Assembly: GCA_017619275.1 (NCBI GenBank)
Contig: JAFZSR010000065.1
Coordinates: forward strand, 1-64,000
Source: Prevotella sp.
GTDB lineage: Bacteria > Bacteroidota > Bacteroidia > Bacteroidales > Bacteroidaceae
Direction of reading: 5' to 3'
DNA: 64,000 nt
How positions within the stretch are numbered: the first letter of the stretch is position 1; each line of letters begins with the position of its first letter. Below the pieces are notes generated by a model. The model ran no database searches and was not told the DNA's origin. It saw only the letters and a program-made list of their open reading frames with translations. The translations under genes were made by a program, and so were the position numbers. Positions 1-64,000 of the stretch are shown one piece after another.

Positions 1-60
1 CTCTTGGGCCTCCAAGGGCGGATAGGGTGACCTCCGGCAGTTAATCCTTCCTTTCAACAA

Positions 61-68
61 CAAAGGTA
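61..68 (-). promoter_or_regulatory. Possible -7 box firing out of the window
   Basis: The plus strand reads CAAAGGTA, which is TACCTTTG on the minus strand and matches the Bacteroidetes -7 consensus TAnnTTTG. The gene it would serve lies left of the window, so the assignment cannot be checked here. A similar box, TAACTTTG, lies at about 156-163. Confidence 0.3.
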
Positions 69-257
69 AGGAAAAACCGTGATATCTCTACATTTTTCTT
101 CGATAATCTAGCGTTAAATAATTTAAGAGTTCGTAAGGACACTCTTAACAAGCTGCAAAGTTAAAGAAGGGAGGGGAGTGGCTGCGCCTTGTTTTTCGGT
201 TTTAACGACCATTTTCCTCTATAAATAGTAACTACGTTTTTATTCTACTGGTGTAAA

Positions 258-286
258 GGAAATGCTTTATATGGGTTTGGGTTAAA
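258..286. repeat. Short dispersed repeat, copy 1
   Basis: The segment around AAATGCTTTATATGGGTTTG recurs at about 52248-52275 with very few differences. Both copies are intergenic and both are followed by purine-rich sequence. Nothing in it looks like a known regulatory site. Confidence 0.55.
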
Positions 287-365
287 GGAGTGAGAGGGAG
301 TTAAAAGACGATAGTTCTTCTCTTGAAGTCCCGCTCCTTTGGTGTTCAGAGGTTGAAAGGTAACG

Positions 366-412
366 TCCTTTAACTCCCTCTAACTCCCCCATAACTCCCT
401 TTAACTCCCCAA
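366..412. repeat. Degenerate ACTCCC tandem array
   Basis: Four imperfect units of the form TAACTCCC follow one another with 9-10 bp spacing. A related array with a cleaner 9-bp period (CATAACTCC) sits at about 59345-59399 upstream of the aldo-keto reductase gene. The function is unknown. Confidence 0.6.
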
Positions 413-595
413 GTTGAGCGAATGCGAAACTTGAATAACTCTTAATTTGATTAATAATATATTAGAGGATATAATGATGGTCAATTAGGGCAATTCGTTT
501 TTTACTGAAAGAAATTGTGGGAAATGGAGGGAAATTACCACTTTCCCTTCAATTCCCACAATTTCTTTCTAAACCCCCAACAGATGGCGCCCAGT

Positions 596-3500
596 TTACT
601 TTTTCACCTTCTTACCATTAATAATATAGATTCCTTTGGGCAGGTTCTTGAGCGACGTGACTTTGCTCCGCACCTTGATTCCTGAAGGAGTGTACACGTC
701 GAAGGGCTTGCCACCGGCAATAATGTCGAGGACGCCATTCACGGGCAAAACGGTAAGGACGCCGTTGACGTAGATGAACTCATAGTTTTGAGCTTCTCCA
801 CCACCAATAATGATGGGATAATGGCCAATAGGACTTTCGGGCGTGGCTTCGGTTGTCGCTACGGGGAGGGTCTTTAACACAGCAGCGGTTTCATTCAGTT
901 TCCATCCCTCATACACTAATTCGAATGGGGGATTCTCCTCACCTTGCTGACGATGATAGTTGCCCACTCTGACGGTAAGCGGAGCCTTGTGGATGGTGAG
1001 CACGCCGTTGACGTAGGTGACATTATAGTTCTCGACCGAACCCTTAGTGATGACGATGGGATAGGTTCCTACGGGCGACTGCTCGTTGGCTTCGCAGCTG
1101 ATGCTTGGCGTTCCTACGAGTGGGGCACCTTCACTGGTATAGGTCAGTACAGGATTGTGCTCGCCATATTCGCGCTCAAGATTTATGGCCGTGATAATGA
1201 CAGGATCGGCAGCCTTCACCACAAGTACGCCCGCGACATAGCTGATGTCGTAGTTGCCAGCCTCGGCGCCACCGACGATGATGGGATATTCGCCTGGCTC
1301 GCTATCGGGGGTGGCCTCGCAGGTGACGACGGGTTGTGTAGACAGCACCGTGCTATTCTCACCGTTCTTGAAACCCCAATACGACAGTTTGAACTCGGGC
1401 ATGGGCTCTCCCTGCTTCTTCTCGTAGCTGCCTACCGATATCTGGAGCGGAGCCTTGTGGATGGTGAGCACGCCGTTGACGTAGGTGTCGTTATAGTTCT
1501 TGACCGAACCCTTGGTGATGACGATGGGATAGGTTCCTACGGGCGACTGCTCGTTGGCTTCGCAGCTGATGCTTGGCGTTCCTACGAGTGGAGCACCTTC
1601 GCTGGTATAGGTCAGTACAGGATTGGGTTCGCCATATTCGCGTTCAAGGTTGTTGGCCGTGATAATGATAGGATCGGCTTCCTTCACCACAAGCACGCCT
1701 GCGACATAGCTGATGTCGTAGTTGCCAGCCTCGGCGCCACTGACGATGATGGGATATTCGCCTGGCTCGCTATCGGGCGTGGCCTCGCAGGTGACGACGG
1801 GTTGTGTAGCCAGCACAGTGCTATTCTCGCCGTTCTTGAAACCCTGATACGACAGTTTGAACTCGGGCAAGGGCTCTCCCTGCTTCTTCTCGTAGCTGCC
1901 TACCGATATCTGGAGCGGAGCCTTCGTCACGGTGAGCACGCCGTTGACCAATGTGAGCAGATTGTTGGTCACAGAGCCTTTCTGAATGGATATGACATAA
2001 TCGCCAACGGGTGATTTCTTCGTTGCATTACATCTGAGCGTGGGGGTTCCAACGAGTTCGCCTTCTCCAGAAACTGTGTAGGTAAGCTCGGGGTTGCTCT
2101 CGCCATATTCGCGCTGCTTGTTGTCGGCAGTAAGAATGATAGGTTCTTCGTCGGCATCGTAGACGGTAAACGGCATGTTTCCTCCAAGCCAATCCATCGT
2201 CTCCTCAACTTGGTTGGTAAAATAGCGTAAGGCAGCGAAATATTTCTTCCCAACAGTGAGGTTGTTGAACTTAAACGCTACGGTGACGCTTTCACCTGCT
2301 GGGAGGTTCATGTAGCCTGTTTGGTCGAAATCGATATTCATCCCACCGGTGCTGTTGAACAAAAAGCAATAGAGGGGCTGGTAGTAACCGTCGGTTCCTG
2401 TGTTCTTGATTGTCGCAGTGATAGTCGTTGTTTGATTGGGCGTGATTTCGTAATTTTCCACTTGAAGGTGAGAAGCGGAAGTGGGCATGTTTGCGATTTC
2501 AACATTATATGGGCCAATAGCGCCCGACCCGTCTTCGTTTAACGACAGCCACAAGTGCCAGGTTCCGGTGGCATCGGGGGTGAAGAACAGGCTTCCGCTC
2601 TCAGTCGTTCCTGTTTCTATCACCATTCCTGTTGCACTGGTGTACTCGCCCTTGTCGTCGGTCTGCGAAGCGAACAAATATAGTTTGTCGTTGAATTCGT
2701 CGCCACTATTCGATAGTTCCACCACCACTTCCTGGGGCAAGCCCTTTATTCCGTTACCTTGGTTTCCAAACGATTCTAACACAAGATTTGATTTAGGATG
2801 ATAATTGAAGGTGTAGTGCCCGTTGCTCACTACACACTCTATATACATTGCATCCTCGCCATAGATTCGATACCAGTTGGAATCTGTGAGTTTGCTGTAA
2901 GGGAAGAAATGATAGGTTCCGGCAGAGAGTCCGAGTGATGACACATCAAGAGAAACACTTCTGATTTGAGATGTGACGAAATCGTTAGAGAGCGAGTAAA
3001 GTTGATATTGATTGCCGGCGCCTGGTTGCTGCATGGCGAATCCATAGTCGAAAGTTCCGTCTAACCCAGTATGATTGTAAAAATCACAAAGGATCTTGGT
3101 ACCACTTACCCATAAATCATCAACCGAGAGGATGCGCATGTCGTCGGTAAACGAGGTGGGCCGCTGAATACCCACAACGGCTCCTTGGTCCATGGTGTAG
3201 CCGTCTTCTGTCGCGCTACTGCCAATGCCTCCGCCATTAGGGTTCAGCACGGAGATTTTGTAGTAGCCATCATAATAGCCTCCCCATCCCCAATTGATGT
3301 GGTAGAAGCCTTCTCCATCATAACCATCACAAACAAAAGCATGGCCACCGCCTGTAGAGATGCCGCTATAGAAGACTGGCCGCTGACTAGTGAGTTCGCT
3401 ATAGAGCAACTCATCCCATGTACGTGCCGTGTAACCAGCCCTATCCAGATAGCGTGTGTTGACGTCGTAGTTGAAGTAATTACGCAGAGCTGCCACCACA

Positions 3501-4285
3501 TCGGGGGAGATGGCGCTTGAGGAAGCAGTCTGATAGTTCATCTTTACCGATTGGCCGCAGTAGCGCATCAGTTTTGCCACTGCTTCCCGTTCGGTCGAAG
3601 TGCTGCTTTCGCCATAAGTGTCGGTCATGTTATTCCAGTCGAAGGTTGTAGCTGGCAGCCCTTGGATTGTGCCAAGCGTGGAATGGGAATAAGCGGGTAT
3701 GGCAGTGCACTGGCCTGTTGGCCACTGGTTGTAGTGCATGATCTGGGCCATCGCTGTGGCCACGCAGCCAGTAGGGCAATGTGCGCCTCCCATCACCGGA
3801 CAACTATTATTATAAGGTTCGTTTTGGTTCCATCTTGTTGTAAGCAACGGTGCGATGGCATCGTGCAGTTCCACCTGATGATGACTGGAACGGGCAGACG
3901 TCGGCTCCTGGTCGTCGATAGAAGCAATGAAATCAGCATAGCCTTTAAGCCAGTTCCTCACGTTCTCAGGAATCTGGTCTTCGTCGTAGCTTCCCTTTTC
4001 GGCATATCCGAGAATGTCCTCTGTACGCTCGTCGCCAGAGACGATGACAAATCCCTGTCCATCATCGGCATTGAACACGTAGAAAGGGGCTACCGACGAT
4101 TGCTGGCGCCGCGTCACAGCATGACCAGCAAAAGGAATAATAGGTTCGGCCGACTGGAGCGAATGTCCTTTCTTCGACAAAAAAGCTTGGGCCTTCTCTG
4201 CGGCAGACTCCAATGATACTTTCTGGGCCATGGCTATAGTGCCCAGGAACAGCCAAGAGGTGATTAAAAGAAAGAATTGTTTCAT
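596..4285 (-). CDS. Secreted C10 (streptopain-like) cysteine peptidase with MBG repeats and type IX-like C-terminus
   Basis: This encodes a 1,229-residue exported cysteine protease. The start at 4285 was preferred over the upstream TTG because it begins a clear signal peptide (MKQFFLLITSWLF, ending ...AMAQ) and follows a -7 box. An inhibitory propeptide-like region (residues about 65-125) is followed by the C10 catalytic domain. The nucleophile is Cys174 in PTGCVATAMAQ and the catalytic His315 is in GGGHAFVCDGYDG, followed by the typical HINWGWGG segment. After Ig-like sequence come MBG-type (mucin-binding-glycoprotein-like) repeats in alternating pairs, beginning ILTADNKQREYG and PLQISVGSYEKKQG. 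The C-terminus (LPKGIYIINGKKVKK) resembles Por/type IX sorting tails, so the protein is probably surface-attached or released. C10 enzymes of Bacteroidetes and streptococci degrade host or dietary proteins; the true substrate is unknown. It is a single-gene unit. Confidence 0.9.
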   Translation of the reverse strand: MKQFFLLITSWLFLGTIAMAQKVSLESAAEKAQAFLSKKGHSLQSAEPIIPFAGHAVTRRQQSSVAPFYVFNADDGQGFVIVSGDERTEDILGYAEKGSYDEDQIPENVRNWLKGYADFIASIDDQEPTSARSSHHQVELHDAIAPLLTTRWNQNEPYNNSCPVMGGAHCPTGCVATAMAQIMHYNQWPTGQCTAIPAYSHSTLGTIQGLPATTFDWNNMTDTYGESSTSTEREAVAKLMRYCGQSVKMNYQTASSSAISPDVVAALRNYFNYDVNTRYLDRAGYTARTWDELLYSELTSQRPVFYSGISTGGGHAFVCDGYDGEGFYHINWGWGGYYDGYYKISVLNPNGGGIGSSATEDGYTMDQGAVVGIQRPTSFTDDMRILSVDDLWVSGTKILCDFYNHTGLDGTFDYGFAMQQPGAGNQYQLYSLSNDFVTSQIRSVSLDVSSLGLSAGTYHFFPYSKLTDSNWYRIYGEDAMYIECVVSNGHYTFNYHPKSNLVLESFGNQGNGIKGLPQEVVVELSNSGDEFNDKLYLFASQTDDKGEYTSATGMVIETGTTESGSLFFTPDATGTWHLWLSLNEDGSGAIGPYNVEIANMPTSASHLQVENYEITPNQTTTITATIKNTGTDGYYQPLYCFLFNSTGGMNIDFDQTGYMNLPAGESVTVAFKFNNLTVGKKYFAALRYFTNQVEETMDWLGGNMPFTVYDADEEPIILTADNKQREYGESNPELTYTVSGEGELVGTPTLRCNATKKSPVGDYVISIQKGSVTNNLLTLVNGVLTVTKAPLQISVGSYEKKQGEPLPEFKLSYQGFKNGENSTVLATQPVVTCEATPDSEPGEYPIIVSGAEAGNYDISYVAGVLVVKEADPIIITANNLEREYGEPNPVLTYTSEGAPLVGTPSISCEANEQSPVGTYPIVITKGSVKNYNDTYVNGVLTIHKAPLQISVGSYEKKQGEPMPEFKLSYWGFKNGENSTVLSTQPVVTCEATPDSEPGEYPIIVGGAEAGNYDISYVAGVLVVKAADPVIITAINLEREYGEHNPVLTYTSEGAPLVGTPSISCEANEQSPVGTYPIVITKGSVENYNVTYVNGVLTIHKAPLTVRVGNYHRQQGEENPPFELVYEGWKLNETAAVLKTLPVATTEATPESPIGHYPIIIGGGEAQNYEFIYVNGVLTVLPVNGVLDIIAGGKPFDVYTPSGIKVRSKVTSLKNLPKGIYIINGKKVKK
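950..1917 (-). repeat. Near-identical 468-bp tandem repeat inside the C10 peptidase gene
   Basis: Two copies of a 156-residue MBG pair (an REYGE... unit plus a SYEKKQGEP... unit) lie head to tail with a 468-bp offset; for example GGAGCCTTGTGGATGG occurs at about 981 and again at about 1449. They differ at only scattered positions, so this is a recent duplication or a gene-converted array. A third, more diverged pair lies upstream in the protein. Confidence 0.85.
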
Positions 4286-4306
4286 CGTGAAAAGGTTTAA
4301 CAGTTG

Positions 4307-4314
4307 CAAAAATA
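4307..4314 (-). promoter_or_regulatory. -7 box of the C10 peptidase gene
   Basis: TATTTTTG on the minus strand lies about 20 bases upstream of the chosen ATG at 4285. It also argues against the upstream TTG start, which would lie before the promoter. Confidence 0.45.
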
Positions 4315-4504
4315 CAAAAAAAAGTATATCGTGCAAAGATTATTAGTAAAAAATTTGACGATATGCTCCTTTTGGCCATTATTATGTTCTGTTTGTGCCT
4401 ATAGTCTGAGGAGGAAAGATGGTGTGCCTTTGCACGAAACCAACAACTTGAAAGAGAAAAGGAAAATAATCGTGGTTTTCTTTTGCGCTTTTGCAGTTTT
4501 TTCG

Positions 4505-4512
4505 TAATTTTG
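4505..4512 (+). promoter_or_regulatory. -7 box of the corA-like transcription unit
   Basis: TAATTTTG matches TAnnTTTG. It lies about 225 bases upstream of the CorA start codon, so the mRNA would carry an unusually long 5' leader compared with other genes in this window. Confidence 0.5.
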
Positions 4513-4577
4513 CAGCCGCAAACCTGGCAGAAGGCTGGGCAAGCAGGAACATCATTATTAACAAAACATCAAACAAA

Positions 4578-4613
4578 ATGGACGACTACCCGGCGGATAC
4601 TTTTAAACGTTGA
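4578..4613 (+). CDS. Possible 11-codon leader peptide upstream of corA
   Basis: An ATG preceded by an A-rich tract opens a short frame encoding MDDYPADTFKR and then TGA. It lies inside the long leader of the CorA-like gene. Mg2+ transporter leaders in enterobacteria (mgtA, corA) contain short regulatory ORFs, so a regulatory uORF is possible here, but nothing proves translation. Confidence 0.25.
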   Translation: MDDYPADTFKR

Positions 4614-4619
4614 GGCGGG

Positions 4620-4731
4620 AGGACAGGGCGGCAAGGCACGCTAATCCTCTTGCCAGCCAAAGATTTTTTTTCGTGTTTCACCATCCTGAGGCTTGCCCAC
4701 GTGGCATCAGCCCAGGCAGAAAAGGATTAGC
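4620..4731 (+). promoter_or_regulatory. Structured 5' leader of the corA-like gene
   Basis: GCTAATCCT at about 4640-4648 pairs perfectly with AGGATTAGC at about 4723-4731, closing a stem over roughly 75 bases. Inside are smaller palindromes such as GCCCACGTGGC. The right arm contains the purine-rich AAAGGA just before the ATG at 4736, so the stem could hide the ribosome entry region. No known riboswitch class was recognised (TPP, cobalamin and fluoride signatures were not seen). Confidence 0.4.
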
Positions 4732-4735
4732 AACA

Positions 4736-5662
4736 ATGAAGACATTTTGGAACACCCAAGGTGGACTGACACAGCTGCCCGAATGGCAGCCCAACAGCTG
4801 GATTCAGGTGACGTGCCCCACCGAAGACGACCAGCATGATTTGGAGAAGCAGTTCGGCATCCCCGACTATTTCATCACCGACATCAGCGATACCGATGAG
4901 CGTGCCCGCTACGAATACGACGACGGCTGGATGCTCATCATCCTGCGCATACCCTATGTGAAGGAAGTGCGCTCGCGCACGCCCTACACCACCGTGCCCC
5001 TGGGCATCATCCACAAGCGCGACGTCACCATCACGGTGTGCTACTACGAGACGAACATGATGATCGACTTCGTGAGCTACCAGCAGAAGCGCGGCGTGGG
5101 GTTCACCGACTATGTGGACATGATTTTCCGTCTGTTCTACAGCTCGGCCGTGTGGTATCTGAAGCGCCTGAAGCAAATCAACTCGCTCATCGACAAGGCC
5201 AAGCGCAACCTGGACCGCGACGTGAACAATGAGAGTCTGATTGGCTTGAGCCGTCTGCAAGACTCGCTCACCTATTTCCAAACCTCCATCCGTGGCAACG
5301 AGACGCTGCTCTCGAAGCTGAAGTTCAAGCTGCAGATTGACGAGTTGGACGCCGACCTCATCGAGGACGTGAACATCGAGATGACGCAGGCCCGCGAAAC
5401 CACGGCCATCTACAGCGACATCTTGGAGTCGACCATGGACACCTACAGCAGCATCATCAACAATAATATGAACACCGTGATGCGTACGCTCACCAGCGTC
5501 ACCATCATCATGATGTTTCCCACACTCATCGCCTCGCTCTTTGGCATGAACCTGGTGAACGGCATGGAAGAGAAACCCTTTGGCTTCATCCTGGCGCTGG
5601 TCATCAGCGTGGGCACGGCGGCTGCGGCTTGGTGGTTCTTCCGACACAAACGGCTGGTATAG
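4736..5662 (+). CDS. CorA-family divalent cation (Mg2+/Co2+) transporter
   Basis: This encodes a 308-residue inner membrane channel of the CorA type. A long soluble alpha/beta and coiled-coil N-terminal part (for example KRLKQINSLIDKAKRNLD) is followed by two C-terminal transmembrane helices. The pore signature GMN is present as SLFGMNLVNGMEEKPFGF between the helices, and the protein ends in a short basic tail (FRHKRLV). The start at 4736 (MKTFWNTQ) was chosen because the open frame upstream back to 4610 is not protein-like and overlaps the structured leader. The MATE gene follows after 12 bases, so the two may be co-transcribed. Mg2+ is the usual substrate; Co2+, Ni2+ or Zn2+ transport cannot be excluded from sequence. 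Confidence 0.9.
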   Translation: MKTFWNTQGGLTQLPEWQPNSWIQVTCPTEDDQHDLEKQFGIPDYFITDISDTDERARYEYDDGWMLIILRIPYVKEVRSRTPYTTVPLGIIHKRDVTITVCYYETNMMIDFVSYQQKRGVGFTDYVDMIFRLFYSSAVWYLKRLKQINSLIDKAKRNLDRDVNNESLIGLSRLQDSLTYFQTSIRGNETLLSKLKFKLQIDELDADLIEDVNIEMTQARETTAIYSDILESTMDTYSSIINNNMNTVMRTLTSVTIIMMFPTLIASLFGMNLVNGMEEKPFGFILALVISVGTAAAAWWFFRHKRLV

Positions 5663-5674
5663 CAACTACATTTT

Positions 5675-7090
5675 ATGGCAAAGACCGACTTGCTCGCATA
5701 TATCCGCGAGGGCCGCACGATGACGCGCAGTGAGAAGCTGCGCCTCATCGTGCAGTTGTCGGTGCCCAGCATCTTGGCGCAGATCTCGGCCACGGTGATG
5801 TTCTTAATCGATGCCGCCATGGTGGGCCATCTGGGCGAGAAGGCCACAGCCGCCATCGGACTGGTGGAGACCACCACATGGCTGATAGGCGGACTGGGGG
5901 CGGCGGCCAACATGGGCTTCTCGGTGCAGGTGGCCCACTATATCGGTGCCAACGATTTCGAGGGGGCGCGGCGCGTGCTGCGCCAGAGCCTGGTGTGCTG
6001 CTTGGGGTGGAGTCTGATGCTCTCTATCACTGGCCTCCTCATCCATGTGCAGCTGCCCTACTGGCTGGGCGGTTCGGCCGACATTGCCTCCGACGCCTCC
6101 ACCTACTTCCTGATTTTGGGCTTTGCTGGTATCTTCTTCCAGATGAGTGGTCTGGCGGGGTCGATGCTGAAGTGCTCGGGCAACATGAAGATTCCGTCGA
6201 TGCTGAACATCATGATGTGCTGCCTCGACGTGCTTTTCAACTACGTTTTTATCTATATGATGGACATGGGCGTGAAGGGCGCTGCCATTGGCACGGCCTT
6301 GGCCGAGCTGATCACCGCCGTGCTGATGCTCTACTTCCTGCTGGTGCGCAGCGACATGCTGTGCCTGTTTGGGAAGAAGCGTCCACAACGCGTCGCCCAT
6401 TCCTCGTCCTCCTTCCGTCCCACTGCCGACGTGGTGGGCACCGCTTTCAAGATTGGGGCGCCCATGGCGCTGCAGCATGTGCTGATGGGCAGTGCGCAGA
6501 TTGTGAGCACCACCATCGTGGCTCCGCTGGGCACGGTGGCCATTGCCGCCAACTCGCTGGGCATCACCGTCGAGAGCCTGTGCTACATGCCGGGTTTTGG
6601 CATTGCCGAGGCCGCCACCACGCTGGTGGGGCAGGGCATAGGGGCCGGACAGCGGCTGCTCACACGCTCGTTTGCCTATATGAGCGTGGGGCTGGGCATT
6701 GCCGTGATGTCGCTGATGGGCGTGCTGATGTTTGTCTTCGCGCCCCAGCTGATGGGGCTGATGTCGCCTGTGGAGCAGATTGTAGACGTAGGTTCTGCCG
6801 TCCTGCGCATCGAGGCTTTCGCCGAGCCCATGTTTGCCGCCTCCATCGTGTGCAACGGTGTCTTCATCGGAGCGGGCGACACCATGAAGCCCGCCATCAT
6901 GAGCCTGATGTCGATGTGGGGCGTGCGACTGACGTTGGCTTGGTGGCTGTCGAAGGAATACGGACTCAAGGGCGTGTGGACGGCTATGGCCATCGAACTC
7001 ACCTTCCGTGGCCTTATCTTCCTCGCCAGGCTATGGAAAGGCAACTGGAACAAGAAATTGATGCGAACTGCAGACCAATTAAAACAGTAA
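5675..7090 (+). CDS. MATE-family multidrug/cation antiporter
   Basis: This encodes a 471-residue polytopic inner membrane protein with about 12 predicted helices. After a short cytosolic N-terminus it shows the MATE start QLSVPSILAQISATVMFLID followed by AAMVGHLG. The second half repeats the fold (KIGAPMALQHVLMGSAQIVS). MATE proteins export organic cations or drugs in exchange for Na+ or H+; the specificity here is not evident. It lies 12 bases after the CorA-like gene and 6 bases before the PPIase gene, so the three probably form an operon. Confidence 0.9.
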   Translation: MAKTDLLAYIREGRTMTRSEKLRLIVQLSVPSILAQISATVMFLIDAAMVGHLGEKATAAIGLVETTTWLIGGLGAAANMGFSVQVAHYIGANDFEGARRVLRQSLVCCLGWSLMLSITGLLIHVQLPYWLGGSADIASDASTYFLILGFAGIFFQMSGLAGSMLKCSGNMKIPSMLNIMMCCLDVLFNYVFIYMMDMGVKGAAIGTALAELITAVLMLYFLLVRSDMLCLFGKKRPQRVAHSSSSFRPTADVVGTAFKIGAPMALQHVLMGSAQIVSTTIVAPLGTVAIAANSLGITVESLCYMPGFGIAEAATTLVGQGIGAGQRLLTRSFAYMSVGLGIAVMSLMGVLMFVFAPQLMGLMSPVEQIVDVGSAVLRIEAFAEPMFAASIVCNGVFIGAGDTMKPAIMSLMSMWGVRLTLAWWLSKEYGLKGVWTAMAIELTFRGLIFLARLWKGNWNKKLMRTADQLKQ

Positions 7091-7096
7091 AAAGAG

Positions 7097-7801
7097 ATGA
7101 TGAAATCTGAAAGAATGAGAGTGATGGTGCTGACAGCATGGTTCTTGCTGGGCGGCGTGCTGTTCGTTGGCAACGCCGGGGCACAGAGCCGCCAGGTGCT
7201 GCTGAAGACCACTGAAGGCGACATCCGCATTGCCCTGTCGGACCTGACGCCTGTCCACCGTGATAACTTCATCAAGCTGGTGAATGAGCATTTCTACGAC
7301 TCGCTGCTCTTCCACCGTGTCATCAAGAACTTTATGATTCAGGCCGGCGACCCCACCAGTCGTCATGCCGAGCCGGGAGCCTTGCTGGGCGAGGGCGATG
7401 TGGGCTATACCCTCCCGCCTGAGTTCCGCACGCCTCAGCTCTATCACCGCCGTGGCGTGGTGGCCATGGCGCGTGAGGGCGACGAAGTGAACCCCGAGAG
7501 GCGCAGCAGCGGCTGCCAGTTCTACATCGTGTGGGGAAAGACGTTCTCCAGCTTGGAGTTGGAGAAGATGCAGGTGAGGGTCGACACTATGACCCACCAC
7601 GAGGCGAGCATCACGCCCGAGATGTTCCGGACCTATAAGCGCGTGGGTGGCTCGCCCCATCTCGACGGGCAGTACACCGTGTTTGGCGAGGTGGTGGAAG
7701 GCCTTGACGTGGTTGACCGCATTCAGCGCGTCTTCACCGACGACTACGACCGCCCCGTCGACGACGTGCGCATCATCAGCGCCACCGTGCTCACCCCCTA
7801 A
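7097..7801 (+). CDS. Exported cyclophilin-type peptidyl-prolyl cis-trans isomerase
   Basis: This 234-residue protein has a signal peptide (VLTAWFLLGGVLFVGNAGAQ) and then a cyclophilin domain covering nearly the whole mature protein. Family landmarks are GDIRIALSD, FYDSLLFHRVIKNFMIQAGD (the catalytic Arg lies in FHRV), SSGCQFYIVWG and LDGQYTVFGEVVEGLDVVD. It should assist folding of periplasmic or outer membrane proteins. It is the last gene of the corA-MATE-PPIase run and is followed by a strong inverted repeat at 7811-7837. Confidence 0.92.
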   Translation: MMKSERMRVMVLTAWFLLGGVLFVGNAGAQSRQVLLKTTEGDIRIALSDLTPVHRDNFIKLVNEHFYDSLLFHRVIKNFMIQAGDPTSRHAEPGALLGEGDVGYTLPPEFRTPQLYHRRGVVAMAREGDEVNPERRSSGCQFYIVWGKTFSSLELEKMQVRVDTMTHHEASITPEMFRTYKRVGGSPHLDGQYTVFGEVVEGLDVVDRIQRVFTDDYDRPVDDVRIISATVLTP

Positions 7802-7810
7802 CAAGAAATA

Positions 7811-7837
7811 CCGCCCTAGTTTTCACAACTGGGGCGG
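7811..7837. terminator. Inverted repeat downstream of the PPIase gene
   Basis: CCGCCCTAGTT pairs with AACTGGGGCGG (11 bp with one G-U pair) around a 5-base loop, 9 bases after the PPIase stop. There is no T-tract on the plus side. Read on the minus strand it is followed by TATTTCTT, so it may serve both directions. Confidence 0.6.
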
Positions 7838-8214
7838 CACTCAAACGATATTAATAACTAAAAACCTTCTCTAAAACCTGTTACCTTGAACAAATCTTTT
7901 TTACCAAAAAACTAAAAACCTACTGAAACTAACAATCTTAACTTACCTAATAACTAACAACTATCGAATTTTCATTTTTCTAATGCTTTCTCTGCCTTTC
8001 ACAAGGCGGCTAAAACAACTCTTCTTAACCTTATTTACTAACTAATACCAAATATGCTATGTTGTACTATTGAAGATCGCTTTGTCTTTATTTGTTTTCT
8101 TTTGACGATGCAAAGGTACGACGAAAAATGGAATGCTCCATCATTTTTCGCCATGTTTTGTTGAAAAAAAGAGTGATTATTGACAAAAATCAATCATGTT
8201 GTGTTCGCACACAC
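7838..8214. other. A+T-rich convergent intergenic region
   Basis: This lies between the 3' end of the PPIase gene and the 3' end of ksgA. No convincing gene was found. It is rich in TAACTAA-like and ACTAAAAACCT-like strings and has a short hairpin around CTTTCACAAGGCGG at about 7995. It contains a minus-strand -7-like box at 8111-8118 that has no gene after it before the inverted repeat at 7811-7837. Confidence 0.45.
8111..8118 (-). promoter_or_regulatory. Orphan -7 box on the minus strand
   Basis: TACCTTTG on the minus strand, pointing left. A transcript from here would run about 280 bases through the gene-free stretch and end at the inverted repeat 7811-7837, whose minus-strand side is followed by a T-rich tract. 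Confidence 0.35.
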
Positions 8215-9015
8215 TCATTTTGTGCACGGTAACACCACTTTTGCCACCTGATTGGTCAGCTCCACGAACTGGGGGATGCTGAGCTGTTCGGGGCGCATCG
8301 TCATAAAGGGCGAATCGGCCATGCTGGCCAGCGACTCCTGCGGCAACAACTGGCGCAAACTCACGCGCAGCATCTTCCGCCGCTGGTTGAAAGTGGTCTT
8401 GACGATTCGCTTGAAGAGCTGTTCGTCGCATCCCAGCTGCGTGACGCTGTTGCGTCGCATGCAGATGACGGCACTCTGCACCTTTGGCGGCGGATTGAAA
8501 ACGGTAGGCTCCACGGTGAAGAGGTACTCCACATGGTACCACGCCTGGATGAGCACGCTCAAGATGCCGTACTGCTTGTTGCCTGGCTGCGAGGCCATGC
8601 GCAGGGCCACCTCGTGCTGTATCATGCCCGTGCAGCAGGGGATGAGGTCGCGGTTGTCGAGCATCTTGAAGAAAATCTGCGATGAGATGTCGTAAGGATA
8701 GTTGCCCGTGAGCACAAACGGATTGCCCCCAAACACCTGGCGCAGGTCCATGCGCAGGAAGTCCTCGCCCAAGATGTTCTCGCGCAGCCGTGGGAAGTGC
8801 TCGTGCAGATATTGCACCGACTCGCGGTCGATTTCCACCACCTTCAGCGGTCGGGGTTTCTCCACCAGATACTGTGTCATCACGCCCATGCCAGGCCCCA
8901 CTTCAAGCACGGGCAAATCGGGGCAGACGTCCACCGTGTCGGCAATGCGGCGGGCTATCGTGAGGTCGGTCAGGAAGTGCTGACCTAGGTTCTTCTTTGG
9001 TCTTACTTGTTTCAT
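8215..9015 (-). CDS. ksgA: 16S rRNA (adenine(1518)-N(6)/adenine(1519)-N(6))-dimethyltransferase
   Basis: KsgA dimethylates two adjacent adenines in helix 45 of 16S rRNA using S-adenosylmethionine during late 30S assembly. The 266-residue length matches the family. Motifs in order are: RPKKNLGQHFLTD at the N-terminus, the SAM-binding VLEVGPGMGVMTQYLV, VVEIDRESVQYL, and the catalytic NYPYDISSQIFFK (the family NLPY). FNPPPKVQSAVI is typical of the later part. The start at 9015 was chosen because upstream sequence is not family-like and a -7 box lies at 9025-9032, which leaves almost no leader. It is transcribed as a single gene. Confidence 0.97.
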   Translation of the reverse strand: MKQVRPKKNLGQHFLTDLTIARRIADTVDVCPDLPVLEVGPGMGVMTQYLVEKPRPLKVVEIDRESVQYLHEHFPRLRENILGEDFLRMDLRQVFGGNPFVLTGNYPYDISSQIFFKMLDNRDLIPCCTGMIQHEVALRMASQPGNKQYGILSVLIQAWYHVEYLFTVEPTVFNPPPKVQSAVICMRRNSVTQLGCDEQLFKRIVKTTFNQRRKMLRVSLRQLLPQESLASMADSPFMTMRPEQLSIPQFVELTNQVAKVVLPCTK

Positions 9016-9024
9016 TTTGCGCTG

Positions 9025-9032
9025 CAAAGTTA
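9025..9032 (-). promoter_or_regulatory. -7 box of ksgA
   Basis: TAACTTTG on the minus strand ends 9 bases before the ksgA ATG. This implies an mRNA with only a few untranslated bases. Confidence 0.6.
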
Positions 9033-9117
9033 CTCTTTTTGTGCGAACTATCCGCATGAGTGAAGCCGCTTTATGGCGCCCATAACTGTTAAATAAAACT
9101 AACACCTGCCCACAAAG

Positions 9118-9146
9118 TGGGAAGCGAGAAGTGAGAAATGAGAAGT
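9118..9146. repeat. Degenerate 7-bp tandem array
   Basis: Units GCGAGAA, GTGAGAA and ATGAGAA follow one another in the ksgA/YbhN intergenic region, with a period of 7 bp. It is one of several short-period arrays in the window. Confidence 0.5.
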
Positions 9147-9152
9147 TTACAC

Positions 9153-9160
9153 TATATTTG
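9153..9160 (+). promoter_or_regulatory. -7 box of the YbhN-like gene
   Basis: TATATTTG lies 8 bases before the ATG at 9169, again implying a very short leader. Confidence 0.6.
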
Positions 9161-9168
9161 CACCGCAA

Positions 9169-10146
9169 ATGAAAGTAACTGTCAAAACGGCAATGAAGAT
9201 AGCGCTGCCCCTGTTGTTGGGTGGTGCCATCCTTTATTGGATGTATCGTGGTTTCGACTTTGAGCACGTGCGGCAGGTGGTGCTGTACGAGATGGACTGG
9301 ACGTGGATGCTGCTTTCTTTTCCCTTTGGCATCCTGGCGCAAGCATTGCGTGGCTGGCGCTGGTGCCTGTCGCTGCAGCCCGTGGTGGGGGCTGTGCGTC
9401 CAACCGTGGCTGTGAACAGCATCTTCCTCTCGTATGCTGCTTCATTGGTAGTGCCTCGCGTTGGCGAGTTCACACGATGCGCTGTGCTGAAGCGCTGGGA
9501 GGGCGTTTCGTTCACCAAGGCGCTGGGCACGGTGGTCACCGAGCGCATCGTCGACCTGGTGCTCATGCTGCTCATTGTGGGGGCTACATTGCTGTTCGAG
9601 ATGAGCACCTTCGGCACCTTCTTTCGCCAGACGGGCACCAGTTTAAGCTCCATCCTGAGCGGATTTAGCTGGGCGGGCTGGCTGGTGACGGGCATCTGCG
9701 TAGTGGCCATGGCCATCCTGTTGCACATCCTGCTGCGCCACCTCTCCTTCTACAGCAAGATGAAGACCACGCTGGCCGACATCTGGCAGGGCGTGGTGTC
9801 GCTTAAGAATGTGCGCCGTCTGCCACTCTTTGCCCTGATGACGGTGGGCATTTGGCTTTGCTATTTCCTGCACTATTATCTCACCTTCTTCTGCTTCGAC
9901 TTCACCCGCCACCTTGGCCTGGCCTGTGCGATGGTCACCTTCGTTGTGGGCAGCATTGCCGTCATCGTGCCCACCCCCAATGGTGCCGGCCCTTGGCATT
10001 TCGCCGTGAAGACCATGCTCATCCTCTATGGCGTGGCCGACGAGCAGGCCCTTTACTTCGTGCTTATTGTACATACCGTGCAGACGTTGCTAGTCATCGC
10101 ACTGGGCGTGTATGCGTGGCTCTCGTTGAACTTCATTAAACATTGA
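9169..10146 (+). CDS. YbhN/UPF0104-type (lysylphosphatidylglycerol synthase TM region) membrane protein
   Basis: This 325-residue polytopic membrane protein belongs to the flippase-like family related to the N-terminal half of MprF/AglD. It has about eight hydrophobic segments. Family-like stretches are LRGWRWCLSLQP near residues 60-75, the VVPRVGEFTRC segment, VTERIVDLVLMLL, and the C-terminal PTPNGAGPWHFAVK. Members are thought to move or modify lipid-linked molecules, but no specific substrate can be assigned. Its stop codon is embedded in a 7-bp-period array (TTGACC/TTGAGC). A PorT-family gene follows 76 bases later on the same strand. Confidence 0.85.
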   Translation: MKVTVKTAMKIALPLLLGGAILYWMYRGFDFEHVRQVVLYEMDWTWMLLSFPFGILAQALRGWRWCLSLQPVVGAVRPTVAVNSIFLSYAASLVVPRVGEFTRCAVLKRWEGVSFTKALGTVVTERIVDLVLMLLIVGATLLFEMSTFGTFFRQTGTSLSSILSGFSWAGWLVTGICVVAMAILLHILLRHLSFYSKMKTTLADIWQGVVSLKNVRRLPLFALMTVGIWLCYFLHYYLTFFCFDFTRHLGLACAMVTFVVGSIAVIVPTPNGAGPWHFAVKTMLILYGVADEQALYFVLIVHTVQTLLVIALGVYAWLSLNFIKH

Positions 10147-10172
10147 CCGTTGAGCATTGACCATTGAACATT
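10141..10172. repeat. 7-bp period TTGACC/TTGAAC array at a gene end
   Basis: The sequence reads as ATTGACC, GTTGAGC, ATTGACC, ATTGAAC and includes the stop codon of the YbhN-like gene. Related arrays occur inside coding sequence at about 31320-31352, 50410-50438 and 52437-52475. Confidence 0.6.
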
Positions 10173-10222
10173 TTGGGACCAAGATATAATAAGTGGCGGG
10201 CCGACGGCGTTATTATTATTGA

Positions 10223-10969
10223 ATGAGACGAATCGCGAGCGTGATAATCCTTTTGGCCATGGCCCTCTCTGCCGTGGCCCAGCAGCGCAAGGTGCAGAAC
10301 AAACCCTACATCGACTTGCGCCCCATGCACTTTGGCATCCAAGTGGGCTTTAACATGCAGGACGTGGAGTTCCAGAACGTGGGACCCCAGCAAATCTTGT
10401 TGCCCGATGCCGAGGAGCCTGTGGAACGCACGGTGCTCTGCGATGCCGAGACCTGGAACCCCGGCTTCAGCGTGGGCGTGGTGGCCGACATGCGCCTGAG
10501 CCAGCATCTCAACCTGCGCGTGACGCCCACGATGCACTTCGGCTCGAAGCACCTGGTGTTTCGCGACCTGCAGGACCTGAACGATGGCGGCATTCCCCGC
10601 GAGACCACGCAGGACATGAAGAACACCTACATCGCCTTTCCCACCAGCATGAAATTCTCGGCCGAGCGCTTCAACAACTACCGTCCTTATTTGCTGGCGG
10701 GCATCAGCCCCATGATCAACCTGAGTGGGAAAGACCAGGACTTCGTGCACTTGAAGCGTTTCGATGCGATGGTAGAGGTGGGCTTGGGTTGCGACTACTA
10801 TCTGCCCTTTTTCAAGCTTATCCCCGAACTGAAATTCTGTTTCAGTCTGCCCGACGTGTTCGACAAGACGCACGCCGACGAGCTGACCGATGCCAATAAG
10901 CTGGCCTTTGCACGCAGCGTCAACGTGGCGCAGAGCAAGATGATTGTGCTGACCTTCTACTTTGAATAG
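10223..10969 (+). CDS. PorT-family outer membrane beta-barrel protein
   Basis: This 248-residue exported protein has a signal peptide (IASVIILLAMALSAVAQ). Its mature start NKPYIDLRPMHFGIQVGFN resembles PorT/porin-family proteins of Bacteroidales, and the C-terminus alternates like a barrel strand and ends in an aromatic pair (MIVLTFYFE). PorT in Porphyromonas is an accessory of type IX secretion. That fits a genome with proteins carrying type IX-like C-termini, but paralogues of this fold are common and assignment as the actual T9SS PorT is an inference. The next gene follows after 5 bases. Confidence 0.75.
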   Translation: MRRIASVIILLAMALSAVAQQRKVQNKPYIDLRPMHFGIQVGFNMQDVEFQNVGPQQILLPDAEEPVERTVLCDAETWNPGFSVGVVADMRLSQHLNLRVTPTMHFGSKHLVFRDLQDLNDGGIPRETTQDMKNTYIAFPTSMKFSAERFNNYRPYLLAGISPMINLSGKDQDFVHLKRFDAMVEVGLGCDYYLPFFKLIPELKFCFSLPDVFDKTHADELTDANKLAFARSVNVAQSKMIVLTFYFE

Positions 10970-10974
10970 CGCGT

Positions 10975-12048
10975 TTGAACCCTACACGAACACATACATT
11001 ACCTTGGCCGTTGGTGGGCCGCTTGGCTGCGCTGCACTTTCTGGTGGATGCGCTCTGCTTGTGTTGTCTTTATCTGCTGGCCGAGCGTGCTGGCGGCATG
11101 AGCCTCACGCACGTGTTCATTTTATATAATGTAATGGCCTTCCTCACCCAACCGCTGACGGGGTGGTTGGCCGATGTCCTCCTTTCAAGGAGCGGATGGG
11201 TGTGGGTTAGCGTCGGTTTGCTGGCGACAGCCGTGTTGACTTCAACGGTAATGATGCTGACGGCTTCGTTTACCCTCCCGCTGTTCTTCGTGGTGGCCCT
11301 GCTATTAGGCGCAGGCAATTCGCTGTTTCATGTGTGGGGAGGCAAGCTTGTAGCTGTTGCCACTAATAACGACATGCGTGCCTTGGGCGTTTTTGTCTCT
11401 ACGGGGGCTTTCGGCTTGGCCGTAGCCACCGTGTGCTACTCTTGGCCATTGCTCTATGTGCTGCTGGCAGCTGTTGGAATTATGACGAAGACCCAGCAGA
11501 CCCTCCCCCTGCAGACCCTCCCCCTGCAGACCCACCCCCGGCCCCTCCCTGAAGGGAGGGGAGTAGATAGTTCTGCTATATCCCCAACAAATGACAAGTC
11601 TATATATTCCCCTCCCTCACAGGGAGGGGCCGGGGGTGGGTCTTCTTCTCCCGTACGGGAGGGGTTGGGGGTGGGTTTATTGTTTGCTCTCATCCTCTTC
11701 GTCATGCTCCGTTCACATGTAGGTGGCGTCTTCTCGTCCTGCCTTGCGGGGCAGGGTGGGGCGTCCATCGTGCTGCTCATTGGCGCCACGGCCATGGCGG
11801 GCAAGATGGCGGGCGGCTGGATAGCCAGACAGACGGGTATCGTATGGGGACTGACGCTGATGGTGGCGGCGACGGTGGTTTGTCTGCTGCTGCGTGATGC
11901 TGGCTTTGCATGGCAGTTGAGCGGACTGCTGACCATAAACTTCACTATGCCCGTGACGCTCTACATGGCCAATGCCGTGCTGCCGGGACGTGAGGGCCTG
12001 GCCTTCGGACTCTTAGCCGCTGCCTTGATGCCGGCGTACCTTTTGTAA
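10975..12048 (+). CDS. MFS-like membrane transporter carrying an in-frame repeat insertion
   Basis: This is a 357-residue polytopic membrane protein with an MFS-like layout of about six helices, a central loop and further helices. TTG at 10975 is the likely start because it keeps the first helix (AALHFLVDALCLCCLYLLAE); the next Met (11098) would remove it. Residues about 172-233 (QQTLPLQTLPLQTHP... to ...GLGVG) are low-complexity Pro/Gly/Ser sequence encoded by a G/C-rich hairpin repeat (11490-11675), placed between helices 6 and 7. That is where the cytosolic loop of an MFS protein lies, so function may be retained. The substrate is unknown. It probably forms an operon with the two small membrane protein genes downstream. 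Confidence 0.75.
   Translation: MNPTRTHTLPWPLVGRLAALHFLVDALCLCCLYLLAERAGGMSLTHVFILYNVMAFLTQPLTGWLADVLLSRSGWVWVSVGLLATAVLTSTVMMLTASFTLPLFFVVALLLGAGNSLFHVWGGKLVAVATNNDMRALGVFVSTGAFGLAVATVCYSWPLLYVLLAAVGIMTKTQQTLPLQTLPLQTHPRPLPEGRGVDSSAISPTNDKSIYSPPSQGGAGGGSSSPVREGLGVGLLFALILFVMLRSHVGGVFSSCLAGQGGASIVLLIGATAMAGKMAGGWIARQTGIVWGLTLMVAATVVCLLLRDAGFAWQLSGLLTINFTMPVTLYMANAVLPGREGLAFGLLAAALMPAYLL
11490..11675. repeat. G/C-rich paired-hairpin element, copy 1 (inside the MFS gene)
   Basis: The left hairpin is CCCCTCCCTgaAGGGAGGGG and the right hairpin is CCCCTCCCTcacAGGGAGGGG. They are flanked by CCCACCCCCGG and its complement CCGGGGGTGGG and separated by about 50 bases that include AGTAGATAGTTCTG and GACAAGTCTATATA. 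The two halves are inverted relatives of each other, as in REPIN elements. Two direct copies of CCCTCCCCCTGCAGA precede it. The reading frame stays open throughout. Confidence 0.8.
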
Positions 12049-12078
12049 GTGATAAGTGACAAATTGTAGATAGAAGAC

Positions 12079-12411
12079 ATGGAGGTGTTACGGAGCATGT
12101 TACTGGCATTGACGCTCACTATTGTGGTGGAGCTGGGCGTGTTGTGGCTGCTGGGTGAGCGCCGTGGCAAAGTGTACAGAGCCTCTGTGTTGATGAACAT
12201 CGTCACCAATGTGTCGCTCAACTACTATTTGGTCTTTGTGGCCTTTTCAACGCTTGTTGTTTTGGTGGGCGAAGTCTTGGTCGTGCTTGTTGAGACGCTA
12301 TGGTATCAACCCTACCTGCATTGCTGGGAACAGTCCTTCCTCTACAGTCTGCTCTGCAATACCACAAGTTTCCTCACAGGACAGCTGTTGCTCCTATTGT
12401 TATTATCTTAA
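12079..12411 (+). CDS. Small polytopic membrane protein, function unknown
   Basis: This 110-residue protein has three or four hydrophobic segments (LLALTLTIVVELGVLWLLGE, LNYYLVFVAFSTLVVLVGEV and a C-terminal run of leucines). It is not recognised. It sits 30 bases after the MFS-like gene and 21 bases before another small membrane protein gene. The three are probably co-transcribed and may act together. The codon pattern and clear ATG support it being real. Confidence 0.6.
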   Translation: MEVLRSMLLALTLTIVVELGVLWLLGERRGKVYRASVLMNIVTNVSLNYYLVFVAFSTLVVLVGEVLVVLVETLWYQPYLHCWEQSFLYSLLCNTTSFLTGQLLLLLLLS

Positions 12412-12432
12412 CCCTATAAAAACAAACGTATT

Positions 12433-12675
12433 ATGTTGTCATTACTATTAGATATTATCGTAGAGCCTCGCGTGCCGCGACACGTCATCGACACCATCGT
12501 CACTCGTCAGGAAGTAAGCGACTCCTTGCGCTATGCCGAGGAAAGCGGAGCCGCCAGCGGCGGTTCGCCACTCTTGAACTGGGGCATCCCCCTGCTGCTG
12601 GCCGCCCTGGCAGCATGCCTCGGTTTCATTTTCCTCTATCGTCGCCGCTTGGCAGAAAAGGTGAGACCCTGCTGA
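12433..12675 (+). CDS. Small single-pass membrane protein, function unknown
   Basis: This is an 80-residue protein. A short hydrophobic N-terminus (MLSLLLDIIVEP) is followed by a polar stretch (VIDTIVTRQEVSDSLRYAEES), a transmembrane helix (IPLLLAALAACLGFIFLY) and a basic tail (RRRLAEKVRPC), so the tail is probably cytosolic. It is not recognised. It is the last gene before a convergent boundary with the sigma factor operon. Confidence 0.5.
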   Translation: MLSLLLDIIVEPRVPRHVIDTIVTRQEVSDSLRYAEESGAASGGSPLLNWGIPLLLAALAACLGFIFLYRRRLAEKVRPC

Positions 12676-12751
12676 GCGTAGAATCGCCAAGGGGCAGAAT
12701 AGGGGCTAAAGTGTACTCTGAAAAAGTGCCCCAATTGTGGTTGGGCGACTC

Positions 12752-13666
12752 TCAGAACGAGCCGTTCTGACTACGCTTTCCAAACAGTTCGCCGATGTTG
12801 ATGCCGAAATTCAGGGATGAGCAGTAGGCCTTCTTGCCGTCAGTAGTCTTGAATAGGGGTAGGAGGTCTATGGAGGCACAGAACTTCACAGGACCGAGGA
12901 CCATGTTGAAATCGACGTTCATTCCCCAATGGTAAAGATTTAGCTTTCGCTCAACGGGGTTGCCAAAAGCCTCGGGTTCGAACATATAACGGGCTTTTCC
13001 GAAGCGGTATTCAGGTACAATGCCTATTCCAAACTGCGTGTCGAGCCAGTCTGTCGACCAATTGACTGTAGGCGCATAGCCCAGCATGAACGGCACCCGC
13101 ATAGAGGCATACGACATATAGTTGGCCGAAGCCGGCGCATTCGTGTGGTCTTCAAAGGCTATGTGGTGCCCATCGTTGGCGAGGAGCGCACTGTTCTGGA
13201 AAGAGTGTTTGTTGTAGACCATTTGTATGGCAGTGGAGAACAGGAAATTACCCCTCTTATTGATGGGCAGGATACCTTCTGCTGTAGTGATGCCTATCTC
13301 AAAGCCTCCCCGTGCATGAATCCCCTCTTTCGATGTGGTGCTTTCCTTGTTGCCGATGTTTGTCGATAGTGACTTCGAGCCCAACCAGATAGTTGGATGC
13401 ATTGACGAGTATGAGAGGCTGGAATTAGTAGGTAAGATCGGCGAACTGACGTAAATTCGCTCCACCTCTTGGTTGTTGACAAACTTCGTCTCGCTCGCTT
13501 TTGTCAGCTGGTTGCTGTCTTGCGTATAGACACTGATGCGAGTTTCCACTGGGTCGTCACTGATGAAAAACTGCTTGCCATTATAGACGATGGTGGTGTC
13601 GGTCACTTCTACGGCCATAAGCCCTAAGGGCATGACCAAAGCCAGAATGATGATTGTCTTTCTCAT
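12752..13666 (-). CDS. Exported protein, probable outer membrane beta-barrel
   Basis: This 304-residue protein has a signal peptide (TIIILALVMPLGLMAVEV). The second half has alternating aromatic/hydrophobic strands (RVPFMLGYAP, FGIGIVPEYRFG, WGMNVDFNMVLGPVKFCAS), as in small outer membrane barrels, and ends NFGINIGELFGKRSQNGSF. No family was recognised. It is the last gene of a four-gene minus-strand operon headed by an ECF sigma factor, 13 bases after the preceding gene. It may therefore be a product or a target of that stress response. Confidence 0.6.
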   Translation of the reverse strand: MRKTIIILALVMPLGLMAVEVTDTTIVYNGKQFFISDDPVETRISVYTQDSNQLTKASETKFVNNQEVERIYVSSPILPTNSSLSYSSMHPTIWLGSKSLSTNIGNKESTTSKEGIHARGGFEIGITTAEGILPINKRGNFLFSTAIQMVYNKHSFQNSALLANDGHHIAFEDHTNAPASANYMSYASMRVPFMLGYAPTVNWSTDWLDTQFGIGIVPEYRFGKARYMFEPEAFGNPVERKLNLYHWGMNVDFNMVLGPVKFCASIDLLPLFKTTDGKKAYCSSLNFGINIGELFGKRSQNGSF

Positions 13667-13679
13667 TTTTTCTATTTTG

Positions 13680-14117
13680 TTATCGTTTTCTTCGTTGGTA
13701 GCAAATCTTCAATATGTCGTCGGGTTCCAGTTTGCCCTCGATGTAGATGATGGCTCCGCTCTTGTCCTCTTTTTGTGTGTAGAGCACGTAACGGTTTAGC
13801 CCCTCGGTTATTGGTGGCAAGATATAGTAGCCACTACTGATATGCCCATCGCTTATCACTTCGCGAATCTTCTTGGCCTGGCGGCGGTCTTCCTCCAGTA
13901 TGGTGGCTATTTGGTCGCCCTGATTGCGATAGGTCAGGCTCTGGTAGGTCTTCAGTTCATATCCGCGTAGGCTGGTGTTGTGCATTTCCACCATTTTGCA
14001 GCCCCGCTCATGGCCGAAGCGACTGAACGCGTCAGCCACTGCCAGTCCCTCCTGGGCCAATGCTATATGATCGACCAATAGGAGCAAAGCGATAAGATTA
14101 AACAATCGTCTCTTCAT
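13680..14117 (-). CDS. Small exported protein of the sigma factor operon
   Basis: This 145-residue protein has a signal peptide (MKRRLFNLIALLLLVDHIALAQ). The mature part is hydrophilic with a conserved-looking core (KMVEMHNTSLRGYELKTYQ) and ends in Arg/Lys. Small exported proteins of this look are often encoded next to ECF sigma/anti-sigma pairs in Bacteroides and Prevotella. Function is unknown. It lies 12 bases after the anti-sigma-like gene. Confidence 0.65.
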   Translation of the reverse strand: MKRRLFNLIALLLLVDHIALAQEGLAVADAFSRFGHERGCKMVEMHNTSLRGYELKTYQSLTYRNQGDQIATILEEDRRQAKKIREVISDGHISSGYYILPPITEGLNRYVLYTQKEDKSGAIIYIEGKLEPDDILKICYQRRKR

Positions 14118-14129
14118 AATATATCCTCT

Positions 14130-14585
14130 TTATGGTATCTCAAGATTCTCTATGGCATCGAAAGTGTCTTCGTCGGAGGCCGAAACCAGCAGCAGAGCCT
14201 CCTCCACTTCGCGGGCAATGACGGTTGCATCGGTGGTGAAGCGCCCATCCAATACGGCGTAATTCTGTATCGTCTGTTGCCTTGCATGTGATGGATGGAG
14301 CAAAGTGGCCACAATGCCAGCTCCTATGAGCAGAAGAACGGCAATGCTGGCAGCAATGAGCAGATGGCTTTTCTGACGTTTTGGCGTAGATGCTGCCATT
14401 GCACTGTTGCTGTTTGCTGGCTGTTGCTGGCTGACTTCCCAACAGAAGAGGGCTTTGTAGGCTTCCCACTCTGGTGGAACTATCTGCGTAGTGGTGAAAT
14501 AATGGCGCAGCAAGTTCTCTTCCTCGTTGGTTGTTTCGCCGTCAAGGTAGCGTTCTAGCAGTTTTTCTATCTGTTCTTTGTTCAT
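14130..14585 (-). CDS. Short membrane-anchored anti-sigma-like protein
   Basis: This 151-residue protein begins MNKEQIEKLLERYLDGETT, a cytosolic N-terminus like those of Bacteroidetes anti-sigma proteins, followed by one transmembrane helix (LLIAASIAVLLLIGAGIVAT) and a short outer part of about 60 residues. It lacks a FecR domain. The ATG at 14585 overlaps the stop codon of the sigma factor gene (ATGA), a sign of translational coupling. The likely role is to hold the neighbouring ECF sigma factor at the membrane; this comes from context and layout, not a recognised family. Confidence 0.7.
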   Translation of the reverse strand: MNKEQIEKLLERYLDGETTNEEENLLRHYFTTTQIVPPEWEAYKALFCWEVSQQQPANSNSAMAASTPKRQKSHLLIAASIAVLLLIGAGIVATLLHPSHARQQTIQNYAVLDGRFTTDATVIAREVEEALLLVSASDEDTFDAIENLEIP

Positions 14586-15067
14586 AGACTTCTCATCTTT
14601 GTGAATTGTTCGCGTATGCGCCTTCGGGCGCGACTCAGGTTTTGGCGCAGACTTTCGTCGCTGCAGCCGGTCACAAGCATGATTTCCCCCTTTTCGTAGC
14701 CTTCTATCTCTTTCATGCGAAATATCTGTTGTTGCAGTGGTGGCAGATTGCTGACGATGAGGTCGATGATTTCCATATCGTCTGGAGGGTAGGAGGTAGC
14801 ATCTTGCAGGTTTAGCGGCACGGTGTCGTTCAGGGCGTGCTGGCTTCGTCGCCAGTGGTCGTTCCATTTGTTGCGCAGAATAGTCGACGCCAATGCCGCT
14901 ATGTTGGGATGGCGGGGCAGGTGGTCGCGCATCTCCCATAGCTTTATCAGCGTCTCCTGCACCAAGTCTTCTGCGGTGTCGGCGTCGTGGGCCGACAAGC
15001 ATAGTGCCTGTTGGAGCAGTTTGTCGCGCAGGGGCACGACTGTCTTATTGAACTCTTCTGCTGTCAT
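14582..15067 (-). CDS. ECF-type RNA polymerase sigma factor
   Basis: This is a 161-residue sigma-70 family factor with only regions 2 and 4. Region 2 includes DLVQETLIKLWEMRDHL and the DNA-melting stretch LASTILRNKWNDHWRR. Region 4 has PLQQQIFRMKEIEGYEKGEI and the recognition helix around SDESLRQNLSRARRRIREQF. It heads an operon with a membrane anti-sigma-like protein and two exported proteins. There is no SusC/SusD pair nearby, so it is more likely an envelope or stress sensor than a polysaccharide-utilisation regulator. Confidence 0.92.
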   Translation of the reverse strand: MTAEEFNKTVVPLRDKLLQQALCLSAHDADTAEDLVQETLIKLWEMRDHLPRHPNIAALASTILRNKWNDHWRRSQHALNDTVPLNLQDATSYPPDDMEIIDLIVSNLPPLQQQIFRMKEIEGYEKGEIMLVTGCSDESLRQNLSRARRRIREQFTKMRSL

Positions 15068-15154
15068 CTTTTATATAAATAACGAATGGGCAAAGGGTTT
15101 TGTGACATTGGCTTCCGTTTTTTTCTGCATTTTCCCCGTTAAGTCGGATCCTCG

Positions 15155-15223
15155 TTCAGTCGGATTCTCGTTCAGTCGGATTTGTAATCCGACTGCTGTG
15201 AGTATCAGGATTTGTAATCCGAA
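15155..15223. repeat. TCGGATTTGTAATCCGA palindromic repeats
   Basis: Three copies of a GTCGGAT string and two of GGATTTGTAATCCGA occur within about 70 bases. The unit is a perfect short palindrome around TTGTAA-type centres and could form hairpins in either strand. Confidence 0.55.
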
Positions 15224-15411
15224 AAATAAAGCATTTCGCATTATAAATGCTGATATTCAAAGCGGCTGGATTCTTGCGTCCCTTCGGTGGCAAGCGGCGG
15301 AGCCGAGCGGCAAATCCAGCCGAACGGACGAGCAAGCCATAGCAAAAATTCGCGATCATTCACGTTCTATTCGCGTATATTCGCGTTTCAGAAAGTATGT
15401 TTTGCGGGCTG

Positions 15412-15478
15412 AAAATTTGGTAACGACTTTTTTCAAAAAACTAACGAGATTTTTCAAAAAACTAACGAGATTTTTTTA
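15412..15478. repeat. Second dispersed repeat family, copy 1 (variant)
   Basis: It starts TTGGTAACGACTTTTTTCAA like the other copies, but carries CAAAAAACTAACGAGATTTTT twice in tandem in place of the full TCTCGTACGAGA palindrome. It lies between divergent genes. Confidence 0.65.
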
Positions 15479-15570
15479 GAAGGTGACGCCTTTTCGCTCG
15501 CTTATTGGATAAATTTCTCACGCTCGAAGAAAAAGTGAGCTTTTCCTTTCTTGCTTAATCGAAATTTTCG

Positions 15571-15578
15571 TAACTTTG
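15571..15578 (+). promoter_or_regulatory. -7 box of the DUF2723 gene
   Basis: TAACTTTG lies about 43 bases before the ATG at 15621. Confidence 0.55.
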
Positions 15579-15620
15579 CACGCTGTAAATCGATTTTCAA
15601 CATAAAAGACATTTTCTAAG

Positions 15621-18600
15621 ATGAAACAGTTTCGTCTCGTGGACAATATCATGGGCTGGCTCACCTTCTTCATTGCCGCCTTTGTGTATTGCTCCACTAT
15701 TGAGCCAACAGCATCGTTCTGGGACTGCCCGGAGTTTATCACCACCGGCTACAAGCTGGAAGTGGGCCACCCGCCTGGCGCACCCTTTTTCATGCTCACG
15801 GCCAACCTCTTCTCGCAGTTCGTGAGCGACCCGTCGCAGGTGGCTCGGATGGTGAACATGATGAGCGCCCTGCTTTCGGCGGCCTGTATCTTGTTCCTCT
15901 TCTGGAGTATCACGCACCTGGTACGGCGGCTGCTCATCAGTGCAGAGGAGAAAGCTAATTGTGAAAACAATGGTGCCGCCATACCCCTGTCGAAGCTCAT
16001 TGCCATCGAGGCTTCTGGCTTGGTGGGTGCCCTCATCTACACGTTCAGCGACACGTTCTGGTTCTCGGCTGTCGAGGGCGAGGTGTATGCTTATTCGTCG
16101 GCCTTCACCGCCGTGGTGTTCTGGCTCATCCTGAAGTGGGAGGAGCATGCCGACGAGCCGCACAGCGACCGTTGGCTGGTGCTCATCATGTATATGACGG
16201 GCCTCTCCATTGGCGTGCACCTGCTCAACCTGTTGTGCTTGCCCGCCATTGTGCTGGTGTGGTATTTCAAGCGTTTCCCCAACGCCAATGCCAAGGGTGC
16301 CATCATGGCGCTGCTCATCTCGTTTGTCATCCTGGCTGCCGTGCTCTATGGCGTGGTGCCGGGCATCATCACCGTGGGAGGATGGTTCGAGCTGTTCTTC
16401 GTCAACGGGCTGGGCATGCCGTTCAACACGGGTCTCATCGTCTATTTGGTGCTGCTCATCGGCAGCGTCATCTGGGCTATCTATGAGACGCAGAACGCCA
16501 CCGAGAAGAACTGGAAGCGGCAGAACATCGCCTTCCTGCTGGGCTTCGGCCTGCTGGGTGTGCCCTTCTATGGCTATGGCTGGAAGGCCTTCTTCATCGG
16601 AGCCGTGGTGCTGGCCATAGTGGGCTTCGTGCTGTTCCGCCGCAATGGCAAGGTGGCGCTGGTGTCGGCACGTCTGAAGAACACCACCCTGCTGTGCATG
16701 CTGATGCTGATGATTGGTTACTCCACGTATGCCGTCATCGTCATCCGCTCGGCCGCCAACCCGCCGATGGACCAGAACTCGCCCGAGGACATCTTCACGC
16801 TGGGCAGCTATCTGAGCCGCGACCAGTATGGCTACCGTCCGCTGCTGTGGGGACAGGGCTTCGACTCTGAGTTGGCCGAGGATGAGGAGACGGGTGACTA
16901 TGCCTTCGTGAGCGACGGTCCCACCTATCACAAGGTGGAGAAGCGCTCGCCCGACGAACCTGACTCGTACTACGTGGTGAAGAGCGAAATCAACGGACGC
17001 CTGCGCGACGTGAAAGGCAAGTACCTCTACGCGCAGAATATGTTCTTCCCGCGCATGTATAGCAGTGCCCATGCCAGCTTCTACAAAACGTGGAACAACA
17101 GCTTCAGTGGGCGTACTGTGAAGTCGGAATATCCCAACCGCTACCCTTACCGCCAAGAAGTGACCATGCCCACGATGTGGGACAACCTGAGCTTCTTCAT
17201 CACCTACCAGTGCGGCTATATGTATTGGCGCTACTTCCTGTGGAACTTTGCCGGCCGCCAGAACGACATTCAGGGACTCTATGGCGAGCGCGAGCATGGC
17301 AACGCGCTGACGGGCATCCCGTTCATCGACAATTACTTCCTGGGCGACCAGTCGCTGCTGTCGGACGACCTGAAGAACAACAAGGGCCACAACGTGTTCT
17401 ATTGCATGCCCCTCATCCTGGGTCTCATCGGACTGTTCTGGCAGCTCCTGGGCCGTGGCCGCAAGGGTGTGCAGCAGTTCTGGGTGGTGTTCTTCCTGTT
17501 CTTCATGACGGGACTGGCCATCGTGGTCTATCTGAATCAGACGCCGCTGCAGCCGCGTGAGCGCGACTATGCCTACGCCGGTTCGTTCTACGCCTACGCC
17601 ATCTGGTGTGGCATCGGCGTGGCCGCCATCTATAGCCTGTTGGCAAAGAAGCTGAAGAAGCAGTTGGTGCCCTTGGCCGCTCTCGTAGGACTGGTATGTT
17701 TGGCTGTGCCTATCCAGATGGCCTCGCAGACCTGGGACGACCACGACCGCTCGGGCCGCTACACCTGTCGCGACTTCGGTCAGAACTACCTGATGACGCT
17801 GCAGCAGACCGACTCGCTGGGACGTCCCTGCAACCCCATCATCTTCACCAATGGCGACAACGACACCTTCCCGCTCTGGTATAACCAGGACACCGAGGGC
17901 GTACGTACCGATGCTCGCGTGTGCAACCTGAGTTATCTGCAGACCGACTGGTATATCGACCAGATGATCAGGCCCGCCTACGACTCACCCTCGCTGCCCA
18001 TCACCTGGAAGAAGTATCAATATTGCGATGGCACCAACGACTGGGCCATGATCGACCCCTACGCCAAGTATGCCATCCAGGCCATTCAGCAGGCTTCGCC
18101 CGACGAGGCCGCCAAGGTGTTTGGCGAGGATCCCTTCGAGCTGAAGAATGTCTTGACCCAGTGGGTGCGCGATGAGCGACCGAAGGAACTGAAGGAACTG
18201 CAGCGCGACTATCTGAACTGGGCCTTCACGGCCATGAAGGTGCCCGAGCAGTATCACATGCGCGACAACATGGTGTTCATTCCTACCGATACCGTCTACA
18301 TTACCATCGACAAGGATGCCGTGCGCCGCAGTGGCATGATGATGCAGAGCGACAGCATCCCCGACCGCATGGCCATCTCGCTGAGCGACCTTGGCGGCGT
18401 GGACAAGAGCAAGCTGATGATGCTGGAGCTGCTGGCCAACGCCAACTGGGAGCGCCCAATCTATGTGGCCATGACCGTGGGTCAGGACAACTACATGAAC
18501 CTGGGCAACCACTTCGTGCAGGAAGGATTGGCCTACCGTATCACGCCCTTCACCACCAACATCGACGGACGGCCCGTGCCGGGCATGACCAGCTTCGACA

Positions 18601-19196
18601 CCGAGAAGACCTACGACAACGTAATGAACCGCTTCAAGTTTGGAGGCGTGAGCACCAAGGGCATCTATCTCGACGAGACCGTGATGCGCATGTGTCTCAC
18701 ACACCGCATGCTGATGGTGGATTTGGCCACCCATCTGGCCGACGAGGGCCAAGACGAGAAGGCGCTTGCCGTGCTGGAGAAGATGGATAAGGAACTGCCC
18801 GAATACAACGTGCCCTACGACATCGACAGTCGTGTGATTGATGGTCGCCGCTTGGGCTATCAGGATGGAAAGGATGTCATCTATAGCAGCGGCAGCAGCT
18901 ATCGCGAGGCCCTAATCTACATTGACCTGGGACAGGAAGAAAAGGCACGACCCATCTTGGACTACTACTGGAAACGCGCCAACCAACTCCTCACCTTCTA
19001 CCTCTCGCTGGGCCCCAACGACCGCAGGGTGGAGAACACCAACTGCCTGAAGCAGCTCAATGTGATGATGACCGTCATCAGGGCTTACTACAGCTTCGAC
19101 GAGACGAAGGCTCAGGAGCTGAACGGGCAGATACAGGAGCGCTGCAAAGAGATTATCATGAAGGGTGGCGACCTGGAAACTGTTCACTGGGAGTAG
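15621..19196 (+). CDS. DUF2723-family membrane protein, probable GT-C type glycosyltransferase
   Basis: This 1,191-residue protein has a membrane half of about 10-14 helices and a large soluble C-terminal half. The N-terminus shows the family pattern: VYCSTIEPTASFWDCPEFIT, then KLEVGHPPGAPFFMLTANLF, with acidic residues in the first periplasmic loop as in GT-C enzymes. The C-terminal part from about residue 720 has FTNGDNDTFPLWYNQD and a helical region at the end. DUF2723 proteins are conserved in Bacteroidetes and related to protein O-mannosyltransferases; a role in transferring sugar from a lipid carrier to exported proteins is plausible but not shown. A polysaccharide deacetylase gene follows after 80 bases. 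Confidence 0.85.
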   Translation: MKQFRLVDNIMGWLTFFIAAFVYCSTIEPTASFWDCPEFITTGYKLEVGHPPGAPFFMLTANLFSQFVSDPSQVARMVNMMSALLSAACILFLFWSITHLVRRLLISAEEKANCENNGAAIPLSKLIAIEASGLVGALIYTFSDTFWFSAVEGEVYAYSSAFTAVVFWLILKWEEHADEPHSDRWLVLIMYMTGLSIGVHLLNLLCLPAIVLVWYFKRFPNANAKGAIMALLISFVILAAVLYGVVPGIITVGGWFELFFVNGLGMPFNTGLIVYLVLLIGSVIWAIYETQNATEKNWKRQNIAFLLGFGLLGVPFYGYGWKAFFIGAVVLAIVGFVLFRRNGKVALVSARLKNTTLLCMLMLMIGYSTYAVIVIRSAANPPMDQNSPEDIFTLGSYLSRDQYGYRPLLWGQGFDSELAEDEETGDYAFVSDGPTYHKVEKRSPDEPDSYYVVKSEINGRLRDVKGKYLYAQNMFFPRMYSSAHASFYKTWNNSFSGRTVKSEYPNRYPYRQEVTMPTMWDNLSFFITYQCGYMYWRYFLWNFAGRQNDIQGLYGEREHGNALTGIPFIDNYFLGDQSLLSDDLKNNKGHNVFYCMPLILGLIGLFWQLLGRGRKGVQQFWVVFFLFFMTGLAIVVYLNQTPLQPRERDYAYAGSFYAYAIWCGIGVAAIYSLLAKKLKKQLVPLAALVGLVCLAVPIQMASQTWDDHDRSGRYTCRDFGQNYLMTLQQTDSLGRPCNPIIFTNGDNDTFPLWYNQDTEGVRTDARVCNLSYLQTDWYIDQMIRPAYDSPSLPITWKKYQYCDGTNDWAMIDPYAKYAIQAIQQASPDEAAKVFGEDPFELKNVLTQWVRDERPKELKELQRDYLNWAFTAMKVPEQYHMRDNMVFIPTDTVYITIDKDAVRRSGMMMQSDSIPDRMAISLSDLGGVDKSKLMMLELLANANWERPIYVAMTVGQDNYMNLGNHFVQEGLAYRITPFTTNIDGRPVPGMTSFDTEKTYDNVMNRFKFGGVSTKGIYLDETVMRMCLTHRMLMVDLATHLADEGQDEKALAVLEKMDKELPEYNVPYDIDSRVIDGRRLGYQDGKDVIYSSGSSYREALIYIDLGQEEKARPILDYYWKRANQLLTFYLSLGPNDRRVENTNCLKQLNVMMTVIRAYYSFDETKAQELNGQIQERCKEIIMKGGDLETVHWE

Positions 19197-19270
19197 AGAG
19201 AATTGCGAATTATGAATGACGAATCCCGTGTTCGTCATTCGTAATCCGCAATTCATAATTCGTAATTAGA
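19197..19270. repeat. 7-bp period AATTCGT array with hairpin
   Basis: The sequence is a palindromic array of 7-bp units (AATTGCG, AATTATG, AATGACG ... ATTCGTA, ATTCATA). AATGACGAA and TTCGTCATT form a perfect 9-bp stem around TCCCGTG. It sits just after the DUF2723 stop codon and could act as a terminator or processing site. Confidence 0.55.
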
Positions 19271-19276
19271 AGATAA

Positions 19277-19888
19277 GTGTTTATTGAGCAACCAGCCGTC
19301 TACCTCCGCTGGCTCTATCCGAAAGCGCTATGGAGAATGGACCGTCGCGAGCGTGCAGTTTACCTCACGTTCGACGACGGCCCAATCCCCGAATCTACCC
19401 CTTTCCTGCTCGACACCCTGCGTCGCTATGGCGCAAAGGCCACCTTCTTCATGGTGGGTGACAATGTGCGCAAGTATCCCGAGCTGTTTGAAAGGATAAA
19501 AGCCGAGGGCCACCAGATAGGCAACCACACCCACAACCACATTGGGGGCTTCCGCCATACCATCAAAGACTATATGTATAATGTGGAGCGGGCCAATGCC
19601 TATATCCAGAGCCACTATTTCCGTCCGCCCCATGGCTGGATGCGCCTGTCGCAGTATGCCTGGCTGTCGAGGAAGTTCAAGGTGGTGATGTGGGACGTGG
19701 TGACGCGCGACTATTCGAAGTGGATGACGGCCGACGACATTGTGAACAATGTGAAGCGCTACACTCGGCCGGGCTCCATCATCACTTTCCACGACTCGCT
19801 GAAGGCCATCGACAAACTGCTCACAGCCCTGCCGCAAAGCATCGAATGGCTGTTGCAGCAGGGCTATGCCTTCAAAACGTTTGTGTAG
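19277..19888 (+). CDS. Polysaccharide deacetylase (NodB homology domain)
   Basis: This is a 203-residue carbohydrate esterase family 4-like enzyme. Motif 1 YLTFDDGPIPES carries the catalytic base and metal-binding Asp. Motif 2 GNHTHNH gives the two metal-binding His. Motif 3 RPPHGWMR follows, then WDVVTRDYSKW and the final ITFHDS. The protein lacks a clear signal peptide and starts with GTG at 19277. It probably removes N-acetyl groups from a cell-envelope polysaccharide or peptidoglycan intermediate; the exact substrate is unknown. It converges with the gene at 19895, only 6 bases away. Confidence 0.9.
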   Translation: MFIEQPAVYLRWLYPKALWRMDRRERAVYLTFDDGPIPESTPFLLDTLRRYGAKATFFMVGDNVRKYPELFERIKAEGHQIGNHTHNHIGGFRHTIKDYMYNVERANAYIQSHYFRPPHGWMRLSQYAWLSRKFKVVMWDVVTRDYSKWMTADDIVNNVKRYTRPGSIITFHDSLKAIDKLLTALPQSIEWLLQQGYAFKTFV

Positions 19889-19894
19889 CCTTGT

Positions 19895-20596
19895 TTACTT
19901 TTTGGTTTCTTTGAACGAGTTTCCCGTCCACTCCAGCTGGAACATGTCGTAGCGGAAGTCCTCGTCATCGCTTCCAATCCATTGAACGCACTCCACATCA
20001 ATGTTTTTTCCCTCCTTGGGCAGCCACATAATGGGGGTGCCTTTGTGGCGTGAGATGATGTTTTTGGCGGTTTGATAAACTTTCAGGTCAGGTGTCATCA
20101 CGCGGGTGGTGGGATTGTAGTCGTAGAACAGCAGGGCGTTGTCGGCGCGCTCGCCCTCGTGCCCCATCTGCATCAAGATGCCCACCAGCGAATGGCCGTT
20201 GGAGCGCCGCCAGTAGCACACCTCGGTCATGAAGTCGAACTGCCAGGCCATGTCGGCCTTGATGAAGCCGTTGCGTGGGGCGTCATCCACTTGGTAGTGC
20301 TTTTCCTCAAGCGTGTAGTTGCCGGGCTTCTTCAGATAGTCGACCAGCGCCAGATTGGGGATGTAGCCCTGATACTGCTGGCAGAAAGCCTTGGCAAAGT
20401 TTCTCACCATGGCCTTGGGGAAGGTGTTCTCCACCGTCAGCGTCTTTTGGGTCCATTGTTTCTCAATCAAAAAGATTTCCTTTTCGGGGTTCTCCAGTTC
20501 GGCGGGTTCGTACTCCACTTGGCTCCAGGCTCCCATCGCGAGGAGCAGGCAGCATGCCGTCATCAGGCATCGTTTTGTCATTACATTCTTTTTCAT
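19895..20596 (-). CDS. Exported protein of unknown function
   Basis: This 233-residue protein has a signal peptide (CLMTACCLLLAMGAWSQ). The mature part is mixed alpha/beta with several Trp and Tyr (MAWQFDFMTEVCYWRRS, MWLPKEGKNIDVECVQWIG) and has no membrane helix. No family was recognised. It begins 1 base after the vsr stop codon, so it is expressed from the same message, although a functional link is not obvious. A Met five codons downstream (MTKRCLM) is an alternative start. Confidence 0.6.
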   Translation of the reverse strand: MKKNVMTKRCLMTACCLLLAMGAWSQVEYEPAELENPEKEIFLIEKQWTQKTLTVENTFPKAMVRNFAKAFCQQYQGYIPNLALVDYLKKPGNYTLEEKHYQVDDAPRNGFIKADMAWQFDFMTEVCYWRRSNGHSLVGILMQMGHEGERADNALLFYDYNPTTRVMTPDLKVYQTAKNIISRHKGTPIMWLPKEGKNIDVECVQWIGSDDEDFRYDMFQLEWTGNSFKETKK

Positions 20597-20597
20597 A

Positions 20598-21137
20598 TCA
20601 TTCGTTATTAAAGTCTTCAGCAGCCATGGGCATTGGCGCGTCTTCTTCCTCCGCGGGCAGATAGGGACGCTTCACGCTGTGGTCGTTCAGCCAGATGGTG
20701 TTTAGCGTGTGCGCCAGCGCGTTTAGCGTGTCGTCGCGGCGGTGGGGCGTCAGCTCGCACTCCCAAACGGTGATGCAGTGCCAGCCCATCTCCGCCAGTT
20801 GTTGCTGTACCTGCTTGTCGCGCTCCTGGTTGCGCCTGATTTTCGCCAGCCAGAAGGGGCGGTTCGTGGTGGGAATGGCACAGCAGTTTTTATGCGTTAT
20901 GGCTCCCTCGCCGTCGAGCACGGCACCGTGGCCGTGCCAGAAGCAGCCGTTGACGAACACGCACGTTCGGTATTTGCGCAGCACCACATCGGGATGGCCG
21001 GGCAGACGTGGCGAGTTGAGTCGGTAGCGGAATCCCTGTCTCCATAGTCCGCGGCGCACCAGCAGCTCAGGCTTCGTGTCTTTGCTGTGGATGGCTGCCA
21101 TCGTTTTGTGGCGCTGTTCTGGCGTGAGTTTCTCCAT
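20598..21137 (-). CDS. vsr: Very short patch repair (Vsr-type) endonuclease
   Basis: This 179-residue protein begins MEKLTPEQRHKTMAAIHSKD, then KPELLVRRGLWRQGFRYRLN, PGHPDVVLRKYRTCVFVNGC and FWHGH. This is the complete Vsr signature with the catalytic Asp in PDVVL and the FWHGH zinc/active-site segment. Vsr nicks next to T:G mismatches made by deamination of 5-methylcytosine. No cytosine methyltransferase gene is in the window, so the partner is missing or elsewhere. The start at 21137 was chosen because a -7 box ends 5 bases before it and upstream codons are unlike the family. Confidence 0.9.
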   Translation of the reverse strand: MEKLTPEQRHKTMAAIHSKDTKPELLVRRGLWRQGFRYRLNSPRLPGHPDVVLRKYRTCVFVNGCFWHGHGAVLDGEGAITHKNCCAIPTTNRPFWLAKIRRNQERDKQVQQQLAEMGWHCITVWECELTPHRRDDTLNALAHTLNTIWLNDHSVKRPYLPAEEEDAPMPMAAEDFNNE

Positions 21138-21138
21138 G

Positions 21139-21205
21139 GGTGCAAAGTTACGAATAAATCTTCTATTATTTTGCGTTTCAGATTTTATTTTGTACTTTTG
21201 CACCG
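21139..21205. promoter_or_regulatory. Mirror-image divergent promoters of vsr and the first GT2 gene
   Basis: GGTGCAAAGTTAC on the left mirrors GTACTTTTGCACC on the right. This places a minus-strand -7 box (TAACTTTG, 21143-21150) and a plus-strand -7 box (TACTTTTG, 21193-21200) symmetrically about an A+T-rich centre. Confidence 0.6.
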
Positions 21206-21223
21206 TTTTATCGATAGGGTTTT

Positions 21224-22441
21224 ATGAATTTCTGGTGGATTTTGTATATCGTAGACGGTTTGCTGTTTGCCCTGGTGGCGATGACGGTAGTCTATTTCCT
21301 TGTTTTCTCCACCGCCTCGTTGTTTAAACAGCGCAGCAAGGTAAAGCATGCCAAGACGCAAAACCGCTTTATCGTGCTCATCCCTTCCTATCAGCAAGAC
21401 GAGGTCATTCATTTGACGGTGAACTCCATCCTGGGACAGACTTATCCGCAGCGCCTCTTCGACGTGGTGGTGATTTCCGACCACGAGAGCCAGCTCACCA
21501 ACATGCGGCTGGCGCAGCTTCCTATCACCCTCTTGACGCCCGACTTCGACGTGAGTTCGAAGGCCAAGTCGCTGCAGTATGCCATCTTCAACTTGCCGAA
21601 ATACAAAATTTACGATGCCGTTGTCATTCTCGATTCTGGCAATATCGTGAAGCCTGAATTCTTGGAGGAAGTGAACGACGCCTATACCTCGTCGGGCACG
21701 AAGGCTTTGCAGGTGCATCGCCTCTCGGCCAACCGCGACACGCCCTCGGCGCGCTTGGACTCCATCTTCGAGGAAATCAACAACTCGGTGTTCCGTCGTG
21801 GACACCAGGTGCTGGGCCTCTCGGCCTCGCTGTGCGGGTCGGGCATCGTGTTCGATTTCCCCTGGTTCAAGAAGCACATCATGAAGATACGCAGCATCCT
21901 GGGCGAGGACAAGGCTCTGGAAACCATGCTCATGCAGGACAACATCTTCGTAGACTATTTTGAAGACATCCACGTTTACGACGAGAAGACGCGCGACATA
22001 AAAGATTTGAACAAGCAGCGAGGCCGCTGGATCTACACCCAGCTGCACGCCCTCATCAATAGTTTGCGCTATCTGCCTTCGGCCATCCTGAACCGCAACT
22101 ACGACCAGATAGACAAAATCCTGCAGTGGGCGCTCATGCCCCGCACCATCCTGGTGGGAGTCATTTTGATTATGAGTCTTGTCCTACCCTTCATCTATAT
22201 GTCGCTGGCTTTCAAGTGGTGGGTGGCAGGAGCCTTGGCACTGTTGTCCTTCGCTTTTGCCCTGCCCGACTATCTGGTTGACAAAAACCTGAGTTCCGAT
22301 TTCTCCCATGGCTTGCTTGTCACCGTGGGAGGTCTGCAAAACATCTTCCGAGCCAGCCACAGCGAGGTTTCCGACCGCCTGCAATCGGCTAAGAGAGGGC
22401 TGGCCAACCTGAGGAAAAAGAGAAAGAAGAAAAAACGATAA
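21224..22441 (+). CDS. Membrane-bound family 2 glycosyltransferase
   Basis: This 405-residue protein starts with a transmembrane helix (LLFALVAMTVVYFLVFST). A GT-A catalytic domain follows (IVLIPSYQQDE, then VVVISDHES, SSKAKSLQYA and a DxD-like position in AVVILDSGN). Two C-terminal helices (TILVGVILIMSLVLPFIYM and the next) lead into a very basic tail. The acceptor-side EEINNSVFRRGH and RGRWI (QxxRW-like) segments are typical of processive or membrane GT2 enzymes. It should add sugars to a lipid-linked glycan on the cytosolic face. It overlaps the next gene (TAATG); the two proteins are paralogues. Confidence 0.88.
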   Translation: MNFWWILYIVDGLLFALVAMTVVYFLVFSTASLFKQRSKVKHAKTQNRFIVLIPSYQQDEVIHLTVNSILGQTYPQRLFDVVVISDHESQLTNMRLAQLPITLLTPDFDVSSKAKSLQYAIFNLPKYKIYDAVVILDSGNIVKPEFLEEVNDAYTSSGTKALQVHRLSANRDTPSARLDSIFEEINNSVFRRGHQVLGLSASLCGSGIVFDFPWFKKHIMKIRSILGEDKALETMLMQDNIFVDYFEDIHVYDEKTRDIKDLNKQRGRWIYTQLHALINSLRYLPSAILNRNYDQIDKILQWALMPRTILVGVILIMSLVLPFIYMSLAFKWWVAGALALLSFAFALPDYLVDKNLSSDFSHGLLVTVGGLQNIFRASHSEVSDRLQSAKRGLANLRKKRKKKKR

Positions 22442-23715
22442 TGGGCTACTCCATGCTGCACCTCCTCGACTGGCTGCTGTGGATAGTCATGGCGGCATCG
22501 GTGCTCTATGCCCTTTTCTTCGCCCTTGCATCCCTTCTTCCCCAGCGGCGCAACAAGCAGGGTGGGGGCGAGCCGCCAAGCAGTGGCGACACCCATTTTC
22601 TTGTGCTCTTTCCTGCCTACAAGGAGGACGCGGTCATTGTGCATTCGGTGGAGACATTTCTTCACCAAGATTATCCTACAGAGAATTATCACGTGGTGGT
22701 CATCTCCGACCACATGCAACCCGCCACCAACGAGCGCTTGAGCGCACTGCCCATTACCCTGCTCACCCCCCATTTTGAGAAGAGTTCGAAGGCGAAGGCC
22801 TTGCAGTATGCAACGGCCCCCTCCAACCTCCCCCAACTGGGGGAGGCTATCCCTACGGATTCCTCATGCGCAGCTGCCTCCCCCAGTTGGGGGAGGTTGG
22901 AGGGGGCCGGGGGCTGGTTGGAGGGGGCCGTTGTTCTCGATGCTGACAACATCGTTTCCCCCGATTTCCTTTCAAAGCTCAACGCGCTGTGCCAGCAGGG
23001 CTACAAGGCCATCCAGTGCCACCGAACTGCGAAGAATGCCGACAACGACATTGCTGCACTCGACGGCCTGAGCGAGGAAATCAACAACAGCATCTTCCGT
23101 CGTGGCCACAACCGCCTGGGACTTTCGTCGGCACTCATCGGCTCGGGCATGTGCTTCGACTATGAGTGGTTCCGCCTGAACGTAGGGCAGTTGCGGTCGA
23201 CGGTGGAAGACCGCGAGCTGGAGGCGCTGCTGATGCGGCAGGGCATCTACATCCACTTTGCCGACGACATCCTGGTGATGGACGAGAAGGTGAGCAGCAG
23301 CGACAATTTCCAGCGCCAGCGACTGCGCTGGATGACAGGGCAGGTGCAGTCCTTGGCGCTCATGCTGCGCCACCTCCCTAGCGCCATCCGTCACGGCAAC
23401 ATCAACTACATCGACAAGACGCTGCAGCAAGCCCTCATCCCCCGCTCGCTGCTGCTGGTGTTCATCCCGCTGATGGCCGTTGTGACGCTGGTGGCCAGTC
23501 CCGTGCACAGCATCAAGTGGTGGGTGCTGCTGGCCCTGCTGGCCGTCGCCCTGCTGGTGGCCATCCCCCGCCGTCTGCGAGGCCGCCAGCTATTGGCTTG
23601 CGCCGTGGCCTTCCCCTGCTTGGCGTGGCGCATGCTGGCCAACCTGCTGCACATCAACACCCGAAGCAATGATTTCCTGCACACCACCCACGGCAAGGAG
23701 GCCGGCGAGGCATGA
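22441..23715 (+). CDS. Membrane-bound family 2 glycosyltransferase with an in-frame repeat insertion
   Basis: This 424-residue paralogue of the preceding enzyme has the same layout: helix, GT-A domain (LVLFPAYKEDA, VVVISDHMQP, SSKAKALQYAT), EEINNSIFRRGH, QRLRWMTGQ, then C-terminal helices. Compared with its neighbour, residues about 125-163 (APSNLPQLGEAIP... to ...GWLEGA) replace a short segment just before the DxD-like VVLDADN. That stretch is encoded by a near-perfect inverted repeat element (22814-22930). Whether the enzyme still works is uncertain because the insertion is beside the nucleotide-sugar site. The frame is intact and gene overlaps on both sides are kept. Confidence 0.85.
   Translation: MGYSMLHLLDWLLWIVMAASVLYALFFALASLLPQRRNKQGGGEPPSSGDTHFLVLFPAYKEDAVIVHSVETFLHQDYPTENYHVVVISDHMQPATNERLSALPITLLTPHFEKSSKAKALQYATAPSNLPQLGEAIPTDSSCAAASPSWGRLEGAGGWLEGAVVLDADNIVSPDFLSKLNALCQQGYKAIQCHRTAKNADNDIAALDGLSEEINNSIFRRGHNRLGLSSALIGSGMCFDYEWFRLNVGQLRSTVEDRELEALLMRQGIYIHFADDILVMDEKVSSSDNFQRQRLRWMTGQVQSLALMLRHLPSAIRHGNINYIDKTLQQALIPRSLLLVFIPLMAVVTLVASPVHSIKWWVLLALLAVALLVAIPRRLRGRQLLACAVAFPCLAWRMLANLLHINTRSNDFLHTTHGKEAGEA
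22814..22930. repeat. G/C-rich paired-hairpin element, copy 2 (inside a GT2 gene)
   Basis: Perfect 33-bp inverted arms (22814-22846 and 22877-22909), each containing the internal palindrome CCTCCCCCAACTGGGGGAGG or its complement and each ending in CGGCCCCCTCC, surround a 30-base centre. A further partial copy of the arm end (GGTTGGAGGGGGCCG) follows. The paired inverted palindromes are REPIN-like. This is a sub-type with CCCCCAACTGGGGG cores. Confidence 0.85.
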
Positions 23716-25253
23716 GCGGACGAGTGAAGAAAAGCATGCTGAATGCGGAAGTAAACCTGTTGTTCTACTTCCTCTCGTTGTTCCTGACCTTCTTCTCGCG
23801 TGACATCTTCCTGAAGAACCTGGGCGATGAGTTCATGGGTCTCACTGGCACCTTGAACAATATCCTGGGCTACCTGAACCTCTCGGAGCTGGGCATCTCG
23901 GCCTGCATCGGCTACTTCCTTTTCAAACCGCTGCAGACGGGCAACCGCCAGCAGATACAGGACATCCTCTCTGTGCTGGGCTATCTCTATCGGTGGATTG
24001 GCAGCCTCATCTTCGTCGGTGCCTTCATTGTCAGCCTCTTCTTCCCCCTCATCTTCGCTGGCGCCAGTCTGGGACTGGGCATCATCTACTTCGCCTTCTA
24101 CAGCTTCCTGGGCTCGTCGCTCATCGGCTATTTCATCAATTACCGCCAGATACTGCTCAGTGCCGACCAGAAGAACTACCTCGTGGCCATCTACTACCAG
24201 TCGGCCAACCTGCTGAAGTTGGCCCTGCAAATCTATCTGGCCTATCATTTCAAGAACCTCTTCGTGTGGGTGGCCGTGGAGTTCCTCTTCGGCATCATCG
24301 GTTGTATCATCCTGAACTGGAAAATCAACAAGGAATATCCCTGGCTGCATGTCGACAAGCGGCAAGGAAAAGCCTTGTTGAAGCAATATCCCCAAATCAT
24401 CACGAAGACCAAGCAGGTCTTCATCCACAAGATCAAGGACTTTGTGCTGGTGAAGAGCGACGAGCTGTTTGTCTTCATCTTTGTGTCGCTGAAGATGGTG
24501 GCCTACTACGGCAACTACATGATCATCATCTCGAAGCTCATCTCCATGTTCTCGGCCATCACCGGCAGCGTGGGCGCCAGCATCGGCAACCTGGTGGCTG
24601 AGGGCAACAAGCAGCACATGTTGCGCGTGTTTTGGGAGGTGACCACCATCCACCACACCATCGCCGCCACGCTCAGCTTCTCGCTCTATGTGTTGCTCGA
24701 ACCCTTCGTGGCCCACTGGATAGGTCCGGAGTATATCATGGACCACCGCATCCTCATCCTCCTTATCGTCTATATCTACATCACCAATTCGCGCAACTCG
24801 GTCGACAGCTTCAACTACGCCCACGGACTCTATGCCGACGTGTGGTCGGCCTGGGCCGAGCTCATCATCAACGTGGTGGTGACCATCGTCTGCGGATTGC
24901 AGTGGGGCATTATCGGCATCCTGTTGGGCAAGATTGCCAGCCTGGTGCCCATCGTGGTGATATGGAAGCCCTACTACCTGTTCTCATCAGGCTTCCATCG
25001 GCCTGTGGGCATCTATTGGCGGGGCGTGCTGCGCAATTATGCCGTCTCGGCGTTCTCCATCGGCGGGTCGCTGGCCTTGCTGAAGCTGGTGCCGCTGAAT
25101 CCTTATCACACCATCTGGGAATGGATAGCCTACGCTGCCACGGCCATGGCCATCTTCCTGGCCATCGACCTCACGGCCACCCTGCTCTTTGCCAAGGGCG
25201 CCCGCGACAGCCTGGCACGAATAAGAAGAAAACATACATCAACGGGCACATGA
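23712..25253 (+). CDS. Wzx-type polysaccharide flippase (MATE/MOP superfamily)
   Basis: This 513-residue inner membrane protein has about 12-14 helices (LFYFLSLFLTFFSRDIFLKN at the start, then repeated hydrophobic segments). Its features match polysaccharide biosynthesis/export flippases that turn lipid-linked oligosaccharides across the membrane, including the polar helix region VKSDELFVFIFVSLKMVAYY. It overlaps the preceding GT2 gene (ATGA) and the next GT2 gene (ATGA), so it is part of a translationally coupled four-gene operon that builds and exports a glycan. The substrate is probably made by the three neighbouring GT2 enzymes plus enzymes from elsewhere. Confidence 0.85.
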   Translation: MSGRVKKSMLNAEVNLLFYFLSLFLTFFSRDIFLKNLGDEFMGLTGTLNNILGYLNLSELGISACIGYFLFKPLQTGNRQQIQDILSVLGYLYRWIGSLIFVGAFIVSLFFPLIFAGASLGLGIIYFAFYSFLGSSLIGYFINYRQILLSADQKNYLVAIYYQSANLLKLALQIYLAYHFKNLFVWVAVEFLFGIIGCIILNWKINKEYPWLHVDKRQGKALLKQYPQIITKTKQVFIHKIKDFVLVKSDELFVFIFVSLKMVAYYGNYMIIISKLISMFSAITGSVGASIGNLVAEGNKQHMLRVFWEVTTIHHTIAATLSFSLYVLLEPFVAHWIGPEYIMDHRILILLIVYIYITNSRNSVDSFNYAHGLYADVWSAWAELIINVVVTIVCGLQWGIIGILLGKIASLVPIVVIWKPYYLFSSGFHRPVGIYWRGVLRNYAVSAFSIGGSLALLKLVPLNPYHTIWEWIAYAATAMAIFLAIDLTATLLFAKGARDSLARIRRKHTSTGT

Positions 25254-26050
25254 AGTACTCTATCATTACCGTCAACTACAACAATAGAGAAGGTCTGCAG
25301 CGCACCATCGAGAGCGTCATCGGCCAGACCTTTCGCAATTTCGAGTTCATCGTTATCGATGGCGGAAGCACTGATGGCTCTGCCGACGTGCTGCGCCACT
25401 ACGACGAGCATATCAGCTACTGGGTGTCGGAACCCGACGGCGGCATCTACCAAGCGATGAACAAAGGCATCGCCCGCGCCACGGGCGACTACCTGAACTT
25501 CATGAACTCTGGCGACAGCTTCTACGACAACGGCGTGCTGCAGCGCGTTGTCGGCCACCTTGGCGAGGCCGACATCGTCACCGGGCGCGACTATCACTAC
25601 AGCGAGGCCGAGCAGCAGGGGCACGCTTCCATCCAGCCACCTCGCACCACCATGATGCATTTCTTCGTGTCCACCCTCGACCACCAGAGCTCGTTCATAC
25701 GTCGCGAGCTATTCCAGGGCAGTCCCTACCGCGAGGATTTCCGCCTGGTGAGCGACTGGATTTTCTTCATCCAGAAAATCGTGGGCGAGGGGTGCAGCGT
25801 GCAGTTCATCCCCGACATTGTCTGCCGCCGCGAGGAGGGCGGCCTCTCCGAACAGCAGCGTGAGCGCAACCGCAGCGAAATCAGCCAATGGCTGCACCAG
25901 TACCTGCCCCAGGGCGTCTATGCCGACTACGCCACCCTGGCCCAGCTCGACAAGACCTCCCTCTACCGCCTGTTCAGCATCTGCGACGACCAGCGCAAGC
26001 GCCGTTGGCTCATCAGGTGCATCAAGGTCATCAATAAATGGTTTGGATAA
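25250..26050 (+). CDS. Family 2 glycosyltransferase (soluble)
   Basis: This is a 266-residue GT-A fold enzyme without membrane helices: MKYSIITVNYNNREGLQRTI, FIVIDGGSTDGSADVLRHY, SEPDGGIYQAMNKGIARATG, then FMNSGDSF in place of a classical DxD. The acceptor part includes DWIFFIQKIVGEGC. The start at 25250 was chosen because it overlaps the flippase stop (ATGA) and begins the GT2 fold. The long open frame upstream is a shadow of the flippase gene. It is the last gene of the operon; a dispersed repeat of the TCTCGTACGAGA family follows about 40 bases later. Confidence 0.9.
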   Translation: MKYSIITVNYNNREGLQRTIESVIGQTFRNFEFIVIDGGSTDGSADVLRHYDEHISYWVSEPDGGIYQAMNKGIARATGDYLNFMNSGDSFYDNGVLQRVVGHLGEADIVTGRDYHYSEAEQQGHASIQPPRTTMMHFFVSTLDHQSSFIRRELFQGSPYREDFRLVSDWIFFIQKIVGEGCSVQFIPDIVCRREEGGLSEQQRERNRSEISQWLHQYLPQGVYADYATLAQLDKTSLYRLFSICDDQRKRRWLIRCIKVINKWFG

Positions 26051-26090
26051 CGTAACCAAATAGGCAATTTTTTGCAAGCATACGCCCCCC

Positions 26091-26158
26091 CAAATTTTGG
26101 TAACGATTTTTTGAAAAATCTCAACGCTTTTTTAAAAAATCTCGTACGAGATTTTTTC
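26091..26158. repeat. Second dispersed repeat family, copy 2
   Basis: It reads AATTTTGGTAACGATTTTTT ... AAAAAATCTCGTACGAGATTTTTT. The last part is a perfect palindrome of at least 24 bp ending in a T-run. It lies between the end of the glycan operon and the end of the convergent small gene at 26318, as expected for a bidirectional terminator. Confidence 0.75.
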
Positions 26159-26317
26159 CGCACGGGAATTCCGCAAAAAAAACGGTTTAGTGGACAGCAA
26201 AATAATTAGGCTTATAGGTCAAATTGCACGCCGAATTTTTGCGTATGCTCGTAGAGTGTTTTTACGTATGTGCAAACGGTCAAAAAGTGGCGCATAATCC
26301 CAGTAACCAGCCCTACT

Positions 26318-26668
26318 TCACCAGATAATTCCCAACTTATTCAGTGCTTTTTTGGTGCGAAGCAATGTGTCGTAGCCGACGTTTTCCAGATCTAACAGCT
26401 CGCCAGGTGTGAGTGCTAGAAATTCTTCCAAAGTCTTAATGTTCCTTTTTTGGAGAGCAGTTTTTAGTCGGTGTGCTAATGATTTCTTGCTTCCAAACTC
26501 TTTGTACAAATCTTCTAAGGTAAATTCCAATTTGAAGTTTGTCTCTATCGAAATGGGAGATTCTATAGGTGTAACCGATCTGCGCTCATTCTGCAAAAGG
26601 TACTCCTTTATTTCTTTCACCTCCTTTTCAACGTTCTCCAACTTATCAATTAGTTCCTTTTTTGTCAT
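26318..26668 (-). CDS. Small coiled-coil protein with an RpoA C-terminal-domain-like fold
   Basis: This 116-residue protein starts with a charged coiled coil (LIDKLENVEKEVKEIKEYLL, residues about 5-25). It ends in a helix-hairpin-helix stretch, RNIKTLEEFLALTPGELLDL followed by ENVGYDTLLRTKKALNKLGI, which resembles the alpha-CTD of RNA polymerase (the usual pattern is NGxGxKSLxEIxxxLxxLGL). It lacks the rest of RpoA. It may bind DNA or RNA polymerase; the exact role is unknown. The gene is A+T-rich like its neighbours and unlike the flanking glycan genes, suggesting transfer. Confidence 0.6.
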   Translation of the reverse strand: MTKKELIDKLENVEKEVKEIKEYLLQNERRSVTPIESPISIETNFKLEFTLEDLYKEFGSKKSLAHRLKTALQKRNIKTLEEFLALTPGELLDLENVGYDTLLRTKKALNKLGIIW

Positions 26669-26718
26669 AGTTGTTGCAGAATTTGTATGTTGTACTACAA
26701 TCTTTAGTGGTATTTAGT

Positions 26719-26856
26719 GTTGACATATTCTTACGCATATCTACGCGGATGACAGCTGAGCGTCGTGAACTATCTACTAAAATTCTTGGAACTTTTCGTC
26801 TAATCCCCAAATTATCAGGAAACAAGAATCAAAAAATGGACGTTCTAAGTTTTTGA
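26719..26856 (+). pseudogene. Possible remnant of a tyrosine recombinase N-terminal (arm-binding) domain
   Basis: The frame encodes VDIFLRISTRMTAERRELST followed by KILGTF..., then ...NQKMDVL and a stop. This resembles the start of Bacteroidetes integrases (pattern hYLRITvNGeRkElStki...), but no catalytic domain follows. If correct it marks the island 26.1-28.7 kb as once mobile. The match is by eye and short, so it is tentative. Confidence 0.35.
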
Positions 26857-26947
26857 TTTCCATTTAGGTTAAAGCCACTTCCCGATTAACGGGTCCGCTC
26901 CTATTTCTTTCCATTGGCGTAACAGTTTTTGTTATACTTGTATTGAA

Positions 26948-27484
26948 CTATTCAAATATTTTTTGAAGCTCCGCAGTGTCACATTTATATTGATTATTAT
27001 TCAAGTAGCTTAATGCAGAGCGAAGTTTTGTCATTTCTTTTGAGTTATTTAGCGACTTAAAAAGTTCCTTAAAACGAGTGTCGGTTTTTGCTTTTACATC
27101 TTTGGTCACCTTAGTCAACTCTTCTAAGGTAGAAGGTAGGCCATAGTTCTTGAGATTTACTCCAAGTTCCTTAGCACAATCCAATATAAAACTATCCATT
27201 GCTGGACTTACCCTAACAAAGTAATGTGGACGTTCTTTGTGTTTAAGTAATGAAATATGATTTGTATGAGCAATCTCTACAAATTCTTTTACATAAGAAG
27301 GTTGACGTTTATCATTGTCTATGACACCTATAGAGAACAGGTCTTTAAGGTTAGACTCCATCATTTTCTTGGCAACAGCATTGCAACCCTTCTGGTGGTT
27401 AACTCCATGAGAATCGAGTATGTATTCAGCCAAATTGGTGTCAATATAGCACTCGGGAACAATATGCCAATCTTTTTTCTCCAT
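26948..27484 (-). CDS. Putative TOPRIM-like partner of the adjacent ATPase
   Basis: This is a 178-residue soluble protein. The N-terminus has Glu11 in VPECYIDTNL and then Asp56 and Asp58 in SIGVIDNDKRQP. A glutamate followed by a DxD after a hydrophobic strand is the layout of TOPRIM nuclease/primase domains. Later HYFVRVSPAMDSFILDCAKE fits the helix that follows in OLD/DUF4276-like proteins. No membrane helix is seen. It begins 3 bases after the ATPase stop, so the two form an operon, like ATPase-TOPRIM defence pairs (PARIS, OLD-type). The family assignment is an inference from motif spacing only. Confidence 0.5.
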   Translation of the reverse strand: MEKKDWHIVPECYIDTNLAEYILDSHGVNHQKGCNAVAKKMMESNLKDLFSIGVIDNDKRQPSYVKEFVEIAHTNHISLLKHKERPHYFVRVSPAMDSFILDCAKELGVNLKNYGLPSTLEELTKVTKDVKAKTDTRFKELFKSLNNSKEMTKLRSALSYLNNNQYKCDTAELQKIFE

Positions 27485-27487
27485 TCT

Positions 27488-28663
27488 TTAGCCCAGTGTT
27501 TCAATGTTAAAGAAAGCATCCACCCCGTAATCGTAGATAGCTTGAATATCATCTTCGGTTGCGGTCTTTACTGTTATCTGCCCCTCTGTCGTTCGTGTAT
27601 AAAGAAGAGTCATGTCTATATCTTGCTTCTCCATAAAAGCATTTAAGATATATGGGCTATGTGTAGCAATGAAAAGATTGTTTGGTTGCTCCTTTTTTGT
27701 CATATCAAGTAGCCACTCAACAAGGCACGACTGTGTTGGCGGGAAAAGATTTGCTTCGGGTTCTTCGAGGAAGATGTCGCAGTGGTCGGTTACAAGATAT
27801 TGAAAAAGTATTTCCTGCATCTTTTTTATAGCTGAGACATGTAGAGAATAGTTCTTATCATTTATCTTAAAAACAACTGAAGGACGATTCGGTTTGATTT
27901 CATTCTCGTTAATCATTTCTCCTAAAATAGGAGTAAAATGACTATAAATTATATTAGATAAACTATTCTCTTCTTTACTCCCCGTTATACTTGTATTGAC
28001 AACTTTCATTACTTGTAATTCCATCAAGTATGTTAAATGTACAAATAACGGTATCACCGATTGTAAACCACTTGATGTGTTGGTAAAATCTAACGTCACA
28101 CCGTCAGCAACCTGCACCTTATCCGATTTTGTATTAGCGTCATAATGATAGGATACGCCGAGATTCAGCACAGACAAGTCGTTGGTTGTAGCCTGACGGG
28201 CTGTTTCCCAATCAGCCATGAAGTCACGAATGTTATCATCATTAAACTTCACCTGAAACCAGTTTGGAATGGCTGCTACCAGATTACGCTCGGCAGGGAT
28301 ATAAGTTACCTTTGAGCGGCGGTAATTCCAACGACCTTCCTTCCATTCAAACTTAAAAGTATTGGTAGAATTCTCGAACGAGAAAGCCATGAAGTCAGAT
28401 TCGTAGCTGATAAAGGTGTCATCCTTGATGTATCCTTTTAGTTTGTGAAAGCGTTCTAACTCTTTCAAAAAGTTACCGTCCTTTGCAAAGAAGTCTGCTG
28501 TCTGAGTCAGTTCGATACGTTTCTCAACCCATGTGCAATAGCAAGCGGTCTTTAGGACACAACTCTTGCCCGAACTCTGCGAACCAATAATAACATTGAT
28601 GCGCTTCAGTTCGACTTCGGCCTCCTTCAACGGCCCCAAATTACGAATCACAAGATGTTTCAT
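27488..28663 (-). CDS. AAA/ABC-type ATPase of the OLD/AAA_15-like group
   Basis: This 391-residue ATPase begins MKHLVIRNLGPLKEAEVELK, with Walker A GSQSSGKS at residues 27-34. YIPAERNLVAAIP is typical of AAA_15/OLD-like proteins. The ABC-like signature is SSGLQSVIPLFVHLTYLM, Walker B is CDIFLEEPEANLFPP and the H-loop is FIATHSPYILNAF. Such ATPases act as sensors with a nuclease partner in several phage defence systems, and the next gene encodes a possible TOPRIM protein. A -7 box ends 5 bases before the ATG at 28663. Codons are clearly A+T-richer than in the flanking glycan genes, which suggests horizontal origin. Confidence 0.88.
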   Translation of the reverse strand: MKHLVIRNLGPLKEAEVELKRINVIIGSQSSGKSCVLKTACYCTWVEKRIELTQTADFFAKDGNFLKELERFHKLKGYIKDDTFISYESDFMAFSFENSTNTFKFEWKEGRWNYRRSKVTYIPAERNLVAAIPNWFQVKFNDDNIRDFMADWETARQATTNDLSVLNLGVSYHYDANTKSDKVQVADGVTLDFTNTSSGLQSVIPLFVHLTYLMELQVMKVVNTSITGSKEENSLSNIIYSHFTPILGEMINENEIKPNRPSVVFKINDKNYSLHVSAIKKMQEILFQYLVTDHCDIFLEEPEANLFPPTQSCLVEWLLDMTKKEQPNNLFIATHSPYILNAFMEKQDIDMTLLYTRTTEGQITVKTATEDDIQAIYDYGVDAFFNIETLG

Positions 28664-28668
28664 GGCTG

Positions 28669-28676
28669 CAAAGTTA
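28669..28676 (-). promoter_or_regulatory. -7 box of the ATPase operon
   Basis: TAACTTTG on the minus strand ends 5 bases before the ATG at 28663, so the message would be leaderless or nearly so. Confidence 0.6.
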
Positions 28677-28926
28677 ATAATTTTCTATTTAATAATCAAA
28701 TATCACATAAAAATCTTCACCTTATTTATATATTACAGCCTTTCGGATACATGTTCTCGTTCTTAGTTTCTTTTTAGGGGAATGAAAAACGTGGGTAATC
28801 TACTTCGCTTGAGTTGTTCGAGGTATTGGGATAGTTTTTCAAATAGTTTGTAAAAGATTCAAAGGGACACTTCCTAAACAATCCTAAAAGTTGACAGAGA
28901 ACCGATGGTTCTTCGCCGATTTTTCG

Positions 28927-28934
28927 TATCTTTG
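28927..28934 (+). promoter_or_regulatory. -7 box of the GH43 gene
   Basis: TATCTTTG lies 27 bases before the ATG at 28962. It excludes the earlier in-frame start at 28905. The 262 bases between the ATPase start and this box hold no recognisable gene. Confidence 0.6.
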
Positions 28935-28961
28935 CCAAACAATCATAGAATTACAAGAATA

Positions 28962-30566
28962 ATGAGAAAACTCTTATTAGCTGCGGCTTTGTTTATGCTG
29001 ACCCTGACGGGTTGGGCACAAAGGCAGCAGGTTGGCGACGGAACTTCGAGAATGGGATTCCGCAATCCGGTGCTGCCAGGCTTCCATGCCGACCCCTCGG
29101 TGTGTCGTGCTGGTGATGATTTCTATCTGGTGAACAGCACGTTCCAGTATTTCCCTGGCGTGCCCGTATTCCACAGTAAGGATTTGATTCACTGGGAACA
29201 GGTGGGAGCCTGTCTCACTCGTGAGTCGCAGGTTAGAATAGAGGGGATGAATGAGCAGACGGGCATCTACGCCCCCACCATCCGCTATCATGAGGGGCGC
29301 TTCTATATGGTGACGACGGTGTTCCCCTCGCGCCGCCATTTCTATGTCTATACCGACGACCCCAATGGCGAGTGGAGCGACCCCATCTACATCGATTTCT
29401 ATGTAGGCAGCTGCGACCCCACGCTGTACTTCGACGACGGCAAGTGCTATTTCCTGTGGAAAGAGGGTGAGATAAAAATCTGTGAGATTGATGTGAAGAC
29501 TGGCAAGCAGCTCGGCGATATTCACCTTCTGGGCGTAGGTCTTGGCGGACGCTATCCTGAGGGACCACATATCTATAAGAAGGATGGCTATTACTATCTG
29601 TTGCTGGCCGAGGGCGGCACGGAGCACGGCCATCATGTGAACATCCTGCGCAGCAAGAACCTGTTTGGCCCATACGAACCGAATCCAGCCAACCCTATCC
29701 TTTCGCATTTCAGCATGAAGATGCAGAACAGTTCGATTCAAGGTCTTGGACATGCCGACCTGGTGCAGGCCAGCGACGGCTCGTGGTGGATGATTTGTCT
29801 GGGCTATCGCACACATGGCTACCTGCAGCACGTGATGGGCCGCGAAACGTTCTTGGCTCCGGTGAAGTGGGAAGAGGGTGGCTGGCCAGTGGTCAATCGC
29901 GACGGGACTCTGCAAATGGATATGCATTGCCAGACGCTGCCGCAGGTGCCCATGCCTGTGGAGCCAAGCAGAGACGAGTTTGAGGGCGACAAGCTATCGC
30001 TCTATTGGAGCCACTTGAATATGCCGCAAAAGGAGAACTATTCGCTGAAAGCCCGCAAGGGATGGCTCAGGCTGCAGACCTCTACCGTCACACTCGACGA
30101 GGTGGGCAATCCTACCTTCATCGGCCATCGTCAGTCGGAACCGAACTTCACGGCAACGACCAAGGTTGACATCTCTGGCCTGAAAGACGGCGGCGTGGCA
30201 GGCATCACGGCCTACGCGGCCCACCATAATCACTACGACGTCCAGGTAGTAGTGCGCGATGGCAAGCGATACCTGCAGGCCAAGATTCGCATCGGCGAGA
30301 TGGAACATATCGAAAAGGAGATTCCGCTGAACAACACTATTGTCTATCTGCGCATCACCGCCGATCCGCAATTCTATCATCTGCACTACTCTACCGACGG
30401 CGAGCACTTCACCCATCTTGCCCGCATGGACTACCGCTATCTGAGCACCGAGACCATCGGCGGCTTCTGTGGTGTCCACCTCGGCATCTTTGCCCATACG
30501 TTGACAAATACCATCAGCCACGCCGACTTCGATTGGACAGATTTCAACTTCACGAATAATGAATAA
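28962..30566 (+). CDS. Secreted GH43-type beta-xylosidase/alpha-L-arabinofuranosidase
   Basis: This 534-residue enzyme has a signal peptide (LLLAAALFMLTLTGWAQ) and an N-terminal five-bladed propeller: NPVLPGFHADPSVCRAGDDF with the general base Asp44, GSCDPTLYFDDGKCYFLWKE with the pKa-modulating Asp, and YPEGPHIYKKDGYYYLLLAE with the general acid Glu. From about residue 340 comes a beta-sandwich C-terminal domain common in GH43 xylosidases. It should cut xylose or arabinose side groups or short xylo-oligosaccharides. The next gene overlaps its end by 8 bases. The start at 28962 is supported by the signal peptide and the promoter position. Confidence 0.9.
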   Translation: MRKLLLAAALFMLTLTGWAQRQQVGDGTSRMGFRNPVLPGFHADPSVCRAGDDFYLVNSTFQYFPGVPVFHSKDLIHWEQVGACLTRESQVRIEGMNEQTGIYAPTIRYHEGRFYMVTTVFPSRRHFYVYTDDPNGEWSDPIYIDFYVGSCDPTLYFDDGKCYFLWKEGEIKICEIDVKTGKQLGDIHLLGVGLGGRYPEGPHIYKKDGYYYLLLAEGGTEHGHHVNILRSKNLFGPYEPNPANPILSHFSMKMQNSSIQGLGHADLVQASDGSWWMICLGYRTHGYLQHVMGRETFLAPVKWEEGGWPVVNRDGTLQMDMHCQTLPQVPMPVEPSRDEFEGDKLSLYWSHLNMPQKENYSLKARKGWLRLQTSTVTLDEVGNPTFIGHRQSEPNFTATTKVDISGLKDGGVAGITAYAAHHNHYDVQVVVRDGKRYLQAKIRIGEMEHIEKEIPLNNTIVYLRITADPQFYHLHYSTDGEHFTHLARMDYRYLSTETIGGFCGVHLGIFAHTLTNTISHADFDWTDFNFTNNE

Positions 30567-31767
30567 CAAAAGTATTTATCTCGCATCGAAACCGCGTTAC
30601 GAGATTCTTGACGGACTCCGCGGCGTGGCTGCCATGCTGGTGGTGGGTTTCCACTTGTTTGAAACTTATTATCACATGGGGCAAGACCAGCCCATCAATC
30701 ACGGCTATCTGGCAGTGGATTTTTTCTTTGTCCTCTCGGGCTTCGTCATCGGCTATGCCTATGATGACCGCTGGGACAAGATGTCAACATGGTCTTTCTT
30801 CAAGCGTCGATTAATCCGTCTGCACCCGATGGTCATCTTTGGTACCTTCTTTGGCGCCATCATGTTCTACTTCGGCAGTTGTGGTGAGTTCCCACTGATT
30901 AACGAAACGCCGTGGTGGATGGTTTTGCTGGTGATGTTCTGGTGCTTCACAATCATTCCGCTGCCTAATACGATGGATATTCGTGGTTGGGCTGAGACCA
31001 ACCCGCTCAATGGCCCTGCGTGGTCGCTCCAGTGGGAGTATATCGCCAATATCCTCTATGCCCTTTTCATCCGCAAGTTCTCGAAGGTGGCACTGGGCAT
31101 CTGCGTAGCTGTTTTTGCCATGCTCACCATCATCCTCTGTTTGAACATCGATGTGACAGGATTCCTTGAAGAGCGCAGTTGGGCGTCATATACCGTTGTC
31201 GGTGGCTGGAGCACCACGCCCGACCAACTTCAAGTAGGTCTTACCCGTCTGCTCTATCCCTTCTTCTGCGGATTGCTTGTCTCACGTCTGATGATTGACC
31301 ATTCCACTAATGGGCAGGCAATGGTCAATTGTAAATGGTCAATGTTCAATGTAAAACATGGTTTCTGGTGGTGTTCACTGGCCATTGTGGTATTGTTCTG
31401 CATGCCTTGGATGGGAATGGGTAGTGAAGGCGATGCCCGTTGGACCAACGGACTCTACGAAGCCGTCTGCATCCTCGTCTGCTTCCCGCTGATTGTGGCG
31501 ATGGGAGCTGGCAGCAGTGTGAAAGGCAGCAAATCGGCGGCGCTCAACAAGTTCCTGGGCGATATCAGCTATCCCCTCTATATCACCCATTATCCACTCA
31601 TTTACATGCAAATGTCATGGGTGGATGGTCATAAAGACGCACCACTCGGCACGCATATATTCGTTTCCGTTTGCATCTTCATCCTCGCCATCCTCGTGGC
31701 CTACGGAGCCTATCGTCTCTACGATCTGCCTGTGCGTGAGTGGCTGAAAAAGAAATGGTTCAGATAG
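30559..31767 (+). CDS. Acyltransferase family 3 membrane protein (first copy)
   Basis: This 402-residue polytopic protein has the acyltransferase-3 start: EILDGLRGVAAMLVVGFHLF (with the conserved R-x10-H spacing), HGYLAVDFFFVLSGFVIGYA and FFKRRLIRLHPM. About ten helices follow. Family members O-acylate sugars of envelope or exported glycans. Residues about 254-265 (GQAMVNCKWSMFNVKHG region) are encoded by a 7-bp-period array (31320-31352) in a loop between helices and look like an in-frame repeat insertion. The gene overlaps the GH43 stop codon, so the two are co-expressed. Confidence 0.88.
   Translation: MNNKSIYLASKPRYEILDGLRGVAAMLVVGFHLFETYYHMGQDQPINHGYLAVDFFFVLSGFVIGYAYDDRWDKMSTWSFFKRRLIRLHPMVIFGTFFGAIMFYFGSCGEFPLINETPWWMVLLVMFWCFTIIPLPNTMDIRGWAETNPLNGPAWSLQWEYIANILYALFIRKFSKVALGICVAVFAMLTIILCLNIDVTGFLEERSWASYTVVGGWSTTPDQLQVGLTRLLYPFFCGLLVSRLMIDHSTNGQAMVNCKWSMFNVKHGFWWCSLAIVVLFCMPWMGMGSEGDARWTNGLYEAVCILVCFPLIVAMGAGSSVKGSKSAALNKFLGDISYPLYITHYPLIYMQMSWVDGHKDAPLGTHIFVSVCIFILAILVAYGAYRLYDLPVREWLKKKWFR
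31320..31352. repeat. 7-bp period GGTCAAT array inside the acyltransferase gene
   Basis: ATGGTCA, ATTGTAA, ATGGTCA, ATGTTCA, ATGTAAA repeat with a 7-bp period and encode MVNCKWSMFNVK. The reverse complement matches the TTGACC/TTGAAC array at about 10141-10172. Confidence 0.6.
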
Positions 31768-31898
31768 AGAAATTTTTATAATGAAAAATAATTGTCTGCT
31801 GATACCTTGCAAGGACTTCTTTTTTGATTTTCGTCAAGAATAGCCGCTGCTTTGAAAGAAATAATTAGAAATCAGCCACTTGAATAGCAGAAAAGCAC

Positions 31899-31906
31899 TA
31901 ATTTTG
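31899..31906 (+). promoter_or_regulatory. -7 box of the histone H1-like winged-helix gene
   Basis: TAATTTTG lies about 48 bases before the ATG at 31955, with a CTTGAA string about 20 bases upstream as a possible -33 element. Confidence 0.5.
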
Positions 31907-31954
31907 CAGCCGAATTGAGAAATCAACTTCAATAGTATTAATTTTTTAAGCATT

Positions 31955-32263
31955 ATGGCAGAAAAGAAAACAACCAAGAAGGCAGCCGCCGAGACCAAAG
32001 AGGTGGCCGCAGAGAAGAAGACGACACGTAAGGCTGCCGCCCCTAAAGCAGAGAAGGCCGTGGTGGCCGTGAACGCTGAGAATATTGGCTTCAAGGCTGG
32101 CGACGTGTATCAGGCACTGGCAGCAGCCGAGAACGCACTCACCGTGAAGGAGATTGCAAAGGCCGCTAAGATTTCGGAAGAGGAAACACTGCTCGGCCTG
32201 GGCTGGCTCTTCAAGGAGGGCAAGCTGCAGAGCACTGAGGACAACAAGATTGCCTTGGCTTAA
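31955..32263 (+). CDS. Winged-helix (DUF2582-like) protein with a Lys/Ala-rich H1-like tail
   Basis: This is a 102-residue protein. Residues 1-38 are a basic, low-complexity tail (MAEKKTTKKAAAETKEVAAE, then KKTTRKAAAPK) like eukaryotic histone H1 or bacterial H1-like proteins. Residues about 40-102 form a small winged helix (NIGFKAGDVYQALAAAENAL, TVKEIAKAAKISEEETLLGL, GWLFKEGKLQ). This suggests a nucleoid or DNA-binding role. A gene for another small basic protein follows after 10 bases and is probably translated from the same message. Confidence 0.8.
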   Translation: MAEKKTTKKAAAETKEVAAEKKTTRKAAAPKAEKAVVAVNAENIGFKAGDVYQALAAAENALTVKEIAKAAKISEEETLLGLGWLFKEGKLQSTEDNKIALA

Positions 32264-32273
32264 GAAAGCTTCG

Positions 32274-32615
32274 GTGTACGAAGAGCAAATTCTTAGAATA
32301 CTGTTGGGTGTAGGCGCGCGTGGCATCAGCGTTAAGAAGCTGGCCAAGCACGTCTACAACCATTATTGTACCTTTTTCTTCCAGCCCGATTTTCGCGATG
32401 TCTATCGCGCCGTGCAACAGTACGTGCAGCGGCAGACGCGTTCGAAGCAAGGGCTGCTGGAACATGCCGAGCGATGGGGACACTACCGGCTGAACACCAC
32501 ATGTCAGACGGCACGCCAGTTGATGCTCGATTGGGAAAGCAGTCAGGATGATGCAATAGAAAAGGAAGAAGAAAGGGTTGTAGAAGATCGGTCGCTTAAC
32601 CTGTTTGATTTTTGA
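32274..32615 (+). CDS. Conserved small basic protein, possible winged-helix/DNA-binding
   Basis: This 113-residue protein probably starts at GTG 32274 (VYEEQILRILLGVGARGISV); an in-frame TTG at 32251 overlaps the previous gene. The sequence has a helix-turn-helix-like N-terminus (KKLAKHVYNHYCTFFFQPDF) and a conserved middle (RDVYRAVQQYVQRQTRSKQG, then WGHYRLN), followed by an acidic tail. The family is not named here. Its position after the H1-like gene suggests a related chromosomal role. It converges with the GT4 gene at 32618, leaving only 2 bases between. Confidence 0.65.
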   Translation: MYEEQILRILLGVGARGISVKKLAKHVYNHYCTFFFQPDFRDVYRAVQQYVQRQTRSKQGLLEHAERWGHYRLNTTCQTARQLMLDWESSQDDAIEKEEERVVEDRSLNLFDF

Positions 32616-32617
32616 TT

Positions 32618-33748
32618 TCAGGTGGGAATCTCTTGATAGACTTCTTCGTAGAGATTCAGCAGTTGCTCGGCAGTACGCCGCCATGAAAATGATTTGACAC
32701 GCTCCAATCCAGCCCGTCTTTTTTCTTCATAGAAAGCGGGGTTGTTCTCCAATTCGAGCAGCATGGCGGTAATCTGCCCAACGTCTTCAGGATCGACCAG
32801 GATGGCGTCTGTGCCTCCAATCTCGGGCATAGACGAGGTGTTGCTTGTGACGACGGGGGTGCCGCACGCCATGCTCTCCAATATCGGTATGCCAAAGCTT
32901 TCGCGTAAGGAGGTGTAGAGGAAGGCAAAGGCGCTGTTGTAGATATAGGGAAGGTCTTTGTTGTCGATATAGCCCGGCACCACCATGTTGTTGCGGATGT
33001 TCTCGATGGCATTGTTGCGGACGATGGCATCCAGATAGTCGGGCGAGAGGTCGGCCATGAGCAGTTTGCGTTTCACCTTAGACTTTTTCAAGTATCTGGA
33101 ATAAGCCACCAGTGTGCGCTCGGTATTCTTCTTGGGGTCGGTATTGCCCAAGAAAAACAGGAAGCCAGGCTCGGGGATGTATTTCTTGTAAACCTGCATC
33201 GTGTCGTCAATGGGGCGGAACCATTCGTTGTAGCCATTGTAGATCATGGTGACGCGTTCGCGTGGAATCTGCAATTTGGCGATGATGTTTTCTTTCTCAA
33301 ACTCTGATACCGTGATGATTCGTTTGCATTTGTCGAGGATGCGTGGCACGTCTAAACGTCGATAGAGCCAGCCCATGTTCTGATAGAGCGAATGGTTTTG
33401 CTTGTCGCGCCCTTCCAGGAAGATGATGTCGTGCAGCGTCAGCACCAAGGGCGTTTTGCACCAGATGGGGGCGGTATTGCTGGTGCAATGAAGCAGTTCC
33501 ACTCCGTATTTCTTGACGGCACGCGGCAGCGCCCATTGCTCCCAAAGCGGGTAGGATGGGCAGCCCAGCTCCACGATGTGGACATTCTTTGTGCTGCTCA
33601 GGCAACTGTCTTCTCCTGGCTTCACAAAGACGAAATACTCGTTCTCGGTATCCAGCTGCTGCAGTTCCTTAACTTCCTGCAGCACCACATAGTCCATGCC
33701 ATGTTTGTTCTTACGGAATATCCTTTGTGCTTCTATGCCTATTCTCAT
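32618..33748 (-). CDS. Family 4 glycosyltransferase (GT-B)
   Basis: This is a 376-residue retaining glycosyltransferase. The N-terminal lobe holds [20 protein letters not shown] and [12 protein letters not shown]; the C-terminal donor lobe has [40 protein letters not shown] (the EX7E region) and [17 protein letters not shown]. It probably transfers a hexose or deoxyhexose from a nucleotide sugar in surface polysaccharide synthesis. Its ATG overlaps the end of the upstream acetyltransferase gene, so the two are in one operon with the next GT4 gene. Confidence 0.9.
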
Positions 33749-34350
33749 GCGTTAACGTCTGATAGTCTTTTGATAATCTTGGCGGGAACGCCTCCAACGA
33801 CGCAAAACGCTGGTACGTCGTTGGTGACGACGGCTCCGGCAGCCACCACCGAGTGCTGGCCAATGGTGACGCCGGGCAGGACGACGGCTCCTGCGCCTAT
33901 CCACACATCGTCGGCAATTGTCACAGGCTGCGTGTCGACGCCCTGCTCGTCGATGCGGCGGGTGGTGTCGGCATAATTGTGGTTGAGCGCCGTCACGGTG
34001 ACGCCCTGTGCCAGGTTGACGTGATGGCCAATGCTGACGGGGCCGATGATGGTGTTGTGCAGTCCGATGCGAGTGTAGTCGCCGATGACGACGTCGCCAA
34101 CGGCATTGTTGATGCAGCTGAACGACTCCACCACGCTGTTCCTGCCCAGCGTGAAGCGGCGATAGGGTGGGGTGTCCATGCGCACGCTGCAGTAGATTTT
34201 GGAGCCGCGGCCACGCTGCTGATAGAGCGGGGCCAGCAGTCGAACGTACCATCTGGGGCGAGCGTCGCGCTGGTTCATGATGACGAGGTCGAGCAGTCGT
34301 TTCAGGCGCGGACTCTGTTTCATCTGTTTCCTTATAGTATCTCTTTCCAT
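33745..34350 (-). CDS. Hexapeptide-repeat (left-handed beta-helix) O-acetyltransferase
   Basis: This 201-residue protein has multiple imperfect hexapeptide turns ([48 protein letters not shown]) and a conserved catalytic His in [16 protein letters not shown]. The C-terminal [20 protein letters not shown] and [17 protein letters not shown] are typical of maltose/galactoside-type acetyltransferases. It probably adds acetyl groups to a sugar of the surface glycan. It overlaps the upstream GT4 gene by 19 bases and the downstream GT4 gene by 4. Confidence 0.9.
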
Positions 34351-35489
34351 TGTAAAATAATCTTGCTGATGTCGAAGCGTTGGGCTATTCTGAAGGCTTC
34401 GGCCGACTTCTTCGGCCAGTCTATCTGCGTGGCCTCCTTTAAACGTTCGGCCAGTTGTTCTACGTTCCCATTCTCGAAGTAAAGGCCAAAGTCGCCCAGC
34501 AGTTCCTCGCTGGTGGGCAGGTCGCTCGATACGACGGGCAGCCCGTGGGCCACGGCCTCGACGAGCACCAGCCCGAAGCCCTCCCAGCGCGAACTGAGCA
34601 CATACACTTGTGCCTCGCTGTAATATTGCTGTATGTTAGTGGTGAAGGGGTGCAGCCTGATGCGCTGCTCCAGTCCGTATTGGGCAATCTTCTCTCGGTA
34701 GAGCGCCTCCTCGGGACCTTCGCCCACGATGTCGAGCGTCCACTCGTTGTCGGTGGCGGCAAAGAGGTGGAAGGCGTCGATGAGCAGGTCGAAGCCCTTG
34801 TGCAGGTGAGTGAAGCGCCCCACGGCCAGGAATCGTTTCGACGTCCCCCTCGACGGTGGGCCAGGGGTGAGCGTCAGCGGGTTGTAGATGACCTGCGTGG
34901 CGAAGGGGTAGCGCTGCGCATCATATTGGCACAGCACGATGGTGCGGTCGAGCGTCTGCAGCTGCTGTTCGTAGTGGCGTCTCAGCACTGAGCCAAGGTA
35001 TGGCGACTGCTGGCCAAAGAGCGCTTCGTGCGAATTGTGAATCCATCCCATCAGCTTCACGCCCGGCAGTTGTTGGCGGCAAGCAGCCAGGCGAACGGCC
35101 AGCGGGGCATGCACGCCCACCACCACGTCGAAGCGTCCGGCACGCAGCACCCGTGCCAGTGCATCGCGCTTTTCGGATGGAAACGAGCTGTGGGCGTAGA
35201 GGCGCGAGGTGAATCGCGTCTGCGGTAGACACTTGCGATAGAGCAGGCTGTATGCTTTGCAGAAAATCTGCTTCCAGGCGGGTGTGTCGGGGTAGGCGAA
35301 GTAATGGTAGTCGATAGCTGCTTCGCCGAGGCCATAGAGCGTGGTGTCCTGGGCTTCGGGCTTGTCGAGCGTCACGATGGCCACACGATAGCCGTCGGCA
35401 CACAAAGCCTTGGCCATCACCGCCGTCACTCGCTGCACACCGCCAATGCTGAAGATGGAGTCTGTCAGGAAGCAAATACTTTTCTTCAT
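34332..35489 (-). CDS. Family 4 glycosyltransferase (GT-B)
   Basis: This is a 385-residue enzyme. The start at 35489 ([20 protein letters not shown]) was chosen because it begins the fold and follows a -7 box. The donor lobe has [60 protein letters not shown] (EX7E) and [17 protein letters not shown]. The acceptor lobe includes [17 protein letters not shown]. It is the first gene of a three-gene minus-strand operon (this gene, O-acetyltransferase, second GT4), divergent from the fused GT4 gene with which it shares a mirror-image promoter. Confidence 0.9.
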
Positions 35490-35493
35490 CGGT

Positions 35494-35546
35494 TGCAAAA
35501 GTACGGAAAATATTTCACTGTTACAAATTATTTCCGTACTTTTGCA
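35494..35546. promoter_or_regulatory. Mirror-image divergent promoters between two GT4 genes
   Basis: GCAAAAGTACGGAAAATA on the left is mirrored by TTATTTCCGTACTTTTGC on the right. Each arm contains a -7 box (TACTTTTG): minus strand at 35496-35503 for the gene starting at 35489, plus strand at 35537-35544 for the gene starting at 35565. Confidence 0.65.
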
Positions 35547-35564
35547 GAAACTTTCAAGTGGGCC

Positions 35565-38075
35565 ATGAAAATTCTTTTCCTCACCTACCACGGCTTTGAA
35601 GAGGCCAGCGGCATCAGCAAAAAGATGCTGGCACAAATCAAAGGCCTGCGCCAGAACGGGCACGAGGTGCACGTGTGCAGCTATGCACTGTCGGAACAGG
35701 GTGAGCGTTGCAGATATGTTGACGGTGAGGTGCTTAAGAACTATGGCCGCGGGCGATGGACCACGCTCAGGCAGCGCATGGATTTGGGATGCGTGGCCGA
35801 TTATTGCATTGCCAACCATATCGAGCTGGTTTATGTGCGCAGCTTCATGAATGCCTCGCCGTTCAATATCCGTCTGTTTCGTCGGTTGAGGCGCAACGGC
35901 ATCCCTTCCGTCATGGAGATTCCCACCTATCCCTACGACAAAGAATTTGAGTCGGTTCCGCTGAAGTATCGTTTTGAGCATATCTTCGACAAGCTGTTTC
36001 GTCGCCGTCTGGCCGCCTGCATGAGTGCCATCGTCACCTTTTCCGACGAGAAGTGTATCTTCGGCCAGCGCACCATCACCATCAGCAATGGCATCGACCC
36101 CGACACGCTGCCCCTGCAGCCTGAGGTTGATGCCTCAGACGAAGTGCACCTGATAGGCGTGGCCGAGGTGCATCCGTGGCACGGCTTCGACCGCATGATC
36201 CATGGGTTGGGGCTCTATTATAGCCAGGCAGGAGGCGCACCGCGCCGCCCCGTCTACTTCCATGTCGTGGGCGATGTGAGCGATGCCATCATGAATGGCG
36301 ACAAGTACCAACCTGGCTTCAGGCATCTCATCGAGCAGTATCACATCGAGCGCAACGTGGTGTTCCATGGGAAGCTCTTTGGCACGGCGCTCGACCAGGT
36401 GTTCGCCCAGTGCGCCTTCGCCGTGGGCAGCCTGGCGCGCCATCGTAGCGGCATCACCAACATCAAGACTTTGAAGAACCGGGAGTATGCCTGTCGAGGC
36501 ATTCCCTTCGTCTATTCCGAAAACGACAGCGATTTCGACCACCAACCCTACGTGCTGAAGGTGCCGGCTGACGAATCCCCCATCGATGTGCAGCAGATCC
36601 TGTCGTTCATCGACCAAAGGGAACGTAACGGAGCCTTCCATCCTGCCGATATCCGCCAAACGGTGGAGCATCTCTCCTGGACCGTGCAGATGGGGGAGGT
36701 GGTGAAGAAATTACAAACCATTACCAGCAGACCCACCAGACCCTCCCCCTGCCCCTCCCTTGTAGGGAGGGGAGTAGATAGTTCTGCAGACTCTTCAGCA
36801 GATGGTAACTATTCCAATGACAAGTCTATATACTCCCCTCCCTACAAGGGAGGGGCAGGGGGAGAGTCCGGTTGGTCTGGTGGGGCTGAGGGGTCCGGTT
36901 GGTCTGCTGGGGTGGGTATCCTCTATGTAATTGACTCCCTTGCTAGCAAGGGCGGGGCCGAGCGGGTGCTGACCGACAAGATGAATTATATGGTGGCCCA
37001 TTGGGGCTACAAGGTCTTTGTCGTCACCTGCTATCAGGACATCCAGACGATGCCTAACGCCTATCCGCTCTCGGAGAAGGTGCAGCAAGTCAACCTGAAC
37101 ATCCCCTACTATTCGCAATACAAGTACCGCTATCCACGGCGGCTATGGGTGAAGTGGAGGCTCTATCGCCAGCTATGCCGCGACCTAAAGGCTGCCGTCG
37201 ACCGCATCGGCCCCGATGTGCTCGTGGGGCTGAGCTACTTCAATGCCCATTTGGTGAGTGGCATCCGTTGCCGCGCCCTGAAGGTGACCGAGAGCCACGA
37301 GGCCCGTCCCTTCACCATGAGCGACGCGGGACTGGGGCGCTCGTGGTGCTCGCGGCTCTTCATGCGCTGCTACAAGAAATGGTATTTCCGCCGAGTGGAG
37401 CGGCAGAGCGACGTAGTGGTCGCGCTCACCCAGGGCGATGCCCGCCACTGGCAACAGGCTAGGAGGGTGGCCGTCATCCCCAACTTCACCGTGCTGCCTG
37501 CATGCCCAACCATCGACGTCGGAAGCGCCAAGCGCGTCATCGCCGTGGGGCGCCTAGAATGGCAGAAGGGCTTCGACCGGCTCATCGACGCTTGGGCGCT
37601 CGTGGAGCAGGGCCACCCCGATTGGCAGCTCCGCATCTTCGGCTCAGGCACGTTGCAGGGCGCCCTGCAACAGCGCATCGCCCGCGCCGGACTGCGCCAG
37701 GCCGACATCCACCCCTTCACCTCGGCCCTTGGTCAGGAGTATGCCCGCAGCGCTATCTTCGTGCTCAGCTCACGATGGGAGGGCTTTGGGCTGGTGCTGC
37801 TCGAGGCTATGCAGGCGGGGCTGCCCTGCGTGGTGTTCGACTGTCCCTATGGTCCTGCCGACGTGGTGGAGGATGGCCGCAGCGGCTTTGTGGTTCCCGA
37901 TGGCGAGGTGCAGCAGTTCTCCGCCCGCATCGGCCAGCTCATCGACGACGACCAGCTACGCCGCACGATGGGCATGCAAGCGATGGAACGGGCCAAACAG
38001 TTTGATGCCGACACAGTGATGGCGCAGTGGAAGCAACTGTTTGAACAAGAAATTTCTAAAAAGACTTCAGCTTGA
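35565..38075 (+). CDS. Fused tandem GT-B glycosyltransferase (two domains joined by a repeat-derived linker)
   Basis: This 836-residue protein contains two complete GT-B enzymes. Residues 1-387 (MKILFLTYHGFEEASGISKK; later YHIERNVVFHGKLFGTALDQ and VGSLARHRSGITNIKTLKNR) form a divergent GT1-like domain. Residues about 388-450 (RPTRPSPCPSLVGRGVDSS ... SGWSAG) are encoded by a paired-hairpin repeat. Residues 451-836 form a GT4 domain ([60 protein letters not shown]). The ancestral state was probably two adjacent genes, fused when the element replaced the junction. The start at 35565 follows a -7 box. Its 3' end overlaps the convergent GT2 gene by 20 bases. Confidence 0.87.
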   Translation: MKILFLTYHGFEEASGISKKMLAQIKGLRQNGHEVHVCSYALSEQGERCRYVDGEVLKNYGRGRWTTLRQRMDLGCVADYCIANHIELVYVRSFMNASPFNIRLFRRLRRNGIPSVMEIPTYPYDKEFESVPLKYRFEHIFDKLFRRRLAACMSAIVTFSDEKCIFGQRTITISNGIDPDTLPLQPEVDASDEVHLIGVAEVHPWHGFDRMIHGLGLYYSQAGGAPRRPVYFHVVGDVSDAIMNGDKYQPGFRHLIEQYHIERNVVFHGKLFGTALDQVFAQCAFAVGSLARHRSGITNIKTLKNREYACRGIPFVYSENDSDFDHQPYVLKVPADESPIDVQQILSFIDQRERNGAFHPADIRQTVEHLSWTVQMGEVVKKLQTITSRPTRPSPCPSLVGRGVDSSADSSADGNYSNDKSIYSPPYKGGAGGESGWSGGAEGSGWSAGVGILYVIDSLASKGGAERVLTDKMNYMVAHWGYKVFVVTCYQDIQTMPNAYPLSEKVQQVNLNIPYYSQYKYRYPRRLWVKWRLYRQLCRDLKAAVDRIGPDVLVGLSYFNAHLVSGIRCRALKVTESHEARPFTMSDAGLGRSWCSRLFMRCYKKWYFRRVERQSDVVVALTQGDARHWQQARRVAVIPNFTVLPACPTIDVGSAKRVIAVGRLEWQKGFDRLIDAWALVEQGHPDWQLRIFGSGTLQGALQQRIARAGLRQADIHPFTSALGQEYARSAIFVLSSRWEGFGLVLLEAMQAGLPCVVFDCPYGPADVVEDGRSGFVVPDGEVQQFSARIGQLIDDDQLRRTMGMQAMERAKQFDADTVMAQWKQLFEQEISKKTSA
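36728..36915. repeat. G/C-rich paired-hairpin element, copy 3 (linker of the fused GT gene)
   Basis: The left hairpin CCCCTCCCTtgtAGGGAGGGG is followed by AGTAGATAGTTCTG as in copy 1; the right hairpin CCCCTCCCTacaAGGGAGGGG is preceded by GACAAGTCTATATACT. Outer arms are CTCCCCCTG and CAGGGGGAG. Downstream are degenerate GGTCCGGTTGGTCTG repeats. The centre differs from copy 1, so the conserved parts are the two halves. Confidence 0.85.
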
Positions 38076-39012
38076 TGTAGAGCGAGGGCATGTGCCTATA
38101 GGCCCAGGAGATGAGGCGCTGTTTCGGTCCGTGGGTAAAGCGCAGTTCGGGCACACGCTGCTTCAGGTCGGCCATGATGGACTTGCGCTGGGCGAGCAGT
38201 TCGTCGCTATGGGCGATGTGCCACACTTCGACCGAGAAGATGGCGAAGATGGTGTCCATGAGCTTCTGCTCGACCAGGGGCGTGAGCGCCATGGTTTTCT
38301 TGAATTCCCACAACTTGGCAATGACAATATCGAAATGGCGAATCTTTTCGTTGTCGATGGTGGCGACGATGGAGCCCCTGCGCTGGCGGTAGACGTATAG
38401 CGTTTGCGGGGAGCGGATGCATTTGCCGGCCTTGAGGTAGCATTCGACGGTGAAGGGCACGTCTTCGAAATAGATGCCGGGGATGAAGCGCAGTCCGCTG
38501 TCCATGAGGAACTGGCGCCTGTAGAGCGCTCTCCACACGAAGCACTCGCGGGGGTTGAAGTGGTGGACGAACAGCTGGTGGGCCGACTCAGCGGTGCTGC
38601 GGTATGCGGTCTGCTCGATGTGATAGTCAGGGATCTGGGCATCCGAGAGCTTCACAAACTCGGCATAGAGGATGTCGGGCTTCGCGGTGCAAGCGTCGGC
38701 GAGCAGCGGGGGCAGACTGTGGGGGACGAGCAAATCGTCGGAATCGATGAACAGCACATACTCGCCCGCGGCCTTCTGCAATCCCGCATTCCTGGCCACT
38801 GAGATGCCCTGGTTGGCCTGCCGGTGGATGGTGACGTTGGCATGCTGGGCAACGATGTCGGCAATGCGGGCAAAACTGTCGTCGAGGGTTCCATCGTCGA
38901 CCAGTATCACCTCGAAGTCGCCATCATCCATCCCCTGCAGAAAGACACTCTCCACGCAAGGGCGGATATAGGGCTCGACTTGATATACCGGTATGATAAT
39001 GCTCAGTTTCAT
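38056..39012 (-). CDS. Family 2 glycosyltransferase
   Basis: This is a 318-residue GT-A fold enzyme: MKLSIIIPVYQVEPYIRPCV, FEVILVDDGTLDDSFARIAD, HRQANQGISVARNAGLQKAA and the DxD motif in YVLFIDSDDLLVPHS. The C-terminal part has FIPGIYFEDVPFTVECYLKA and YVYRQRRGSIVATIDNEK, which are common in capsule and LPS GT2 enzymes. Its ATG overlaps the stop of the upstream GT4 gene (ATGA). Its last 20 bases overlap the convergent fused GT gene. Confidence 0.92.
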   Translation of the reverse strand: MKLSIIIPVYQVEPYIRPCVESVFLQGMDDGDFEVILVDDGTLDDSFARIADIVAQHANVTIHRQANQGISVARNAGLQKAAGEYVLFIDSDDLLVPHSLPPLLADACTAKPDILYAEFVKLSDAQIPDYHIEQTAYRSTAESAHQLFVHHFNPRECFVWRALYRRQFLMDSGLRFIPGIYFEDVPFTVECYLKAGKCIRSPQTLYVYRQRRGSIVATIDNEKIRHFDIVIAKLWEFKKTMALTPLVEQKLMDTIFAIFSVEVWHIAHSDELLAQRKSIMADLKQRVPELRFTHGPKQRLISWAYRHMPSLYIKLKSF

Positions 39013-40172
39013 CCGTCGGTCAGGTTTTCGCATGTTGTATATGCCTGTTCCCACTCTTTCAGCACGAGTTCCGGCTTGTATCTCTCTGCAGCGGTGCGGG
39101 CTTTCCGCCCCATCTCCTTGCGCTCCTCTTCGTGGGTGATGAGCCACTCCATCTTCTCGGCCAAGTCGGCCACGTCGCCGTTTTTCGCCAGCAGGCCCGT
39201 CACACGGTCGTCGATGATTTCGGCGGGGCCAGAGGGACAGTCGAACGAGAGGCACGGCGTGGCGCAGCTCATGGCTTCAATCAGCACCATCGGTCGCCCC
39301 TCGAACTCGGAACTCAACACCAGCAGCTGTGACTTTTTGTATTCGTCGAAGATGGCCTTGGTAGGCGAATGAATGATAATCCGCTTTTCCAGTCCCAGGG
39401 ATTGAATCTGCTGCTGCAACGACGCTTTTTCGGCACCCTCGCCGAAGAAGTCGATATGCCAGTCGGGATGTTTGCCCGCAATCATTGAAAACGCGGTGAT
39501 GGTGCGGTCGAACCTCTTTTCAGCATTCAGGCGCCCCACACAGATGATGCGGGCGGGCAGCCTGGGCACGTCGTCGGTTGTTTCAGGATAGACAAACAAG
39601 GGATTGGGGATGACCACCACCCGACGGGCGTATTCCCTCCAGTGCTTGGCGTCTTGCTCGGTCAAGGAGATGAGCTGTGCGCATCCTTTCAATCCTTTTA
39701 TGGCATGGCGGGCATACGACTTCGTCAGTTTTGCCTTGATTCCGTTGGGATGCCCGCTGATGTTCTTAACGATATAATCATAACTGTTATGGAATTCGCA
39801 CATCACGGGAACCTGGTTTGCTGCCTTCAATACCGACTTGACCAGGAATTGCCAATCGGATGCCAAGATGATGACCTCGGGATGGAAGGTCGCGACGGTT
39901 TGGCGCAAAGACTCACGGAATTTCTTCTTCAGCTGGAGGAAATGCAAGTAATGGGCGAGCGGCGAGCATTGTGACAAGGTAAAGAAGCGGCAATCCAAAT
40001 CTACCACCTTTACTGCATCGAGCAGCGGAAAGGAAATGGGGTGGGCGCCTTGCTCATAGCTCACCAGCATAACCGAGTGGCCCTGCTTCGACAGATAGTT
40101 CGCCTTCTCAATGATCACCCTTTCTGCTCCGCCCGTGAGTGCAAAAGACCTATGTATGATAATGATTCGCAT
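39009..40172 (-). CDS. Family 4 glycosyltransferase (GT-B)
   Basis: This is a 387-residue enzyme beginning MRIIIIHRSFALTGGAERVI. The donor lobe includes ICVGRLNAEKRFDRTITAFS, IDFFGEGAEKASLQQQIQSL, LLVLSSEFEGRPMVLIEAMS (EX7E) and FDCPSGPAEIIDDRVTGLLA. It resembles the second domain of the fused GT protein encoded nearby, suggesting a shared origin. It is coupled to the downstream GT2 gene and lies 9 bases after the GT32-like gene, in one minus-strand operon. Confidence 0.92.
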   Translation of the reverse strand: MRIIIIHRSFALTGGAERVIIEKANYLSKQGHSVMLVSYEQGAHPISFPLLDAVKVVDLDCRFFTLSQCSPLAHYLHFLQLKKKFRESLRQTVATFHPEVIILASDWQFLVKSVLKAANQVPVMCEFHNSYDYIVKNISGHPNGIKAKLTKSYARHAIKGLKGCAQLISLTEQDAKHWREYARRVVVIPNPLFVYPETTDDVPRLPARIICVGRLNAEKRFDRTITAFSMIAGKHPDWHIDFFGEGAEKASLQQQIQSLGLEKRIIIHSPTKAIFDEYKKSQLLVLSSEFEGRPMVLIEAMSCATPCLSFDCPSGPAEIIDDRVTGLLAKNGDVADLAEKMEWLITHEEERKEMGRKARTAAERYKPELVLKEWEQAYTTCENLTDG

Positions 40173-40181
40173 AGACGGTTC

Positions 40182-40940
40182 CTATTTAAATTTCCAAGGC
40201 ATCAGCACGCATTCTGCTTTCCTCACGAAGCGGTAGCCGAAGAGTCGGATGGCGAATGACCTCGTTCGGTAGTAGGCCTTTGCCTTTGGCGAGAACCAGG
40301 AGTTCTGGTAGTGGTGGATGGCGTAGGTGTCGGGCGTCAGCTCCACCTCGCGCGAGTCGAACACCTTGGGCGAAAAGAACTCGTCGCTCATCATCAGCAC
40401 CTCTTTCTCCATATCCATTTGGCGGATGGCTTTGCTCTCGGCGAGTGATAGTAGGCGCAGCGGCTTTAGCGTCCTTATCTGTTTGTCCATAATCTCGGGC
40501 AGTTTGCTGATGTCCATCGAGCCGTCGGCATCGACGAAGTGCCGTCCATCATAGTAATCCAGGCACTGCTTAATCCAGTCGCAACCCTTCTCTGCACCGA
40601 TGATGGCAGCTTCGGGTGTTCCCGCCTTCTCGGCCCCAATGAAGTAGGGCAGGTCGAGCAAGTCGTCGAAGCTCTTCACCACCTCCACGTCGGAGTCCAG
40701 ATAGACGCCCCCCTCGTGATAGAGCGCATAGAATCGGATATAGTCGGCCGCAAAAGCATATTTCTTTTTCTCGAAGGCCTCGCGCACCCACTCCGACTGG
40801 TCGAGGTCGAAGCGCTTCGTGTCCCATAGCACTATCTCATAGTCGGGAAGGAAGGTCTTCCACGACGCCATGCAACGGGCAATCTTGGCGGGATATGGGT
40901 CGCTGCTCAACCAGCACAGATGAATCTTCTTCGGGATCAT
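40182..40940 (-). CDS. GT32-like capsular polysaccharide glycosyltransferase
   Basis: This 252-residue protein begins MIPKKIHLCWLSSDPYPAKI, the hallmark of the GT32/TcdA-TcdB-type sugar transferase fold. It contains the DxD motif in GGVYLDSDVEVVKSFDDLLD. The C-terminal DTYAIHHYQNSWFSPKAKAY carries the conserved His-His...SW element. It probably transfers mannose or another hexose in capsule synthesis. The start at 40940 was chosen because upstream codons are not family-like. It heads the GT32-GT4-GT2 run and follows the AAA-ATPase-like gene by 19 bases. Confidence 0.9.
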   Translation of the reverse strand: MIPKKIHLCWLSSDPYPAKIARCMASWKTFLPDYEIVLWDTKRFDLDQSEWVREAFEKKKYAFAADYIRFYALYHEGGVYLDSDVEVVKSFDDLLDLPYFIGAEKAGTPEAAIIGAEKGCDWIKQCLDYYDGRHFVDADGSMDISKLPEIMDKQIRTLKPLRLLSLAESKAIRQMDMEKEVLMMSDEFFSPKVFDSREVELTPDTYAIHHYQNSWFSPKAKAYYRTRSFAIRLFGYRFVRKAECVLMPWKFK

Positions 40941-40959
40941 AGCTGTTTGTTCGTTTACG

Positions 40960-42534
40960 TTATCCCTCCCACTTCTCAATGCAGCACTGGTGCGTCTTTG
41001 CTTCTTTGTCGTAGTTGATGCCCACAAGGAGGATATTGCTGGAATACTCGGCCAGTTTGGCAGGATAATCACGATGTTTGATTTGTGCGATGGCAGCATC
41101 GGCTTTGCTGTTGTATTTCAGTTCGACGACGATGGCGGGCGAGTTGACGTTGCGGCGGGGAATGAGCACCAGGTCGGCCACCCCCTTGCCCGATGGGAAC
41201 TCTCTGTGGAAGATATAGTCGTTGTGGGCATAGTAGAAGGCCAGGCTGAGCACGCAGGCCAGCGAGTTCTCGTTGTTATAGCTCAGGATGCTGGTGTGCT
41301 CGTCGTGGGCGGCTTCTATGCCTTTGGCCACGGCATCCGCATTGCCGCTAAGGGTGGCTTGCAATAGTTGCTTCGATTCGTCGATGGCACTGACGACGTG
41401 CTTCCAATTGGTGGTCTTGATGGCGTTCACCATCTCTCCAGCCACCTCCTTGTTGGGGATGTAGCATTCGCTCTCGTTCCAATCGTAGGCCAGATAGCCC
41501 AAATGGATGAGTACTGTGAGCACATCGTCTTTGGTTCTGACTATCGACACGTCGTTTTGGAAACCAGTAGGGTCGACACTGCAGCGTCCGCCCGCCAGCA
41601 TGCCGATGATGTCGTCTTTCAGCCCTTCGTAGTTCATCTGAATATAAGTGGCCACGGCATCGTAGGCACCTGTGTTGGCCCAATAGCTGCGACAGCGGCT
41701 CGCGTCAATGGCTTGCATCACCGAGTTGGGGTTGAACATCGAAGGCTCGTCGCCAATCTGGTAGCCGTCGTACCATTTCTCCAATTCACCGAAGTTCATG
41801 CCATGCCTGTCTGCCAGTTCTTGCACCTCTTTTCGGGTGAAGCCAAAATAGCGTGCCATCTTGCGAGGGTCAACCATGGAATACTCCACGAAGTTGTTCA
41901 GGGCCGACTCTGTCTTATATTTCTTCACAGGCAGGATGCCAGTCATATAGACTCCTGCGAACACACGGTAGGCATTCACCCCCTTGAACAGGCGGCGCAG
42001 CCAGCTCACATAATTGTCCATCGCTTTTGTCCCTGACGGGAATTCGCGGCAAATGGCATCCCACTCATCGATGATGAAGAAGAACTGGTGACCCGTGGCC
42101 TCGGCAATCTTGACAAGGCAACCCATCAGGTCGTCAGCCTCCCTCACTTCCACGTCGGGGTATTCCTTCAGGACATCTGTCCGTAGTTCCGTGTCAATTA
42201 GGTCGACAATGCCTTCGTGTCTGAAGCGTGCAACAAATTCTGTCATGTCAAGATAGATGACGGCATATTTGTTGAGGTTTTCTTCAAAAGAGGGGTGGCT
42301 GGTGATGCTGAGACCTTGGAACAGCTGTCGCGAATCGCAAGAATGGTCGTAATAGGCACAGAGCATCTTGGCGGCCATCGACTTGCCAAAGCGGCGGCAG
42401 CGCGACACACAACTGAAGCGTTGCTCCGTGTGCAGTGTGCTGTTCACAATGGCTATCAACTCCGATTTGTCAACATATTCGCTCCTTCGCGCCGAGGCGA
42501 AACCTGCATTGCCGATGTTGATATAAGTTCCCAT
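40960..42534 (-). CDS. AAA-ATPase-like/PD-(D/E)XK nuclease-domain protein
   Basis: This 524-residue protein belongs to a family greatly expanded in Bacteroidetes. The N-terminal part resembles AAA-ATPase_like: YVDKSELIAIVNSTLHTEQR, then the P-loop FSCVSRCRRFGKSMAAKMLC (family form RPRRFGKS) and Walker B FFFIIDEWDAICREF. A PD-(D/E)XK-like domain closes the protein, with GKGVADLVLIPRRNVNSPAI and VVELKYNSKADAAIAQI. Function is unknown; links to mobile or toxic activity have been suggested for the family but not shown. It sits in the middle of a glycan cluster with its own mirror-image promoter and is probably an independent insertion. Confidence 0.9.
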   Translation of the reverse strand: MGTYINIGNAGFASARRSEYVDKSELIAIVNSTLHTEQRFSCVSRCRRFGKSMAAKMLCAYYDHSCDSRQLFQGLSITSHPSFEENLNKYAVIYLDMTEFVARFRHEGIVDLIDTELRTDVLKEYPDVEVREADDLMGCLVKIAEATGHQFFFIIDEWDAICREFPSGTKAMDNYVSWLRRLFKGVNAYRVFAGVYMTGILPVKKYKTESALNNFVEYSMVDPRKMARYFGFTRKEVQELADRHGMNFGELEKWYDGYQIGDEPSMFNPNSVMQAIDASRCRSYWANTGAYDAVATYIQMNYEGLKDDIIGMLAGGRCSVDPTGFQNDVSIVRTKDDVLTVLIHLGYLAYDWNESECYIPNKEVAGEMVNAIKTTNWKHVVSAIDESKQLLQATLSGNADAVAKGIEAAHDEHTSILSYNNENSLACVLSLAFYYAHNDYIFHREFPSGKGVADLVLIPRRNVNSPAIVVELKYNSKADAAIAQIKHRDYPAKLAEYSSNILLVGINYDKEAKTHQCCIEKWEG

Positions 42535-42538
42535 GACA

Positions 42539-42611
42539 CCTATTTTTCTGCAAAAATAATTAGAATTGTTGGATTATCCAAATTATTTTCCTATTTTTGC
42601 AGAAAAATAGG
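42539..42611. promoter_or_regulatory. Perfect mirror-image divergent promoter
   Basis: A perfect 20-bp inverted repeat (CCTATTTTTCTGCAAAAATA at 42539-42558 and its complement at 42592-42611) encloses a 33-base A+T-rich centre. Each arm carries a -7 box TATTTTTG, one for the AAA-ATPase-like gene (start 42534) and one for the GT2 gene (start 42618). This is the clearest of several symmetric promoter pairs in the window. Confidence 0.7.
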
Positions 42612-42617
42612 TGGATT

Positions 42618-43475
42618 ATGCCATACTGGTACGACAAATATCTAAGCGTCTATGGGAAGCCATTCAGCGAGGTGCCTCAGCAGATTATCGAGGAGACGCG
42701 CGCTGGGTTGGCGCGGTTGCAGAGCCCTGAGCCGCTGGCCTCAATCGTGGTCATTGCCTACAACGAGGAGCGCCACCTGCAGGCCTGCCTCTGGGCTTTG
42801 AGCGAGATACAGTGCAAATATCCTGTGGAAATCATCGGCGTGGACAACGACTCTACCGATTGCACGGCCGAAATTTACCGTCAGTCGGGCATCCCCTATT
42901 TCACGGAATACCAGCACTCTTGTGGCTATGCCCGTCGCTGCGGTTTGGAGCATGCGCGGGGGCGTTTCTACTTCGATGTGGACAGCGACACCCTCTATCC
43001 GCCCCACTACTATGAGGTGATGCTCGACCACCTGCTGCAACCAGGCGTCAGCTGCGCCTCGGCGCGCTATGGCTTCATCCCCGACGCGCAACACTCACGT
43101 CTCAGCCTGTGCCTGTTTGAAATGGCTCGCGACCTGTTTCTGTGGATTCAGCATTTCAAGCGACCGGAATTGAGTGTGCGCGGATTGGTCTTTGCCTATA
43201 ACGCCGACTACGGGCGACAGGAGCCTTACCGTGTGGACATCATCCGCGGCGAGGACGGTTCCATGGCGCTGGCGCTGAAGAAGTACGGGAAAATCAAGTT
43301 CGTGCGCGACAGCCGTTGCAAAGCCATCACCGGCTATGGCACCATTGGCCATCAGTCGATATGGCGTAGCTTCATCGACCATGCTAAGGTGCAGCTGAAG
43401 GGCATCACCCGCATCTTCCATAAGACCGACCACTACGAGGACGCCGAGGACAACTTGGTGAAAAATAAGGAATGA
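42618..43475 (+). CDS. Family 2 glycosyltransferase
   Basis: This is a 285-residue GT-A fold enzyme: SIVVIAYNEERHLQACLWAL, VEIIGVDNDSTDCTAEIYRQ, HSCGYARRCGLEHARGRFYF and the DxD-type DVDSDTLYPPHY. The later part has VDIIRGEDGSMALALKKYGK. The start at 42618 (MPYWYDKYLSVYGKP) follows the promoter; the earlier in-frame TTG lies inside the promoter arm. It is a single-gene unit that converges on the GT4 gene at 43562, with one copy of the TCTCGTACGAGA repeat in between. Confidence 0.9.
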   Translation: MPYWYDKYLSVYGKPFSEVPQQIIEETRAGLARLQSPEPLASIVVIAYNEERHLQACLWALSEIQCKYPVEIIGVDNDSTDCTAEIYRQSGIPYFTEYQHSCGYARRCGLEHARGRFYFDVDSDTLYPPHYYEVMLDHLLQPGVSCASARYGFIPDAQHSRLSLCLFEMARDLFLWIQHFKRPELSVRGLVFAYNADYGRQEPYRVDIIRGEDGSMALALKKYGKIKFVRDSRCKAITGYGTIGHQSIWRSFIDHAKVQLKGITRIFHKTDHYEDAEDNLVKNKE

Positions 43476-43495
43476 AAAACGCGGTAACGCCTTCA

Positions 43496-43564
43496 GAAAT
43501 TTCGGTAACGACTTTTTTCAAAAAGTGAACGACTTTTGAAAAAATCTCGTACGAGATTTTTTTA
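43496..43564. repeat. Second dispersed repeat family, copy 3
   Basis: TTTCGGTAACGACTTTTTTC ... AAAAAATCTCGTACGAGATTTTTT, with a perfect palindrome of at least 24 bp. The end of the repeat overlaps the stop codon (TAA) of the minus-strand GT4 gene. It lies between two convergent genes and suits a bidirectional terminator. Confidence 0.8.
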
Positions 43565-44740
43565 GGCCTCCAGCGCTTCAAAAAATTGACGGGCGAAAGT
43601 ATCTTTGTCGAAGAGCTGAGAACGCTGTAAAGCGGCCTCTGCCATCTGCTTGCGCTTTTCTGGATGGTGGTAGAGGTCGAGGATGGCGGCGGCGAGTTTG
43701 TTGGCGAGTTGTTCGTCGGCTGTGAGCAGGATGCCGCAGTCGGAAGTGACCGTTTCGGGTATGCCGCCCTGCATAGTGGTAATGACCGGCAAACCACAGG
43801 CCATCGATTCAATACAGGTCAAACCGAGCGGCTCCTCCCATGTGGAGGGTAGGGCGGCAATGTCTGCCATGCGCAGATAGCTTGGCATGCGGGAATAGGG
43901 GATGAAGCCTGTGAAGACAATGCGGTCCTGTAGTGGGGCCGCTTTTTCTTTTAGCGTCCTGGTGAAATCATCTTCACCCTGGGCGTTGCCATAGAAAGAG
44001 CTGCCTATGACCAGCAGTTTGATATGAGTATGCGCTTGCAGCAGGTTCATAGCCTCCACCAATTCCAAGACTCCTTTTTCCTTATTTACTCTTCCGCTGA
44101 AGACCACGACAAAGTCGTCGTCGCTGAATCCTAATGCTTGTCTGTCGATGGCGCTGCTTTGTGTGAAGGCTGTCAGGTTGATGCCATTGAGAACGGTCTT
44201 GGTTTTATGGTCATCATCCTTAATGGTCTGCACCTTCGATTTGATGAAGTCGGAAATGGTGATAATGCGTGCAGAGGCATCATAAATGTCGGAGGCTTGC
44301 CTGGTCTTGCTGTTTAGTAGGTCGTTGTGCAGGTGAACGACCATCTTGGCAGTTGTGTTGTCTTTTAGCTTGAGGGCATAGCCGGGGCGGTTTTCCAGGA
44401 TGATGAGGTCGTAATGCTGTCGTCTGATATGCTTCAGCGCCTGATGGAAGAAATATTCAATGACGTAGTGGTAGTACTCTTCTCCTCCGTGCGTCTTTAG
44501 GTAAATCTTTTTCTGGAGTTTCGCCCACCAACCGTTGACCTTGAAATAGCGATAGTGATTGACGCTTGACTTCATGGCAGGGTGCTTCTGCACGTCGGGA
44601 TGCCACACGCTGTAGACGGTGATGTCGTGCAGTTGGTGCCGGTCGTTGTAATCCAGGTAGAAATCCACCAGGTTTTCCACCGCCCCTCCTTGTACGGCGG
44701 GAACGGGCAGGATGCCGGATGTGAGGATGGCTATCTTCAT
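43562..44740 (-). CDS. Family 4 glycosyltransferase (GT-B)
   Basis: This is a 392-residue enzyme beginning MKIAILTSGILPVPAVQGGA. The donor lobe contains VVVFSGRVNKEKGVLELVEA, IVFTGFIPYSRMPSYLRMAD, AALPSTWEEPLGLTCIESMA (EX7E) and GLPVITTMQGGIPETVTSDC. It probably adds a hexose to a surface polysaccharide unit. Its stop codon lies in the last bases of a dispersed palindromic repeat. The fucosyltransferase-like gene upstream ends 3 bases away, so both are in one minus-strand operon. Confidence 0.92.
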   Translation of the reverse strand: MKIAILTSGILPVPAVQGGAVENLVDFYLDYNDRHQLHDITVYSVWHPDVQKHPAMKSSVNHYRYFKVNGWWAKLQKKIYLKTHGGEEYYHYVIEYFFHQALKHIRRQHYDLIILENRPGYALKLKDNTTAKMVVHLHNDLLNSKTRQASDIYDASARIITISDFIKSKVQTIKDDDHKTKTVLNGINLTAFTQSSAIDRQALGFSDDDFVVVFSGRVNKEKGVLELVEAMNLLQAHTHIKLLVIGSSFYGNAQGEDDFTRTLKEKAAPLQDRIVFTGFIPYSRMPSYLRMADIAALPSTWEEPLGLTCIESMACGLPVITTMQGGIPETVTSDCGILLTADEQLANKLAAAILDLYHHPEKRKQMAEAALQRSQLFDKDTFARQFFEALEA

Positions 44741-44743
44741 GCG

Positions 44744-45580
44744 CTACCAATCATAAATTTCCTTGCCATTCTCGAAATGAAAGAAATCGACAATCTTGGA
44801 AAAACTGTCGGCTGTGAACTGCTGGTCTTTCGATTCCAGGAAACAGAGGGGCACTTCGCCGATAAACGATGCCCAGCGAGAATAACTGCTAAATGGTCCG
44901 ATGATGCGGTCGCAGAGACTCAGTGTGTAGAGGTCGAGGATGGCGCCCGAGGGTTCATTGCCGAATCGGCGACAGCGGCAACCGTCAAACAGGTCAAGGT
45001 CGAAGTTTTCGTTTGAGCTGATGAAGAAACTCACCGTCTGGTCTTGATAAAGTTCCTTCACTCGGAGCATAAATTGATGGTATTCTTCCAGTTCAAAGAA
45101 GAAACGACCGTCGTTCCAGGTGGCATAGTCGCCTCGGCGGATATGCACGCCCACCACCATGTCGGATTCCTTTTTCAGTTCGGCCACCATGGCTTCTGCC
45201 TTCTGCATGATGGCGTCGCTGGGGCGGAAGATGCGCTTCAGTTCGGGTAGTGTCTGGCGCAGGTAGCGTGTGTCGGTGCGTGTTTGCCAGCCTTTGGTGA
45301 ATCCCAGGAACTTGAACACCTTGTCCCACGTCTTGTTATGGGTCACCTTCCACGTCAGCCCCTTGTAGTTGTTCCAGCCGTTGCCGCGTTCCAAGTACCA
45401 CTTGTGGTAGAGCGGGAAATAGATGAACTTGCAGTGCAGCAGGTTGGGGAAATCCTCAATCGTCCAGTCGAAGAAGATTATCACCATCCTCTTCTTCTCG
45501 GCTATGCATCGAGCCACGCTGGTGACGTAGGTCCACAGTCGGTTGCACGTTTGCCCAGGGGCGTCGCAGATTACTCTCAT
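44744..45580 (-). CDS. Fucosyltransferase-like (HxRRGD-type GT-B) enzyme
   Basis: This 278-residue protein carries the fucosyltransferase superfamily motif I as VVGVHIRRGDYATWNDGRFF near residue 145. It ends in a GT11-like C-terminal region with YTLSLCDRIIGPFSSYSRWA, in which the SxxS/W segment matches later motifs of alpha-1,2-fucosyltransferases. The N-terminus DAPGQTCNRLWTY is a variant of the usual GGLGNQLF start. It probably uses GDP-fucose or a related donor in surface glycan synthesis. A minus-strand -7 box lies at 45605-45612. It precedes the GT4 gene by 3 bases in an operon. Confidence 0.78.
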   Translation of the reverse strand: MRVICDAPGQTCNRLWTYVTSVARCIAEKKRMVIIFFDWTIEDFPNLLHCKFIYFPLYHKWYLERGNGWNNYKGLTWKVTHNKTWDKVFKFLGFTKGWQTRTDTRYLRQTLPELKRIFRPSDAIMQKAEAMVAELKKESDMVVGVHIRRGDYATWNDGRFFFELEEYHQFMLRVKELYQDQTVSFFISSNENFDLDLFDGCRCRRFGNEPSGAILDLYTLSLCDRIIGPFSSYSRWASFIGEVPLCFLESKDQQFTADSFSKIVDFFHFENGKEIYDW

Positions 45581-45604
45581 GTGGTCGTTGGCTGTTAGGG
45601 GCTA

Positions 45605-45612
45605 CAAAGGTA
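45605..45612 (-). promoter_or_regulatory. -7 box of the fucosyltransferase-like operon
   Basis: TACCTTTG on the minus strand lies about 24 bases before the ATG at 45580. Confidence 0.55.
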
Positions 45613-45691
45613 GGCATTTTCTTTGAATTGTCATTTAAAACGGGGAAATAATTTGGCAGATTCGTTTTTTTTTCAGAACTTTGCAAAAAAT

Positions 45692-45755
45692 ATTGTCCAC
45701 AGAGTCCACAGAATTCACAGAATGATTCTGAGTCTTCCGTGTCTTCTGTGGACGA
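45692..45755. repeat. 9-bp period CCACAGA repeat with inverted partner
   Basis: CCACAGAGT, CCACAGAAT and TCACAGAAT form a 9-bp tandem array. GTCCACAGA near the left end is complementary to TCTGTGGAC at the right end, so the segment may fold. It lies directly before the GtrB-like gene. Confidence 0.55.
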
Positions 45756-45758
45756 AGA

Positions 45759-46721
45759 ATGGTGATGATGGAATTGAAAAAGAAACTGGTGTCCATTCTC
45801 GTACCCTGCTTTAACGAGGAGCTGTCGCTGCCCCGTTTCTACGAGGAGGTGTGCAAGGTTGTTGACGCGATTGGGCAGTACAATTTCGAGTTGTTTTTTG
45901 TCAATGACGGCAGCACGGACAACACCCTCGCGGTGATGGAAAGCCTCTACGCGAACGACAAGCGGGTGTCGTATGTCAACCTTTCGCGCAACTTTGGCAA
46001 GGAGAATGCGATGCTGGCTGGCTTCGACCATCTGCGGGGCGACTGCATGATCATCATGGACGCCGACCTGCAGGACCCACCCTCGCTGATTCCCCAGATG
46101 CTGGACTACTGGGAGCAGGGCTACGCCGACGTCTACGCCCGGCGCGCCAGTCGCGGCAAGGAGAGCTGGTTGCGAAAGAAGCTCTCGCTGCTTTTCTATA
46201 AAATCCTTGACCACAGCACGCGTTTTGAAGTCTTGAAGAATGTGGGCGACTTCCGTCTGCTCGACCGTAAGTGTATTGAGGCCCTGCGACAGATGCGCGA
46301 GACGGAGCGCTATACCAAGGGCATGTTCTGCTGGATTGGCTACCAGAAGAAGGAAATCGTGTTCGACCGTGGCGACCGTGTGGCTGGCCAGAGCAACTGG
46401 GGTTTCCGGTCGCTGCTGAACCTGGCCATCGAGGGCATCACCTCGTTCACCACCGCTCCGTTGCGCATAGCCAGCATCATGGGCTTCATCATCGCCTTCG
46501 TGGCCTTTGGCTTCCTGTTGTTCTATCTCACTAAGACCATCCTCTTCGGCGACCCTGTCCAGGGCTTCCCCACGCTGGTGACGCTCATCCTCTTCCTGGG
46601 CGGCGTGCAACTGCTGTGCCTTGGCATCATGGGCGAATATGTGGGGCGCATCTTCAACGAGACGAAGCGGCGCCCGCCCTATTTGGTTGACGACTATAAG
46701 CGAGGTGATGGAGTCAGGTAA
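45759..46721 (+). CDS. GtrB/DPM1-like family 2 glycosyltransferase
   Basis: This 320-residue protein has the GT2 domain KLVSILVPCFNEELSLPRFY, LFFVNDGSTDNTLAVMESLY, FGKENAMLAGFDHLRGDCMI and the DxD motif in IIMDADLQDPPSLI. Two C-terminal helices follow (IASIMGFIIAFVAFGFLLFY and LVTLILFLGGVQLLCLGIMG) and then the typical EYVGRIFNETKRRPPYLV tail. Such enzymes charge undecaprenyl phosphate with a sugar, which is then used by periplasmic GT-C enzymes. The next gene, a large polytopic protein, overlaps its end and could be such a GT-C partner. The start may be 45759 or the nearby ATG at 45768. Confidence 0.9.
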   Translation: MVMMELKKKLVSILVPCFNEELSLPRFYEEVCKVVDAIGQYNFELFFVNDGSTDNTLAVMESLYANDKRVSYVNLSRNFGKENAMLAGFDHLRGDCMIIMDADLQDPPSLIPQMLDYWEQGYADVYARRASRGKESWLRKKLSLLFYKILDHSTRFEVLKNVGDFRLLDRKCIEALRQMRETERYTKGMFCWIGYQKKEIVFDRGDRVAGQSNWGFRSLLNLAIEGITSFTTAPLRIASIMGFIIAFVAFGFLLFYLTKTILFGDPVQGFPTLVTLILFLGGVQLLCLGIMGEYVGRIFNETKRRPPYLVDDYKRGDGVR

Positions 46722-48030
46722 GGTGCGTGAGGAGAGAATGACGCGGATGAAGACGACTGAGAAATGGCTGATGGCGGCTCTGTTGCTGCTGATGGTTGTC
46801 GCCTTCTATTTGATGTGCGCCAGCAATCCGCTGCGGTGGGACGACCTGATGTATCAGTATGTTTGGTACGACCATAAGGTGCCGGAGCTGCTGCACCCCG
46901 TCGACCTCGACAACCGTGTGGATGATGTCGACGAGGCTTTCCTTTCGCAATGCCATCACTATACGGTGATGAACGGCCGCTTCATCGTCCATTTCATTAC
47001 GCAGTGCTTCTGCGGTTTCATCGGCAAAGGACCGTTCAATGCGGTGAACGCCCTGGTGTACCTCGCTTTCCTCGTTTTGGGACTGCGGTTTGTGGGGGCG
47101 AAATCGCTTGGCAAAGTGGCATTTGTCTTGGCCGGCCTCTGGCTGTTGCCGCCTGTGCAGTGGATTCTCTCTTTCGATGTGGTTTTTCCCATCAATTATC
47201 TTTGGAGCGCGGTGGCATGCCTGGCTTTTGTGTTGCTCTTCCACAAAATGTCGTTGCGAGGGCTGCCATCGTGGTGGCAGAACGCTCTGCTGGTGTTCTT
47301 TGGCGTGCTGTGCGGCAACTTCCACGAGGGCTATTCGTTGCTCGTCTCTGGAGCATTGTTCTTTTATGCTTTGTTCCATTTCAAGAAGCTGAACGCCAGC
47401 CAGTGGTGTTTGATTATGGGTATGTGGATAGGCACGCTGACGGTCATCGGTTCGCCAGGAATCTGGAACCGGGCGGCGGGTGCCTCGGCCGAAACGCTTC
47501 AAGAGACGCTGGCCAGGAAGCTCGACATCCTGCGCTATTCCAAAAGGCTGTATCTGCTCATCGCCTTGTTGGCGGTCGGCTATTTCGTGTTGGGGCGAAA
47601 GCAAATCAAAAAGTTCTTCGTTGAGAACCAGATTGCGTTCATGGTTGTCGTGCTGGGATTCCTTCTCCTCTTCATGCTGCCCTATTACAGCCAGCGCATG
47701 GGCTTCCCTATGGAGCTGTTTGCCGTGTTGCTCTCACTGAAACTATTGCTGCGCTTCCCCATAAAAACGGCGGTGGCCAAGCCGATTGTCGCGGCGATGG
47801 TGCTATTGATGGTGGCTCACGCAGTAACGACCGTGATTTATGCGCAGAAAGTGGGAGAAGAATACGCGGGGATGTTGGAAGAGTATCAGTCCTCGCCCGA
47901 TGGCGTGGCGCATCGTTTCTCGTTTGAGGTTCCCAAGCCCGTTGCCTCATACGTCTATCGCCTGGGCGAAGACTCGGAGGTGGGGCTGGTATCTTTCACA
48001 ATGAAAAAAGAAATGATTGTAAAACCTTAA
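46708..48030 (+). CDS. Polytopic membrane protein, possible GT-C type transferase (DUF6056-like)
   Basis: This is a 440-residue protein with about ten helices. After the first helix comes a periplasmic loop with acidic residues (RWDDLMYQYVWYDHKVPELL) and NGRFIVHFITQCF, a layout seen in GtrII/DUF6056-type sugar transferases. The preceding gene encodes the GtrB-like enzyme that would make the lipid-phosphate sugar donor, and the two overlap by 14 bases. Transfer of a side-chain sugar to a surface glycan in the periplasm is therefore likely but inferred. The start at 46708 is the first Met after the frame leaves its neighbour; 46738 or 46747 are alternatives. Confidence 0.7.
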   Translation: MESGKVREERMTRMKTTEKWLMAALLLLMVVAFYLMCASNPLRWDDLMYQYVWYDHKVPELLHPVDLDNRVDDVDEAFLSQCHHYTVMNGRFIVHFITQCFCGFIGKGPFNAVNALVYLAFLVLGLRFVGAKSLGKVAFVLAGLWLLPPVQWILSFDVVFPINYLWSAVACLAFVLLFHKMSLRGLPSWWQNALLVFFGVLCGNFHEGYSLLVSGALFFYALFHFKKLNASQWCLIMGMWIGTLTVIGSPGIWNRAAGASAETLQETLARKLDILRYSKRLYLLIALLAVGYFVLGRKQIKKFFVENQIAFMVVVLGFLLLFMLPYYSQRMGFPMELFAVLLSLKLLLRFPIKTAVAKPIVAAMVLLMVAHAVTTVIYAQKVGEEYAGMLEEYQSSPDGVAHRFSFEVPKPVASYVYRLGEDSEVGLVSFTMKKEMIVKP

Positions 48031-48045
48031 TGAAACAGCAGCACG

Positions 48046-49023
48046 ATGAAAGACAATAGCACGACGGTACGCATACCTTGGATTGACTGGATGAAGGTGC
48101 TTGCCATTTTGTCAATAGTTTGGGGGCACTTCTTCTCCACTTGCTATTTGTATTTGTACGTGTTCAGCGTTCAGGTGTTCTGTGTTATTTCCGGCTTTCT
48201 TTACAAGAAATCGCCCGACTGGAAGACTTTCCTCAAGAAAAACTTTTGGCAGCTGTTTGTGCCGACGCTCCTCTTGAGCGTGGCCCAGCATTTGGAGGCC
48301 TACCTGCGCTGCATGGCCCTGGGCGACCATTACGACATCTCTTGGCCGTGGTTCTTCAAGTGGTTGCTGCTGGGCAACGACTGGTGCATGGGGCCGTGCT
48401 GGTATTTCTACTCGCTCATCGTCATGCGGCTCATCATGCAGCTGCTGCCAGAGAAGCGGTGGGTGTATGCCCTGCTCTTCGTGGCTCTCTCCGCCGGAGC
48501 CATCTACCTGCATCATATCGACTATGAGGCCGCCAACGCCAACGTCAACGTGCTGGTGTGCATGCCCTTCTTCCTGATTGGCGTGTTCCTCAAACCCTTG
48601 AAGGCTGCCTTCAGTGGCTTGCACCATTATCTGCTGGAGACCGTGCTGCTGGTGGTGGCGCTGGCGCTGGTTTACGCCAGCGGAAAGCTGAACGGCTATC
48701 CGTGGATGTATCTCAATGGCTTTGGCAGTAACTTTGTGCTGTTCATCATGGGCGGAATGGCGGGCGCTGCGGCCCTCTACGTGGTGTCGCTCTGGCTCAG
48801 CCGACTGCCTTATCGCAGCATGGCGTTGACGCTGTCGAAGGGTTCCATCCTCATCATCGGCCTGCACATCATCATCGTGCGCCGCCTTGCCGAGCTGCCC
48901 GACCGCATGTGGATGGAAGACCTGCTCTTCTCCATCCTCATCATGCTCCTGTTCATCCCTATCATTCAGCTGGCCGAGCGCTTCTGCCCTCTGCTGCTGG
49001 GACGGTTGCCAGAGAAGAAGTGA
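48046..49023 (+). CDS. Acyltransferase family 3 membrane protein (second copy)
   Basis: This 325-residue polytopic protein begins IPWIDWMKVLAILSIVWGHF (shortened but typical acyltransferase-3 first helix with the catalytic His), then VFCVISGFLYKKSPDWKTFL. About ten helices follow. It should O-acylate a glycan outside or across the inner membrane. It is 15 bases after the DUF6056-like gene in an operon and converges with a third family member (49026-50159), separated by 2 bases. Confidence 0.85.
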   Translation: MKDNSTTVRIPWIDWMKVLAILSIVWGHFFSTCYLYLYVFSVQVFCVISGFLYKKSPDWKTFLKKNFWQLFVPTLLLSVAQHLEAYLRCMALGDHYDISWPWFFKWLLLGNDWCMGPCWYFYSLIVMRLIMQLLPEKRWVYALLFVALSAGAIYLHHIDYEAANANVNVLVCMPFFLIGVFLKPLKAAFSGLHHYLLETVLLVVALALVYASGKLNGYPWMYLNGFGSNFVLFIMGGMAGAAALYVVSLWLSRLPYRSMALTLSKGSILIIGLHIIIVRRLAELPDRMWMEDLLFSILIMLLFIPIIQLAERFCPLLLGRLPEKK

Positions 49024-49025
49024 CG

Positions 49026-50159
49026 CTATTTCCTGACGCCAAACAGCCAGCGCGCCAATACGGGGCTGAGGCGCAAAAGATTACTGATGATCAGGCAGAT
49101 GGCGATGATGAGCAGCGAGATGGAGAACGAGACAAAGAATTCCAGCACAGGCATGGGATGCTGGTGGAACACTTGTGCCACGGCAGAAAGATTCAGGGGC
49201 AGCAGGAAATAGTGCAGGAAATAGATGTCGAGGGTGCGGCGGCCAATATAGCAAAGCGCGTTGCCCACGATGGTTTGCTTGTTAAACAGCCCGGCTCTCG
49301 ACCTGAAAAAGGCGAGCACAATCGTGATGCCCGTGAAGGCCGTCAAGAGGCGGAAGAGCTGATAATGTGACGAGATGACTGTTTCGCGGAAGATGTTCAG
49401 CCCGAAGAACAGCAGCAGACAGACGGTGAGCAGCGCCCTACCATCGAGCAGCGATGAAAAGCGGGTGAAATACTTTCTCGCCAAAGTGCCAAAGATGAAA
49501 TACACGAAATAGCACCAATGCTTGCAACCGAGAAGTGACAGCACATCGGCGCCGACTGGCAGCTTCTCCATGACCGACGGGATGGTGACCACGAACATGG
49601 CAAACCCTGCCACAACCATGAGCACGTCCTCCTTCCATCCGTGCAACTTCAGACCCAGCGCCGAGAGACGGGCCAACGAGTAGAGGATGAAGTAGACGAA
49701 GAGCGTGTAGGTGAACCAATAGCCGCCCTTGGAGTCGGACCACAAGTTTTCTTTCAGGCTTTGGTGGCTGACATAGGTGAAAGCCAGGAAGAAAATGCAT
49801 GTGGAAATGATTTGAACGGGGAACTTCTTCCCAAGGAACCTAACACTGTGCGTGAGATTCCACGTGACGTCTGCTTTGTAGAGGACGAAGCCGCTCACAA
49901 AGAAGAACAGTGGCATGCGGAACTCATAGAAATAGGTATTGAGCGAGGGCGTGGCTCCATCAATATTCAAGCAGAAGCCGGCCACATGATTCAGCACCAC
50001 AAGAATCATGGTGAAGCCACGCATGGCGTCAATATATTCTATGCGATGAGACCCATACCCTTCCAGCCCCCTCCCAGCCTCCCCCAACTGGGGGAGGAGA
50101 AGGGGGGAGGGGTGATTAGTTACTTCTTCCATCTGTTCTCTCGTATGTTTCATCTGCAA
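49026..50159 (-). CDS. Acyltransferase family 3 membrane protein (third copy) with a repeat-derived N-terminus
   Basis: This 377-residue protein has its family start at residue 40: RIEYIDAMRGFTMILVVLNH (catalytic His in LNH) and RMPLFFFVSGFVLYKADVTW. About ten helices follow. Residues 1 to about 33 (NHPSPLLLPQLGEAGRGLEG) are encoded by a G/C-rich hairpin element (50061-50114), not by normal family sequence. Either the element was inserted near the start, or a true start lies after it (the ATG of AMRGF is too far in). Expression from the upstream fucosidase region is uncertain. It converges with the second copy at 49023, 2 bases away. Confidence 0.82.
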   Translation of the reverse strand: MQMKHTREQMEEVTNHPSPLLLPQLGEAGRGLEGYGSHRIEYIDAMRGFTMILVVLNHVAGFCLNIDGATPSLNTYFYEFRMPLFFFVSGFVLYKADVTWNLTHSVRFLGKKFPVQIISTCIFFLAFTYVSHQSLKENLWSDSKGGYWFTYTLFVYFILYSLARLSALGLKLHGWKEDVLMVVAGFAMFVVTIPSVMEKLPVGADVLSLLGCKHWCYFVYFIFGTLARKYFTRFSSLLDGRALLTVCLLLFFGLNIFRETVISSHYQLFRLLTAFTGITIVLAFFRSRAGLFNKQTIVGNALCYIGRRTLDIYFLHYFLLPLNLSAVAQVFHQHPMPVLEFFVSFSISLLIIAICLIISNLLRLSPVLARWLFGVRK

Positions 50160-50222
50160 GTCTATATACTCCCCTCCCTACAAGGGAGGGGTAGGGGGTG
50201 GGTCTGTTGGGGTAGGTCTGCT
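50061..50222. repeat. G/C-rich paired-hairpin element, copy 4 (N-terminus of the acyltransferase gene and upstream)
   Basis: A first half, CCCCCTCCCAGCCTCCCCCAAC then TGGGGGAGG, lies within the coding start at 50061-50114. A second half, AAGTCTATATACTCCCCTCC and then CTacaAGGGAGGGG followed by TAGGGGGTGGGTCTG, lies at 50157-50222. Each half resembles one of the two sub-types seen in copies 1-3; the piece between is ordinary coding sequence of the acyltransferase N-terminus. Confidence 0.75.
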
Positions 50223-50228
50223 GGTTTT

Positions 50229-51878
50229 TTATTTTTGTATTCTCAGCACCGGTGCAATCTTGTTGCAGGGCTGGGGCAGTTGCACCTCCAGGCCTTCGGC
50301 GGTCTGGCGAGCCTTCAGCTTGCCGTGGCCCAGCAGGTAGACGCTGCTGATGCTTTTCTTGAAATAGGGATTGCCCTTGGCCAGCGACTTGATGACCAGC
50401 TTAGAATGTTCATCGTTCAACGTTGAACGTTCAACGTCGTTTGGCCAGCCCATGGCGGTGACGTAGAGGTATTTGGCCGTCTGGTTGAAGCGGATGTCGC
50501 GCCAGTCCATGTTCGAGAACACGCCGTCGTTGAATCCCTGGGCGTTGATCTTCACGTCCTGCTCGGCCACGGGGCCTTCGCCGAACTTCACCCAAGGCCG
50601 AGTGCCGAAGATGCTCTCGCCGTTCACCTTCATCCACGCCTCCAGGTCGTCCAGCACCTGAGCCTCCTTCTCGTCGTAGGTGCCGTCGGCGCGCAGGGGG
50701 ATGCTGAGTAGCAGGTTGCCGTTCTTCGACACGATGTCAACCAGTTGTTTCACCACCGTCTTGGCAGTCTTGTATTCGTTTCTCTGGTAGATGCTGGTGG
50801 TGTAGTGCCAGCCGCCGATGCAGTTGCACGTCTGCCACGGCTCGGGGATGATTTCGTTGGGAGCGCCGCGCTCCACGTCCCATGTCAGGGCTTTGCGCTG
50901 CTCGTCGTCGAGAATCTTGCCGAACACCACGCCGCGCGGGTTCTTGTTGTAGAGGTGCGTGGCAATCTTCATTCCGCAGTCGCTCAGCGGATAGAAGGGC
51001 AGCACCGTCACGTCGAAGTAGATGAGGTCGGGCTGGTAGCGGTTGATGGCGTCGAGCGTGCGGTCGTAGAAGTTGTTCACAAACTCCTGCGAGGGCGGGC
51101 AGGCACCGTTGCCCCATCCCCACTGGGCGTGTATGCGCCCGTTGTCCCACGAACCCTGGCTCATGGGGTGCTGCTGCTGGTAGAGCATCTGCGGGTCCAG
51201 TCCTTCCCACCACTTGCCCTTGCCGTCGGCCTTCGTCAGGTTGCCGTCGTACCACACGCCAGCCTTCTCGCCCTGCAGGTCGTAGCGCTGTGCCGGCTCA
51301 TACCATGTCCAGGCGTGGTCGGCATGGAACGAGATGCCCAGCGGCAGTCCCGCTTTCTTCGCGGCCTTGGCCCAACCGTCGAGGATGTCGCGCTTCGGCC
51401 CGATGTTCTTCGAGTTCCAGGGCTGGTACTGCGAGTCCCAGAGGTCGTAGTTGTCGTGGTGGTTGCCCAGCACGAAGAAGTACTGTGCGCCGCAGCGCTT
51501 GTAGCGCTCCACCAGCGCCTCGGGGTCCCATTTCTCCGCCTTGAACAGGGGCAGGATGTCCTTGAAGCCCACCTCCGAGGGGTGGCCATAGTTGCGCACG
51601 TGGTGCCGGTATTCGCGCGAGCCTTCCATATAGAGCGCGCGAGCCATCCAGTCGCCGCTGCCCTCCACGCACTGCGGTCCCCAGTGTGCCCAGATGCCGA
51701 ACTTCGCGTCGCGGAACCATTCGGGCGTCTGGTGCGTCTTCAGGCTCTCCCATGTGGGCTCATAGCGCCCCGTCTGCATCGTCTCGTGCGCGCCTTTCAC
51801 GGGGATGCGATACGTGTCTTGTGCCGTGGCTACCAAGGCGGCGCAGCCCAGCAAACAGGTAATTATAGCTTTTTTCAT
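50229..51878 (-). CDS. Secreted GH29 alpha-L-fucosidase
   Basis: This 549-residue enzyme has a signal peptide (IITCLLGCAALVATAQ) and a GH29 catalytic barrel. The early WFRDAKFGIWAHWGPQCVEG is a strong family signature. Later come LGNHHDNYDLWDSQYQPWNS, GISFHADHAWTWYEP and PDLIYFDVTVLPFYP, which probably contains the nucleophile Asp. ISKNGNLLLSIP-type sequence (DIVSKNGNLLLSIPLRADGT) follows. A beta-sandwich tail closes the protein. A short 7-bp-period array (50410-50438) adds NDVERSTLNDEHSK near the C-terminus. It removes terminal L-fucose from glycans for the catabolic genes downstream. A -7 box lies at 51935-51942. Confidence 0.92.
   Translation of the reverse strand: MKKAIITCLLGCAALVATAQDTYRIPVKGAHETMQTGRYEPTWESLKTHQTPEWFRDAKFGIWAHWGPQCVEGSGDWMARALYMEGSREYRHHVRNYGHPSEVGFKDILPLFKAEKWDPEALVERYKRCGAQYFFVLGNHHDNYDLWDSQYQPWNSKNIGPKRDILDGWAKAAKKAGLPLGISFHADHAWTWYEPAQRYDLQGEKAGVWYDGNLTKADGKGKWWEGLDPQMLYQQQHPMSQGSWDNGRIHAQWGWGNGACPPSQEFVNNFYDRTLDAINRYQPDLIYFDVTVLPFYPLSDCGMKIATHLYNKNPRGVVFGKILDDEQRKALTWDVERGAPNEIIPEPWQTCNCIGGWHYTTSIYQRNEYKTAKTVVKQLVDIVSKNGNLLLSIPLRADGTYDEKEAQVLDDLEAWMKVNGESIFGTRPWVKFGEGPVAEQDVKINAQGFNDGVFSNMDWRDIRFNQTAKYLYVTAMGWPNDVERSTLNDEHSKLVIKSLAKGNPYFKKSISSVYLLGHGKLKARQTAEGLEVQLPQPCNKIAPVLRIQK
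50410..50438. repeat. 7-bp period GTTCAAC array inside the fucosidase gene
   Basis: GTTCATC, GTTCAAC, GTTGAAC, GTTCAAC repeat with a 7-bp period and encode VERSTLNDEH in frame. Family members without this insert (see the second GH29 gene) have a shorter segment here. Confidence 0.6.
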
Positions 51879-51934
51879 GTCATTTGGGTGTTTATTCTAT
51901 TGGAAACAATTATTGAGCGATTCAATTTTGTTGG

Positions 51935-51942
51935 CAAAGTTA
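51935..51942 (-). promoter_or_regulatory. -7 box of the first GH29 gene
   Basis: TAACTTTG on the minus strand lies 56 bases before the ATG at 51878. Confidence 0.5.
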
Positions 51943-52127
51943 CGAAAAGTCGAGCGCAAAACAAAGGAACTTGTTCCTTTTTTTGCCGAGACGGAGTAAT
52001 TTCGCCGTCGTAGACGGCAAAGGTACAAAAAAGAATCAAAATAAAAGACATATTGCGGTTATTTTACAACTGTGGCAAGCAAAAACACTGTAACCCGACG
52101 GGCCAAGATGGACCACGTGGCGCCTTC

Positions 52128-52195
52128 CAAAATTTTGGTAACGACTTTTTTGAAAAAGTCGTTGACTTTTGAAAAAATCTCGTACGAGTTTTTTT
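52128..52195. repeat. Second dispersed repeat family, copy 4
   Basis: AAAATTTTGGTAACGACTTTTTT then GAAAAAGTCGTTGACTTTTG and AAAAAATCTCGTACGAGTTTTTTT. It lies downstream of the end of the large fucosidase gene and upstream of the next promoter. An additional internal inverted repeat, ACGACTTTTTTGAAAAAGTCGT, is present. Confidence 0.75.
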
Positions 52196-52247
52196 GCTTG
52201 GATTTGCTTGGCCGAGAATGGGCCGAGCGAGGGGGCGGATTTTTCGT

Positions 52248-52275
52248 GAAATGCTTTATATAGGTTTGAGTTGGA
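52248..52275. repeat. Short dispersed repeat, copy 2
   Basis: Nearly identical to the segment at about 258-286 (AAATGCTTTATATAGGTTTG). Two copies more than 50 kb apart in non-coding sequence suggest a repeated element or a conserved site. Confidence 0.55.
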
Positions 52276-52286
52276 AAAGAGAAACC

Positions 52287-52318
52287 GAAGCCATCGGGAC
52301 GGCTGCCCGATGGCTTCG
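52287..52318. terminator. Inverted repeat after the large fucosidase gene
   Basis: GAAGCCATCGGG pairs with CCCGATGGCTTC (12 bp) around a short loop (ACGGCTG). It lies about 20 bases past the stop codon of the minus-strand GH29 gene. A strong T-tract is not evident. Confidence 0.55.
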
Positions 52319-52336
52319 GATCATCTCAGGGGGAAT

Positions 52337-55300
52337 TTATGGATTGACTCGTTTTTGTGTTTTGCTGCCCTGCTTCACGATGTAGATGCCATGCTGCGGA
52401 GCCTGCTGCAGGCGCACACCGCTCAGGGTGTAGTAGGTTGGACGTTGAACGGTGACAGCGGAACGCTGAACGTCGTCGATGCCCGTGTCGATGCCGTAGC
52501 CATAGAGCACCACCTTGTTGGCGCGGAACTCCTGCTGACCGCTACCCTCGGCCAGGTTGGCCTGGAAGCCGAGGCATACCTCGGCGGGCTGGTCGAGCGT
52601 GAACCAGATGCCATCGAACACATTGTTGTCGGCATTGCGCTGGTTGATGTTGAGCCATGCGATGCTCTGCGTCTCGATGTCGGCCGTGGCCAGGGGCTGC
52701 AGGGCTGCGAAGAGGTAGGGCTGGTGCAGGTTGTAGCGTGTCTCGAAGGTGTTGCCGAAGTAGTAGCGTCCGGCATTGAGCTGCACGCGCTGGTAGATGC
52801 GGGCATTGGTGAGGTCGCCATCCTCGTTTCGGTCGCGGTCGTCCCAGAGTCCGAGTGCCAGACAGTCGTAGCCGGGATAGCGGTCGAGACCCTGCTTGGT
52901 GCCGTCGCCGCCGTTGGGGATGAGGAAGTTCTCGACCGTCCAGTACTTCGGGGCGGCAAAGCGGGTGGTGACGTTCTCGTCGGCGCGTGCGAAGTGGTCG
53001 CTTTCGTGCAGGAGGTCGATGGTGAGGTCGGTGGCATCGAGCTTCTCAGGCTGTCCGCCGGGGTTGCGCCCGTTCTGCATGAAGTCGGCCAATGCCTCGC
53101 TCAAGGCGTTGTAGGCGCGGCTCACGGTGTCGTAGTCGGCCGTTGACTCCACGGCCTTGGCTTGTGCGACGACGGCTTGCAGCTGTTCGTAGGCTTTCTG
53201 CGAGTAGTAGCCAGTGTTCTCGTTGATAACGACGCCCTTCACCTGCTCTTCCACGCTCTCGATGAGTGTCTGCAGCTTGGCGTAGGTGATTTCGCCGTAG
53301 TAGAGCAGCTTGATGGCCTTTACACGCACGTTGGCGGTGTAGCTCTCGCTGAAGTCGGCCTGGAAGCCCATGTAGACGGTGGTGGGCTCTTCGAGGGTGA
53401 AGTAGATGCCGCGGAAGCTGGTGGCGTCGCGCGGTGCCTGGTCGACCTGCTCGTAGGCGATGGACTGCGTGGGGATGTCGCTGGTGGCGAGAATCTCCTC
53501 CGATGCGAAGATATAGCTGTTGCTGTTGGGCTCGAAGGCGGGATAGCAGGCGCCCAGATAGTAGCGTCCGGCGGGCAGCTCGGCCTTCTGGTAGATGCGG
53601 GCGTTGCTGATGTCGTAGCCGTGCTCGGCGAAGGCGTTGTTGTTCCACCACACCTCGAGGTGCAGACAGTCGTAGCCGGGGTTGTTGTCGATGCCTGCCT
53701 GGTTGTCGAATCCGAAGTTCTCGACAATCCAGTTCTTGGCGGCGCCGAAGCGTCCTGCACTCTGGGTGTCGTCGGTGCGTGCGAAGTTCTCCGACTCACC
53801 AAACACCTCGATGGTCTTGTCCTCGTAGCTGGTGCCGATGGGGGCGCCGCCCACGTTCTTGCCGTTCTTCAGAAAGTCGTCAAGGGCCTGTTGAAGGGCC
53901 TCGTAGGCTTGGTCTATTTCGTCCTCGTCGGTGCTGTAGATGGCGTCCTCGGCCTTCTCGATGGCAGCCTGGAGAGCGTCGGCGGCTTCGCGGCGGTAGT
54001 AACCCGTGTTGCCGTTGATCTTCACTTGGTCGAGCAGTGTCCAAGCGCGCTCGATGAGGTTGAAGAGGGCGTCGGTGTTGACGGTGCCGTAGCTGAGCAG
54101 CTTCACCTCCTGCGTGCGGAACTCGCGGTCGCTCACTCCCGTGAGGTCGGCTGCGAAGCCCAGCACCACGTCCTGCTCCTCGGGCACATAGAAGCTGATG
54201 CCATACCACTTGCCTTTCTCGGCCCCGTTGAGCTGGGCGAAGGCGATGCTGCCGTCCTCCACGTCGATGGTGTTGAGTGCCTCGTTGGCTGCGAAGAGAT
54301 AGGCGCGCTCGGAGAGGTTGTAGCTGCTCTCGAACTTCTGTCCGAAGTAGTAGGTGCCCGGCTCAAGGTGCACGGTGCGATAGATGCGCGAGTTGGTGAG
54401 GTCGCAGGTATAGGGCTGCACGTCCTCGCTGCCCCACACGCCGAGGAACAGCGTGTTGTAGCCGGGATAGGCGTCGATGCCCTGCTTGGCGCCCTTGGTG
54501 GCGTCGTTCTGGGGCACGTTGTAGTTCTCCACGGTCCAGTGCTCGGGCTTGCCGAAGCGTGAACCCATCTCGATGGCCGAGAAGTTGCTGGCCTCGACGA
54601 GCTGCTCGGTGGTGAGGTCGGCCTGGTAGCCATCGGCGGGCGTGCCGGGCTGGTTGCGGCCTTCGGTGAGCAGGGTGTGGTAGGCATCGTTCAGCTGGCC
54701 GATGACCACCTTCTGGTTGGCCTCGCTGTCGTTGATGTGCGGGCGGGCGTCCTCAATGGCCTGTGCGAACTTGTCGAGTCCGCGCTTGCTCAGCTTGCCG
54801 GTGTTGTTGCTGGCCTGCGGGCGCAGTTGTGCCAGCAGTGCCTCGTAGCCCTCGATCACCTCGAGCAGCGTTGGGGCGGTGTCGGTGCCGGGCACGAAGG
54901 TAATCTTCAGCACGGGGGCGATGTCGTTGGGATGCACGTCGGGGAGGGTGACGGTGAGTCCGTTCACTGCCTCGGTGTAGTTCACGTTGCCATGGCCCAG
55001 CAGCTCCACGCTCTGCACCTGTCCGCTAAAGTACTCCGAGCTTTTGCCCAAGCTCTGGAAGGTGAAGTTCTTGCTGGCGGGCCAGCGCATGATGGTGGCG
55101 TAGAGCACGCCGTCCTTCTGTGCGTAGCGCACGTCCTTCGACGAGTAGTTGTTGCCCTCGTTGAAGCCCTGGGCGCTGAGTGGGTTGGCGGCATCGGCCA
55201 GCGGTCCTTCGCCGAAGGTCTTCCAGGGGCGGGTGCCGTAGATGCTCTCCGAGTTGATGTCCATCCAGGCCTTGATGCCGGCCAAGATGGCCTCCTCCTT

Positions 55301-56461
55301 GTCGTCGATGGTGCCGTCGCTCCTGACGGGCACGCTGAGGAGCAGGTTGCCGTTCTTCGACACGATGTCGACGAGCATGTCGACCACTTGCTGGGCGCTC
55401 TTGTAGCCGTTGTTCTGATAGACGTGGATGTCGTAGTGCCACGAGCCGATGCAGGTGCAGGTCTGCCAGTACTTGTCCTGAATGCGGTCGGGGATGCCGC
55501 GCTCCACGTCCCACATCATGTAGTCCTTCTGCTTGTCGGTGAGCTGCTTGCCGGTGACCACCACGTCGCTCCTCTTATTATAATAATGAGCAAGGATGTT
55601 CTGGCCAATCTGGTCGTCGCAACCGTAGAAGGGCATGGCCGTGTCGTCGAAGTAGATCATGTCGGGGGCGTAGTCGTTGATGAGCTCCAGCACGCGGTTT
55701 TGGAACTTCAGCTTGTACTCGGCCGAGGGCAGGCTGGCGCCGTTGCCCCAGTCCCACTGGTTGTGGATGGTTCCGCTGTTGTCCCAACCCGTGGAGTGGT
55801 CGTGGTTCTGGGCGTAGAGCTCCTGCGGGTCCAGGCCTTCCCACCACTTGCCGGCTCCGTCGGCCTTGGTCAGGTTGCCGTCGTAGTCCTGCGAAGGCTC
55901 GAGCCAGGTCCAGGCATGCGAGGCGTGGATGCTCACGCCCAGTGGCAGACCGGCTTTCTTGCAGGCGTCGCTCCAGCCCTTGATGAGGTCCTTCTTAGGT
56001 CCTACGTTCACGGAGTTCCACTCCTGATAGGGCGAGTTCCAGAGGTCGAAATTGTCGTGGTGGTTGCCCAAGGCCATGAAATAGCGGGCGCCCACGCTCT
56101 TGTAGAGGTTCACCAGCCGCTCGGGGTCCCAGTTCTGGGCCTTCCAGTCGTTGCAGAGGTCCTTCAGTCCGAAGACGGCGGGATTGCCAAAGTGGCTCAC
56201 GTGCCAGTCGTACTGGCCGCTGCCCTCGTAGTACATGAAGCGGGCGTACCAGTCGCCGTCCTCGGCGTGGCACTGCGGTCCCCAGTGTGCCCAGATGCCG
56301 AACTTGGCATCCTTGAACCATTCGGGACACTCCCAAGCGCTGAGCGAAGTCCAGTCGGGCTCGTAGGTGCCTGTCTGAACCTCCACGTTAGCACTCTGTG
56401 CGCTCATCGTCAGCACAGAGGCTGCAAAAGCAGCAAACAATAGTGTAACTTTTTTCTTCAT
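52337..56461 (-). CDS. Large multidomain GH29 alpha-L-fucosidase with three repeated accessory modules
   Basis: This is a 1,374-residue exported enzyme. Its start at 56461 (MKKKVTLLFAAFAASVLTMS) gives a signal peptide and lies after a -7 box. The N-terminal GH29 domain has WFKDAKFGIWAHWGPQCHAE, LGNHHDNFDLWNSPYQEWNS and PDMIYFDDTAMPFYG (probable nucleophile). From about residue 540 there are three repeats of a helical FIVAR-like segment (NTGKLSKRGLDKFAQAIEDA; NTGYYRREAADALQAAIEKA; NTGYYSQKAYEQLQAVVAQA), each followed by a beta-sandwich of the DUF5013 kind with PGYNTLFLGVW/PGYDCLHLEVW/PGYDCLALGLW. The C-terminus (YYTLSGVRLQ...GIYIVKQGSK) resembles type IX sorting tails, and a 7-bp-period array encodes DVQRSAVTVQR there. 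The modules may bind glycans or space the enzyme from the cell. Confidence 0.9.
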   Translation of the reverse strand: MKKKVTLLFAAFAASVLTMSAQSANVEVQTGTYEPDWTSLSAWECPEWFKDAKFGIWAHWGPQCHAEDGDWYARFMYYEGSGQYDWHVSHFGNPAVFGLKDLCNDWKAQNWDPERLVNLYKSVGARYFMALGNHHDNFDLWNSPYQEWNSVNVGPKKDLIKGWSDACKKAGLPLGVSIHASHAWTWLEPSQDYDGNLTKADGAGKWWEGLDPQELYAQNHDHSTGWDNSGTIHNQWDWGNGASLPSAEYKLKFQNRVLELINDYAPDMIYFDDTAMPFYGCDDQIGQNILAHYYNKRSDVVVTGKQLTDKQKDYMMWDVERGIPDRIQDKYWQTCTCIGSWHYDIHVYQNNGYKSAQQVVDMLVDIVSKNGNLLLSVPVRSDGTIDDKEEAILAGIKAWMDINSESIYGTRPWKTFGEGPLADAANPLSAQGFNEGNNYSSKDVRYAQKDGVLYATIMRWPASKNFTFQSLGKSSEYFSGQVQSVELLGHGNVNYTEAVNGLTVTLPDVHPNDIAPVLKITFVPGTDTAPTLLEVIEGYEALLAQLRPQASNNTGKLSKRGLDKFAQAIEDARPHINDSEANQKVVIGQLNDAYHTLLTEGRNQPGTPADGYQADLTTEQLVEASNFSAIEMGSRFGKPEHWTVENYNVPQNDATKGAKQGIDAYPGYNTLFLGVWGSEDVQPYTCDLTNSRIYRTVHLEPGTYYFGQKFESSYNLSERAYLFAANEALNTIDVEDGSIAFAQLNGAEKGKWYGISFYVPEEQDVVLGFAADLTGVSDREFRTQEVKLLSYGTVNTDALFNLIERAWTLLDQVKINGNTGYYRREAADALQAAIEKAEDAIYSTDEDEIDQAYEALQQALDDFLKNGKNVGGAPIGTSYEDKTIEVFGESENFARTDDTQSAGRFGAAKNWIVENFGFDNQAGIDNNPGYDCLHLEVWWNNNAFAEHGYDISNARIYQKAELPAGRYYLGACYPAFEPNSNSYIFASEEILATSDIPTQSIAYEQVDQAPRDATSFRGIYFTLEEPTTVYMGFQADFSESYTANVRVKAIKLLYYGEITYAKLQTLIESVEEQVKGVVINENTGYYSQKAYEQLQAVVAQAKAVESTADYDTVSRAYNALSEALADFMQNGRNPGGQPEKLDATDLTIDLLHESDHFARADENVTTRFAAPKYWTVENFLIPNGGDGTKQGLDRYPGYDCLALGLWDDRDRNEDGDLTNARIYQRVQLNAGRYYFGNTFETRYNLHQPYLFAALQPLATADIETQSIAWLNINQRNADNNVFDGIWFTLDQPAEVCLGFQANLAEGSGQQEFRANKVVLYGYGIDTGIDDVQRSAVTVQRPTYYTLSGVRLQQAPQHGIYIVKQGSKTQKRVNP
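52437..52475. repeat. 7-bp period TTGAACG array inside the large fucosidase gene
   Basis: GTTGGAC, GTTGAAC, GGTGACA, GCGGAAC, GCTGAAC repeat with a 7-bp period and encode DDVQRSAVTVQRP just before the C-terminal sorting-like tail. Confidence 0.55.
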
Positions 56462-56510
56462 AAAACGGGAAAAATGATTGGTTATAGTTGTTAGTGAATG
56501 ATTTCGGGTG

Positions 56511-56518
56511 CAAAGGTA
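56511..56518 (-). promoter_or_regulatory. -7 box of the large GH29 gene
   Basis: TACCTTTG on the minus strand lies 49 bases before the ATG at 56461. Confidence 0.55.
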
Positions 56519-56625
56519 CGCAGTTTTCTGCTTCTTGGGGTTTAAATAATTAACGGGAAATAGGACAAAATGAACCAAATGCGAAAAATATTTAGATTTT
56601 TATGTGACGGAACAATATTTATTTG

Positions 56626-56633
56626 TATCTTTG
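56626..56633 (+). promoter_or_regulatory. -7 box of the AraC-fucP operon
   Basis: TATCTTTG lies 18 bases before the ATG at 56652 and after the alternative start at 56604, which is therefore not used from this promoter. The stretch between this box and the minus-strand box at 56511-56518 is the likely control region of the whole fucose locus. Confidence 0.6.
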
Positions 56634-56651
56634 CAAGCAGAACGTGACGAG

Positions 56652-57575
56652 ATGATGCAGATTCCCATAGAGTCGATGAACCTGATGCTGCTGAACGTGG
56701 GACGTGCGCAGCACAATGCCGACTGGAACTGGCAGGATGTGAAGTCGCCCTTCACCCGCATTTACTATGTGGTGGAAGGCGAGGCGCTGTTGCACCTGCC
56801 TCAGCAGTGCGTCACGCTGCGCCCCCAGCATCTTTACATCATCCCCGCCTACACCGCCCACTCGTATGAGTGCCACGGGCTGTTCACACATTATTATTTA
56901 CATGTGTACGAGGGCTTCAAGACGGCCATGAACCTGCAGGAGGTGTACGAGCTGCCCACGGAGGTGACGGCGGGGGAGAAGACGGAAATGCTGTTCGAGT
57001 TCCTGTGCAACCGCCATCCCAATGCCCTGCTGCCGCAGAGCGACCCGAAGAGCTACGACACGTCGGCTCAGACATCCGACTATGTGGCGCGCTACCGCGA
57101 CATGGAGCTGTGGGAGAAGATGGAGCTGCGCGGCGCCATGCTGATGCTGATGTCGCACTTCATCCGCGAGGCCAAGCTGCGCGTGTGGACGAGCGACGAA
57201 AGGATGAAGCGCGTGCTGGAGCACATTCATGCGCACATCGGCGACACCACCGACGTGGAGGAGCTGGCCAGCGTGGCTTGCATCACCAAGCCTTATCTCA
57301 TCCGCCTGTTCCGTCGCGAGTTCGGCACCTCGCCCGTGCAGTATATCAACAACAAGAAGGTGGAGCGGGCGCAGCTGCTGCTCTTCACCACCGACATGGC
57401 GGTGAAGGAGGTGGCCTACACGCTGGGCTTCAGCGACCAGAGCTACTTCATCCGCCTGTTCCGAAAGCTGACGGGCATCACGCCGCAGGAGTATAGGAAG
57501 CGGATGAAACCCACCCCCAACCCCTCCCGAACGGGAGGGGAGCTGTATAGACAGCAGATGAAACATTCGAGATAA
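56652..57575 (+). CDS. AraC-family transcriptional regulator of the fucose locus
   Basis: This is a 307-residue regulator. The N-terminal cupin-type sensor domain has FTRIYYVVEGEALLHLPQQC and LRPQHLYIIPAYTAHSYECH. The C-terminal double helix-turn-helix domain has LASVACITKPYLIRLFRREF and then AVKEVAYTLGFSDQSYFIRL with FRKLTGITPQEYRKRMK. The start at 56652 (MMQIPIESMNLMLL) follows the -7 box. The last about 21 residues (PTPNPSRTGGELYRQQMKHS) are encoded by a hairpin repeat (57509-57561), so the tail is element-derived. It lies between the divergent fucosidase and fucP and probably senses fucose or a derivative. Confidence 0.92.
   Translation: MMQIPIESMNLMLLNVGRAQHNADWNWQDVKSPFTRIYYVVEGEALLHLPQQCVTLRPQHLYIIPAYTAHSYECHGLFTHYYLHVYEGFKTAMNLQEVYELPTEVTAGEKTEMLFEFLCNRHPNALLPQSDPKSYDTSAQTSDYVARYRDMELWEKMELRGAMLMLMSHFIREAKLRVWTSDERMKRVLEHIHAHIGDTTDVEELASVACITKPYLIRLFRREFGTSPVQYINNKKVERAQLLLFTTDMAVKEVAYTLGFSDQSYFIRLFRKLTGITPQEYRKRMKPTPNPSRTGGELYRQQMKHSR
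57509..57561. repeat. G/C-rich hairpin element, copy 5 (C-terminus of the AraC gene)
   Basis: One half only: CCCACCCCCAACCCCTCCC, gaac, GGGAGGGG then AGCTGTATAGACAGCAGATG. This corresponds to the left half of copies 1 and 3. It supplies the last codons of the AraC-family gene, including the stop region. Confidence 0.75.
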
Positions 57576-57623
57576 CAAATAGTAGGTTATATACAAGAAT
57601 AAATAAATCAATCAACAGAACAA

Positions 57624-58949
57624 ATGGCAAATGTAAGTAAACTGATTGAAAAGAAGTACCTTGTGACGTTCATCCTCGTCACTTCGTTGTTTGCCCTGTG
57701 GGGCTTCGCCAACGACTTCACCAACCCGATGGTGGCCGCCTTCCGCACCGTGATGGAACTGAGCAACTTCAAGGCGTCGCTCATCCAGTTCGCCTTCTAT
57801 GGCGGCTATGCCACAATGGCCATCCCCGCCGCCCTGTTCATCCGCAAGTACAGCTACAAGAGCGGCATCCTGCTCGGACTGGCGCTCTATGCCGCCGGCG
57901 CGCTCCTGGCCATGCCCGCCGCCCAGCAGCAGAGCTTCATGTTCTTCTGCTTCGCCTTGTATATCCTCACCTTCGGTCTCGCCTTCCTCGAGACCACAGC
58001 CAACCCCTTCATCCTCTCGTTGGGAGCGAAGGAGAACAGCACGCGCCGCCTGAACATGGCACAGGCCTTCAACCCCGTGGGCTCGCTCACAGGTATGGCC
58101 GTGGCCTCGCTCCTCGTGCTGCCCAACCTGCTCTCCGACGAGCGCGACGCTGCCGGCAACCTGACCTTCGCCGCCAAGGAGGTGGCAGAGAAAGCCACCA
58201 TCCGCGTGCATGACCTGGAGGCCATCCGCACCCCCTACATCGTTATCGGCCTCATCGTGCTCGTCGTCTTTGCCATCTTCCTCTTTAAGAAGATGCCGAA
58301 AACCGAGAGCGAGGAGATGAAAGCCCAGGGCGTGCGCCGCGCCGTGAAGGATACGCTCTCGAACCTTTGGCACAACCATAACTACCGTTTCGGCGTGATG
58401 TCGCAGTTCTTCTATGTGGGCGCCCAGATCATGTGCTGGACTTTCATCATCCAGTATGCCGAGCGTTTGGGCTTGTCGTGGGCCAAGGCGCAGATGTTCA
58501 ACATCGCCGCCATGTCGCTGAACCTCACGGGCCGCTTCGTGGGTACCTATATCATGAAATTCGTCAACTCCCGTCTGCTGCTGGCCATCTTTGCCATCGG
58601 CGCCTCGGTGTGCACTTTGGGGGCCATCTTCATCGACGGCATGTTGGGACTCTACTCGCTGGTGCTCATCAGCCTCTTCATGTCAATCATGTTCCCCAGC
58701 ATCTATGGCATCGCTCTTGAGAATGTGGAAACGCCCGACACCAATCTCGGAGCCGCCTTCCTCGTGATGTCCATCGTGGGAGGTGCCATCCTGCCGCCGT
58801 TGCAGGGCGCCATCATCGACCAGCAGACCATCATGGGCATGCCGGCCGTGAAATTCTCCTTCGTCCTGCCCTTGGTCTGCTTCCTCGTCATCTTCGTTTA
58901 TGGCTACAGGACGTATAAGAATACCGCAATCCAAACAGTCAAATCGTAA
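57624..58949 (+). CDS. fucP: L-fucose:H+ symporter (MFS, FucP-type)
   Basis: This 441-residue MFS carrier has 12 helices. It begins MANVSKLIEKKYLVTFILVT SLFALWGFANDFTNPMVAAF, where the charged/polar residues of the first helix match FucP. Then come QFAFYGGYATMAIPAALFIR, FLETTANPFILSLGAKEN and in the second half QFFYVGAQIMCWTFIIQYAE and NLGAAFLVMSIVGGAILPPL. FucP brings L-fucose into the cytoplasm with a proton. It follows araC by 48 bases and precedes the mutarotase gene by 9, so it is in the catabolic operon. Confidence 0.9.
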   Translation: MANVSKLIEKKYLVTFILVTSLFALWGFANDFTNPMVAAFRTVMELSNFKASLIQFAFYGGYATMAIPAALFIRKYSYKSGILLGLALYAAGALLAMPAAQQQSFMFFCFALYILTFGLAFLETTANPFILSLGAKENSTRRLNMAQAFNPVGSLTGMAVASLLVLPNLLSDERDAAGNLTFAAKEVAEKATIRVHDLEAIRTPYIVIGLIVLVVFAIFLFKKMPKTESEEMKAQGVRRAVKDTLSNLWHNHNYRFGVMSQFFYVGAQIMCWTFIIQYAERLGLSWAKAQMFNIAAMSLNLTGRFVGTYIMKFVNSRLLLAIFAIGASVCTLGAIFIDGMLGLYSLVLISLFMSIMFPSIYGIALENVETPDTNLGAAFLVMSIVGGAILPPLQGAIIDQQTIMGMPAVKFSFVLPLVCFLVIFVYGYRTYKNTAIQTVKS

Positions 58950-58958
58950 ACAGCCTTG

Positions 58959-59333
58959 ATGGACGGATATGTTCAGACCCTTTCGGGTGGGAAGACGAAG
59001 CGCTACGTGCAGATGCTCGACATCTGCGACGAGCCTGCACTGATAGCGCAATACCGCAAATGGCACAGCGAGGAATACAGCTGGAAGGAGATACGCGACG
59101 GCATCCGCCAGGTGGGCATCCTGGAAATGGAAATCTACATCCTGGGCAACCATTTGGTGATGATTGTCGATACCCCAGCCGACTTCGACTGGCCGTCGGC
59201 CATGGACCGCTTGGCCACGCTGCCCCGCCAGGCCGAGTGGGAGGCCTTCGTGGCCAAGTTCCAGGGCTGCTCTGTCGATGCCCGCAGCGACGAGAAGTGG
59301 CAGATGATGGAGCGAATGTTCCGCCTGTACTGA
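58959..59333 (+). CDS. RhaM-family sugar mutarotase (L-fucose mutarotase by context)
   Basis: This 124-residue protein of the L-rhamnose mutarotase family (PF05336-type) has KRYVQMLDICDEPALIAQYR, KWHSEEYSWKEIRDGIRQVG, EMEIYILGNHLVMIVDTPAD and the C-terminal DEKWQMMERMFRLY. It interconverts alpha and beta anomers so that the dehydrogenase can act. The partners FucP and an L-fucose-type dehydrogenase indicate fucose as substrate. The ATG at 58959 was chosen; a TTG at 58956 is an alternative. It lies 9 bases after fucP. Confidence 0.85.
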   Translation: MDGYVQTLSGGKTKRYVQMLDICDEPALIAQYRKWHSEEYSWKEIRDGIRQVGILEMEIYILGNHLVMIVDTPADFDWPSAMDRLATLPRQAEWEAFVAKFQGCSVDARSDEKWQMMERMFRLY

Positions 59334-59344
59334 ATTGAAATACG

Positions 59345-59399
59345 GGAGTTCATCCCTATAGCTCCCATAAACTCCCATAACTCCCATAACTCCCATAAA
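59345..59399. repeat. 9-bp period ACTCCCATA array
   Basis: ACTCCCATA-type units follow one another four times with a regular 9-bp period, directly before the ATG of the aldo-keto reductase gene. It is related to the looser array at about 366-412. It may influence translation of the next gene because it ends only a few bases before the start. Confidence 0.65.
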
Positions 59400-59402
59400 A
59401 AT

Positions 59403-60344
59403 ATGCGTTATACAGAACTTGGAAAAACGGGAATGAAGATTTCCCATTTGGGCTTCGGCGCTTCGTCGCTGGGCAGTGTGTTTCACGAGACAAAACTCAA
59501 CGAGAGCATTGAAGCGGTGGAGGTGGCCATCGAAGGGGGCATCAACTTCATCGATGTCAGCCCTTACTACGGCTACTATAAGGCCGAGACGGTGCTGGGA
59601 CAGGCACTGAAAAACATCCCCCGCGACAAATATTTTTTGAGCACGAAGGTGGGCCGCTACGGCGAAGACGGCCACAACACCTGGGACTACTCCGCCGAGC
59701 GCGTCACTCGCAGCGTCTACGAGAGCATGGAGCGCCTCGGCATCGATTTCATCGACCTCATCAACGTGCACGACATCGAGTTCCAGGCCGCCCTGCCCGG
59801 TGGCTTGCAGAAGGTGGTCGACGAAACGCTGCCCGCCCTCTTCGCCCTGAAGAAGAAAGGCTTGGTGGGCCACGTGGGCATCACCGACCTGCAGCTAAAG
59901 AACTTGAAGTGGGTGGTAGAAAAGTCAAAAGACGTGGAGAGCATCCTGAACTTCTGCCACTTCTGCCTCTGCGACGATGCCCTGGCCGACGAGCTCGACT
60001 TCTTCGAGCAGCATGGCGTGGGCGTCATCAACGCGTCGCCCCTCTCCATGGGCCTGCTCAGCCAGCGTGGCGTGCCCGCCTGGCATCCCGCCCCGAAGCC
60101 GTTGGTGGAGGCGTGCACCCGTGCCGCCGCCTTCTGCACCGAGAAGGGCTACCCCATCGAGCGTCTGGCCATGCAGTACTCCGTGAGCAATCCCCGCATC
60201 GCCTCCACGCTATTCTCGTCGGCCAATCCGCAGAACGTGAAGCGCAATATTCAATGGGCCAATGAGGAGCCCGACTGGCAACTGGTGCAGCAGGTGAAAG
60301 AAATCATCGGCGACCAGCAGCGCGTCACCTGGAGCAACACCTAA
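59403..60344 (+). CDS. Aldo-keto reductase of the L-galactose/L-fucose dehydrogenase type
   Basis: This 313-residue TIM-barrel NAD(P)-dependent oxidoreductase begins MRYTELGKTGMKISHLGFGA. The catalytic tetrad is visible as Asp51 (NFIDVSPYYG), Tyr56, Lys82 (FLSTKVGRYG) and His123 (LINVHDIEFQ). VSPYYGYYKAETVLGQALKN and the HDIEF segment closely resemble plant L-galactose dehydrogenase and bacterial L-fucose dehydrogenases. It should oxidise L-fucose at C1 to L-fuconolactone. It is part of the fucP operon, with two small envelope genes and the lactonase gene downstream. Confidence 0.88.
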   Translation: MRYTELGKTGMKISHLGFGASSLGSVFHETKLNESIEAVEVAIEGGINFIDVSPYYGYYKAETVLGQALKNIPRDKYFLSTKVGRYGEDGHNTWDYSAERVTRSVYESMERLGIDFIDLINVHDIEFQAALPGGLQKVVDETLPALFALKKKGLVGHVGITDLQLKNLKWVVEKSKDVESILNFCHFCLCDDALADELDFFEQHGVGVINASPLSMGLLSQRGVPAWHPAPKPLVEACTRAAAFCTEKGYPIERLAMQYSVSNPRIASTLFSSANPQNVKRNIQWANEEPDWQLVQQVKEIIGDQQRVTWSNT

Positions 60345-60357
60345 CACTAATACAAAT

Positions 60358-61017
60358 ATGAGAAAGTTCGTCATCACACTATTGCTGGCATACGTTGCCC
60401 TGCCCTCATCTGCCCAAGAGGCCGTGCAGATGCTGGGCATGAACCAGCAACAGACCAGCCAGACTGTCCGCATCCCCGCCGCCCAGGCGGCTTATAGCGG
60501 CTATACCGTTGGCATCAGTTACGAGCCGGGATTCATCACCAGCAAGGTGAACGACGGATACGACGACGTGACTTGGAGAGGGGGGCGAGGGTTTGCTATT
60601 GACTTTTGGCAGCTGAGAGAGGGCAAGGGTTTTGGTGTCAACCTCTCGCACAGTTCCACCGACTATAGTTTCCCCGGTACCGACAAACCGCTTAAACTCT
60701 ATTATGTAGGCTTGGCGTATGTGCGCGCTGGGGCACTGGGTCGACGCTGGGTTGCCAGCTGGTCGATAGGCATGGGTTATGCGCACTATGTCATAGACAA
60801 ACATTACCAGTACTATATCAGCAAGAACTGGTCGTCGGGTGGCTTTGGCTTCATGCTCCGTGGTGGCATCGAATATCTGCCTAAAGAGCGGGTGGGCATC
60901 GCACTCGACATCAGAGAGACTGCCCACATCTTTCCAGGAGAAGATTCCGGTGGAAAGGGGTTGATACCAGGCTTCGAGCGACTGGGTTTCAACTTGGGGC
61001 TGCGGTACCATTTTTAA
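60358..61017 (+). CDS. Small exported outer membrane barrel-like protein
   Basis: This is a 219-residue protein with a signal peptide (FVITLLLAYVALPSSAQ). The mature part has alternating aromatic strands (YSGYTVGISYEPGFITSK, WVASWSIGMGYAHYVIDKHY) and ends in LGFNLGLRYHF, typical of an outer membrane barrel. The function is unknown. It lies 13 bases after the fucose dehydrogenase gene and is followed by another exported protein gene, so it is in the fucose operon or its downstream extension. A role in uptake of fucosylated glycans is possible but unproven. Confidence 0.65.
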   Translation: MRKFVITLLLAYVALPSSAQEAVQMLGMNQQQTSQTVRIPAAQAAYSGYTVGISYEPGFITSKVNDGYDDVTWRGGRGFAIDFWQLREGKGFGVNLSHSSTDYSFPGTDKPLKLYYVGLAYVRAGALGRRWVASWSIGMGYAHYVIDKHYQYYISKNWSSGGFGFMLRGGIEYLPKERVGIALDIRETAHIFPGEDSGGKGLIPGFERLGFNLGLRYHF

Positions 61018-61089
61018 GCAACCTAAATAAATCCATTGAAGATTGATAATTGAAAAATGAATATTTTAAGTTTAAAGTTCGTAGATTCT

Positions 61090-61755
61090 ATGAGACATCT
61101 TTTCACCCTTCTCATCGCACTTGTGGCGGTAACCACGGCTGACGCGCAGAGCCGCTATTTCATGACGCTTTCCGACTTGATGAGCGGCAATGGCATACAG
61201 CTCGACACCCTCTTCACCGACCATCACAGCAAGAGTCGTCAGCTGTGGTGGGGCGGCAACGACTATGTGCTCACCACGGGCGATGCCCGTGTAGACAAGA
61301 CGCTGAAGAAGAATGCCTTCGCCGCCATGCAGGGCGACACGCTTTATGTGAACTGCCGCAACCTGCGCTATGAGAAGACAGGTTTCGGCAACGGCTACAC
61401 CCGTGCCATGCGCATTGGCGAGCACAGCGTGCTCTTCGTCAACAAGATGATTGGGCGCTCGGCAAGAAACAGCGTGGCATTCACCTCAGTGATGTTTGGA
61501 GGCATTGCCGGCACCATTGCGGCTTCTCAGTACAACAAGCAGCAGGTGTGCTACCTCATCTCGTGGGGGGCCGATGAGAAAGGGCGCATCGACATTCGCC
61601 TACTCGACGATGCCCTGATTGAGCAGATGCTGAAGGACTACCACGACCTGTGGCTGGAATACCGCTCGGAACAAGATGACAGAAAACGCATACTGGCTGA
61701 CCGCGTCGTACCCCTCTTGGAGAAAGCCGGGCTGTTCAACCAAAGTAAACGTTAA
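61090..61755 (+). CDS. Exported protein of unknown function (DUF6563-like)
   Basis: This 221-residue protein has a signal peptide (MRHLFTLLIALVAVTTADAQ), which is why the start at 61090 was preferred over 61057. The mature part has a repeated polar region (FMTLSDLMSGNGIQLDTLFT) and one possible transmembrane or buried segment near FTSVMFGGIAGTIAAS. It resembles a small exported family found in Bacteroidales; function is unknown. It lies between a barrel-like gene and the lactonase gene, 29 bases before the latter. Confidence 0.6.
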   Translation: MRHLFTLLIALVAVTTADAQSRYFMTLSDLMSGNGIQLDTLFTDHHSKSRQLWWGGNDYVLTTGDARVDKTLKKNAFAAMQGDTLYVNCRNLRYEKTGFGNGYTRAMRIGEHSVLFVNKMIGRSARNSVAFTSVMFGGIAGTIAASQYNKQQVCYLISWGADEKGRIDIRLLDDALIEQMLKDYHDLWLEYRSEQDDRKRILADRVVPLLEKAGLFNQSKR

Positions 61756-61784
61756 AAGGTTAATAGATTAAAAGATTAATAAGC
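61752..61784. repeat. 8-bp period GTTAATAG array before the lactonase gene
   Basis: GTTAAAAG, GTTAATAG, ATTAAAAG, ATTAATAA follow one another with an 8-bp period and end just before the ATG at 61785. It is of the same short-period class as the arrays at 9118, 19197 and 59345. Confidence 0.5.
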
Positions 61785-62705
61785 ATGACTATCATTGACG
61801 CCCACAGCCACCTGTGGTATCGGCAGGACACCACATGGAATGGCAAAAAGATTTCGCCCCTGCCCAACGGACGCTCGATGTTCCTGGGCGAAGAGGTGCA
61901 GATGCTGCCCCCCTTCATAATCGACGGGCACAACACTGCCGAGGTGTTCCTCTCCAACATGAACTACGCCCAGGTGCAGGCCGCCGTGGTGGTGCAGGAG
62001 TTCATCGACGGCTTACAGAACAAGTACCTGAAGTGGGTGAGCGAGCACTACGGCGACCGCTTCTTCCTTTGCGGCATGGCCGACTACCTGCATCCGGGCT
62101 TCTTGAGCATGGCTCGCGACCTCATTGAGAAGAAGCATTTTCGCGGCATGGCCATTCCTGGTCACCGCCTCATCACCGACACGCAGCGGGTTTTCCTCAA
62201 TAGCGACGAGATGATGCAGATGTTCCACCTGATGGAGCAGCAGGACGTGCTGCTGAGCATCACCCTCATCGACGGCGACCACCAGGTGGGCGAGCTGACC
62301 GAGGTCATCCAGGAGTGCCCCCAGCTGAAGGTGGCCATCGGCCATTTCGGCATGCCCGTGGCCCAAGGGTGGGAGCAGCAGCTGCGCCTCTGCCTCCACG
62401 AGAACGTCTACATGGAGAGCGGCGGCATCACCTGGCTCTACAACTCGGAGTTCTACCCCTTCCCCACGGCCGTCAAGGTCATCCGCCAGGCCATCGACAC
62501 GGTGGGCGTGGAGAAACTGATGTGGGGCAGCGACTACCCCCGCACCATCACCGCCATCACCTACCGCATGAGCTACGACTTCATTTGCAAGAGCGACCTC
62601 CTCACCGACGACGAGAAGAAGTCCTTCCTCGGCGAGAACGCCAAGCGCCTCTATGGCTTCAAGGACCTGCCCGAGCTGCCCTACATCAAGAATATGTCGG
62701 AGTAA
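61785..62705 (+). CDS. Amidohydrolase-2 family lactonase (probable L-fuconolactonase)
   Basis: This is a 306-residue TIM-barrel hydrolase. It begins MTIIDAHSHLWYRQD, with the metal-binding HxH, and has KVAIGHFGMPVAQGWEQQL and the C-terminal KLMWGSDYPRTITAITYR with the catalytic Asp. The family includes L-rhamnono- and L-fucono-lactonases. With the dehydrogenase of the same locus it would turn L-fuconolactone into L-fuconate. The dehydratase and later enzymes of the oxidative route are not in the window. The short repeat just before the start may affect translation. Confidence 0.85.
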   Translation: MTIIDAHSHLWYRQDTTWNGKKISPLPNGRSMFLGEEVQMLPPFIIDGHNTAEVFLSNMNYAQVQAAVVVQEFIDGLQNKYLKWVSEHYGDRFFLCGMADYLHPGFLSMARDLIEKKHFRGMAIPGHRLITDTQRVFLNSDEMMQMFHLMEQQDVLLSITLIDGDHQVGELTEVIQECPQLKVAIGHFGMPVAQGWEQQLRLCLHENVYMESGGITWLYNSEFYPFPTAVKVIRQAIDTVGVEKLMWGSDYPRTITAITYRMSYDFICKSDLLTDDEKKSFLGENAKRLYGFKDLPELPYIKNMSE

Positions 62706-62783
62706 AAGGCCCATAAACATGCTTTTGTGTAGAAAAATAAAGTTTTTGTTACATACGAAAAGATGCTTAAGGGTAGAAATGAC

Positions 62784-62791
62784 TAACTTTG
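62784..62791 (+). promoter_or_regulatory. -7 box of the GH10 gene
   Basis: TAACTTTG lies 41 bases before the ATG at 62833, with TTTTTG at about 62744-62749 at the -33 distance. Confidence 0.6.
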
Positions 62792-62832
62792 CACCAAATC
62801 TTCTTTTTTATCTAAAACCAACTTTTCAACAC

Positions 62833-64000
62833 ATGAACACAAAAAAGATTTTACTGGCAATGGCGCTTTGCTGCATGGGCAGCACAGCCACCTTTGCTCA
62901 AGGACTGAAAGATGTCTACAAGGACTACTTCATGATTGGCGTGGCCGTGAACCAGCGCAACGTGACTAACGCAGAGCAGCAGGCTCTGGTCAAGAGCGAG
63001 TTCAACAGCATCACCGCCGAGAACGACATGAAGCCCGAGCCCACCGAGCCCCGCGAGGGCGAATTCAACTGGGAGAACGCCGACCGCATCGCCAACTTCG
63101 CCCGCCAGAACGGTATCAAGCTGCGCGGACACTGCTTGATGTGGCACTCGCAGATTGGCCGTTGGATGACTGCCGAGGGCACCACCAAAGAGCAGTTCTA
63201 CGCTCGCATGAAGAACCATATCCAGGCTATCGTCTCCCGTTACAAGGACGTGGTCTATGCATGGGATGTGGTAAACGAGGCCATCAGCGACGACCGCAAC
63301 GCTACCGATCCCTATCGCCAGAGCGCCATGTACCGTCTCTGTGGCGACGAGTTCATTGAGAAGGCTTTCCAGTATGCCCATGAGGCCGACCCCAAGGCAC
63401 TGTTGTTCTACAATGACTACAGCACCGTCGACCCCCACAAGCGCGACCGCATCTACAACATGGTGAAGAAGATGAAGGAAAAGGGTATCCCCATCGACGG
63501 TATCGGCATGCAGGCCCACTACAACATCTATTATCCCTCCGAGGCTCGCCTCGACTCGGCTATTACGATGTTCAAGAGCATTGTGAAGCACATCCACATC
63601 ACCGAGTTCGACATCCGTGTGAACGAGGAGATGGGTGGTGGCCTCCAGTTCAGCCGCGAGGGTGCCAATGTCACCGACTCTGTGAAGCAGCACCTGGCCG
63701 ACCAGTACGCCCGCTGCTTCCGCGTGTTCCGCAAGCACAAGGACGTCATCGACTGTGTGACCTTCTGGAACCTCGGCGACCGCGACTCTTGGCTCGGTGC
63801 CCGCAACTATCCGTTGCCTTGGGACGAGAACTATCAGCCCAAGCTGGCCTATGAGTATATCAAGGACATGAAGGCTCCCAAGTGGGATCTGCCTAAGCGC
63901 CCCGCACGTCCCGCACGTCAACCGGGACAGGGCTTCGGACAGGGCTTCGGACAGGGTGGTCCTGGACAAGGCGGTTTCGGTCAGGGTGGCCAGCGTCAGG
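62833..64000 (+). CDS. Secreted GH10 endo-1,4-beta-xylanase, truncated by the window end
   Basis: The first 389 codons are present and the gene runs off the window. A signal peptide (MNTKKILLAMALCCMGSTAT) precedes a GH10 barrel: VKSEFNSITAENDMKPEPTE, LRGHCLMWHSQIGRW, VYAWDVVNEAISD (acid/base Glu), GIGMQAHYN and HIHITEFDIRVNEEM (nucleophile Glu), then VTFWNLGDRDSW. The barrel ends near residue 355 and is followed by a Pro/Arg stretch and a GQGFGQGGPGQGGFGQGG-like tail, which is unusual for GH10 and may be a linker to a further domain. It hydrolyses internal bonds of xylan and fits the GH43 gene at 28962. Confidence 0.95.
   Translation, partial: MNTKKILLAMALCCMGSTATFAQGLKDVYKDYFMIGVAVNQRNVTNAEQQALVKSEFNSITAENDMKPEPTEPREGEFNWENADRIANFARQNGIKLRGHCLMWHSQIGRWMTAEGTTKEQFYARMKNHIQAIVSRYKDVVYAWDVVNEAISDDRNATDPYRQSAMYRLCGDEFIEKAFQYAHEADPKALLFYNDYSTVDPHKRDRIYNMVKKMKEKGIPIDGIGMQAHYNIYYPSEARLDSAITMFKSIVKHIHITEFDIRVNEEMGGGLQFSREGANVTDSVKQHLADQYARCFRVFRKHKDVIDCVTFWNLGDRDSWLGARNYPLPWDENYQPKLAYEYIKDMKAPKWDLPKRPARPARQPGQGFGQGFGQGGPGQGGFGQGGQRQ

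Follow-up and report, generated by a model that had tools for sequence, protein, structure and literature searches.

What are the G/C-rich hairpins that lie in or beside protein genes of a Prevotella genome, and what has spread them? The question arose from a 64,000-nucleotide stretch of DNA (the window), for which a preliminary description listed five loci with inverted hairpin halves and proposed REPIN-like elements mobilised in trans by a REP-associated Y1 transposase (RAYT). The sequence comparisons below point instead to a nuclease of the DUF559 family.

Hairpin loci in the window

The five loci were confirmed by motif counts, inverted repeats and folding (Table 1). The window contains 11 occurrences of the motif CCCCTCCCT against 0.51 expected from shuffling; one of them, at position 168, is outside the five loci. 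Searching for CCTCCCCCAACTGGGGGAGG with up to 3 mismatches gave 6 matches, representing three sites read on both strands (0.01 expected in the window). The flanks AGTAGATAGTTCTG and GACAAGTCTATATA, described as common to the loci, are both present, the hairpin tails read CCCACCCCC / GGGGGTGGG, and GTAG is found within AGTAGATAG cores. Folded as single strands, the three hairpin pairs gave z values of -8.4 to -12.0 and the two single halves tested gave weaker ones (-2.5 and -2.8). The inverted arms and their folding show the REPIN-like layout of paired palindromic halves, inverted relative to each other, with a variable centre between them; an Rfam scan of the window returned nothing at the gathering threshold.

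Table 1. Hairpin halves and host open reading frames (ORFs) in the window
Feature	Position	Strand	Details
Transporter-like ORF (MFS-like by eye; no Pfam match)	10975..12048	+	Frame open through the pair 11528..11643
Hairpin pair	11528..11643	+	Stems 11542-11561, 11609-11629; inverted repeat 11528-11643, 24 nt arms, 100% identical; nuclease absent between halves; arms resemble DUF559-element arms
Additional degenerate half	11648-11676		3' of the pair 11528..11643
Family 2 glycosyltransferase	22441..23715	+	Insert of ~37 residues
Hairpin pair, CCTCCCCCAACTGGGGGAGG subtype	22811..22933	+	Within the glycosyltransferase; inverted repeat 22814-22909, 34 nt arms, 100% identical
Fused ORF	35565..38075	+	Open from 35304; called start 35565
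Hairpin pair	36713..36910	+	Stems 36752-36772, 36835-36855; inverted repeat 36724-36883, 58 nt arms, 91% identical; joins two coding regions in one frame
Single half, CCTCCCCCAACTGGGGGAGG subtype	50060..50110	-	Stem 50078-50097; at or before the acyltransferase start
Single half, CCCCTCCCT subtype	50155..50205	-	Stem 50171-50191; between acyltransferase and fucosidase genes
Single half, CCCCTCCCG subtype	57505..57550	+	Stem 57521-57540; C-terminal tail of AraC-type regulator, ORF 56604-57575

All five loci had been said to lie in or at the edge of a gene and to keep its frame open, and this holds at 22811-22933, 36713-36910 and 57509-57545. Approximately residues 126-162 of the glycosyltransferase are missing in the neighbouring paralogue and in a relative (G007). 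The left part of the fused ORF is glycosyltransferase-like by eye, with no Pfam match; the right part, which spans residues 537-917 of a 923-aa frame and is a Pfam-supported glycosyltransferase, is a stand-alone ORF of 346-366 aa in relatives G001, G002 and G008. The case is weaker at 11528-11676, because the gene caller predicted just the 3' part of the ORF and a Pfam match is absent. The locus at 50060-50205 is ambiguous: one half falls within the N-terminal region of the acyltransferase ORF, ahead of the Pfam domain (from residue 41), the second is upstream of the ORF, and both may be untranslated.

Genome-wide copies and reading frames

Across the genome assembly (85% complete), 158 exact CCCCTCCC-N(3-6)-GGGAGGGG hairpins were counted, and none with the reversed control. 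Sampling 0.96 Mb gave 50 hairpin loci, of which 28 fell within predicted genes versus 0/16 for a look-alike family; the share becomes 26/48 once two calls (L082 8784 and L078 1207), judged by eye to be native sequence or doubtful, are dropped. Many copies are in frame inside real genes, the hosts including uvrA, miaB, recF, dnaG, xseA and cca. The inserted peptide is absent from solved homologues for five of the six hosts searched, the HutI comparison being ambiguous. Orthologues examined mostly had no insert or a different one, rather than the same sequence at the same site; those of TerC gave no clean junction.

Selection for, or tolerance of, frame-neutral insertion had also been suggested. 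Many copies do lie in open frames, but a frame-seeking mechanism is unnecessary and survival of random insertions suffices, since frame openness is alike in genic and intergenic halves: the three sense frames were open in 15, 14 and 15 of 28 genic halves and in 17, 18 and 17 of 28 intergenic ones (57 halves found, one left out as too short). The sense frames were used 10 : 0 : 4 (14 halves; p 0.004 versus equal use), the unused one (0/14) being poly-proline, PPPTPP; this bias is weak because halves from the same locus are not independent observations. Antisense use, 8 : 4 : 2, was not significant (p 0.14). No frame-broken copy was recognised among the four intergenic neighbour pairs tested (L040, L042 8124, L046 1272 and L096), as the partners belong to different Pfam families or one of them has no match.

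A DUF559 nuclease between hairpin ends

DUF559 is a YcjD/Vsr-like PD-(D/E)XK endonuclease; the proteins considered here match Pfam PF04480 and keep the conserved residues. A DUF559 unit in the same genome (contig C110) has the CCCCTCCCT stem and AGATAGTTCTGC core in common with the window copies. Across a genus sample, with kinship ignored, DUF559 tracks the hairpins, being found in 51 of 57 genomes with at least five hairpins versus 18 of 64 with none (p 2.5e-12); six of the hairpin-rich genomes have no match, and the 18 carry one without this stem. Of 80 named DUF559 loci fetched, 4 were excluded for too short a flank, and 62 of the remaining 76 are spanned by an inverted repeat scoring at least 15, mostly of this hairpin type, versus 4 of 1026 control placements. 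The best copy in each of 30 genomes, a partly overlapping set scanned over 320 bp each side, has hairpins on both sides in 20 cases, on one side in 2 and on neither in 8.

The arms themselves mostly resemble those of such units. Among nine 45-nt window arms compared with DUF559-element arms, eight reach a similarity of 0.61-0.79 and one 0.41, against an all-pair element median of 0.26, and the arms of the pair at 22811..22933 resemble those flanking the cca-embedded DUF559 of G165 and G206. Arm similarity also tracks nuclease similarity (rho 0.28, 0/2000 permutations, 91 elements).

DUF559 also lies in frame inside LeuRS, RecG and other proteins, often without recognisable ends: 20 distinct embedded copies have hairpins on both sides in 8 cases, on one side in 4 and on neither in 8, and no inverted repeat accompanies the two RecG-embedded copies. 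Outside the genus the architecture is weaker, 9 of 29 phylum-wide loci reaching a score of 15. The 14 conserved nuclease positions are each retained in 40-45 of 45 embedded loci, and the median nuclease Ka/Ks is 0.095 (12 pairs, all free-standing copies). Pfam (E <= 0.001) detected no splicing domain in a scan of 8 proteins, including 7 fusions, while finding DUF559 and the host domains. A search of the open PMC literature, a scope without subscription papers and preprints, returned nothing for DUF559 with endonuclease and Bacteroidetes, and the palindromic matches were unrelated by title; a Legionella segment with a transposase and DUF559 is described in PMC12308824 as a recombination hotspot.

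A single loop of cca displays the range of inserts. In 22 sequences (the same genome and 21 relatives), the loop holds G/C-hairpin inserts of several subtypes in 11, two of these with the nuclease, other repeats in 7, and is short or empty in 4. Different hairpin subtypes fill it in different species, and entire hairpin-DUF559-hairpin units lie in frame inside the gene. Related species have it empty, filled by a linker or filled by the nuclease, which makes this loop a natural experiment on the acquisition of protein linkers.

Origin of the window pairs

We consider it probable, from sequence comparison, that the window pairs are non-autonomous, nuclease-less derivatives of DUF559 mobile elements, kept where the frame stays open. 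A complete element would consist of the DUF559 endonuclease gene with an inverted hairpin half on either side. These hairpin ends are probably what the nuclease recognises, and it probably spreads complete and gutted copies alike; these would land in genes, and frame-breaking ones would be lost. In-frame copies would persist, presumably because stop codons are rare in the C/G-run arms, whose translation gives short Pro/Gly-rich linkers that are tolerated in loops and termini. Alternatively, the nuclease may be carried passively by ends that another factor mobilises. No empty site was seen at the nucleotide level, nor any movement or cleavage.

Homing is a possible but doubtful alternative, in which DUF559 is a site-directed endonuclease copying into empty alleles and dispersal to new sites is rare. 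Consistent with it are a match at sequence level to 3r3p, a mobile intron protein (E 0.0023), weak PADLOC homing-endonuclease matches and cases where different genomes seem to carry the nuclease at one site of one gene (LeuRS L421/L424, RecG L392/L393, HsdR-like L427/L432/L441, helicase L326/L327). However, 158 hairpins at many unrelated sites need a transposition-like spread, and the cca loop also accepts unrelated repeats, so that shared sites can reflect tolerance.

REPINs proper, moved in trans by a RAYT (Y1 HUH transposase) that is absent from the incomplete assembly or missed by the Pfam model, now appear unlikely. The paired inverted halves with a variable centre, the high copy number, Y1_Tnp matches in 88 of 150 genus genomes and a Bacteroidetes RAYT subclass with atypical flanking structures, as outlined in PMC6006769, speak for them. 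Against this, the sole Y1_Tnp gene found in the genome sits among repeats that differ from the hairpin family, and family hairpins occur at 1/30 Y1 loci (up to 1500 bp each side) versus 20/30 DUF559 loci (320 bp). In the 150 genomes Y1 is not clearly linked to hairpin number (36/57 genomes with at least five hairpins vs 33/64 with none, Fisher p 0.27; Spearman 0.15, p 0.06), and 21 of the 57 hairpin-rich genomes have no Y1 match, including G156, G142 and G056 at 99% completeness. Two further Y1 loci passing a loose filter have stems unrelated to the family. On these four comparisons (own-genome search, surrounding repeats, 30 loci, 150 genomes), mobilisation by RAYT was set aside as the best reading.

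It is likewise improbable that the pairs form a MITE family dependent on a classical DDE transposase, in which the inverted repeats would be terminal inverted repeats (TIRs) and DUF559 a passenger or addiction gene. Inverted ends around a short internal region would suit a MITE, but most of the loci examined have DUF559 between their ends (in scans for DUF559 rather than other cargo or DDE transposases), no target-site duplication was evident by eye at the available divergence, and the ends are self-complementary hairpins, which is unusual for TIRs. Under a further alternative, protein selection would have produced ordinary low-complexity Pro/Gly linkers that converged on C/G-run codons, with no mobile family involved. 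This would explain the linker-like peptides (PTPNPSRAGG, PSRTGGVGGG) yet is almost certainly not the answer, being contradicted by intergenic copies of the same DNA halves, in several frames and both directions, and by orthologues without inserts or with unrelated subtypes at the same site, while stem complementarity is kept.

Returning to the DUF559 elements, there is about an even chance that they represent selfish elements of Bacteroidota that combine a Vsr-like nuclease with inverted hairpin ends and insert in frame in essential genes without splicing, their gutted relics serving as flexible linkers and fusion joints that have repeatedly reshaped the same loops of UvrA, CCA, LeuRS, RecG and others. 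The host of such a non-splicing nuclease would lose it solely by precise in-frame deletion. If this is true, an enzyme is assigned to a kind of in-frame palindromic repeat so far without a known mover, a role is suggested for DUF559, and there is a non-splicing alternative to inteins for residing in essential genes. For annotation, LeuRS, RecG, MiaB and HsdR-like proteins of Bacteroidota can bear a foreign nuclease domain.

Comparison with known systems

Inteins inhabit essential proteins, aminoacyl-tRNA synthetases and helicases among them. The present elements resemble inteins and homing endonucleases, including 3r3p (PDB), in placing a nuclease in frame inside such proteins; unlike inteins, they have no splicing-domain match in the proteins scanned, leave gutted copies as linkers and bear inverted hairpin ends. 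The COG4636 PD-(D/E)XK nucleases are also proliferating genes proposed to be selfish elements, but of a different family, and hairpin ends and in-frame insertion are absent from the abstract (PMC551604).

With the REPIN/RAYT system (REPtron) the family has in common two inverted hairpin halves with a variable centre and the presence of these ends on both sides of an enzyme gene; the enzyme is here a PD-(D/E)XK nuclease and there a Y1 HUH transposase. The suggested likeness to Rickettsia palindromic elements is supported by in-frame insertion in protein genes and by inserts mostly absent from homologues. These elements and other intragenic REPs, as far as PMC3733652 presents them, are likewise short in-frame palindromic repeats that occur as dimers and singles, and their hosts include DNA repair genes (uvrA in both). 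They are GTAG- or CGTC-tagged, the CGTC type being without a known enzyme in that account, whereas the Prevotella family has C/G-run stems, CCCACCCCC tails and a DUF559 nuclease between the same ends.

Results

The five G/C-rich hairpin loci of the window are present as the preliminary description had them, in a number above chance expectation, and the family extends genome-wide rather than being limited to the window. The genome itself (3.59 Mb assembly, 127 contigs, 85% complete) contains 158 exact CCCCTCCC-N(3-6)-GGGAGGGG hairpins; the reversed control gave 0. Each half is built on a G/C-rich stem-loop of roughly 20 nt, with a tail of CCCACCCCC and two further bases on its outer side and a core, for example AGTATATAGACTTG, on its inner side; the full element consists of two halves in inverted order. 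Several stem subtypes occur (CCCCTCCCG, CCCCTCCCT, CCCCTCTCC and CCTCCCCCAACT), with both sides of the stem changed between them.

Hairpins are associated with DUF559 (Pfam PF04480), a Vsr-like PD-(D/E)XK nuclease domain found in 87 of the 150 genomes of the genus set, with five matches in our genome. With only CCCCTCCC stems counted, and hairpins beside DUF559 included, the domain is present in 51/57 genomes with at least five hairpins versus 18/64 with none (p 2.5e-12; partial rank correlation with hairpin number, 0.65). A RAYT/Y1 transposase had been proposed as the mover; Y1 occurs in 36/57 and 33/64 of these genomes, respectively (p 0.27; partial rank correlation −0.04), and the sole Y1_Tnp gene found in our genome sits among GGATTTGCAATCC-type repeats, so that this proposal was set aside as the preferred explanation. 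These repeats form a separate family (GGATTTGCAATCC / GCATTTGCAAATGC), with copies in both orientations (direct and inverted), and together with the gene are likely a genuine REPtron, unrelated to the DUF559/hairpin finding.

Four relatives (G156, G142, G134 and G026) have a DUF559 gene directly flanked by hairpins on both sides. In a motif-free test on the best 80 of 592 matching stretches from named records (chiefly assemblies of Prevotellaceae, Bacteroidaceae and Bacteroidales from rumen and gut), inverted repeats of score at least 15 flanked 62 of 76 DUF559 genes; control placements within those loci gave 4 of 1026. Ends are shared within our genome: the DUF559 units on contigs C110 and C87 have ends of the CCCCTCCCT and CCCCTCTCC subtypes, and core AGATAGTTCTGC is common to the C110 unit and window loci 11528 and 36724. 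For the C77 unit, only a degenerate left end was recognised. On C110, translational coupling is suggested by an overlap between the DUF559 gene and the start of an ABC-transporter ORF downstream, which takes its N-terminus from the right hairpin of the element. The domain matches the solved endonuclease-like protein 3hrl (3e-17) and the mobile intron protein 3r3p (0.0023). YcjD is presumably the DUF559 protein of E. coli. The YcjD profile is reported to detect Vsr (PMC1189080).

Coding and intergenic copies were compared in 0.965 Mb of our genome (the window plus 60 stretches), in which a custom codon-usage gene caller predicted 757 genes (density 0.873). This sample is non-random: among the first 20 stretches, nine were chosen for hairpin matches and one because it carries the Y1 gene; among the other 40, three (C27, C83 and C100) were known beforehand to hold hairpins; and most stretches start at contig starts. 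The scan gave 86 entries (14 pairs and 72 single hairpins), 36 entirely within predicted genes and 47 without a gene; in 25, one open frame carries coding signal on both sides. Merging left 66 loci, 16 of a look-alike family and 50 others, the latter mixing the listed stem subtypes with a few further CTCCC-type hairpins. Of these 50, 28 lie within genes, 3 partly, 17 are intergenic and 2 are at contig ends, a within-gene share higher than that of the look-alike loci (Fisher p 2.8e-5; 6.0e-5 with two doubtful in-gene calls removed, 26/48). The caller scored window locus 11528 as intergenic, yet an open frame runs through it. With contig-end loci excluded, 28/48 are genic, fewer than coding density predicts (p 5e-7); insertion into genes is therefore tolerated, not preferred. 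The look-alike hairpins have GCGCAGC / GCGCAGCCACTCCCCTCCC flanks and partly tail-inward pairs; 0/16 sampled loci lie within genes and 8/16 are at contig ends, as if marking collapsed repeats.

Hosts identified by Pfam or structure match include UvrA, MiaB, RecF, DnaG, XseA, CCA/HD nucleotidyltransferase, TerC, thymidine kinase (at the C-terminus), a tRNA-methyltransferase-like protein, serine dehydratase alpha, FAA hydrolase, imidazolonepropionase, GH3 and GH43 enzymes and one helicase with two inserts. Against solved homologues, the element peptides appear as gaps of 12 and 14 residues at two UvrA inserts and of 14 residues in MiaB, and fall in unaligned stretches of FAA hydrolase (119-176), XseA (206-292) and RecF (73-107); the HutI alignment begins inside the insert. 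The same UvrA linkers in our genome and 27 relatives (30 loci taken, 2 unparsed) hold differing element-like peptides, other sequence, or little.

In cca of two relatives (G206 and G165), two CCTCCCCCA-type halves enclose an in-frame DUF559 domain where our genome has a hairpin pair. Among 22 loop sequences (31 loci examined, the remainder unmatched by the search pattern or duplicates), 11 carry inserts of the G/C-hairpin type, in several subtypes; simple repeats, AT-rich or other, occupy 7, and another 4 are short or empty. These contents illustrate tolerance of insertion. Since other species carry in-frame AT-rich or simple repeats there (TTCATAGTTCAGAGTTC, GTCAACTGTCAAC, AGAATTGAGAATTC), the loop seems to be a sink for inserted repeats generally. 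An AT-rich inverted repeat of the window (GAATTGCGAATTATGAATGACGAA) resembles them.

DUF559 itself recurs in frame with host proteins: in 11 of 80 named loci not chosen for long frames (8 internal); among the matches listed for the genus, 47 of 150 rows have an open frame of 250 aa or more. Each of 14 conserved nuclease positions is retained in 40-45 of 45 embedded loci (42 distinct nuclease sequences, some chosen for long frames), and Ka/Ks is low among free-standing copies (median 0.095, 12 pairs). Both ends are recognisable around 8/20 embedded copies, and no inverted repeats were found around the RecG-embedded domains; missing ends could have decayed once the copy was fixed, or such copies could have arisen differently. 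Proteins resembling the R subunit of type I restriction systems, from different genera (L427, L432 and L441), apparently carry DUF559 at a single position immediately ahead of a QGSGKS motif; a similar protein (L425) carries it at another.

Features and their locations (L, individual DNA stretches; C, contigs of our genome)
Feature	Location	Remark
DUF559 in frame, LeuRS	L328, L329, L421, L424	L328 Pfam-confirmed, rest by eye
DUF559 in frame, CCA	L335, L336	L335 Pfam-confirmed, L336 by eye
DUF559 in frame, helicases	L326, L327	L327 Pfam-confirmed, L326 by eye
DUF559 in frame, ABC-F	L330	Pfam-confirmed
DUF559 in frame, aminotransferases	L333, L337	L337 Pfam-confirmed, L333 by eye
DUF559 in frame, MiaB	L382	by eye
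DUF559 in frame, ValRS	L391	by eye
DUF559 in frame, RecG of two Flavobacteriia	L392, L393	by eye
DUF559 in frame, HsdR-like	L425, L427, L432, L441	by eye
DUF559 in frame, MetH	L428	by eye
DUF559 N-terminal fusion, IspF, ArgB	L303, L314	both Pfam-confirmed
DUF559 N-terminal fusion, Gmk and others		by eye
DUF559/ABC-transporter overlap	L320:2983-4162	C110
Y1_Tnp match	L058:1480-2570	C62, 141 aa, MTNHLHM motif
AT-rich/simple repeats, cca loop	L263, L265, L266, L275, L283, L284, L285	other species
AT-rich inverted repeat	window 19200-19267	directly after 1191-aa ORF
Look-alike family	L039, L044, L045, L047, L053, L056, L057, L060, L061, L065, L070, L077, L086, L088, L089	

Discussion

The window copies are probably gutted derivatives of mobile DUF559 elements, a confidence lowered slightly because ends are often missing around embedded nucleases. 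The nuclease would act on the hairpin ends, spreading complete and gutted copies, and frame-breaking copies would be removed by purifying selection; the C/G-run arms may be tolerated through few stop codons and flexible peptides.

To our knowledge, the hairpin-DUF559-hairpin unit, whose movement we infer, fits no known kind of element. The unit, its gutted relatives and their in-frame life in essential genes were not found in the open-access literature, to which the search was confined. In-frame palindromic repeats are already known, having been described in uvrA, recBCD and pseudouridine synthase genes (PMC3733652), and the hairpins alone would be a variant of these.
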